A DNA stretch of 29,793 bases, taken from the IMG/VR virus record IMGVR_UViG_3300032173_000024, positions 1 to 29,793 of that record. One strand, written 5' to 3'. The notes below the pieces were generated by a model, which saw nothing but the letters and a program-made list of their open reading frames with translations, had not been told where the DNA came from and ran no database searches. This document shows positions 1 to 29,793 of the stretch, piece by piece. The DNA comes from a virus. A program made the translations under genes and the position numbers. The stretch's first letter is position 1, and every line of letters begins with the position of its first letter.

Positions 1-110
1 AGCTCATGGGTGACGTCCCGCGCATCGAGCTGTTCGCACGCGAGGCCGCCCCGGGCTGGAGCCGCTGGGGGCTCGAGGCGCCCGCCGGCGATGGGCTGGT
101 GACGCTGTGA
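1..110 (+). CDS. MT-A70 family adenine methyltransferase, C-terminal fragment
   Basis: Only the last 35 codons lie in the window; the gene enters from the left edge and stops at 108-110. The residues PRIELFARE, followed by PGW and then WGLE, are the typical C-terminal signature of MT-A70-type (IME4/Dam-like) DNA N6-adenine methyltransferases common in phages. The catalytic DPPW motif would lie outside the window. Its stop overlaps the GTG of the next gene, so it is co-transcribed with the genes leading into the packaging block. The family call rests on this C-terminal signature alone. In phages such enzymes usually methylate the genome, for protection or regulation; that role is inferred. Confidence 0.7.
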   Translation, partial: LMGDVPRIELFAREAAPGWSRWGLEAPAGDGLVTL

Positions 111-271
111 GCGAGGCGAAGCCAGCGAAGACCCCACGCAACGCGCGTGTGCACGTTCCCGACGCGACGCATTCCGCGGCGAAGGCGTTCTGCGCGGCGA
201 ACGGCAGAGACATGAAGCGGTGGCTCAGCAAGTTGGTGAAGGCGGCCGTCCGCGACGGGTGGCAGCCATGA
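107..271 (+). CDS. Small ribbon-helix-helix-like protein
   Basis: A 54-residue ORF starts at a GTG that overlaps the preceding stop (GTGA) and ends in an ATGA overlap with the next gene. This tight coupling and the GC-ending codons support it as real despite its size. After a basic, proline-containing N-terminus comes a short strand-like stretch (RVHVPDATH) and then two amphipathic helices (AAKAFCAANG, MKRWLSKLVKAAV), the usual order of small Arc/MetJ-like ribbon-helix-helix DNA-binding proteins. It could instead be an unrelated small helical protein. If it does bind DNA, its position before the terminase genes would suit a regulator; that is inference. Confidence 0.6.
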   Translation: MSEAKPAKTPRNARVHVPDATHSAAKAFCAANGRDMKRWLSKLVKAAVRDGWQP

Positions 272-453
272 GGCGCACGCTCGCCATGCTGCTGGTCGTG
301 CTCGCGTACTGCATCGGGTTGCTTGTTGGGCTGTCGCGCTCGGCTCCGTGCAAGGCGCAGCTCGTAACGTGTCTCGCGCTGGCGCGCGCCTACGAGGCCG
401 AGGCGTGGGAGTGCGTGCGCGTGGTCGACAACTTTGTGAAGGGTCCGAACTGA
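268..453 (+). CDS. Small single-pass membrane protein
   Basis: The product has 61 residues and the start ATG overlaps the previous stop (ATGA). Residues 4-24 form one hydrophobic segment preceded by two arginines, consistent with an N-terminal anchor or uncleaved signal with the rest outside the cytoplasm. The remainder holds three cysteines (SAPCKAQ, VTCLAL, WECVRV) and an alanine-rich helix. I do not recognise the family. It sits between two ribbon-helix-helix-like genes upstream of terminase, too far from the lysis genes to be called a holin. Confidence 0.6.
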   Translation: MRRTLAMLLVVLAYCIGLLVGLSRSAPCKAQLVTCLALARAYEAEAWECVRVVDNFVKGPN

Positions 454-466
454 AAGGCAGCGGGCG

Positions 467-748
467 ATGATGCGACGCTACGATAGCAGGATGCTGCACG
501 TGAGGCCGGACGTGCACGAGCGCGTGAAGCGCTTCTGCCAACGCAACGACATCCGAATGGGTACCTACGTGATGAAGGCCCTGCGCCGCCAGGTGACCGA
601 GGATGAAGAGCGCGAGCAGGAGCGGCTACGCAACGTGCGTTTGCGTGACGAGCGCGAGCGCCAGCTCTACACGCGTGAGGTCATCGCGGTAGACGCGGGC
701 GATTCAGCTATCGGACGGCCGCCGTTTTGGTCCAAGGTGAAGGCATGA
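467..748 (+). CDS. Ribbon-helix-helix-like DNA-binding protein
   Basis: The product has 93 residues and is preceded by an AAAGG-type ribosome site about 10 bases upstream. Residues 8-42 read as strand (RMLHVRPDVHERV), helix and turn (NDIRMGTYVMKALRRQV), a ribbon-helix-helix pattern. Residues 43-70 are a highly charged Glu/Arg helix (EDEEREQERLRN onward) that could be a coiled coil for oligomerisation. The stop overlaps the ATG of the small terminase gene (ATGA), so it belongs to the packaging operon. It may be a transcription regulator of late genes or a packaging accessory; the sequence does not decide. Confidence 0.65.
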   Translation: MMRRYDSRMLHVRPDVHERVKRFCQRNDIRMGTYVMKALRRQVTEDEEREQERLRNVRLRDERERQLYTREVIAVDAGDSAIGRPPFWSKVKA

Positions 749-1293
749 AGCGGAAAGCGTCAACGGCGTCAGAGAAGAGCAGGAAGCGCTCGGGAGTGGT
801 GCGACGCCGGCCGTCTTCTCCAACACGTCGAAAAAGGCCACAGAAGCGCGACCGCTTCCTTGCCGAGTACCGTCGAACGGGGAACATCAAGGCCTCGGCG
901 CAGTTCGCGAACGTCGACCGCAGCACGGTCTACGACTGGCAGAACACGGACGAGGCGTTCTCCGCTGCGCTGCACGTCGCGCTCGATGAGTACGTCGACA
1001 CGCTCGAGACCGAGGCCGACCGGCGCGCGGTAGAAGGTGTGGACGAACCCGTGTTCTACCAGGGGGCCAAGTGCGGCAACGTGCGGCGCTACAGCGACAC
1101 GCTGCTCATGTTCAGGCTCAACGGTTTGCGGCCCGAGAAGTATAAGCGGGTCGAGCGCCACGAGCTCACTGGGAAGAACGGCGGTCCGATCAAGACGGTT
1201 CCGACTTTCGATCTATCGAAGCTGAGTGGGAAGCAACTTGAGGCGCTCGATGTCATCCTCGTCGCGGCCGGCGAAACTCCCGACGCGGGATGA
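745..1293 (+). CDS. terS: Terminase small subunit
   Basis: The product is 182 residues, the DNA-recognition part of the packaging motor, which binds the packaging site and loads the large subunit. The first 35 residues are extremely Lys/Arg/Ser-rich. Residues about 40-66 hold a helix-turn-helix (NIKASAQFANVDRSTVYDW). The later stretch EADRRAVEGVDEPVFYQG followed by RRYSDTLLMFRLNGLRPEKY is characteristic of a widespread phage small-terminase family. The ATG at 745 is chosen over an in-frame GTG at 727 because it forms an ATGA overlap with the preceding stop. The 3' end overlaps the large terminase gene by 44 bases, and the order terS-terL-portal fits the call. Confidence 0.88.
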   Translation: MKRKASTASEKSRKRSGVVRRRPSSPTRRKRPQKRDRFLAEYRRTGNIKASAQFANVDRSTVYDWQNTDEAFSAALHVALDEYVDTLETEADRRAVEGVDEPVFYQGAKCGNVRRYSDTLLMFRLNGLRPEKYKRVERHELTGKNGGPIKTVPTFDLSKLSGKQLEALDVILVAAGETPDAG

Positions 1294-2758
1294 CATCGCC
1301 GCCGAGCGCGCGCGGCGCTCACTATCGCAGTTCATCCGGCAGGCGTGGTCGCAGGTCGAGCCGGGCACGCCGTACACGCATGGCTGGCACGTCGACGCCA
1401 TCGCCGAGCACCTCGAGGCCGTGAGCTCGGGCGCGATTCGTCGCCTCGTCATCAACATCCCGCCGCGGCACGCCAAGTCGCTGACCGTGGCCGTCTTCTG
1501 GCCCGCGTGGGATTGGCTCAGCACACCCTCGCGACAGTTCCTCAGCGCGTCCTACGCCATCGTACTCTCTCGACGCGACGCGGTGCGGGCACGCCGACTC
1601 ATCGAGGGCCCGTGGTACCAAGCCCGCTGGGGCGGCCGATTCGTGCTCGCTGAAGACCAGAACGAGAAGACGCGCTACGAGAACGACAAGGGCGGCTACC
1701 GCATCGCCACGTCGACCGGCGGCTCAGCGACTGGCGACGGCGGCGACATCCTCATCCTCGACGATCCGCACAAGGTGCAGGACGCGCAGAGCGATACCAT
1801 CCGCGAGAACGATCTCGACTGGTGGCGCGAGACCTGGTCGACGCGACTCAACGATCCGCGCAAGAGCTGCGAGGTCATCATCATGCAGCGGCTGCATGAG
1901 CGCGACGTCACTGGGCACGTGCTCGCAGAGGTCGGAGGCTTCGAGCACCTGATGCTTCCGGCGCGCTTCGACCCCGAGCGACGCTGCACAACCTCGATCG
2001 GGTGGTCGGACCCGCGCACGAGCGCCGGCGAGTTGTTGTGGCCCGAGCGCTACGACAGCGCCGAGCTCGCGCTCATCGAGAAGAAGCTCGGCAGCTACGG
2101 CGCCGCGGGGCAGATGGCGCAGCAGCCGGCGCCCTCCGGCGGCGGGCTCTTCAAGTCCTGGTGGCTGCGGTTCTGGATCCCCGCTGATGCAACGGTTCCA
2201 CCGGCGCCCGAGCGCGTGCGCAAGCCCGATGGCTCGTGGCACGAGTGCCAGCAAATCGCGCTGCCCGCGGACCTCGGCACGCATCGCCAGTCGTGGGACT
2301 GCGCATTCAAGGGCACGGCGTCGAGCGACAACGTCGCGGGGCAGCTCTGGGCCGAGCTCGGCGCTGACTCGTTCCTGCTCGACTCGGTGGTCGACAAGAT
2401 GGACATCGTCGCTACGATGCAGGCGATCCGCATGATGGCCGAGCGCTGGCCGCAGGCGCACGAGAAGCTCGTTGAGGACAAGGCCAACGGATCGGCCGTG
2501 ATCCAGATGCTACAGCACGAGGTCCCCGGGCTCATCGCCATCGAGCCGCAGGGTGGCAAGGTCGCGCGCGCGAATGCGGTGGCGCCTACGGTCGAGGCCG
2601 GCAACGTCTACCTCCCGCACCCGGCGCTCTACCCCTGGGTGCGCCCGCTCATCGCCGAACTGACGACCTTCCCTGCGGCCGCCAACGACGACCAGGTCGA
2701 CGCGCTGACGCAGTACCTGAACCGCAGATACGGCACGACCGGCTTCGTCTTCGTGTGA
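1250..2758 (+). CDS. terL: Terminase large subunit
   Basis: The product is 502 residues, the ATPase and nuclease of the packaging motor. The Walker A-like loop is PPRHAKSL (71-78), of the PPRHGKS type with alanine in place of glycine. Walker B is ILILDD (167-172), followed by PHK. The RNase H-like nuclease acidic residues are D350 (SWDCAFKG), D410 (VEDKANG) and D480/D481/D484 (ANDDQVDAL). The ATG at 1250 is chosen because GAGG lies about 8 bases upstream, while an in-frame GTG at 1226 has no better signal; both starts lie inside terS. The gene ends 142 bases before the portal gene, and the repeated CCGGTACAAA motif begins directly after its stop. Confidence 0.96.
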   Translation: MSSSSRPAKLPTRDDIAAERARRSLSQFIRQAWSQVEPGTPYTHGWHVDAIAEHLEAVSSGAIRRLVINIPPRHAKSLTVAVFWPAWDWLSTPSRQFLSASYAIVLSRRDAVRARRLIEGPWYQARWGGRFVLAEDQNEKTRYENDKGGYRIATSTGGSATGDGGDILILDDPHKVQDAQSDTIRENDLDWWRETWSTRLNDPRKSCEVIIMQRLHERDVTGHVLAEVGGFEHLMLPARFDPERRCTTSIGWSDPRTSAGELLWPERYDSAELALIEKKLGSYGAAGQMAQQPAPSGGGLFKSWWLRFWIPADATVPPAPERVRKPDGSWHECQQIALPADLGTHRQSWDCAFKGTASSDNVAGQLWAELGADSFLLDSVVDKMDIVATMQAIRMMAERWPQAHEKLVEDKANGSAVIQMLQHEVPGLIAIEPQGGKVARANAVAPTVEAGNVYLPHPALYPWVRPLIAELTTFPAAANDDQVDALTQYLNRRYGTTGFVFV

Positions 2759-2759
2759 G

Positions 2760-2769
2760 CCGGTACAAA
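2760..2769 (+). repeat. CCGGTACAAA motif, copy 1
   Basis: This is the first of four copies of an AT-rich asymmetric motif (others at 5707, 10673 and 18371), all on the + strand. Here ten bases match, and the following bases are AA rather than TT. It begins one base after the terminase stop codon and 141 bases before the portal ATG. Possible roles are a repressor site of stoperator type or part of a promoter; neither is proven. Confidence 0.6.
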
Positions 2770-2809
2770 AACCGCCATCCGCCGCGAGCCTCGGGAACCG
2801 CCTATTTGC

Positions 2810-2826
2810 CGCGTCTTGCCGACGCG
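2810..2826 (+). other. Short inverted repeat in terL-portal leader
   Basis: CGCGTC and GACGCG form a 6-bp stem around a 5-base loop. No T-run follows, so a classical terminator is not supported. Eighteen bases further on, 2844-2857 (GCGCCGCGCGGCGC) is a perfect 14-base palindrome that could be a dimeric protein site. In such GC-rich DNA short palindromes also occur by chance. Confidence 0.35.
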
Positions 2827-2864
2827 CCGAGCTGGTGCGACTTGCGCCGCGCGGCGCTCTTCGG

Positions 2865-2894
2865 CTGACCTCGGGCACGGCATGGCGCTACCGT
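2865..2894 (+). promoter_or_regulatory. Candidate promoter of the portal operon
   Basis: CTGACC (2865-2870, four of six bases of TTGACA) is separated by 18 bases from TACCGT (2889-2894), which fits the TAnnnT form of a -10 box seen in GC-rich bacteria. Six bases later is the portal ATG at 2901, with no Shine-Dalgarno sequence between. Transcription starting about seven bases after the -10 would begin at or next to the ATG, giving a leaderless message. The same TACCGT-N6-start arrangement precedes the protease gene. This is inference from sequence. Confidence 0.4.
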
Positions 2895-2900
2895 CGGCGT

Positions 2901-5069
2901 ATGTTCGATGGAATCCGCGCCCGCCGGGCACAGACCAAGGCCCGCAAGGCCGAGAGCACGCGCGCCGCCGAGACCGCCACCGTCGCGCAATTGCTCGCCA
3001 ACCGTCAGCCGCCGAAGCGCGGCACTCAACAGCTCGCCGAGGCCTACAAAATCTCGCCGGCGCTGCGCATGGTCTGCGGGCGCATCGGCTATGCCGTCGC
3101 CTCGACGCCCTTCACACTCGAGCGCGCGGTGACCGGCAAGGGCGGCAAGGTGCTGCACCCGTACGCGCTGCAGCGCGCGAGCTTCGAGCACCGAGAGCGC
3201 ATGGCCGCCACGATGCGCAAGGCCGGCAATCTCGAGCCCGTAGCAGACGAGAACCATCCGCTCTTGCGCCTGCTCTCCAACGGCAACCCGCACCTGCCGG
3301 GCACCACGTGCATCAAGATCGCTCAGCTCCACCTCGACATCCACGGCGAGGCATTCTGGATCTTCGAGCGCGACGGGCTAGGCATGCCCGTCGAGATCTG
3401 GCCGGCGCCGCCGGCATGGTGCGTGTCGATCGCAACGCCCACCGAGCCGTTCTTCCTCTTTCGCTGGCAGGGAAGAGAGCGCCGCGTGCCCGAGGCCGAC
3501 GTGGTCTACTTCCGCGACCCCGACCCGGCCAACCCATACGGCCGCGGCACTGGCATCGCCGAGGCCCTCGGCGACGAGCTCGACACCGACGAGTACGCCT
3601 CCAAGTTTATCAAGAGCTTTTTTTATAACGACGCCATCCCTGCCGCTGTCGTGAGCTTCGATGGCGCCGACGAGAAGCAGGTGATGGCCGCCGAGCAGCG
3701 ATGGCTCGCCAAGTTCCGCGGACACCAGAACGCGCACCGCGTTTCGTTCACGAACAAGAAGATCGACGTCAAGCAGCTGACGCAGTCGTTCGCGTCGAAC
3801 CAGATGACGCAGCTGCGCGAGTACGAGCGCGACATCATCATCCACACCTTCGGCGTGCCGCCCGAGATCTTCGGCATCCTCACGAACAGCAACCGTGCAA
3901 CCATCGACGCCGCCGACTACCTGTTCGCGCGATGGGTGATAGTGCCTCGCCTCGACTTCATCCGCAGCACCCTGCAGCACGCTCTTGTGCCAATGTTCGA
4001 CGAGCGCGCCGTGCTTGGCTTCGTGTCGCCGATCCCCGACGACCGAGAGTTCTGGCTCAAGACGGCGGTAGCGAACCCCGCAGCGCTCTCGCGCGGCGAG
4101 TGGCGCGAGTCGCTCGGCAAGGATTCGCATGGCCCTGTCGACGACGTGTACGTGATGACGCTCGGCGCCATCGAGCGCCCCATCCGCGGCAGCATGCCGA
4201 CGCCGAGCGCACCCGCCACGGCTCCGACGCAAGACGCGCCGCAGGTCGAGACGCCGGACACACCGCCACCCGAGTCGACCGCGCCGGCGAAGGCGAAAGC
4301 CGTGCACAAGGACAAGCTTCGCCCTGGTGACGTAGACGCCATCCTCGAAGCCCTCCGGCCCGAGCGCCTCACCGTCGACATCGACAAGCTGTTCCGAGAC
4401 GAGATCGAGAAGTGGGGCAGCGACGCCCTGGCCGAACTCGGCGTTGACCCAAGCTTCTCGATGCTCAACCCTCTCGTGACCCAGCACCTCGAGAAGCTGT
4501 CGCTTGAGCACCTCGGCGGCTTCGTACAGGAGACGACCAAGCAAGAGCTGCGCGACGCGCTCACCGAAGGCGTGCAGGCTGGCGAGAGTAGCCGTGAACT
4601 CGCCGGCCGCGTCGCGGAGGTCTTCGACGGCGCTGATAGTTGGCGCGCGACCAACATCGCGCGGACCGAGGTGCTTGGCTCGAGCAACTTCGCCACGTTC
4701 ACGGCCTACGGCCAGAGCGGCATCGTCGACGGCAAGCAGTGGGTGGACACGCCGGATGACCGCACGCGTGACACGCATCGAGAGCTCGGCGCGCAGCCGC
4801 CCATCCCGCTCAACGATCCGTTTGTCGTCGATGGGAAGATGGCGATGCACCCGGGCGACTTCGGCGATCCGGCGGAAGATTGCATGTGCCGCTGCACTAC
4901 GACGGCGGTAGTCGGCGGGGAGCCGAAGAGCGCCGAGGCCCGCGCCGCCATCTGGAAGGCCTACGACCGCAAGCTCGTGCCGTGGGAAGACAAGACCATC
5001 GCCGCCTTGCGCAAGGGCTTCTCCGGCCAGCGCAACGACATCATCGCAGCACTGCAACGCCTGGCTTAG
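2901..5069 (+). CDS. Portal protein fused to MuF-type head morphogenesis domain
   Basis: The product is 722 residues against roughly 400-550 for a lone portal. Residues 1 to about 425 are an HK97-type portal (AYKISPALRMVCGRIGYAVA; the DIHGEAFWIFERD region; FGVPPEIFGILTNSNRAT), the dodecameric ring through which DNA passes. Residues about 433-470 are a Pro/Ala/Thr-rich linker. The rest is a Mu gpF-like minor head domain, with IARTEVLGSSNFATF near 587, then W-DTPDDRTRDTHRELG and a CMCRC cluster near 665. ATG 2901 is chosen because the repeated leader ends there; no ribosome site is visible, so it may be leaderless. The reading frame runs without a break through the junction, so the fusion looks genuine. 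Confidence 0.92.
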   Translation: MFDGIRARRAQTKARKAESTRAAETATVAQLLANRQPPKRGTQQLAEAYKISPALRMVCGRIGYAVASTPFTLERAVTGKGGKVLHPYALQRASFEHRERMAATMRKAGNLEPVADENHPLLRLLSNGNPHLPGTTCIKIAQLHLDIHGEAFWIFERDGLGMPVEIWPAPPAWCVSIATPTEPFFLFRWQGRERRVPEADVVYFRDPDPANPYGRGTGIAEALGDELDTDEYASKFIKSFFYNDAIPAAVVSFDGADEKQVMAAEQRWLAKFRGHQNAHRVSFTNKKIDVKQLTQSFASNQMTQLREYERDIIIHTFGVPPEIFGILTNSNRATIDAADYLFARWVIVPRLDFIRSTLQHALVPMFDERAVLGFVSPIPDDREFWLKTAVANPAALSRGEWRESLGKDSHGPVDDVYVMTLGAIERPIRGSMPTPSAPATAPTQDAPQVETPDTPPPESTAPAKAKAVHKDKLRPGDVDAILEALRPERLTVDIDKLFRDEIEKWGSDALAELGVDPSFSMLNPLVTQHLEKLSLEHLGGFVQETTKQELRDALTEGVQAGESSRELAGRVAEVFDGADSWRATNIARTEVLGSSNFATFTAYGQSGIVDGKQWVDTPDDRTRDTHRELGAQPPIPLNDPFVVDGKMAMHPGDFGDPAEDCMCRCTTTAVVGGEPKSAEARAAIWKAYDRKLVPWEDKTIAALRKGFSGQRNDIIAALQRLA

Positions 5070-5086
5070 CCAGCGAGAGGAGACCC

Positions 5087-5701
5087 ATGCGCCCCATTGA
5101 CCAAAACCAAGAGGTCACCGGCCTGTTCATCGAGAACGGCAAGATCTACATCATGTTCAACGGCGTGGCGGTCGGTGCGTTCGCGACCGCGGCCGAGCTC
5201 GGCGCCGGCGTGTGCGCCGCGGCGCTGAGTGGTGACCTCGCAGTCAACGCCGCCGGAGTGGTGACGCTCGCCAATCCGCAGCGCGTGCTCTCGAGCTCGA
5301 AGACCATCAACAAGGACGGCACCGGCGTGGACGGTGCAATCGTCGGAAGCTCCGCAGGTCAGCTCGGCGAGGCGAACGGCGTCACGCTCGTCGCTGCGGT
5401 CGCGAACAAGGTGATCGCTCCGCTCGCCATCCTCGTCAACTACGCCCGCGACACGGCAGCCTATACGGGCGGTGGCAACGTCACGGCTGGCTACGCCGAT
5501 GGCGCGGCAGCCACGGGCCTCGTATCCGCGGCGGCGCTGTTCGGTGCCGCGGCGAGCTCGATCCAGGCACTCGCGCCGCTCTCCGGCGCCGCTCTGGTCA
5601 ACAAGGCGCTGGTGCTGCGCGCTGCCTCGGCCTTCACGCAGCCGGGCACGGCCGCCGGCATCGCGGTCGTCACGACCTACTACCGCCTCATCGACGCCTA
5701 A
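5087..5701 (+). CDS. Unknown virion-type protein between portal and protease
   Basis: The product is 204 residues with a clear GAGAGGAG ribosome site before the ATG. It is rich in Ala, Gly and Val, with an N-terminal strand pattern (TGLFIENGKIYIMFNGVAVG), a SGDLAVNAAGVVTL segment and a C-terminus ending VVTTYYRLIDA, all suggestive of a beta-rich structural protein. It has one cysteine and no hydrophobic anchor long enough to call a membrane protein. It occupies the slot between portal and protease, where head genes are expected, so a minor head or decoration role is plausible. I do not recognise a named family. Confidence 0.75.
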   Translation: MRPIDQNQEVTGLFIENGKIYIMFNGVAVGAFATAAELGAGVCAAALSGDLAVNAAGVVTLANPQRVLSSSKTINKDGTGVDGAIVGSSAGQLGEANGVTLVAAVANKVIAPLAILVNYARDTAAYTGGGNVTAGYADGAAATGLVSAAALFGAAASSIQALAPLSGAALVNKALVLRAASAFTQPGTAAGIAVVTTYYRLIDA

Positions 5702-5706
5702 ACCTT

Positions 5707-5719
5707 CCGGTACAAATTT
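5707..5719 (+). repeat. CCGGTACAAATTT motif, copy 2
   Basis: All 13 bases are identical to copy 3 at 10673. It begins six bases after the stop codon of the upstream gene and 140 bases before the protease GTG. It has the same orientation as all other copies, and its AT-rich core stands out against the surrounding GC-rich DNA. Confidence 0.65.
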
Positions 5720-5834
5720 CACTGACCGCCCGCACGCGAGCGCGAGCCATGATTACGGGCGTTCGCGCGCCACGCCCGGCGTTGCCGCTCGCATCGTTCC
5801 GGCGTTTCGCGTGGTTCGCGGCCGCGCCGTTTCG

Positions 5835-5840
5835 TACCGT
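5835..5840 (+). promoter_or_regulatory. Candidate -10 element of the protease/capsid operon
   Basis: TACCGT is followed by exactly six bases and then the protease GTG, matching the arrangement before the portal gene. The distance from the upstream CCGGTACAAA motif (128 bases) is also nearly the same as there (129). No good -35 box is visible, and there is no Shine-Dalgarno sequence, so a leaderless message is possible. A palindrome CGCGGCCGCG lies at 5817-5826. The 145-base gap from 5702 to 5846 holds no other gene that I can support. Confidence 0.35.
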
Positions 5841-5846
5841 GGCCTG

Positions 5847-6917
5847 GTGAAGCTCAAGCGCTACAGCCTCGACGAGTTCAAGCAGGCCGCCAAGTCCGCG
5901 CCGGCGACCGTTGCCGATGCGGCGATCATGAAGGCCTACGCTTGCGACGAGGTGCGCGCACTCGACGTGCAGCCCGGTCAAGAGGCCGAGGCCAAGGTCT
6001 TCGACTTCGCGATCTCGAGCGAGGTCCCCGACCGTCAGACGGACGCCATCGCCCTCGACGGGTGGAAGCTCGACAACTACAGAAAGAATCCCGTCGTGCT
6101 CTGGGCGCACAACGCCATGGAGCAACGCCCGCCGATCGCCACCTCGCCGGCAGTGTGGCCCGAGGCGTCGAAGCTCCGCGCCAAGGCCGACTTCTCGCAG
6201 ACGTTCGACATCGACCCCTTCGCCCGCATGATCTGCCAGCTCATCGCTCGCAAGGTCATCAACGCGTGCTCGGTCGGCTTCCAGCCGATCGTGTACACGT
6301 TCAACGAGGCGCGTGGCATGTTCGCGATGGACTTCCTCGAGCAAGAGCTGCTCGAGTGGAGCCCGTGCCCGGTGCCAGCCAACCCCGACGCACTCCAGGG
6401 CGCCAAGTCGATGGGCGTCGACACGAAGCCGCTCGTCGAGTGGGCCGAGAAGGTGCTCGACGGCGAGCGCGGCGCTGGCCTGTGGGTGCCCAAGGAGCTC
6501 GCGACCATTGCGCAAGTCGCCAAGGCGCGCGGCATCGCCGCCGGTTCGCCCGTGTCGGTGAGCGTGCCCGCTGCCATCGTCTCGAAGGCCGGCCGCGTGT
6601 TGAGCTCGACCAACGAGCAGGCGTTGCGCGACGCCGTCGCCGCCATCGAATCCGCGTCAGAGTCGATCTCGTCCGTGCTCGACCAGGTCAACCCGGCAGG
6701 CGCCGATCCTGCTGAGCCTGGCGAAGAGCCAGTTGCGGGCAAGGCCGCCGAGTCAACGGTCACCGCATCCGCCACCGCCACCATCGTCGAGCCTACGCCG
6801 CCGAGCGCCGCGGAGATCGCCGCGGTCATCAAGGCCGAGCTTCCCAATCTCATTCGAGAGATCACCAAAGACAGCATCGAGAAAGCCATGCGGAAGGCGC
6901 ATGGCCGCATCGACTAG
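5847..6917 (+). CDS. HK97-family prohead protease with long C-terminal extension
   Basis: The product is 356 residues and processes capsid precursors during head maturation. The core is typical of the family: FAISSEVPDRQTDAIALDGW (about 54-73), then NYRKNPVVLWAHN with catalytic His 88, then CSVGFQP with nucleophile Ser 142. After about residue 190 the protein continues with a charged helical region, a Pro/Ala/Ser/Thr-rich stretch (about 275-320) and a final amphipathic helix (IKAELPNLIREITKDSIEKAMRKA split by its acidic residues). Such an extension may serve as a scaffold; that is inference. GTG 5847 is chosen because the sequence upstream in this frame is only a shadow of the previous gene. 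A GGAGA site for the capsid gene follows the stop. Confidence 0.9.
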   Translation: MKLKRYSLDEFKQAAKSAPATVADAAIMKAYACDEVRALDVQPGQEAEAKVFDFAISSEVPDRQTDAIALDGWKLDNYRKNPVVLWAHNAMEQRPPIATSPAVWPEASKLRAKADFSQTFDIDPFARMICQLIARKVINACSVGFQPIVYTFNEARGMFAMDFLEQELLEWSPCPVPANPDALQGAKSMGVDTKPLVEWAEKVLDGERGAGLWVPKELATIAQVAKARGIAAGSPVSVSVPAAIVSKAGRVLSSTNEQALRDAVAAIESASESISSVLDQVNPAGADPAEPGEEPVAGKAAESTVTASATATIVEPTPPSAAEIAAVIKAELPNLIREITKDSIEKAMRKAHGRID

Positions 6918-6926
6918 GAGACTGCA

Positions 6927-8198
6927 ATGGCCGAAGAGAGCAAGACCAACCCGACCGTCGAGATGTTCCGCAAGGAGATCTTGCCGATCTTGAAGTCCGA
7001 GATCGAGCCCGTCGTGGCCGAGATCGTCGAGCGCCAGCTGCGCAAGTCCATCGAGGTCAAGCCCGCCGGCGGCGCGCAGACCACCATCGGCGACCTGGGC
7101 GCGGGCAAGGCCGCCGACGTGGCGAGCTCCGATGGCATGGACCTTCGCACTCGTCAGCGCAAGTCGGCCCGCTTCCTGCTCTCGCTAGCCGCCTCGGGTG
7201 GTGACCGCAACAAGGCCCTCGACTTCGCCAAGGGCATGAAGGACGAGCACGTCACGAAGGCGCTCGGCGAGTCGACTGGCTCGGCCGGCGGCTTCTTGGT
7301 GCCGCAGCAGATGGGCGAGTTCATCGACTCGCTCGGCGCGCAGGCCATCGTCCGCGGCATCCTCGGCGCGCGCACCGTGCCGATGCCCCTCGGCCAGATC
7401 TCGTTGCCGCGCGGCGACAGCGGCGCAACGATGAACTGGGTCGGCGAGAACACCAACGCCCCGAGCAGCCAGCCGGCGACGGGCCAGGTCGTGATGACCG
7501 CCAAGAAGGCGATGGTCGTCGTGCCCATTAGCAACGACCTGCTCAAGGACGCCGGCGCCCCGGCCCAAGATTGGGTCGAGCGCGAGGCGAGGCGCGCCTA
7601 TGAGCGCGGTGAAGACCTCGCGTTCTTGCGCAGCGTCGGCGGCGAGAACAGCCCGCGTGGAATGTTGAGTCGGGCGCTCGCGGCCAACGTCTTCAACATC
7701 ACCCACGCCGGCGCGACGGCGACGCTCGCAGAGGTCTACGCCGACCTCGGGCGCGTCGTGCAGCGGTTGGCCACGCAGAACATCCCGATGGTCAAGTGCG
7801 GCTTCGCCTTCTCGAAGCGCACCGAGTGGTTCCTCAAAACGCTGCTCAACGCCAACGGCATCCCGGTCTTCGCCGACCAGATGGCGAAGGGCCAGCTGTG
7901 GGGCTTCAATTACGGGTCGACCACCCAGATCCCGAACAACCTCAACACGTCGACCGCCGGCACCAACGACGAGTCGGACATCGAGTTCGGTGACTTCGAG
8001 TCGCTGGTTATCGGCGACACGGGCGAGCTCGAGATCGACGTGGTCAAGGGCGCGGCCTACTACGACAGCACCAGCGGTGCCGTCGTGTCGGGCCTGAGCC
8101 AGGACCAGACCACGCTGGTGCTCAAGAAGCGCATGGACTTCACGTCGCTCTACGACGGCAAGGACATCGCCATCCTCCGCAGCGTCGACTGGCAGTAA
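6927..8198 (+). CDS. Major capsid protein, HK97 fold
   Basis: The product is 423 residues with a GGAGA ribosome site. The first ~110 residues are charged and helical (MFRKEILPILKSEIEPVV, VERQLRKS), as in the scaffold-like delta domain of HK97-type capsid precursors. The shell domain then begins near ALGESTGSAGGFLVPQQ (112-128), a standard entry to this fold. Further family marks are TMNWVGENTNAPSSQ, VVPISNDLLKD, AYERGEDLAFLRS and SPRGML near 233. The C-terminus ends VLKKRMDFTSLYDGKDIAIL. The cleavage site between delta and shell cannot be fixed from sequence. The protease gene directly upstream supports processing. Confidence 0.96.
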   Translation: MAEESKTNPTVEMFRKEILPILKSEIEPVVAEIVERQLRKSIEVKPAGGAQTTIGDLGAGKAADVASSDGMDLRTRQRKSARFLLSLAASGGDRNKALDFAKGMKDEHVTKALGESTGSAGGFLVPQQMGEFIDSLGAQAIVRGILGARTVPMPLGQISLPRGDSGATMNWVGENTNAPSSQPATGQVVMTAKKAMVVVPISNDLLKDAGAPAQDWVEREARRAYERGEDLAFLRSVGGENSPRGMLSRALAANVFNITHAGATATLAEVYADLGRVVQRLATQNIPMVKCGFAFSKRTEWFLKTLLNANGIPVFADQMAKGQLWGFNYGSTTQIPNNLNTSTAGTNDESDIEFGDFESLVIGDTGELEIDVVKGAAYYDSTSGAVVSGLSQDQTTLVLKKRMDFTSLYDGKDIAILRSVDWQ

Positions 8199-8243
8199 TG
8201 TAGACGGCGGCCTAGCGGCTGACCTTTGACAAGAGTTCGTGAC

Positions 8244-8265
8244 GGGCCCGGGGAGACTCGGGCCC
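8244..8265 (+). other. Strong hairpin with GAGA tetraloop after the capsid gene
   Basis: GGGCCCGGG (8244-8252) pairs with CTCGGGCCC (8257-8265) over nine positions, one of them G-U, around a GAGA loop of the stable GNRA class. It lies 45 bases after the capsid stop and ends four bases before the AAGGAGAG ribosome site of the next gene. No T-run follows, so it is more likely an mRNA processing or stabilising element, or a partial attenuator, than a simple terminator. TTGACA at 8226-8231 has no matching -10 box. Confidence 0.5.
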
Positions 8266-8282
8266 ATGCAAGGAGAGCACAG

Positions 8283-8768
8283 ATGAGCATCCGACCCACT
8301 ACCGACATCGGCGGCCACGTCTCGCACGCCTACGCAGGCGCGTCGAGTACCACGGGCGCGCCGGTCCTGATCGTCGCCGCGGCTGCGACCGACAACGTCA
8401 AGCGCACGGGGGCGACCGTCGACCGCGCCACGCACAACATGCCCGAGAGCGCCGTGCTGACCATCGCCGGCCTCTTCACGCTCGGCGACGCCGCGACGTG
8501 CAAGTTTGCCGCCGAGATCCTGGAGTCGGATGACGGCTCGAACTGGGGCTCCGCGGTCGCACTCTTCGCACTGGCTGATGGCCTCGCCGGCACGGGCCCG
8601 GGCGGCGGCGGCAACGTCACGTGCCTCAAGACGCTCGACATGGTCCTCAAGGGCCGCAAGCGCTACTTCCGCGTCGACATCACCTGCGACCTGTCGGCAG
8701 GCAGCGCGGACACGGGACACTACACGGCGCAGTACGTCTTCGGTGGCGGCAGCCCGCTCCCGGTGTAA
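8283..8768 (+). CDS. Probable head decoration or minor virion protein
   Basis: The product is 161 residues. ATG 8283 is chosen because AAGGAGAG lies just upstream; an earlier in-frame TTG at 8226 would translate through the hairpin. The protein is beta-rich and carries AEILESDDGSNWGSAV (78-92), a motif that recurs twice in the large fibre protein encoded at 23109-25253. This suggests a common small beta-sandwich fold used in phage virions. It follows directly after the capsid gene, a usual slot for decoration proteins. No named family is recognised. Confidence 0.7.
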   Translation: MSIRPTTDIGGHVSHAYAGASSTTGAPVLIVAAAATDNVKRTGATVDRATHNMPESAVLTIAGLFTLGDAATCKFAAEILESDDGSNWGSAVALFALADGLAGTGPGGGGNVTCLKTLDMVLKGRKRYFRVDITCDLSAGSADTGHYTAQYVFGGGSPLPV

Positions 8769-8771
8769 GCC

Positions 8772-9032
8772 GTGGCCGAGCTCGTCACCGTCAGGTTCCT
8801 GCACGCCTCGCCGCCCTACAACGGCGGCGAGGAAGCTGGATTCGAGGCACAGGCAGCGCGGCACCTCGTCGAGAGGGGCGTAGCCGCCTACGCCGTGCCC
8901 TTCTCTTCCCCGTCTGTCGTCGTCGATACCGTGGTCGCGGTTCAACCTGACCCGACGGTCGTGACGATCTCCCCGCCGGAGGCGGTTCCTGCTCCGGTTC
9001 CGCAGCCGGCGGGGAAGTCGAAGCGACGCTAG
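8772..9032 (+). CDS. Small head-to-connector region protein
   Basis: The product is 86 residues, starting with GTG four bases after the previous stop, which suggests translational coupling. The first 40 residues (VRFLHASPPYNGGEEAGF, then ARHLVERGVAAY) resemble a family of short proteins that many phages encode between the capsid and connector genes. The remainder is rich in Pro and Val and ends in a basic KSKRR tail. The function of this family is not known to me. The 48 bases after the stop hold no supported feature. Confidence 0.65.
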   Translation: MAELVTVRFLHASPPYNGGEEAGFEAQAARHLVERGVAAYAVPFSSPSVVVDTVVAVQPDPTVVTISPPEAVPAPVPQPAGKSKRR

Positions 9033-9080
9033 TGATGTCAGGCACGATCGTCGCCGCGTCGAAGCGAAAGGCCGACACCG

Positions 9081-9746
9081 ATGGCACTCGCAGCAAACGC
9101 ACTCACGACAATCGCCACCGTCAAGGATGAGCTCGCGGTCACCTCGGCCGCCGATGACAGCTACATCGAGCGACTGATCAACGTCTACTCCGGCATCATC
9201 GAGCAGCTCTGCGACCGCAAGTTCGGCCGCGCCGTCGACTGGACCGAGAAGAAGCCGGCCGAGGGCGCCACGCACCTGGTGCTCGAGCGGACGCCCATCG
9301 AGGGCATCAAGTCGATCACCTACTACGGCGCGACCATCGACCCGAGCGTTTACGAGATCGACGACGCCACGGCCGGCCTCGTGCGCTTCATCAACTCGAC
9401 CTACGAGGCCAACCTCGGCGCACGCAACACCACGGTCGACTCGCTGCCCGGAACCTCGCGGCTCTTCTACCTCGTGACCTACACGGGCGGCTACGTGCTG
9501 CCCAAGGACGAAGCAGCGGCGGTAGGCGAGACGCCAGCAGTCGTGCGCACGCTGCCCTACGACCTCGAGCAGGCCTGCATCCTCGGCGCCGTCTCCGCCT
9601 ACCGCAAGCGCGGCCGAGACCGCACGGTGCAGTCCGAGAGCTTGCTCGGCTACAGCGTGACGTTCGCGCGCGGCGGCGCCGGCGGCGATTCTCTCCCGAT
9701 CGAGGCGATGGCAATCCTGCAGAGCTACCAGCGAGTCATCGTATGA
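9081..9746 (+). CDS. Head-tail connector protein (gp6-like)
   Basis: The product is 221 residues. The N-terminal helical pattern LTTIATVKDELAVTS, followed by DDSYIERLINVYSGIIEQLCDRKF, is the classic start of phage head-tail adaptor proteins (HK97 gp6 or SPP1 gp15 type). The middle has the usual beta insertion (RTPIEGIKSITYYG, YEIDDATAGLVRF), and the C-terminus returns to helices (LEQACILGAVSAYRKRGRD). It forms the ring below the portal. The stop overlaps the next ATG (ATGA), and the gene lies in the expected order capsid, adaptor, stopper, neck. Confidence 0.87.
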   Translation: MALAANALTTIATVKDELAVTSAADDSYIERLINVYSGIIEQLCDRKFGRAVDWTEKKPAEGATHLVLERTPIEGIKSITYYGATIDPSVYEIDDATAGLVRFINSTYEANLGARNTTVDSLPGTSRLFYLVTYTGGYVLPKDEAAAVGETPAVVRTLPYDLEQACILGAVSAYRKRGRDRTVQSESLLGYSVTFARGGAGGDSLPIEAMAILQSYQRVIV

Positions 9747-10063
9747 GCCTCGGCGGCATGCTCGACGCCACGGTGACCTTCTCGCCGCCGGCGTCCGTGA
9801 GTGCGGCTGGCGACCCTACGTTTGGAGCGCAGACAACGGCACGCGCGCGCGTGGAGTACGGCACGAAGTTCATCTACGGCCGCGACAACACCGAGCTGCA
9901 GTGCGAGGCGGTCATCGCGAGCGACGTCGAGATCCCGATGGGCTCGCGCATCTGGCTCCCCGGCACCAACCCGTCCGACAACAACGCGGCCAAGCGCCCG
10001 CTGACGGTCAAGCGCGCGTCGTCGCCTGGCGGCACCTTAACCGTTTACGAGACCTACCTGTGA
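9743..10063 (+). CDS. Head closure (stopper) protein
   Basis: The product is 106 residues, starting in an ATGA overlap with the connector gene and ending in a GTGA overlap with the next. It is a beta-rich protein (DATVTFSPPASVSAAGDPTFG, then ARARVEYGTKFIYGRDN and RIWLPGTNPSDNNAAKRP), with the length and strand pattern of SPP1 gp16-like stoppers that close the portal channel after packaging. Sequence signatures in this family are weak, so size, composition and gene order carry much of the call. Confidence 0.72.
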   Translation: MSLGGMLDATVTFSPPASVSAAGDPTFGAQTTARARVEYGTKFIYGRDNTELQCEAVIASDVEIPMGSRIWLPGTNPSDNNAAKRPLTVKRASSPGGTLTVYETYL

Positions 10064-10605
10064 GCACGCCCCTGAAGCTCAGGGGCCTCGAGAAGGCCAG
10101 GAAGAAGCTCGAGGCGCTTCGGCAGCAGTACCCACGCGCCGCCGCGGCAGCTCTCTTCGCCGAGGGCCTGGCGATCGAAGCCGAGAGCGTCAAGCTCGTG
10201 CCCGTCGACACGGGGCGTCTGCGCGCCACGCACTACTGCTCGCCGCCCGAAGATGGTCCTGGCGGGCCCGTCGTGCACGTGGGCTACGGCACCGACTACG
10301 CGCTCGCCGTGCACGAGCGGATGCACGCCTACCACCCCGTTGGCGAGGCGAAGTTCCTCGAGATCCCGCTCAAGGCCGCGAGCTCCGGGTTTGCGTCGCG
10401 CATGGCCGACCGCATCAAGAGATTCGTCGCGAGCGGCAAGGGGATGGACGTGCTCTCGTCCGGCTCGAGCTCGTCGACGGCCGCTGCAGCATCAGCCGCC
10501 GGCGCCGCGCGCCAAGCAAAGTCGAGCGCCTCACGCAAACCAGGGGCGGCCAAGCGCAAGCGAGCTCGCATCGCGAAGAGCCTTCGCCCGCGGAAGGGCA
10601 AGTAA
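10060..10605 (+). CDS. HK97 gp10-like neck/tail-completion protein
   Basis: The product is 181 residues from a GTG overlapping the preceding stop; the open frame upstream of this GTG is a shadow of that gene. Residues about 4-120 match the gp10 type: LRGLEKARKKLEALRQQYP, then VDTGRLRATHYCSPPE, then HVGYGTDYALAVHERMHAYHPVGEAKFLEIPL. The last ~55 residues are unusual, with a Ser/Ala low-complexity stretch followed by a strongly basic tail (KRKRARIAKSLRPRKGK). That tail could contact DNA in the neck or be disordered; this is inference. Confidence 0.8.
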   Translation: MSTPLKLRGLEKARKKLEALRQQYPRAAAAALFAEGLAIEAESVKLVPVDTGRLRATHYCSPPEDGPGGPVVHVGYGTDYALAVHERMHAYHPVGEAKFLEIPLKAASSGFASRMADRIKRFVASGKGMDVLSSGSSSSTAAAASAAGAARQAKSSASRKPGAAKRKRARIAKSLRPRKGK

Positions 10606-10608
10606 GCC

Positions 10609-11016
10609 ATGGCCACCGCACCCGATTCCGACGTTGTCACGCAGCTCGTAGCCGCGGGCATCGGTCTCGTCTCCGGTACAAATTTGTGGCGCGGTCCAGA
10701 GCGCGCCGCCGGCACCGGCGTGCCTGCCAAGTCCGTCTTCGTGCTCGCGTCAGGTGGCTACCCACCACGGCCATTTCTCGGCCCTTCCAGCACCGACATG
10801 CGCCGCTCGACCGTGCAAATCACCGTGCGCTCGGACGCGCAGGACTTCGACGGCGGCCAGACGCTCGTGCGCGCCGTGCGGAATGCGATCCACAAGGCTG
10901 CCGTCGCGGGCTACGTTGATATTCGCGTAAGGGAATCCGAGCCCAACTACCTCGGGCAAGACGAGGCGGCGCGGCACCTGTGGACGGTGAACGTCGAGAT
11001 GGAGCACGAGCAATGA
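10609..11016 (+). CDS. Tail terminator protein
   Basis: The product is 135 residues, resembling the minor-capsid/tail-terminator families (N-terminal helix DVVTQLVAAGIGLVSG; STVQITVRSDAQDFDGGQTLVRAVRNAIH; C-terminal LWTVNVEMEHEQ strand). It caps the tail tube and joins it to the head. The ATG lies three bases after the previous stop, and the end overlaps the next gene (ATGA). Codons 22-26 contain the repeated CCGGTACAAATTT motif and are T- or A-ending apart from the last, which is odd in this GC-rich gene and points to selection on the DNA itself. Confidence 0.75.
   Translation: MATAPDSDVVTQLVAAGIGLVSGTNLWRGPERAAGTGVPAKSVFVLASGGYPPRPFLGPSSTDMRRSTVQITVRSDAQDFDGGQTLVRAVRNAIHKAAVAGYVDIRVRESEPNYLGQDEAARHLWTVNVEMEHEQ
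10673..10685 (+). repeat. CCGGTACAAATTT motif, copy 3 (inside a gene)
   Basis: It is identical over 13 bases to copy 2, in the same orientation, 64 bases into the tail terminator gene, where it encodes part of SGTNL. It is the only copy inside coding sequence. The codons GGT, ACA, AAT and TTG are atypical for this genome, which argues for a signal held at DNA level rather than protein level. Confidence 0.6.
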
Positions 11017-11225
11017 GCGAGCCGAAGCACGTGACGATGACCGATACGGCCCGCATCGAGCGGCCCGACGGCTCAACCATCACCTACCCCAAGGGCGCGC
11101 TTGCGCTAGTCGACAGCGAGCTCGCCGATGCGTGGACCGCCGATGGCCAGGCCGTCGAGTGGCCGCCCACCGAGAAGCCGATCGAGACGCCATTTACCAT
11201 CACCTACCCCACGCCAAAGGAGTAG
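11013..11225 (+). CDS. Small unknown protein in the tail operon
   Basis: The product is 70 residues, starting at an ATG that overlaps the previous stop (ATGA). It contains the short pattern TARIERPDGSTITYPKGALALVDSELADAW, broken here by its charged residues, and ends in a Pro/Thr-rich tail. The layout resembles the small beta-rich accessory proteins found beside tail genes. No named family is recognised. The coupling on its 5' side and an AAAGGAG ribosome site for the next gene at its 3' end support it as a real gene. Confidence 0.65.
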   Translation: MSEPKHVTMTDTARIERPDGSTITYPKGALALVDSELADAWTADGQAVEWPPTEKPIETPFTITYPTPKE

Positions 11226-11228
11226 CCC

Positions 11229-11594
11229 ATGCCTCGCACCGTGATCCCCCTGCAGGAGGCCGGACCCAACGGCGGCGGCATCGATAGCGTCACGATGACC
11301 GCTGGCGACAGCGGCAACGGCATGTACTTCGACAACACGAGCGGCATGGTCGACCTCCTGGTGCTCAACACGAACGCCGCCCCCAAGGCCGTCGTCGTCA
11401 AGGGCGTCACCGACGAGAACGGGCGCACCGGCGACAAAACCCTCACCTGCCCGGCAACGACCGGCAAGTCTTCGGGCGGCCCCTACCCGATCAAGCTCTT
11501 CAACCAACTCGGTGCGGCCGACCTCGGCAAGACGTTCGTCGACATCGCGGACGCCACCAACGTCACGATCGCGGCCATCAAGCGCGCTCGGTAG
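11229..11594 (+). CDS. Unknown beta-rich virion protein
   Basis: The product is 121 residues with an AAAGGAG ribosome site. The strand-rich sequence includes GNGMYFDNTSGMVDLLVLNT, a VVKGVTDENGRTGDK turn and a C-terminus FVDIADATNVTIAAIKR, all consistent with a small Ig-like or jelly-roll structural domain. It sits directly before the tail tube gene. A tail decoration or tube-associated role is possible. No named family is recognised. Confidence 0.65.
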   Translation: MPRTVIPLQEAGPNGGGIDSVTMTAGDSGNGMYFDNTSGMVDLLVLNTNAAPKAVVVKGVTDENGRTGDKTLTCPATTGKSSGGPYPIKLFNQLGAADLGKTFVDIADATNVTIAAIKRAR

Positions 11595-11606
11595 CGGAGG
11601 ACTCCC

Positions 11607-12023
11607 ATGGCAAAGGTAACTGGTCGTCTCGGGTTCGCAGCCATCTCGACGGACGGCGGCACGGTCTACGCCAACATCGGCAGCTCGAAGACGGTCAAGC
11701 TCGGCAGCAAGCGCGCGACCATCAAGCGCACGACGCACGACTCAGGCGACAACGAAGAGTACGGCGCCGGCCGCAAGGACGCGACGTTGAGCGTCGACTG
11801 CGCCTACGACGAAGCCGACACGGGGCAGGCCGCCTGCTGGACGTCCTACGAGGCCGGCACGACGGTGTGGTTCCGGTTCCGCCCCGACACCGGCTCGGGA
11901 AAGAAGCAGTACCGCCAGCAGGGCATCATCACCGACATGTCGGACGATTCGCCGAACGACGATGACAACGCGCTGAGCATCCAGATCCAGCTCAGCGGCA
12001 CGCGCACCACCGACACCCAGTAA
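11607..12023 (+). CDS. Major tail tube protein
   Basis: The product is 138 residues with a GGAGGA ribosome site. Its features fit the tube proteins of siphophages: VKLGSKRATIKRTTHDSGD near the N-terminus, then LSVDCAYDEADTGQ, then VWFRFRPDTGSGKKQYRQQG, with the acidic loop SDDSPNDDDNALSIQIQLSG at the end. The fold is a beta-sandwich that stacks as hexamers to make the tube. It lies just before the two-frame chaperone and the tape measure, which is the conserved order. Confidence 0.82.
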   Translation: MAKVTGRLGFAAISTDGGTVYANIGSSKTVKLGSKRATIKRTTHDSGDNEEYGAGRKDATLSVDCAYDEADTGQAACWTSYEAGTTVWFRFRPDTGSGKKQYRQQGIITDMSDDSPNDDDNALSIQIQLSGTRTTDTQ

Positions 12024-12050
12024 GCGGCTCGGGCCGCGAGGTAGCACACC

Positions 12051-12506
12051 ATGGCGAATGCTTGGCGCGGCGAAGCGACCATCCACATCGACGGCAAGGA
12101 CCGCACGCTGGCGTTCACCCAGAACGACATCGCGGACCTCGAAGATACTCTTGGCGGGTGCTCTGTCGTCGGCATCCTGCGCAAGGGTGAGGCGGATTCG
12201 ATCTCGTTCCTACGCGCCGCCATCGCGGTTGGCTTGCGTCGCGAGGTCCGGCTGACCCCGCGTCAGGTCGGTACCTTGCTGGGCAAGGAGTACGGCAAGA
12301 CCTCGGTCTTCGTGGCCGCGGTAATGAAGGCGATCGTGCTCGCGCTCCAGGGGCCCGGCGTCGCCGAGCGGTTCAGGCAGATCGAAGACGACGAGCAAGA
12401 CGAAGCGAGCGCCGATGACGACGAGCAGGAGGCTGACGATGCCGACCACCCTCCTCTGGCGGGGGTTGGGACTGGGAGTCCCGCCTCCGCACCGCAGCCC
12501 GAATAG
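12051..12506 (+). CDS. Tail assembly chaperone, first frame (G-like)
   Basis: The zero-frame product is 151 residues. The N-terminal half (DGKDRTLAFTQNDIADLEDTLGG) resembles the tail chaperones of GTA-like and related phages, which bind the tape measure while the tube forms around it. Residues about 104-135 are strongly acidic (EDDEQDEASADDDEQEADD). In this gene type a fraction of ribosomes slips by -1 near the end to add a second domain. Here the -1 frame is open from 12437 and contains a G5 run and hairpin at 12461-12482, which would give a 236-residue fusion. A GAGGT ribosome site precedes the ATG. Confidence 0.8.
   Translation: MANAWRGEATIHIDGKDRTLAFTQNDIADLEDTLGGCSVVGILRKGEADSISFLRAAIAVGLRREVRLTPRQVGTLLGKEYGKTSVFVAAVMKAIVLALQGPGVAERFRQIEDDEQDEASADDDEQEADDADHPPLAGVGTGSPASAPQPE
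12461..12482 (+). promoter_or_regulatory. Candidate -1 ribosomal frameshift signal
   Basis: GGGGGTT (12461-12467) lets a glycine tRNA on the zero-frame codon 12462-12464 slip back one base onto another GGG. It is followed at once by GGGACT and AGTCCC, a perfect 6-bp stem around GGG (12468-12482). Slippage here joins the first chaperone frame to the second. The spacing from slip site to stem is shorter than usual, and the A-site codon does not re-pair well, so the exact slip site is not certain. Confidence 0.5.
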
Positions 12507-12532
12507 GGCTCGCATTCGACCGCTTCTGGGCG

Positions 12533-12760
12533 ATGACGCCCTACGAGTTCTCCCTCTACCTGCAGGGCCGAGGCGAGGCAGCCGACGATGTGCTGCGCTC
12601 GAACGCACGGATGGCGGCTTGGATCATGACGCCGCACTACAAGAAGGCCATCAACCCCGCTCACCTCATCGGCAAGTCGCGCTCCTTCGAGGGCATGACG
12701 CGAGAAGAGATCCGCGAGTACTACCGCAAGAAACGAGCGCAGGCGCGCGCGCGAAGGTGA
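12533..12760 (+). CDS. Tail assembly chaperone, second frame (T-like)
   Basis: The open frame in fact extends upstream to 12437, and the part before the only ATG (12533) reads WDWESRLRTAARIGLAFDRFWA, continuing into MTPYEFSLYL. The FDRFW-MTPYEF block is the recognisable core of a phage tail-chaperone family. Since the block starts before the ATG, and no ribosome site precedes that ATG, translation most likely arrives by -1 frameshift from the previous gene, relative to which this frame is exactly -1. The C-terminus is basic (YYRKKRAQARARR). Independent initiation at 12533 cannot be excluded. Confidence 0.75.
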   Translation: MTPYEFSLYLQGRGEAADDVLRSNARMAAWIMTPHYKKAINPAHLIGKSRSFEGMTREEIREYYRKKRAQARARR

Positions 12761-12763
12761 CGC

Positions 12764-15076
12764 ATGTCTACTAGCGCGGGCGATCTCGACGTCACCCTCA
12801 GTGCCATCACCGCGGAGTTCGATGCCGCGATGAAGGGCGCGATGGACGCCATGGAGAAGTTCGGCGTCTCATCGACGGAGGTGAGCACCACGCTTGCCGG
12901 TCTAGGCGCGTCGGCAGAGAAGAGCGCCACCTCGCTCGAGACGCTGTTTCGTGGACTCGGCGACACGACGGCGCATGAGAAGTTCCGTGCCGAGGTAGAC
13001 GCCGAGGTCGCGTCAATGAAGGCCGCCGAAGACGCCGGCAAGGCCGCCGGGGACGCCATCCGCAATCAAGCGTCCGGGCTCACGTCGACATCGGAGGAAC
13101 ACAAGACACTCACCGAGCGCTTGAAGGATTATCGCTCGGAAGAGGTCAAGGCGGGGAGAGAGGCGCGCTTCTTCGCCAACGAACTATCGGAGCTCACGGG
13201 CATGAGCTCGGGCACGGCCGGGGCCCTAGCCAAGATTGGCGTCGCGATGACTGAGGGACCGTTCGGCGTCGGCGTCGAGCTGGCCAAGCTCGCGGTGGGA
13301 AAGCTCGCCGAGCACATCACCGAAGCCATCGCGGAGGCAGCGAAGCTCGACAAGCAGAAGTTCGACAACATCGCCAACGCTCTCACGAAGCTCAGGGATG
13401 GGGCTCAGAGCGCCAAGGACAAGTTCTCGGCGATGCTCGGCATGGATGTCGAGGGGATGGGACTGCAAAGAGCCTACGACTCGGCGAGGAGCTCGCTCGA
13501 TGCCTTCATGAGCGACCACGCCGAATTGGCCGAGATACCACGAGAGCAGCTTGAGGCGTTCTCGGAGAACGCCGTTGGCACCGTGTCGACCTGGGGCTAC
13601 ATCTCGTCGGCGCAGGCCGCGGCGTTCATCGAGATGACGGACAAGACCAATGAGGCGAGCAAGGCGCTCGACGACTATCGCAGCACGCAGGCTGCGATAG
13701 CCAAGCAAAAGGCGTGGGAAAACCAGATCAAGGAGACAGAGGAGTACAACACCAAGCTCAAAGAGACCCGTGCTCTGATCAAGGGCGCCCACGAAGAGAT
13801 CGCGAAGAAGGCAAAGACTGCTGACGCCTTCAACTTCTCCGGTGAGTCCGGCAAGACGCCGATGAACGTCATGAGCGACACGAGCATCGACGAGATGACC
13901 CACCGCTACGTCAGCGCGGACTCGGAAAAGGCGCAGTCGGAGGCGATGGACGAGTACGGACGCGTGAGCCTCGCGGCGTCAAAGGCATCACAGAAGGCAA
14001 GTGATGACATCGACAAGGCTGCCGCACAACTCGGCAATAGCGTCCTGTCGTCCATGGGAGACGCCGGCGACATGATCAACGCGGCCATGCAGGGCGCATC
14101 AGCCGGCCCGATTGGCGCCGCCGTCGCGGCTGTTTTGGCGCTGCTCATGAAGGCGCCCGCGTTTGGTGACATGGTGCAGATGATCAACGACATCGTTGGC
14201 GAGCTCGTCATGGCTCTGAACCCAGTGCTCGAAGCGCTCAAGCCGCTTCTCGGCATAGCCGCGGGCCTCGTCTCTTTGGTGATCGACCTGCTCGAGCCGG
14301 CGCTACAGGCGATCGCGGTTGTGATTCAGTACATCGCCAATGCCATCGGATCGGTGGTCAATACGGTCCTCGATATCGTGGCCGACGTTCTCGATTGGGT
14401 CCCTGGAGCCGGAAAGGCAGCGAAGAAGGTCCGCGCCAAGAAGATGAATGTCGATTGGGATGCCGATTGGAGCATGAACGATCGACAGAAGGTGCCCGAT
14501 ACCTCGGGTGCGGATAGGATCAAGAAAGAGCATGACGCCGTCTTCAAGAGCATCGAAGACGAGATGAAGCTCGTTGCTGCAGGCATGGCCGACCACAGCG
14601 AGGGCGAAAGCGTCATCAAGTCGGCCAAGCGAGCGGCGGTGCTCTCTGGCGATGCAGCATTTCAGGAGCAGATCAACTCGTTGACCAAGCAGCTCGAGGC
14701 GATGCTGCCGGCCGATGTCGTCAAGGCCCCAAAGGACCTCGCTGACAACCTCAATGAGGCTGGTGACGCCGTGGCCGATGTCGCCGAGAGCCTGTCCAAC
14801 GTCCCGAGCGGCTACAAGGTGGCGCTCGCGCGCTTCAACGCGACCGACTTCGGCCAGATGACTCCGGCGCTGGCTGGCGCGACGGCGGGCGGCGGCTCGA
14901 CGGTGATCGACCAAGCGCCACGCATCGAGGTGCACAACATGACGGTGCAGGCGCCCACGGCCGAGGTCGCCGCGGCCGTCGTCGAGACGCTCAAGCGCGA
15001 CAACGTCATCCGCACGGGCTCGAACCTCACCACGACCTCACCGTACGTTGGCGGCAGGAAGACGCAGGAGCGCTGA
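12764..15076 (+). CDS. Tail tape measure protein
   Basis: The product is 770 residues, by far the longest in the tail block and directly after the chaperones, as expected for the protein that sets tail length. It is alpha-helical and charged, with many Lys/Glu heptad-like stretches. Residues about 440-545 are strongly hydrophobic, with several membrane-like segments (IGAAVAAVLALLM, LLGIAAGLVSLVIDLL, AIAVVIQYIANAIG), as is usual for tape measures that enter the host envelope. At about 0.15 nm per residue the tail would be near 115 nm. An AAGGTGA sequence precedes the ATG, and the stop overlaps the next ATG by one base. Confidence 0.93.
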   Translation: MSTSAGDLDVTLSAITAEFDAAMKGAMDAMEKFGVSSTEVSTTLAGLGASAEKSATSLETLFRGLGDTTAHEKFRAEVDAEVASMKAAEDAGKAAGDAIRNQASGLTSTSEEHKTLTERLKDYRSEEVKAGREARFFANELSELTGMSSGTAGALAKIGVAMTEGPFGVGVELAKLAVGKLAEHITEAIAEAAKLDKQKFDNIANALTKLRDGAQSAKDKFSAMLGMDVEGMGLQRAYDSARSSLDAFMSDHAELAEIPREQLEAFSENAVGTVSTWGYISSAQAAAFIEMTDKTNEASKALDDYRSTQAAIAKQKAWENQIKETEEYNTKLKETRALIKGAHEEIAKKAKTADAFNFSGESGKTPMNVMSDTSIDEMTHRYVSADSEKAQSEAMDEYGRVSLAASKASQKASDDIDKAAAQLGNSVLSSMGDAGDMINAAMQGASAGPIGAAVAAVLALLMKAPAFGDMVQMINDIVGELVMALNPVLEALKPLLGIAAGLVSLVIDLLEPALQAIAVVIQYIANAIGSVVNTVLDIVADVLDWVPGAGKAAKKVRAKKMNVDWDADWSMNDRQKVPDTSGADRIKKEHDAVFKSIEDEMKLVAAGMADHSEGESVIKSAKRAAVLSGDAAFQEQINSLTKQLEAMLPADVVKAPKDLADNLNEAGDAVADVAESLSNVPSGYKVALARFNATDFGQMTPALAGATAGGGSTVIDQAPRIEVHNMTVQAPTAEVAAAVVETLKRDNVIRTGSNLTTTSPYVGGRKTQER

Positions 15077-16653
15077 TGGCCTTCCTTCAAATCGACGGCA
15101 TTACGATCCCAGTTGCAGACAGCCACGCGAAGCAGGTCTACGAAGAGATCGGCGGGCGCTCGCGCGCGTTCAGCGGTGCCGCGCTGTCGGGCGTGCGCGC
15201 GGTCAGGCGCGGATGGGATGTCGTGACGACGCCGATGCCCGAAACTGAGGCCGAGGCGCTAGCGTCCATACTGCAAGCGAGCGGCGTCCACTTCCCGTTA
15301 ACCGCGAACGCCAACAGCTCGTCAGGATACATCGCCCCGACACCAGCGAACGTCAACCACCTACCTGGATTCAGCCCGTACGATCTGTTGTCCAGCGGGT
15401 GGTACGCCAGGGTGAGCGACGTTCCTTTTGGTGAGTACCTGGGCAACAAGTCGCTGCGGCTCAACTATCCGACGACGAATCTGCTGAGTGCCGAGACGGC
15501 ATCGTTCAACACCACGATCGGTAGCGCCTACTCGACATGGGGCGCTGTCCTTTCTCGTGACGGGAACGTGTCGCTCGATACCGGCTCAGGCGCGCTCAAA
15601 ATCGCGTACAAGAGTTCGGGCAACGCGTTCATCGACACCGTGATCTTGCCGAGCACCATCACCACGGCAGGATCCTACGTCGGTAGCGTATATCTCAGGG
15701 CCGAGTCCGGCACGCCAACGATCACCGTGCGCATCAGTGACGGTACGCATCTGTCGGCAGACGTTGTGGTCACGCTGTCGTCGACACGCTGGACCTACAT
15801 TTGCCCGCCGCTCGTTACCACCACTGCCGGACTGACCGCTGGCATCTATATTCGGGAACCATCAATAAACTCTGGCGTTACCATCTACGTCGACCGTGCG
15901 ATGATCCAGGCAGCAGCAGGGGCGCCGACGATCTGGACCGCTGGAGGTTCTTCGATCGCGACTACGGGCCGCCTGCAGCTCGTCGACTCGACGCACAATC
16001 CATTCGCTGGATGGTCGGGCGACTGGGCGGTCAATGTCTGGTTTCGCCCAGACAAGATGCCAACGAGCTATCGCCAGTTTCTACTCTATGGCGGCGCCAC
16101 GTTCTCGATCGGGATCTCGGCAGCGGGGACGGTCAACCTCGTCATCGGCATCATGGATCTTCCGGTCGCGGGAGTGTTCGCGGTTAATCAGGCATGGCAC
16201 ATGCTGACGCTGGCCCACTCACCGGTGCTTGCAGACGGCGGCGTGATCACCGACCTGTATGTAGACGGGGTTTTGATCGGGAGCACCTCTACGTCTTCGG
16301 TGATCTCCTTCCCTTTGAGCGGCCTCACGACGCTTGACGTGGGATCGACTGGCGGGGCCACAGTCGGCGGCTACACGCCAGACGTGACCACGTTCACCGG
16401 GCCGATTGGGCCGGTGACCTTCCTGCGATGCCGACCCCACGCGTCGACAGTGGCCAAGATGTATTCGTCAGGTGCCGGTGCTATGCTCGGGCTGTGGCCG
16501 AAGCACAGGGTCACGGGCGACATCATCAGCGGAAGGGCGGCGGTCGATGCGTTCGTTCAGGTCAAGGGCTCTGATCCTTCCAGCTTTGTTGACAACTCTG
16601 GCGTGTGGCAGTCGTCCGGCCGAGTCCTCAACTTCTCCATCACCGAGATCTGA
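15076..16653 (+). CDS. Distal tail (Dit-like) protein with carbohydrate-binding insertions
   Basis: The product is 525 residues. Residues 1-95 and the last ~25 (SSGRVLNFSITEI) look like the two halves of a Dit-type hub protein that joins tube to tip. Between them are a jelly-roll segment like a carbohydrate-binding module (about 134-290: NLLSAETASFN; YVGSVYLRAESGTPTITVRI; VDRAMIQAAAGAPTIWTAGG) and a concanavalin/LamG-like segment (about 305-455: WAVNVWFRPDKM; WHMLTLAHSP; LYVDGVLIGS). Such insertions make an 'evolved' Dit that binds surface sugar. The position after the tape measure supports the role. Domain borders are estimates. Confidence 0.72.
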   Translation: MAFLQIDGITIPVADSHAKQVYEEIGGRSRAFSGAALSGVRAVRRGWDVVTTPMPETEAEALASILQASGVHFPLTANANSSSGYIAPTPANVNHLPGFSPYDLLSSGWYARVSDVPFGEYLGNKSLRLNYPTTNLLSAETASFNTTIGSAYSTWGAVLSRDGNVSLDTGSGALKIAYKSSGNAFIDTVILPSTITTAGSYVGSVYLRAESGTPTITVRISDGTHLSADVVVTLSSTRWTYICPPLVTTTAGLTAGIYIREPSINSGVTIYVDRAMIQAAAGAPTIWTAGGSSIATTGRLQLVDSTHNPFAGWSGDWAVNVWFRPDKMPTSYRQFLLYGGATFSIGISAAGTVNLVIGIMDLPVAGVFAVNQAWHMLTLAHSPVLADGGVITDLYVDGVLIGSTSTSSVISFPLSGLTTLDVGSTGGATVGGYTPDVTTFTGPIGPVTFLRCRPHASTVAKMYSSGAGAMLGLWPKHRVTGDIISGRAAVDAFVQVKGSDPSSFVDNSGVWQSSGRVLNFSITEI

Positions 16654-16654
16654 C

Positions 16655-18370
16655 GTGCGGACACTCACGGCGCAAGAGTCCGCACTGCTCGCGCTCGGCG
16701 CGTGGTCGACGCATGTCAGGGTCGAGATCGACCGCGATGGCGCCGGCACCTACCAGGACCTGACCAACCTCGTCGGCTTCGACTGGCTCGTGTCCGCCGA
16801 GCTCCGCGAGAACGTCGACGACCCGGTCGCGTCCTCGACGGTGACGCTCGAGCGCGAGATGCAGCCGCTTGGCGGCGTCTGGTCGCTCTCTCCGTTCGTG
16901 CGCGCCTCGCCGCTCAACATTGTTGGCGGCGTCTACACGCCGATGATCGACATCGGCCGGCGCCTCAAGATCTCGACGGCGATGATGCCTCTGATGATGA
17001 GCCCGAGCGCTGCCGACTGGCGCCTCGTCTTCGACGGCTACATCGACTCGCTCGACATGGGCGGCGAGTCGCTGAAACTCGAGTGCAGAGATCTCGGTGC
17101 CAGGCTGCAGGACGCCTTCATTGAGACGGATGACGTCTACGGATCCGACGCAGGCACGAGCGTCGAGGGTCAGATGCAGGCGATCATCGACGCGACCATC
17201 GGCACCAGCGTGGTCACGCTTTACACCCCGTCAAGCCCCGGGTGGAACGTCCACAAGTGGATGCAGGAACGGACGTTCGTCGGCGATGCCGTGCGAAAAC
17301 TCGCGCAGCAAATCGGGTGGGACGCCCGCTACAAGTGGGACTCCGGCGCCGGCGCCTTTCATTACACGTTCTGGACGCCAGACCGCGCGAAGACGACCCC
17401 CGACCTCACGCTCGGGAGCTCTCAGTACGTGGCGTTGCCACGTGTCGGGCTCGCGATCTCCGGGATCCGAAACGCCATCACGGTGCAGTACACCGCCCGT
17501 TCTCCGGTGGGAGAAGGAAGGGCGACCACAACCGATTCCACGAGCATCACACGATATCGCCGCCGGCCGATGATTGTCGGCGAGGCCTCGACGAGCAACA
17601 TCGACTCGTCGACCGAGGCAACCGCCTTCTCGAACGCGATGCTGTCTGACCTGAAGGACCCGGTCATCGAGCAGACTGCCGAGACGCCCTACATCTACAA
17701 CGTTGAGATCGGCGACCTCGTGCGCTTCTCGGCCAACGGCACGCACTTCGACGTCGACACCGACCTTGCGATCACCACCATCAACCACTCGTTGACCAAG
17801 GACAGCGCGAAGACAACGCTCGGGCTGCGCGGCAAGCCGAGCGGAGGATGGGATCGGTGGCTAGCTCTCGACATTCGCACCGGCATCTCCACTCGTAAAT
17901 TCGCCAGCGCCAAGGGAAGCAACACGTTGATCGACGCCCCAGCGGTGGTCACCAGCGGGACCTGGGTGCTCGGATTCGACACGGCCATCATCGACGAGGC
18001 TGGCCTGGTCGACGCCACGAACAAGGCGATCAAGATCGTCGAGACTGGCGTGTACGACGTGACGTGCCACTACCGGTGGCGCGCCGGTCAGGCCTCAGGC
18101 AAGACCGCTTCGTACGTGCACTATGTCTATGCGAATGGCCAGAACCTCGAGCTGGGACGAGTGGAGTATCCGAACATGGGTGCGAACCAGTACCCATGCG
18201 ATGGTGGCGCTCAGAACTTCTTCGACTTCACCTGGCGCGGAATCTTGTTCGGAGGCGATTCGATCCAGGCGAAGATCGGCGTGACGTGGTCACCAGCAGC
18301 GCTGAACGCATGGACGTTCGCCTTTGACGGCACGGTGAACTCGTTCCTGTCGATCAATCGCGTCAGGTAA
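16655..18370 (+). CDS. Tail hub/tip protein with C1q-like C-terminal domain
   Basis: The product is 571 residues. GTG 16655 is chosen because it follows the previous stop by one base; the longer open frame upstream is a shadow of the Dit-like gene. Residues up to ~400 carry hub-like features (RLKISTAMMPLM; WRLVFDGYIDSLDMGGESL; CRDLGARLQDAFIE; WNVHKWMQERTFVGDAVRKLAQQIGW), resembling the tail-hub (gp27/Tal N-terminal) group. Residues about 404-571 form a separate beta domain (GVYDVTCHYRWRAG; SYVHYVYANGQNLELGRV; ending NSFLSINRVR) of C1q/TNF jelly-roll type, often a trimeric receptor-binding tip. It is the last gene before a 138-base leader. Confidence 0.75.
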   Translation: MRTLTAQESALLALGAWSTHVRVEIDRDGAGTYQDLTNLVGFDWLVSAELRENVDDPVASSTVTLEREMQPLGGVWSLSPFVRASPLNIVGGVYTPMIDIGRRLKISTAMMPLMMSPSAADWRLVFDGYIDSLDMGGESLKLECRDLGARLQDAFIETDDVYGSDAGTSVEGQMQAIIDATIGTSVVTLYTPSSPGWNVHKWMQERTFVGDAVRKLAQQIGWDARYKWDSGAGAFHYTFWTPDRAKTTPDLTLGSSQYVALPRVGLAISGIRNAITVQYTARSPVGEGRATTTDSTSITRYRRRPMIVGEASTSNIDSSTEATAFSNAMLSDLKDPVIEQTAETPYIYNVEIGDLVRFSANGTHFDVDTDLAITTINHSLTKDSAKTTLGLRGKPSGGWDRWLALDIRTGISTRKFASAKGSNTLIDAPAVVTSGTWVLGFDTAIIDEAGLVDATNKAIKIVETGVYDVTCHYRWRAGQASGKTASYVHYVYANGQNLELGRVEYPNMGANQYPCDGGAQNFFDFTWRGILFGGDSIQAKIGVTWSPAALNAWTFAFDGTVNSFLSINRVR

Positions 18371-18382
18371 CCGGTACAAATT
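18371..18382 (+). repeat. CCGGTACAAATT motif, copy 4
   Basis: Twelve bases are identical to copies 2 and 3. It starts at the base immediately after the stop codon of the tail hub gene and 138 bases before the next GTG. A block CCCGCCATCC shortly downstream partly matches CCGCCATCC after copy 1, so the likeness between these leaders extends beyond the motif. Confidence 0.65.
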
Positions 18383-18418
18383 CAGAGCCCGCCATCCCCG
18401 CATCGCACGGCCTGATTG

Positions 18419-18437
18419 CGGCCCCTCCCGGGGGCCG
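18419..18437 (+). other. GC-rich hairpin in leader of the exported-protein cassette
   Basis: CGGCCCC (18419-18425) and GGGGCCG (18431-18437) form a 7-bp stem around five bases. Only a short TTT follows, so a terminator is weakly supported. Downstream CTGACC (18452-18457) could be a -35 box, but the sequence 18 bases later is a poor -10. The 138-base gap (18371-18508) ends with a strong AGGAGGT ribosome site. Confidence 0.4.
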
Positions 18438-18508
18438 AGCGCACTTTGCTACTGACCTCCGGCGTACGCGCGTGCCTGATGGACCTGCTGACACCCAGGA
18501 GGTCCCCC

Positions 18509-19045
18509 GTGCGATTCGCCCGCCTGCTTAACGTCCTGCTCACCCTGCTGCTCTTCGTTCTCGCGTCCGCCGCGCAAGCCGCCGTCCCCGGCCCGGCTCC
18601 GATGTCGCAGTACATGCTACCGCTCGAGGCCGCGCGGCTGACCACCCAGCCCGTCAACGTGGCGTGCGCGGCCGACATCGGCAACACCGACACGCCGCTG
18701 TGCGCGAGCTTCGAGCTCGACACCCGAGGCTACAAGCAGGTCGTGCTCATCATCCGCTACGTGCGCACAAGCGCGAGCGCGGTGCAGCTCTACAAGGACG
18801 ACGCTTTGGTCACCGACGCTGGCGGGCTCGGTGGGCCGCCCTGGGGTATCCAGCAACTCGGCGATGCGTTGGCCCCGCCGACCGTGACGATGGGCGCCGA
18901 GGCGCGCGTGTGGGCGGTAAGCGCGAGCGACACGTGGCAGGTCAAGTTTGCAATCACGGCGCCGTACACTCGCTTTCGCTTCACCGCGACCGGCGCGGCC
19001 GCGGGCGACACGGTCACGGTCTACGCCATCCTCATCGGGGGCTAG
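18509..19045 (+). CDS. Predicted secreted beta-rich protein
   Basis: The product is 178 residues. GTG 18509 is chosen because a near-perfect AGGAGGT lies five bases upstream; an in-frame ATG at 18479 lacks one. The N-terminus is a good Sec signal: two arginines, a leucine-rich core (LLNVLLTLLLFVLASA), then AQA before AVPG as a likely cleavage site. The mature part holds exactly two cysteines (VACAAD, PLCASF), suitable for one disulfide, and a beta-sandwich-like pattern (YKQVVLIIRYVRTSASAVQLY; YTRFRFTATG) like phage structural proteins. It is the first of three genes with export signals. Family not recognised; virion, surface or conversion roles are possible. Confidence 0.75.
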   Translation: MRFARLLNVLLTLLLFVLASAAQAAVPGPAPMSQYMLPLEAARLTTQPVNVACAADIGNTDTPLCASFELDTRGYKQVVLIIRYVRTSASAVQLYKDDALVTDAGGLGGPPWGIQQLGDALAPPTVTMGAEARVWAVSASDTWQVKFAITAPYTRFRFTATGAAAGDTVTVYAILIGG

Positions 19046-19048
19046 CGC

Positions 19049-20308
19049 GTGACGACCGTGCTCTTGCTCGCCGCGCTGCTCACCCAGCCCGCGGCCGTTG
19101 ACGACGAGGGGCTCTATCGCGGGCTACCTCGCCTGGCCGCGCCGCTCGTCTCGAGCGTGACGGGCTCACGAGCCGAAGCCGCGACGTTCACCAACACCGG
19201 CCCTGTGTTCTACTGGTCGGGCGGGCTGCTCGTCTCGAGCGCCGACGACGCCCCGATCTTCGCCGCTCAAATCCCGGTCGGGCTCGCCGGCGGCGGCACG
19301 ACGACGGCGGGGCTGCTCGTGCATCAGGCCGTCAAGAACAACGTGCTCTACTCGAGCGGCAGCGTGACGGGGTGGTCGCAGGACGTGGCCGGAGCCTACG
19401 TCTGCGGTAACACGAGCAAGAGCCCCTTCGCCGACGCGCGTTCCATCTGCAAGCTCACCGACGCGAGCGCGGTCTATGTTGCTGACCTCTATCAAAACGT
19501 CGTGTTTGCCAGCGCTGGCATCGCCAATGGCGAGACGATGTCCTTGTGTGTGTGGGCCGCGGCCGACGACTCCGCGCAGTACATGAGCGCCAGCTTCCTC
19601 GAGAACACGGGCTGCACGTCGAACGATGTTCAGGCGAGCAAGGCGGTCGTGCAGACCGGCTCTCTTCTGCGCTGGACGCACACGCGATCGGCTGGAGCGT
19701 GCACGGGCGTCTACGTGATCATGTACCCGACGCAGGGCGTGGGAGGCGCTGGCGAGCAGGGGCACAACTACATCGGCTTCATGCAGGTGGTCAAAGGCTC
19801 CCTCTGCCCGCCCATCTACTGTCACACGGCAGCGGCAGCGGTGACGTGCGGAGCGGACACCGACAGCTACGCGCTCGCGACGCCCGTGGTAGACGGCTCC
19901 GGCAACCTCACCGGCTCGTGGCGCGTCACCGTCGACTGGACGCCGCTCGTGACCGGCGCGCCCGGCGTCGGCAACATCCTCTTTCTGAGCAACGCCGGCG
20001 CGACGCAGTGGGTGGGCGTCTACACCAACGGCTCGGCCGTGCTGCTCGGCTCGCAGCCAGGTGGTGTGCCGCTCATCACCAGCGGCGCGCAGTCGTACAC
20101 GGCCGGCGTGCCTGTGCGCTTCGACGTGCGCGGCTCCTACGACCGCGACCAGTACGAGCTACGCATCAACGGCGTGAGCGCCGGGACCGCAACGACGGCG
20201 CTGACCTCGCCAACCGGGCTCGTGCGCGTCTACCTAGGCACCGACACGGCAGCGGCCTCACAGATGCCGGGCGGCGCGTCTCTGAGTAACTTCCGGGTGA
20301 TTCGATGA
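19049..20308 (+). CDS. Exported CBM/lectin-like protein, cysteine-rich
   Basis: The product is 419 residues. GTG 19049 lies four bases after the preceding stop, so initiation is probably coupled. The N-terminus TTVLLLAALLTQPAAV is a short, weak signal peptide without basic residues. A jelly-roll region (about 100-260) ends in YIGFMQVVKGSLCPP and AAAAVTCGADTD, close to the 'Q-E-G ... VTRAAD' hinge common in phage sugar-binding proteins. A LamG-like region follows (about 285-419: WVGVYTNGSAVLLGS; QYELRINGVSAG; SNFRVIR). There are eight cysteines. The two-domain layout parallels that of the Dit-like protein at 15076-16653. It may be an adhesin on the tail or the cell surface. Confidence 0.72.
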   Translation: MTTVLLLAALLTQPAAVDDEGLYRGLPRLAAPLVSSVTGSRAEAATFTNTGPVFYWSGGLLVSSADDAPIFAAQIPVGLAGGGTTTAGLLVHQAVKNNVLYSSGSVTGWSQDVAGAYVCGNTSKSPFADARSICKLTDASAVYVADLYQNVVFASAGIANGETMSLCVWAAADDSAQYMSASFLENTGCTSNDVQASKAVVQTGSLLRWTHTRSAGACTGVYVIMYPTQGVGGAGEQGHNYIGFMQVVKGSLCPPIYCHTAAAAVTCGADTDSYALATPVVDGSGNLTGSWRVTVDWTPLVTGAPGVGNILFLSNAGATQWVGVYTNGSAVLLGSQPGGVPLITSGAQSYTAGVPVRFDVRGSYDRDQYELRINGVSAGTATTALTSPTGLVRVYLGTDTAAASQMPGGASLSNFRVIR

Positions 20309-20991
20309 GCCGTATTCGCACAGTACTCGTAGCCGCGGCTGCGCTCGTGGTCGGCAGCGCCGTCGCGCTCGGGATCGCTCTCACGCAGGGCGCGCAGACC
20401 GTCGCGCCGCCGATGAACTGCAACGAGTGGGCGACGGCCGTGGCCAAGTACGCCGACCCGCAGCATCGCGAGACCGTCTACCTCGCGGTGCCGATCGGGA
20501 CAGCAGTCCCCGCGGCCTACGGTGATCGCATCCTCGGCGACTGCGCGGCCGGCGTCTGCACGATCAAGCCTTCGGCGTGCGACGTGTCGGCCTACTGGAG
20601 CTACAAGACCGGCGCGGCTCTCGGTGGCAAGGTCATCGTGCGCGTGGTGGCGCCGCTCTACATCGCCGAGGGCGCGCGGCAGTGGGTGGGATCGGTCGTC
20701 GGCGGGCTGTGGCTCGGCAGCTTCGGCCAGGCGGTGACCACGTGCCTCGGCATCACGACGCGCGCCAACTGCATCACGATGTTCGCCGGCGTCGTCGACT
20801 GCTGGCTACAGGGCAACGGTACGCTCTGCCGCTACGGCCTGCTGTACGGCCCCGGCGAGGGCGGCAAGAACGCTTGCACGCCTGACGCTGGCGCACTGCC
20901 CATGCCCTGCGAGGTGTCGCGCGGCGCCGGCAGCGAGCTCGTCGATGTCGCTCGAGCGTTCACCCCTGAAGATCTGGCCGCAGCTCAGTAG
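20305..20991 (+). CDS. Exported or membrane-anchored ten-cysteine protein
   Basis: The product is 228 residues, starting in an ATGA overlap with the previous gene. MSRIRTVLV and the following alanine/valine-rich stretch (to about residue 28) form a signal peptide or anchor with two arginines in front. The rest carries ten cysteines (NCNEW; GDCAAGVC; SACDVS; TTCLGI; ANCITM; DCWLQ; TLCRYG; NACTPD; MPCEVS), an even number suited to disulfides outside the cytoplasm, and a second hydrophobic stretch (WVGSVVGGLWLGSFG). I do not recognise the family. It lies between the secreted lectin-like protein and the lysis genes. Confidence 0.72.
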   Translation: MSRIRTVLVAAAALVVGSAVALGIALTQGAQTVAPPMNCNEWATAVAKYADPQHRETVYLAVPIGTAVPAAYGDRILGDCAAGVCTIKPSACDVSAYWSYKTGAALGGKVIVRVVAPLYIAEGARQWVGSVVGGLWLGSFGQAVTTCLGITTRANCITMFAGVVDCWLQGNGTLCRYGLLYGPGEGGKNACTPDAGALPMPCEVSRGAGSELVDVARAFTPEDLAAAQ

Positions 20992-21000
20992 GAGACGACG

Positions 21001-21378
21001 ATGGCCCACGCCGAAGCACTCCCCGCATCCCACGCCCCGCGCGACTCTAGCACGCCTTGGACATGGAGCAAGCGTCTGTTGTGGTGGATCAAGATCCTGG
21101 CGATGCTTGGCACAAGCCTGGTCGCAATGGCCGGCGCCGCGAACCTGATCGGGATCAGATGGGACGTGTTCACGCGCGAGGAAGCCAGGCAGACCTTTGA
21201 CGCCATCCACGCCGAGATCCGTGCTGGTGACGACGCGACCAAGGCCGAGGTGCGGGCCGGCGATGCGGCGACGCGGGCCGAGGTGCGAGAGGCGATCAAG
21301 GAGTCCTTCGATCGCAACGACCGCAAGCTCGACCGCATCTACGACGTGCTGCTCAAATCCGGGGGGCGCAAGCCGTGA
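21001..21378 (+). CDS. Membrane protein with coiled coil, holin candidate
   Basis: The product is 125 residues with a GGAGACGACG sequence before the ATG. Residues about 27-50 form one transmembrane segment (LLWWIKILAMLGTSLVAMAG). Residues about 58-115 are a charged coiled coil with an imperfect 10-residue repeat (AEIRAGDDATK, AEVRAGDAATR, AEVREAI). One anchor plus a coiled coil recalls haemolysin XhlA-like lysis proteins, although there the anchor is at the other end. It directly precedes the endolysin, and its stop overlaps the GTG of a second small membrane gene. Confidence 0.72.
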   Translation: MAHAEALPASHAPRDSSTPWTWSKRLLWWIKILAMLGTSLVAMAGAANLIGIRWDVFTREEARQTFDAIHAEIRAGDDATKAEVRAGDAATRAEVREAIKESFDRNDRKLDRIYDVLLKSGGRKP

Positions 21379-21527
21379 CGCTACAGCAGCGAGTGATCGC
21401 GGCCGCACACGCCGTTCGCGTCTTCGTCGATGACGACGCTCGGCTGGCGATGATCGGCGTCGCGCTGGCCTTGATCGTCATCGTGTGGGCCTCGGGCATC
21501 TCCTGGCGGAGGCGGCGCCACCGATGA
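21375..21527 (+). CDS. 50-residue membrane protein, holin or holin partner
   Basis: GTG 21375 overlaps the previous stop (GTGA), and the TGA at 21525-21527 overlaps the endolysin ATG (ATGA), which strongly supports this very short gene. The product has an N-terminal helix (QQRVIAAAHAVRVF), a charged DDDAR segment, one transmembrane segment (LAMIGVALALIVIVWASGI) and a basic tail (WRRRRHR). One anchor with a basic cytoplasmic end fits a small holin or a regulator of one. No family is recognised. Confidence 0.7.
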   Translation: MTLQQRVIAAAHAVRVFVDDDARLAMIGVALALIVIVWASGISWRRRRHR

Positions 21528-22138
21528 CCGTCACCAACCGCATCGCCGAGTGCATGGCACCCAACCCGCTCCCGGTCGTCCACCCGCTCAAGTGGATCGT
21601 GATCCACAAGACGAGCCTCGCCGAGCTCGAGCCGCACAACCCGAAGCCGATCGCCGACGACGTGCTCGACGGGCCGTTGCTCGTGTCCGCGTTCTGCCGT
21701 GGACCGATGGGCTTCTACACGACGAACCGCGCGCCTTACCACGTGCTCGTCAGGACCACCGGTGCCGCCGAGCAGATGCTCGCGCTCGACCGCGTCGGGG
21801 CGCACGCGCGCCGCTACAACTATGCCTCGCTCGCCGTCGCCGTCGTCGGCGAGACTCCCAACCGCGCGCAGTACGAGTCGCTGGTGCGTGTCTGTGCCGA
21901 GCTGGCCCTCTACGCCCGCGCGCCGATCGTCGGTCACACCGACTTGCCCAACGCTTCGGTCGATCCCGCCAAGCGCTGCCCTGGCGGCGGCCTCTCGATC
22001 CCTGAGCTCACGCTCGCCGTGCGCTCCCGGCTCCAACTCAACGCAGGAAGTTCGTGGCGTGCTCTGCCCACTCGCGAGGTTGAGCGGCGAATGTTTGCCG
22101 CTGGCTATCAACTGTTGTCGGCGATTTCGCCGACGTAG
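21524..22138 (+). CDS. Endolysin: N-acetylmuramoyl-L-alanine amidase
   Basis: The product is 204 residues, an Amidase_2/PGRP-type zinc enzyme that cuts the bond between muramic acid and the peptide in peptidoglycan. Zinc ligands fit H28 (WIVIHKTS), H138 (IVGHTDLP) and C152 (KRCPGGG). PYHVLVRTTG and YNYASLAVAVVGE are the other usual blocks. No signal peptide is visible, so release needs a holin, for which adjacent genes are candidates. ATG 21524 is chosen for the ATGA overlap; the longer frame upstream is a shadow. The ~45 residues after the catalytic domain show no clear cell-wall-binding repeat. Confidence 0.9.
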   Translation: MTVTNRIAECMAPNPLPVVHPLKWIVIHKTSLAELEPHNPKPIADDVLDGPLLVSAFCRGPMGFYTTNRAPYHVLVRTTGAAEQMLALDRVGAHARRYNYASLAVAVVGETPNRAQYESLVRVCAELALYARAPIVGHTDLPNASVDPAKRCPGGGLSIPELTLAVRSRLQLNAGSSWRALPTREVERRMFAAGYQLLSAISPT

Positions 22139-22148
22139 GAGCTCCATC

Positions 22149-22640
22149 ATGCTGGACCAGATTCTTGCGTACGCAGTCCCCGCTCTCGTCATGGCGCTCG
22201 TGCCCTACGTGGGCATCGGTATCCACGCGCTCGTGTCCCTGGTGCGCAGCAAGGCCAAGGTGCAGGAGACCGGCGCCGCGAGCGACATGCTTGACTTCTT
22301 CTCTGGCGCCGCCGAGCAGGCCGTCAACCTTGTCGCGCAGACCTACGCCAATGACATCAAGGCCAGGGGGCCGGAGGCGTTCACGAAGTCGGCGCAGCTC
22401 GAGTCTCTCCGCAAGGCGGTCGACGCGACCAAGGTGCTCGGCGCCGCGCAGCTCCCGGCGCTCACCGCGATGCTCGCCAAGAGCGGGCTCGACCTCAACG
22501 ACTACCTAGCGCGCCTGATCGAGGCGAAGCTCGGCGAGCAGAAGCAGGCCACGAGCTCGCCCGGGCTGCCGGCGTTCTACGCCTCGCCCGAGGTCATCGC
22601 GAAGTTGGCATCCGAGGCAGCCGCGAAGCTCAAGGGCTAG
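22149..22640 (+). CDS. LLH-like holin
   Basis: The product is 163 residues with a TAGGAG ribosome site. The ATG at 22149 is chosen; the open frame further upstream is a shadow of the endolysin. Residues 2-32 form a long hydrophobic segment (LAYAVPALVMALVPYVG onward). The soluble part has an ASDMLDFFSGAAEQAVNLVAQ helix and a LNDYLARLIEAKLGEQKQ end, the layout of the LLH holin family (one N-terminal anchor, helical body, 'IEA' C-terminus). It follows the endolysin, so this phage has up to three small membrane proteins around one amidase. Confidence 0.68.
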   Translation: MLDQILAYAVPALVMALVPYVGIGIHALVSLVRSKAKVQETGAASDMLDFFSGAAEQAVNLVAQTYANDIKARGPEAFTKSAQLESLRKAVDATKVLGAAQLPALTAMLAKSGLDLNDYLARLIEAKLGEQKQATSSPGLPAFYASPEVIAKLASEAAAKLKG

Positions 22641-22667
22641 CTCATCACGCAGTAGGAGATCACGACA

Positions 22668-23096
22668 ATGGCACTCGTACTTTCAGACGTTGGGGCGAAC
22701 GCCCTCTTGGTCGCCTACTACAACAACACCCGGCCGGGCGGCGGCAACAATCACACGCTCAAGCTCTACACCAACGACTACACGCCGCTGGACTCGAGCA
22801 CGGCCGGGAGTTTCACCGTTGCAACCGGCGGTGGCTACGCCGACAAGGCGCTGACCAACGGCTCGTGGACGCCCTCGCAGGTCGGCGGCATTCAGCAGGT
22901 GGCCTACGCGCAGCAGGTCTTCACCTTCACCGGCGCACTGACTGGCAACCCGACGCTCTACGGCTATTATGTGGTCGACGGCGACGGCGTGCTTGTCTAC
23001 GCCGAGCGCTTCGCGATCAACTTCACGCCGGCGAACAACGGTGACCATGCCGACGTGACGCTCAAGTTCCAGCTCTCGAAGGGCACGCCCACCTAG
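22668..23096 (+). CDS. Small tail-fibre-region structural protein
   Basis: The product is 142 residues with a GTAGGAGA ribosome site. It begins MALVLSDVGANALLVAYYNNT and continues NNHTLKLYTNDYTPLDSS, a beginning shared by a family of short phage proteins encoded among tail fibre genes. The rest is beta-rich, with alternating strands (QQVFTFTGALTGNPTLYGYYVV; DADVTLKFQL-like end). No membrane segment or cysteine is present. It is probably a virion or fibre accessory protein; the exact role is unknown. Confidence 0.68.
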   Translation: MALVLSDVGANALLVAYYNNTRPGGGNNHTLKLYTNDYTPLDSSTAGSFTVATGGGYADKALTNGSWTPSQVGGIQQVAYAQQVFTFTGALTGNPTLYGYYVVDGDGVLVYAERFAINFTPANNGDHADVTLKFQLSKGTPT

Positions 23097-23108
23097 GAGC
23101 CGACAGCC

Positions 23109-25253
23109 ATGGCCGACAACGTCAACTACAACCCCGCGGGCGCGACGCCGATCGCCACAGACGACATCGGCGGCGTGCAGCACCAGCGCGTCAAGCTCAC
23201 GCTCGGCACCGACGGCGTCAGCGATGGCGACGTGTCTCTCACGAATCCGATGCCCGTGCACCTCGAGCTGCAGCACACCGTCATCGACTCGAGCACGACG
23301 CCGCTCAGCAACGGCGCGAGCTACACGACGCCGTGGTTCGATGCGCAGCACCAGGGCCAGAACTTCACGCTCGTCGCCGTGACCGACAAGGCTGGCAAGG
23401 TCGAGCATGAGGAGTCGCTCGACGGGTCGACCGTGGCGTGGTCACACGAGACGCCGTACATGGCTGGCGAGTCGTACCGCGTCCACCACGATTCGTTCGC
23501 GCGCTACTCGCGCTTTCGGTTCACCAACGACTCGGGCTCGGCACAGTCGTCGCTGTTCTTCTCGGTGATGCAGTCGATGAGCGCGCAGGCTTCCGTGGCG
23601 CAGAACGCCTATGCGATCTCGACCTCGCAAACGCCGCTCGGCATCGCCGGGGAATGGACCTCGCAGGCCTACGACACAAAGATCGGCGGCATGGCGTTGA
23701 CGATGTTCTTCGTGGCCGACGTCGCGGCGACGCTCTATCTCGAAGAGTCCGTCGACGGCGTGACGTGGGACGTGACCGCGTCGGCGCCGTATCCGGGGAC
23801 CATCGTCTTCAATGAGATGCACGTCGCGCACGCCAACTTCTTCAGGGTCCGCGTGGTCAACGGCGGTACGGGCCAGGCGTTCATGCGCGTCCAAGTCGTG
23901 CAACGGTTCAGCGGCATCCCGTGGAAGATCAAGCTCGACGAGTACGGCAACGCAGTGACCCAGGGCAGCGACGCGCCGTGGGAGGTCACGGGCACGCGGG
24001 ACAACAACTCGTCGGTCCCGGGCACAGCACTGACCGCCGTAGCTGGTGCGCTATGCCGCGCGTCGGTTCCGACCTACAGCGACGGCAACCTAGTGCTGCC
24101 CACGGTCACGACAGCGGGAGACACGCGCGTCACGCTCGACGGCGAGACGGTGGCGCTCGCGGCGGGGACAGCGAACATCGGCGATGTCGACGTGCTCACG
24201 CTCCCCGCAGGCACCGTCGCCGGTGGCACCTCGCTCCCGAGCGGGTCCAACAACATCGGTGACGTGGATGTCGCGACCCTCCCTTCAGGCACCGTCGCCG
24301 GTTCGGCCACCCTGCCCGCGGGCAGCAACAACATCGGTGATGTCGACGTGCTCACCGTCCCGGCCGACCCCTTCGGCGTCAACGCCGACGCTATCGTAGC
24401 CGCCGGCGCGGCCGGCAGCATCCAGGGCAAACTCAGGCGCGCGACCCAGGGGCTCGAAGACCTCAAGAGCTTGATCGTGCTCGCGGCCGGGACCGCAGCG
24501 ATCGGCAAGTTGGCCGCGAACAGCGGCGTCGACATCGGCGACGTTGACGTTCTCACGCTGCCCGCGGACCCGCTCGGCGCGAATGCGGATGCCATCGTGG
24601 CGGCCGGCGCCGTCGGCTCGCTCTCGGCGAAGATGCGACGGATGACGCAGGGCCTCGAGGACCTCAAGACGCTCATCGTGCTCGGCGCGGGCTCGGCGGC
24701 CATAGGCAAGCTCGCTGCCAACTCTGGCGTAGACATCGGCGACGTGGACGTGGCGAGCTTGACGGGCGGCACCATCGCGCACGACGCGGCCGACAGCGGC
24801 AACCCGATCAAGACGGGAGCTCGAGCCGTCTCGAGCTTGGCCACGGCAACGCTCGTTGCGGCGGCCGACCGCTCCGATGCGATCGCCGACCTCGACGGCG
24901 CGCATATCGTCAAGCAGCTCTGCCCCTCGGCCGACATCAAGAATGAGCGCATCGCCGACACGGCCGGGACCTCGGCGGCATGCACCGTCTTCGCGGCGGC
25001 GGCGAGCTTGCGCAACTACATCACGACGATCGCGATCTTCAACAGCTCGGCGACGGATGCATTTGTCGACTTCCGCGACGGCGCGGCGGGTGCCATCCTG
25101 TTCACCGCCCCGGCGCCGAAGGGCGGCGGCTCGGTCATCACGTTCCCGGTGCCGTTGCGCCAGCCCACGGTCAACACGGCGCTCGCCTACGACGTGAGCG
25201 CGGCGATCACGACCATGTACATCTCGCTCGTCGGATTCCAGTCGAAGGCCTGA
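23109..25253 (+). CDS. Large tail fibre protein with tandem repeats
   Basis: The product is 714 residues with an AGGAG site. Residues about 60-160 and 170-275 are a duplicated beta domain (EESLDGST at 101 and EESVDGVT at 212). From residue 356 come three units of about 24 residues around NIGDVDV and TLP-SG-TVAG. Next are two units of exactly 67 residues (DNA 24363-24563 and 24564-24764, about 79 percent identical), each with a helical part (RR-TQGLEDLK-LIVL) and ending GVDIGDVDV. The C-terminus is a separate beta domain (LRNYITTIAIFNSS; FVDFRDGAAGAILF). The pattern suggests a trimeric shaft with a receptor-binding or attachment end. Confidence 0.75.
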   Translation: MADNVNYNPAGATPIATDDIGGVQHQRVKLTLGTDGVSDGDVSLTNPMPVHLELQHTVIDSSTTPLSNGASYTTPWFDAQHQGQNFTLVAVTDKAGKVEHEESLDGSTVAWSHETPYMAGESYRVHHDSFARYSRFRFTNDSGSAQSSLFFSVMQSMSAQASVAQNAYAISTSQTPLGIAGEWTSQAYDTKIGGMALTMFFVADVAATLYLEESVDGVTWDVTASAPYPGTIVFNEMHVAHANFFRVRVVNGGTGQAFMRVQVVQRFSGIPWKIKLDEYGNAVTQGSDAPWEVTGTRDNNSSVPGTALTAVAGALCRASVPTYSDGNLVLPTVTTAGDTRVTLDGETVALAAGTANIGDVDVLTLPAGTVAGGTSLPSGSNNIGDVDVATLPSGTVAGSATLPAGSNNIGDVDVLTVPADPFGVNADAIVAAGAAGSIQGKLRRATQGLEDLKSLIVLAAGTAAIGKLAANSGVDIGDVDVLTLPADPLGANADAIVAAGAVGSLSAKMRRMTQGLEDLKTLIVLGAGSAAIGKLAANSGVDIGDVDVASLTGGTIAHDAADSGNPIKTGARAVSSLATATLVAAADRSDAIADLDGAHIVKQLCPSADIKNERIADTAGTSAACTVFAAAASLRNYITTIAIFNSSATDAFVDFRDGAAGAILFTAPAPKGGGSVITFPVPLRQPTVNTALAYDVSAAITTMYISLVGFQSKA
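24174..24764 (+). repeat. Coding repeats in the tail fibre gene
   Basis: Three units of roughly 75 bases (each starting near an AACATCGG copy) are followed by two adjacent units of exactly 201 bases at 24363 and 24564. All keep the reading frame, and differences are mostly conservative, so selection acts on the protein. Unit number could vary between related phages by recombination. Confidence 0.85.
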
Positions 25254-25256
25254 GCG

Positions 25257-25946
25257 ATGGCAACGCGGCTCTACATGCCCGCGAGCGGCTCGCCGCCCAT
25301 GGCGAGCTTGGCCTATGACGCCAACTGGGAGTTGCCGACAGGCTCAGCGCCGAGCGTCGCGCGCCTCCCGTGCTTCACAACCAAGCAAGACACCGCGCTG
25401 GCTACGTCGACGCTCGCATGGACCGCTGCGACCACGCAGCAGTGGTGCTGGTGGCAGTACCAGAGCGACACGCTACAGGACGCGTTCTCATTCACGACGG
25501 CGCACACGATCTCGATGGTCGTCGGGAAGTGCGCCGAGACGACGACGAGTGGCGACACGCATCTCGCCTTCTCGCTGCGCGTTGTCAGTGGCGACGGCTC
25601 GGTAGTGCGCGGAACGCTGTTGCTCTACCACGCGACCTCGACCGAGTTTGCCTTGATGGCCGCCGCGGCCACGGCGATCCACTCGGCGCGCGCGTTCGGC
25701 GCCAACGTCAACGCTTTGGCTGGCGACCGGCTCGTCATGGAGATCGGGCTCCACGGCTTCACGCCTGCGCTCGAGAACATCCAGATGCGCGTCGGCGACC
25801 CGACCGCGGCAGCCGACTTCGCGCTGACCGCCGGCCTCACGACTGACCTTTGCCCGTGGTGGGAGATTTCGCCCACCGTGACCTTTGGCACGCCTGCCGC
25901 TGGCGGGTTTCCGGGCAGCCTTGGCTTGCTCGGCGTAGGAGTCTGA
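25257..25946 (+). CDS. Fibre-region structural protein
   Basis: The product is 229 residues, starting three bases after the previous stop. The start MATRLYMPASGSPPMASLAYDANWE is of a type met in several phage tail-region proteins. The body is strand-rich (WCWWQYQSDTLQDAFSFTTA; HLAFSLRVVSGDGSVVRGTLLLY; RLVMEIGLHG), consistent with a jelly-roll or galactose-binding-like domain. The last 25 residues are Gly/Pro-rich (TPAAGGFPGSLGLLGVGV). Probably a virion accessory or adhesin. No named family is recognised. Confidence 0.68.
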   Translation: MATRLYMPASGSPPMASLAYDANWELPTGSAPSVARLPCFTTKQDTALATSTLAWTAATTQQWCWWQYQSDTLQDAFSFTTAHTISMVVGKCAETTTSGDTHLAFSLRVVSGDGSVVRGTLLLYHATSTEFALMAAAATAIHSARAFGANVNALAGDRLVMEIGLHGFTPALENIQMRVGDPTAAADFALTAGLTTDLCPWWEISPTVTFGTPAAGGFPGSLGLLGVGV

Positions 25947-25948
25947 CC

Positions 25949-26233
25949 ATGGCCGGGACGCTGAAGTACATCTCGCAGCAAGAGGACAACCAGTCGATCG
26001 CCGTGACCGTCGAGTACGCGACGAACGACGCCGCGGCCATCACGTGGCAGGAGGTCGAGAGCTTCCCGCGCGAGCGCTTCACCTCGTTTTCGAGCGCATC
26101 GCAGTTCCACACCGAGGTCATGTTGCCAGGCGCCGCGATCAAGATCAAAGCGCGCCGAGCTCTGCGCATCGCCCGCGACGCGGCAGCGACGGCCATCACG
26201 GCTGCGACCGTCTACACGGTGCCCGACACCTAG
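25949..26233 (+). CDS. Small unknown beta protein in the fibre block
   Basis: The product is 94 residues. ATG 25949 is chosen because it follows the previous stop by two bases and because the open frame before it is a shadow. The pattern QSIAVTVEYATNDAAAITWQEV suggests strands of a small beta-sandwich, followed by a charged helix (IKIKARRALRIARDAAATAI). No signal peptide, cysteine or membrane segment. The gene lies between two fibre-region genes on the same strand, so a structural role is likely, but it is not recognised. Confidence 0.6.
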   Translation: MAGTLKYISQQEDNQSIAVTVEYATNDAAAITWQEVESFPRERFTSFSSASQFHTEVMLPGAAIKIKARRALRIARDAAATAITAATVYTVPDT

Positions 26234-26243
26234 GGAATAGCCG

Positions 26244-26813
26244 ATGCCTCTTCTCCCTCTACTCGCCAGCGTCACCATCCAGGTGCTCACCCTCACAGGA
26301 GACGGCGGCGCACTTGCCGGCGGCGAGGCTGGCGTAGCCTTCGGTACGGCTGGTGTGCAGTCGCTAGTTGTCGACGGCGACGGGGGCGGGCTCGCCGGCG
26401 GCACGGCTGGCGTGTTGTTCGCCGTCCAACCGGCCACCTCGGGCGGCGGCGTTGTCGGCGGCGCGGCCGCGCAGCTCCGAGCGGTCGTCGTGTCGTCGGC
26501 GGGCGGAGGGGTAGCCGGAGGCGAGGCGCTGGTCGCCTTCGAGCTCGCCGGCGCTCAGTCGCTCGTCGTTGTCGGTGACGGCGGGGCGGTCTCTGGCGGC
26601 GCTGCGGTCGTCGCTGTCGGCCGCGTGCTCACGGTCACCGGCGCGGGCGGGTGCGTCGCCGGCGGGGCGGCTGACGTCATAGTGCCGACTCCGTTCTACG
26701 TGCCGATTCTGCCGACCTCGGCGGCCGTGACTCCGACGCCAATGTTCGCAGACGCCCGAGCGGGCACGACGGTCGCCGCTACGGCTGGCGGCTTCACGGT
26801 GGAGGTGGGTTGA
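26244..26813 (+). CDS. Glycine-repeat adhesin-like protein
   Basis: The product is 189 residues. Six glycine-rich units (starting near residues 19, 45, 66, 86, 111 and 133) share the form G-x-GG-x-(V/L)-x-GG-x-A and are spaced 20-26 residues apart, separated by hydrophobic strand-like segments (VQSLVVDG, RAVVVSSA, AQSLVVVG). The last 45 residues are Pro/Thr-rich. Glycine-rich motifs of this kind recall the polyglycine-II sandwich of T-even adhesin gp38, or a small beta-solenoid; both comparisons are inference. The stop overlaps the next ATG (TGATG). Confidence 0.65.
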   Translation: MPLLPLLASVTIQVLTLTGDGGALAGGEAGVAFGTAGVQSLVVDGDGGGLAGGTAGVLFAVQPATSGGGVVGGAAAQLRAVVVSSAGGGVAGGEALVAFELAGAQSLVVVGDGGAVSGGAAVVAVGRVLTVTGAGGCVAGGAADVIVPTPFYVPILPTSAAVTPTPMFADARAGTTVAATAGGFTVEVG

Positions 26814-27157
26814 TGAGCACGATCCAGATCACGCAGGGCGACACCTACCCCCCTTTGCGGGCCACGCTCTCCGACAGCGTCGGGCCGATCGACCTCACCG
26901 GCGCCACCGTGACGCTCGTGATTCGGCCGCGCCTGTCGTCTGGCGGTCCCGTCGTCGGAGGGGCATGCGCGATCACTCCCCCCGCGTCGTCTGGTGTCGT
27001 CACCTACGACTGGCAGACCGGCGACACCGACACGCCTGGCGAGTATCTCGCCGAGTGGCACGTGCTCAGCGGCACCGATCAGTGGACCGTGCCGAGCTCG
27101 GGCTCGCTGACGTTGACGATTCGTCCGCAGCTCGCGGGAATTGTCGCCCCTCCGTAG
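26813..27157 (+). CDS. BppU-like N-terminal-domain protein
   Basis: The product is 114 residues; ATG 26813 overlaps the previous stop. The sequence ITQGDTYPPLRATLSD, then VDLTG-type PIDLTGATVTLVIRPR, then GVVTYDWQTGDTDTPGEYLAEWHV matches the Ig-like N-terminal domain found in phage upper baseplate proteins (BppU) and similar small proteins. That domain usually holds a fibre to the tail tip. Here it stands alone, as the last gene of the rightward structural operon. The 163-base gap to 27320 separates it from the convergent integrase gene and shows no convincing terminator. Confidence 0.65.
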   Translation: MSTIQITQGDTYPPLRATLSDSVGPIDLTGATVTLVIRPRLSSGGPVVGGACAITPPASSGVVTYDWQTGDTDTPGEYLAEWHVLSGTDQWTVPSSGSLTLTIRPQLAGIVAPP

Positions 27158-27320
27158 CCCGCCGCCTCGCTTGCGGAGCGCCACCCACGGCGCGTTTTCG
27201 TGGTCGTGTCCTGGTGCTGAGGTCGGCTACGGCTTGCGCGCGTCCTGGGGCAACGTGGTGCGATTCACACGTCGCTGGCTGCTCGAGCAAACGTCTCTGC
27301 CTCCGGCGCCGAGCGACCGC

Positions 27321-28640
27321 TCATCGACCGACCTTCGCCCGCGGCATGACGATGACCACGCCGCCACCCGACGCCTCGCGCTGTGCCTCAGTTGTGCCTG
27401 GGCGCATCCCATATTCGCGATTTCGCTTGTACTTTCGGGGAGGTGGCAGTAGTTCGTTGGTGGACTTAAAATCCCCTTGAGGAAACTCAGTGCGGGTTCG
27501 AGTCCCGCCCCGGGCACCACTTTTCGCGGACTTACCCTCGCTCGTGGCGTCCGCCGAGTCCGATGAATCCGTCTGGGGTGCATGAGTCTGTGCCTCAGTT
27601 GTGCCAGCGATTGCCGCCATGCGCGCGGCAAGAACGTCGGGCGGCATGCGGCCGTAGACGCGCTCGAGCATCTGCGTCGAGCCGTGGCCCATGGCCGGCG
27701 CAATGAGTTCGAGCGGCACTCCGTCACGGCGCATCCACTGCGCGAACGTGCGCCGCAGATCGTTGCTCGAACAGGGCACGAGCTTGGCGTCGGCGCATGC
27801 GGCGCGCAGCGCGTCGTCGAAGCTCTTGTAGCTCGAAGCGAAGAGCAGCTCGCCATCGCCCTGGCCGTGCTCGAGCGCGTAGGCGAGCAGGCGCCGCTGC
27901 CACGGGAGGATGATCGGGACGATGCGCCGTCGACTCGTGCGCTTGGTCCCGTGCACGCGGACGCCGAACGGCATCTCGTCGTCGCGGCGGGCCCGCGCCG
28001 TCTCCCCCCAATTCGCCGAAGTCGCTATCGCGTAGGCTGCTCGAGCGGCGTGGTCGGCGGTGAGGTTCGCGAGCAGCGTCTCGAACTCGGCCGGAGTCAA
28101 CGCGCGCTCGCGCGGCTTGTACTCGGGAGCGAAGCGGACTGGCATCACCGCATCGATGTCGCCGTGGTAGCGGCCGGCGCGCTTCGCCAGCTTGAGTGAC
28201 GCGCGCAGCGTGACGAGTTCCTTGGCGATGGTGTTCTCGGCCGCGCCCTCTCGGCGCCGCTGTGCGATGAACTGGTCCACGTGGCCGGCCTTGAGCCCGG
28301 CGAGGCGGAAGGGCACCTCGTTGCCGTTGCGGTCGACCTCGAAGATACGCTTGAGGTGGCCGGCCTTGAGCCGGTACATCCTCGCGGTCTCGATGCTGCG
28401 CTTGCCTACCGCGGCGAGCGCTTCGCGGTCGTCGATCAGCAGCCCGAGGGCGTCACTGAGCGTGGTCGGGTCCTCGGCTGCGTCACCGGCACCCTGGGCC
28501 TCTCGTTCAAACCGCCTTGCAGCAGCCTCGGCCGTGCGCTTGTCGACGCACTTGGTTGACGCCTGTCGTCGCACCCCAGCAGCGTCGTAGAACGTCGCCC
28601 GCCAGTATTTGCGGCTGCCTGTCTTGTCGACGCTTGCCAT
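27321..28640 (-). CDS. int: Tyrosine integrase, with attP inside its 3' end
   Basis: The product is 439 residues; it inserts the phage into the host chromosome. An N-terminal AP2-like arm-binding region (KYWRATFYDAAGVRRQAS) leads to a core-binding domain (about 60-175) and the catalytic domain (about 180-340). K233 (HGTKR), R296 (NDLRRTF), H319 (MGHGS) and the nucleophile Y329 (ERVYGRM) are present. The usual first Arg aligns with N210 (SANWGE), and the first His of HxxR is N293. Residues 375-394 are the antisense reading of the tRNA-Leu remnant, and ~45 more follow, so integration must change the C-terminus. A GAAAGGGG site precedes the ATG. The excisionase-like gene overlaps the 5' end. Confidence 0.92.
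   Translation of the reverse strand: MASVDKTGSRKYWRATFYDAAGVRRQASTKCVDKRTAEAAARRFEREAQGAGDAAEDPTTLSDALGLLIDDREALAAVGKRSIETARMYRLKAGHLKRIFEVDRNGNEVPFRLAGLKAGHVDQFIAQRRREGAAENTIAKELVTLRASLKLAKRAGRYHGDIDAVMPVRFAPEYKPRERALTPAEFETLLANLTADHAARAAYAIATSANWGETARARRDDEMPFGVRVHGTKRTSRRRIVPIILPWQRRLLAYALEHGQGDGELLFASSYKSFDDALRAACADAKLVPCSSNDLRRTFAQWMRRDGVPLELIAPAMGHGSTQMLERVYGRMPPDVLAARMAAIAGTTEAQTHAPQTDSSDSADATSEGKSAKSGARGGTRTRTEFPQGDFKSTNELLPPPRKYKRNREYGMRPGTTEAQREASGGGVVIVMPRAKVGR
27381..27398 (+). repeat. 18-bp arm repeat, left of att core
   Basis: CTGTGCCTCAGTTGTGCC is identical to 27588-27605. Each copy contains two TGTGCC boxes 11 bases apart, one helical turn. It lies 63 bases before the tRNA-derived core. 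This is the layout expected for arm-type integrase sites. The two copies are exactly 69 codons apart in the integrase frame. Confidence 0.6.
27462..27519 (+). other. attP core: 3' part of a tRNA-Leu(UAA) gene
   Basis: The sequence runs from the anticodon stem to CCA: anticodon TAA (27467-27469) in the loop CTTAAAA, a long variable arm (TGAG-GAAA-CTCA), T arm GCGGG-TTCGAGT-CCCGC (27492-27508), acceptor strand CCCGGGC (27509-27515), A, CCA. The matching 5' acceptor strand GCCCGGG is absent upstream, and the anticodon stem breaks at 27461 (T where G is needed). It is therefore a tRNA 3' fragment carried by the phage for integration, not a working tRNA gene. Confidence 0.85.
27588..27605 (+). repeat. 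18-bp arm repeat, right of att core
   Basis: This is the second exact copy of CTGTGCCTCAGTTGTGCC, 68 bases after the CCA end of the core and in the same orientation as the left copy. Their near-equal distances from the core (63 and 68 bases) support a role as P and P' arm sites for the integrase N-terminal domain. Confidence 0.6.
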
Positions 28641-28822
28641 TCAAAGGCCCCTTTCGCGTATCGCTCCCACGTTCGGACGCTCACGCGCAACAGTCCGCGC
28701 GATCCTGGAGGTCGGCCGGCCGCGCTCCGGAGGTGCTCATAGGCGGTCGATCGCGAGCAGTGCAGCGCGACCACGACGTCGGCCGCGGTCACGTAGCGGT
28801 CGAGTTCGAGCGCGTCAGCCAC
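28436..28822 (-). CDS. Excisionase/AlpA-like wHTH protein
   Basis: The product is 128 residues if read to its stop. GTG 28822 is chosen since it overlaps the end of the upstream gene (the stop lies at 28815-28817). Residues 7-52 (ELDRYVTAADVVVALHCSRS, TAYEHLRSAAG, LLRVSVRTWERYAKG) are the MerR/AlpA-like winged helix typical of excisionases that bend attachment-site DNA. The last ~67 residues overlap the integrase start by 205 bases in another frame and look like a shadow of it. The working protein may end earlier, or a frame change may exist near 28640. Its place just upstream of int fits a xis gene. Confidence 0.65.
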   Translation of the reverse strand: MADALELDRYVTAADVVVALHCSRSTAYEHLRSAAGRPPGSRGLLRVSVRTWERYAKGAFEWQASTRQAAANTGGRRSTTLLGCDDRRQPSASTSARPRLLQGGLNERPRVPVTQPRTRPRSVTPSGC

Positions 28823-29009
28823 GGCCCGCCTCCGCAATGTCCGGGCAGTCGCCACCGGTCTCGCAGTTGGCACAACCTGGCGGGCACGCGAGCGGTTCTG
28901 CGATCGTCCGGTGACAGCGCTTGCACAGGGGGATGGCCTTGCCGCTGCTGCCCTTGACGGACTTGAGCGGCCCGAGGTCGCCACATAGTTCGCACCGGCC
29001 GGTCTTCAT
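28815..29009 (-). CDS. Small zinc-binding protein (CxxC pairs)
   Basis: The product is 64 residues; the start ATG overlaps the stop of the upstream gene (ATGA). CELCG (6-10) and CKRCH (29-33) form a probable four-cysteine zinc site, and a second set (ACPPGCANC, GGDC) may bind another ion. The spacing resembles a short HNH/zinc-ribbon fold, but no catalytic histidine pattern of a nuclease is clear. The call is limited to metal binding. It is part of a leftward operon of small genes leading to xis and int. Confidence 0.65.
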   Translation of the reverse strand: MKTGRCELCGDLGPLKSVKGSSGKAIPLCKRCHRTIAEPLACPPGCANCETGGDCPDIAEAGRG

Positions 29010-29269
29010 CGGTGCCTCTTGCGCCAGTCGCCGGCCTCGGGGCACGTCGCGAAGTGCGAGCGGTAGCGCTTCGCGCCAGGCTCGCAGAACAAGACCGGCT
29101 CGGAGTTGAGCGGCTGCTTGCCGGCCGGCACAGCGTGCAACTTGCCGCCCATCGTCACGAGTTCGAGATTGCCGTTCTCGGCCGGCTCGGCGTCGAGTGG
29201 GGTGGTCTTGCCGTTTTTCGTGGTCGCCCACAGCACCGCCGCGCCACAGATCTTGCACGTGTCAGCCAT
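29006..29269 (-). CDS. Small phage zinc-ribbon protein
   Basis: The product is 87 residues. ATG 29269 is chosen since it overlaps the upstream stop (TGATG). The sequence TCKICGAAVLWATTKNGKTTPL followed by DAEPAENGN near the start, and YRSHFATCPEAGDWRK at the end, match a common family of small phage proteins with a CxxC pair completed by His and Cys near the C-terminus. Their function is not known; they are usually found in early or accessory blocks, as here. Confidence 0.75.
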   Translation of the reverse strand: MADTCKICGAAVLWATTKNGKTTPLDAEPAENGNLELVTMGGKLHAVPAGKQPLNSEPVLFCEPGAKRYRSHFATCPEAGDWRKRHR

Positions 29270-29424
29270 CAGCTCACCCGCATCGTGAACGACTGCCACA
29301 GCGGAACCATCCACAGGAGTTGCGGCACGCGAATGGACACGGTGCGCGGCAACTGCTCACGCCGCGACAACCACGCGCGCAAGAATGCCTCGAGGTGGAC
29401 CGGGCGCCAGGGGTAGTCGGTCAT
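29269..29424 (-). CDS. Short unknown protein
   Basis: The product is 51 residues. The ATG overlaps the upstream stop (ATGA), and the TGA shares a base with the next ATG (TGATG), which supports it as a translated gene. It is rich in Arg and Trp (DYPWRPVHLEAFLRAWLSRREQ) with a hydrophobic end (LLWMVPLWQSFTM). No family is recognised. It is too short for a confident structural statement. Confidence 0.55.
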   Translation of the reverse strand: MTDYPWRPVHLEAFLRAWLSRREQLPRTVSIRVPQLLWMVPLWQSFTMRVS

Positions 29425-29630
29425 GGCTCCACCCCATCGGTATCCCGAGCCAGGATCTCGATGTCGCCCTCGATGTGTCCGCTCGCCCACTCCTCCCAAT
29501 GATTTTCCCGCACCCACTCGGTGAGATCTTCCTCGTCGAGCCCGTCCGGGGCATCGTCGATCTCGATCGTCTCCCGATGTTCGGCGCCGCTGAATCCGAT
29601 CGATAGAGATAGCTCGGCGGTGATTTTCAT
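29421..29630 (-). CDS. Small acidic protein
   Basis: The product is 69 residues with about 21 Asp/Glu and few basic residues. An N-terminal strand pattern (KITAELSLSIGFSG) is followed by an acidic loop (DDAPDGLDEED) and a helix (LTEWVRENHWEEWASG), ending DIEILARDTDG. Both ends overlap neighbouring genes by ATGA. Such acidity can indicate a DNA mimic or an inhibitor, but many ordinary small phage proteins are also acidic. No family is recognised. Confidence 0.6.
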   Translation of the reverse strand: MKITAELSLSIGFSGAEHRETIEIDDAPDGLDEEDLTEWVRENHWEEWASGHIEGDIEILARDTDGVEP

Positions 29631-29773
29631 GGCTTCACCCCCAGCGTCACTCCGGCCAGGGTGTCGGGCGCGGGCTCGGAGCGGAGGGCGGCGCAGGCTC
29701 TATCAAGGGCGCGTCGTAGGTGGTGCTGGACGCAAAACGACAGCGTGTCGCATGGGGGCGGATGACGATGCAT
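29627..29773 (-). CDS. Short unknown gene at the right edge, possibly partial
   Basis: The frame ends in an ATGA overlap with the next gene and reads HRHPPPCDTLSFCVQHHLRRA and LDRACAALRSEPAPDTL. ATG 29773 (or the GTG just before it) gives 48 residues, but no ribosome site is visible and the frame stays open to the window edge, so the true start may lie outside. Histidine and cysteine content could suit a metal site. The function is unknown. Confidence 0.5.
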   Translation of the reverse strand: MHRHPPPCDTLSFCVQHHLRRALDRACAALRSEPAPDTLAGVTLGVKP

Positions 29774-29793
29774 CACAGGCGATGCGTGCCCAG

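Follow-up and report, generated by a model that had tools for sequence, protein, structure and literature searches.

What is the role of a short word that recurs four times, always in the same orientation, along the virion operon of a temperate phage? The window we analyzed is a viral contig of 29.8 kb and 66% G+C. Its virion operon occupies the + strand (~1.25–27.2 kb), is closely packed, and encodes the small and large terminase subunits, portal, protease, an HK97-type capsid protein, connectors, tail proteins, an amidase, and a holin. We consider the phage temperate because a tyrosine integrase and a tRNA-Leu-like attP candidate are present. Based on the analyses below, the four copies are probably phage-specific switch sites for late genes, most likely promoter elements.

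The repeated word and its surroundings

An initial annotation of this DNA placed four copies of the word at 2760, 5707, 10673, and 18371, exclusively on the + strand, and reported that three of them begin 1, 5, and 0 bases after a stop codon. We recovered the same positions, strand, and distances (Table 1). The 10-mer CCGGTACAAA is common to all four copies and extends to CCGGTACAAATT in three (5707, 10673, and 18371), an exact 12-mer for which dinucleotide shuffles give an expectation of 0. No other dispersed word in the window is as strongly over-represented as this 12-mer, which lies well outside simulations, with log10 scores of −13.2 (order-2 Markov) and −12.0 (order-3 Markov) against −8.0 and −8.4, respectively, for the most extreme word among 100 Markov simulations. 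With an order-5 model fitted to this sequence itself, ~17% of simulations contained some A/T-rich triple 12-mer, a weaker test because such a model partly regenerates the repeats present in its training sequence. The placement of the copies is likewise non-random under the gene calls on which these values depend: three of the four fall in the 2.9% of the operon that is non-coding (P ~1e-4), and three lie no more than 5 nt after a stop (P ~2e-6).

The gene gaps that hold these copies had been described as short, yet at 145, 142, and 138 bp they are the three longest in the operon, followed by gaps of 84 and 48 bp. The distance from motif start to the following called start codon is nearly constant (141, 140, and 138 nt, the choice of protease start being uncertain). 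Conservation is confined to the 10–13 bp of the motif and ends at its edges, with no longer homology detected between the gaps, whose pairwise alignments did not rise above shuffles. Searches of the sites and gaps returned no sigma-70 promoters, intrinsic terminators, or shared −35/−10 element, no Rfam family, and no conserved or stable RNA fold (z-scores −1.8 to 0.3). The one in-gene copy reads TCC GGT ACA AAT TTG in frame, and among 8429 4-codon windows those of this copy come 16th and 24th in order of rarity, in agreement with an earlier remark that it imposes unusual codons. No copies were found beyond copy 4 (18.4–29.8 kb) or near the int module.

Table 1. Positions of the repeated words, gene gaps, and genes discussed in the text (window coordinates unless a locus is named)
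Feature	Position	Strand	Remark
Terminase large subunit gene (terL)	1250..2758	+	phrog_38, E 1e-95
Gap of 142 bp	2759..2900	+	headed by copy 1
Motif copy 1, CCGGTACAAA	2760..2769	+	1 nt past terL stop; head of terL-portal gap
Portal protein gene	2901..5069	+	C-terminal head-morphogenesis domain
Gap of 145 bp	5702..5846	+	headed by copy 2
Motif copy 2, CCGGTACAAATTT	5707..5719	+	5 nt past stop of gene 5087-5701; head of pre-protease gap
Head maturation (prohead) protease gene	5847..6917	+	start codon uncertain
HK97-type major capsid protein gene	6927..8198	+	
Tail-terminator / tail-completion-like protein gene	10609..11016	+	contains copy 3
Motif copy 3, CCGGTACAAATTT	10673..10685	+	within tail-terminator-like gene
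Tail protein gene	16655..18370	+	phrog_1887; 5' of copy 4
Gap of 138 bp	18371..18508	+	headed by copy 4
Motif copy 4, CCGGTACAAATT	18371..18382	+	0 nt past stop of gene 16655-18370
Tyrosine integrase gene	27321..28640	−	
CTCCCTAGCAT, exact copies in the Pseudacidovorax prophage (L103)	12606, 13992, 15516, 18697, 19584	+	
Word sites of the Rhizorhabdus prophage (L117)	L117 11731, 11836, 12299, 15226, 18897; L372 759 and 6745		
Copies in contigs G028/G030	L080 303 and 7963 (both on the strand given); also L078/L079	−	

Several further features of the window were recorded. A small protein encoded upstream of the terminase (467-748, +) shows weak ribbon-helix-helix (CopG) similarity (E 0.46) and a HicB-like family match (E 0.008), making it a possible DNA-binding regulator. 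The 84-bp gap 3' of the capsid gene (8199-8282) lacks the motif and contains a perfect hairpin without a T-run (GGGCCCG-GGGAGACT-CGGGCCC), which is possibly an mRNA-stabilizing 3' element of the capsid message. Within gene 23109-25253, a 48-nt direct repeat occurs in five imperfect copies at spacings of 78 and 201 nt (24175-24780), and the product is a repeat-containing virion protein.

Parallel layouts in two bacterial prophages

We searched viral, phage, and bacterial-genome collections and found no close relative carrying the motif. Relatives identified through the major capsid, portal, and TerL proteins were all distant, and none held the motif at a comparable place; the best TerL matches were ~55% identical and had no other gene in common with the window phage. 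Scanning viral contigs with three extended forms of the motif gave single coding matches at about chance level, and in the literature the exact word was found only in one unrelated paper. Two near-identical, A+T-richer viral contigs (G028 and G030) hold CCGGTACAAATT twice each, along with many same-strand near copies. These lack homology to the window and were rejected as relatives; their repeats are possibly peptide repeats in coding sequence.

Dispersed words were then scanned for in 195 loci of at least 10 kb, mostly TerL relatives, and after reading the contexts we picked two prophages; their link to the window is one of layout rather than homology. Two other candidates from the scan were set aside, one whose repeat resembles a ribosome-binding site (L135) and one whose repeat lies within dispersed inverted repeats (L181). 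The two chosen prophages are distantly related (TerL 39% identical) and show the same site layout with different words, each in a single orientation and each with conservation that again ends at the motif edges.

The prophage of Pseudacidovorax intermedius has its own late-operon word, CTCCCTAGCAT, which contains TAGCAT, a match to a TAnnnT −10. Five of the seven exact copies in the 5.5-Mb genome lie in the late operon of the prophage, all on the + strand, and a one-mismatch copy lies ~2 kb upstream of terL. The portal stop codon falls within one copy, another begins 5 nt past a stop, and the site at 19584 is inside a gene. With one mismatch allowed, the CI-like repressor region of this prophage holds no copy; allowing two gives one match (L375:4131). 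In the Rhizorhabdus histidinilytica prophage the late-operon word is TGACGGCGGTAA; counted as GACGGCGGTAAY, it occurs 8 times in a 5.5-Mb genome, with an 11-kb stretch of the late operon holding 6, all +, and a near copy further on (L372:6745). Four sites here lie 31–33 nt before the next start codon, namely those of the portal, the protease, a virion gene, and the tape measure. No copy was found, even at two mismatches, in 19.9 kb covering the integrase, recT, and replication genes. Three of the parallel sites (12299 and 18897 in Rhizorhabdus, 18697 in Pseudacidovorax) come directly after a hairpin that resembles a terminator and has a T-run. Neither prophage yielded a Sigma70_r4_2 match.

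How the sites may act

A DNA-level regulatory site is well supported, since the word is asymmetric, keeps one orientation, sits in gene gaps, and belongs to a temperate phage; to this extent the annotated reading of stoperator-like or promoter-linked sites stands. A stoperator in the strict sense is not demonstrated, with only four copies and none near int, and the alternative named alongside them, a late promoter, fits better. Tentatively, and with somewhat less than even confidence, we take the copies to be sites of one phage-specific DNA-binding factor serving the late operon, most likely late promoter elements. We infer that transcription initiates at the sites and that they are bound by a phage-encoded or phage-modified factor. 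Such elements would be of the extended −10 or factor-dependent kind, transcription would re-start from them where each sub-operon begins (portal; protease and capsid; tail), and the reader protein, needing no conserved −35 partner, would recognize ~10–13 bp in one orientation. We prefer this to stoperators because in the parallel prophages the sites are nearly confined to late genes, uniformly oriented, and in some cases placed behind terminators or at a fixed distance from start codons.

Enrichment beyond that of any simulation, confinement to the + strand, and placement at the heads of the three longest gaps support a promoter, and the 31–33-nt spacing to start codons in the Rhizorhabdus prophage is what might be expected of a −10 element. 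Against it, TACAAA would make a weak −10 for sigma-70 and there is no conserved −35; leaders are ~125 nt here versus ~30 nt in Rhizorhabdus; the window sites have no preceding terminator; the in-gene copies (10673 here, 19584 in Pseudacidovorax) are odd; and no recognizable sigma factor was found in the two parallel prophages. Known phages offer partial precedents. Phages 7-11 and phiEco32 have low-copy ~12-bp promoter repeats, few and well conserved, that lie at structural genes and are −10-like without a −35 (PMC4331800), and the window word is similarly a short repeated element that heads late units and lacks a −35. Phages of that type have an ECF-like sigma factor of their own, whereas none was recognized among the window proteins searched, and the long motifs of 7-11 cluster in one region, unlike the window copies. 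The Drexlerviridae T1, TLS, and Stevie carry intergenic repeats of 21–22 bp whose function is an open question (PMC11447400, PMC4319613). These too are asymmetric, mostly intergenic, oriented along transcription, and at a roughly fixed distance before start codons (~76 nt in TLS versus ~140 here), but they number 16–21 copies in virulent phages and are unrelated in sequence, the T1/TLS consensus aaATAGCACnnnTTGnTAAAA (PMC11447400) not being matched by CCGGTACAAATT.

Other explanations account for parts of this pattern. In mycobacteriophage L5, the phage repressor binds asymmetric, monomer-type stoperators and blocks late-operon elongation in the lysogen, and repressors of this type occupy early-promoter operators as well. 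We regard this arrangement as rather unlikely here, even though the layout of cluster A stoperators is alike (PMC9283540; PMC6550527), with asymmetric sites on the 13-bp scale in one orientation relative to transcription, in the gene gaps of temperate phages, as the window sites are beside stop codons; an in-gene copy would also be unproblematic for a road-block. The sequences are unrelated, however, and L5 has 20–30 copies genome-wide, including the early operator, whereas here there are just four, limited to a virion operon of ~26 kb (the window being a fragment without early region or repressor) and absent from the remaining 18.4–29.8 kb. An immunity repressor acting by road-block is further disfavored because it should also occupy the early promoter, and the repressor, integrase, and early regions searched in the two prophages were free of sites. 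In addition, a road-block would be redundant where a terminator already stands immediately upstream, as at several of the parallel sites.

A late transcription activator following the logic of P2 Ogr or Mu C, with a host-polymerase promoter inside each ~140-bp gap, would explain the nearly equal site-to-start distances, and gaps of 138–145 bp can fit a promoter and leader. We nonetheless consider it quite unlikely, as the gaps share no −35/−10 element and in the parallel prophages the site lies too close to the start codon for a promoter to fit between them. An RNA-level element at cistron ends, at which an endonuclease or a protein would act on the polycistronic late mRNA, would suit a single orientation directly after stop codons, and AAAUU forms a local A/U-rich patch in a G+C-rich message; but copy 1 lacks the AUU, both parallel prophages have G+C-rich words, and the RNA searches described above found neither fold nor family, leaving this idea improbable. 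Chance or coding repeats are the least credible source of the pattern. Copy 3 does lie in coding sequence, and many exact 15-mer matches in viral contigs reflect chance, but the observed score was never approached in simulations and three of the four copies sit 0–5 nt past stops.

Temperate-phage late operons are usually seen as one promoter combined with antitermination. Phage-specific repeated sites that head sub-operons, are nearly confined to the late operon, and differ in word from phage to phage would represent an extra layer of late control. It is conceivable, if doubtful, that many temperate siphophages use a private 10–12-bp "late code", in which a few same-orientation sites head virion-gene units, the word is specific to each phage, and the phage factor that reads it is not recognizable as a sigma factor; the window phage and the Pseudacidovorax and Rhizorhabdus prophages would then be three independent cases. 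The two named bacterial prophages would provide cultivable systems in which such late control could be tested.

The integration module

The 3' part of a tRNA-Leu(TAA), from the anticodon loop CTTAAAA to CCCGGGCACCA, lies at 27440-27521 (+) and is a likely attP core. As a pointer to the host this element was uninformative, with no match in 21 + 347 + 331 genomes or in viral contigs. It falls inside the 3' end of the integrase frame (ORF 27321-28640, −), past the catalytic domain, so integration would alter how the integrase ends. Flanking the attP candidate at 27381 and 27588 is a direct repeat, CTGTGCCTCAGTTGTG, whose two copies may be arm-type sites.
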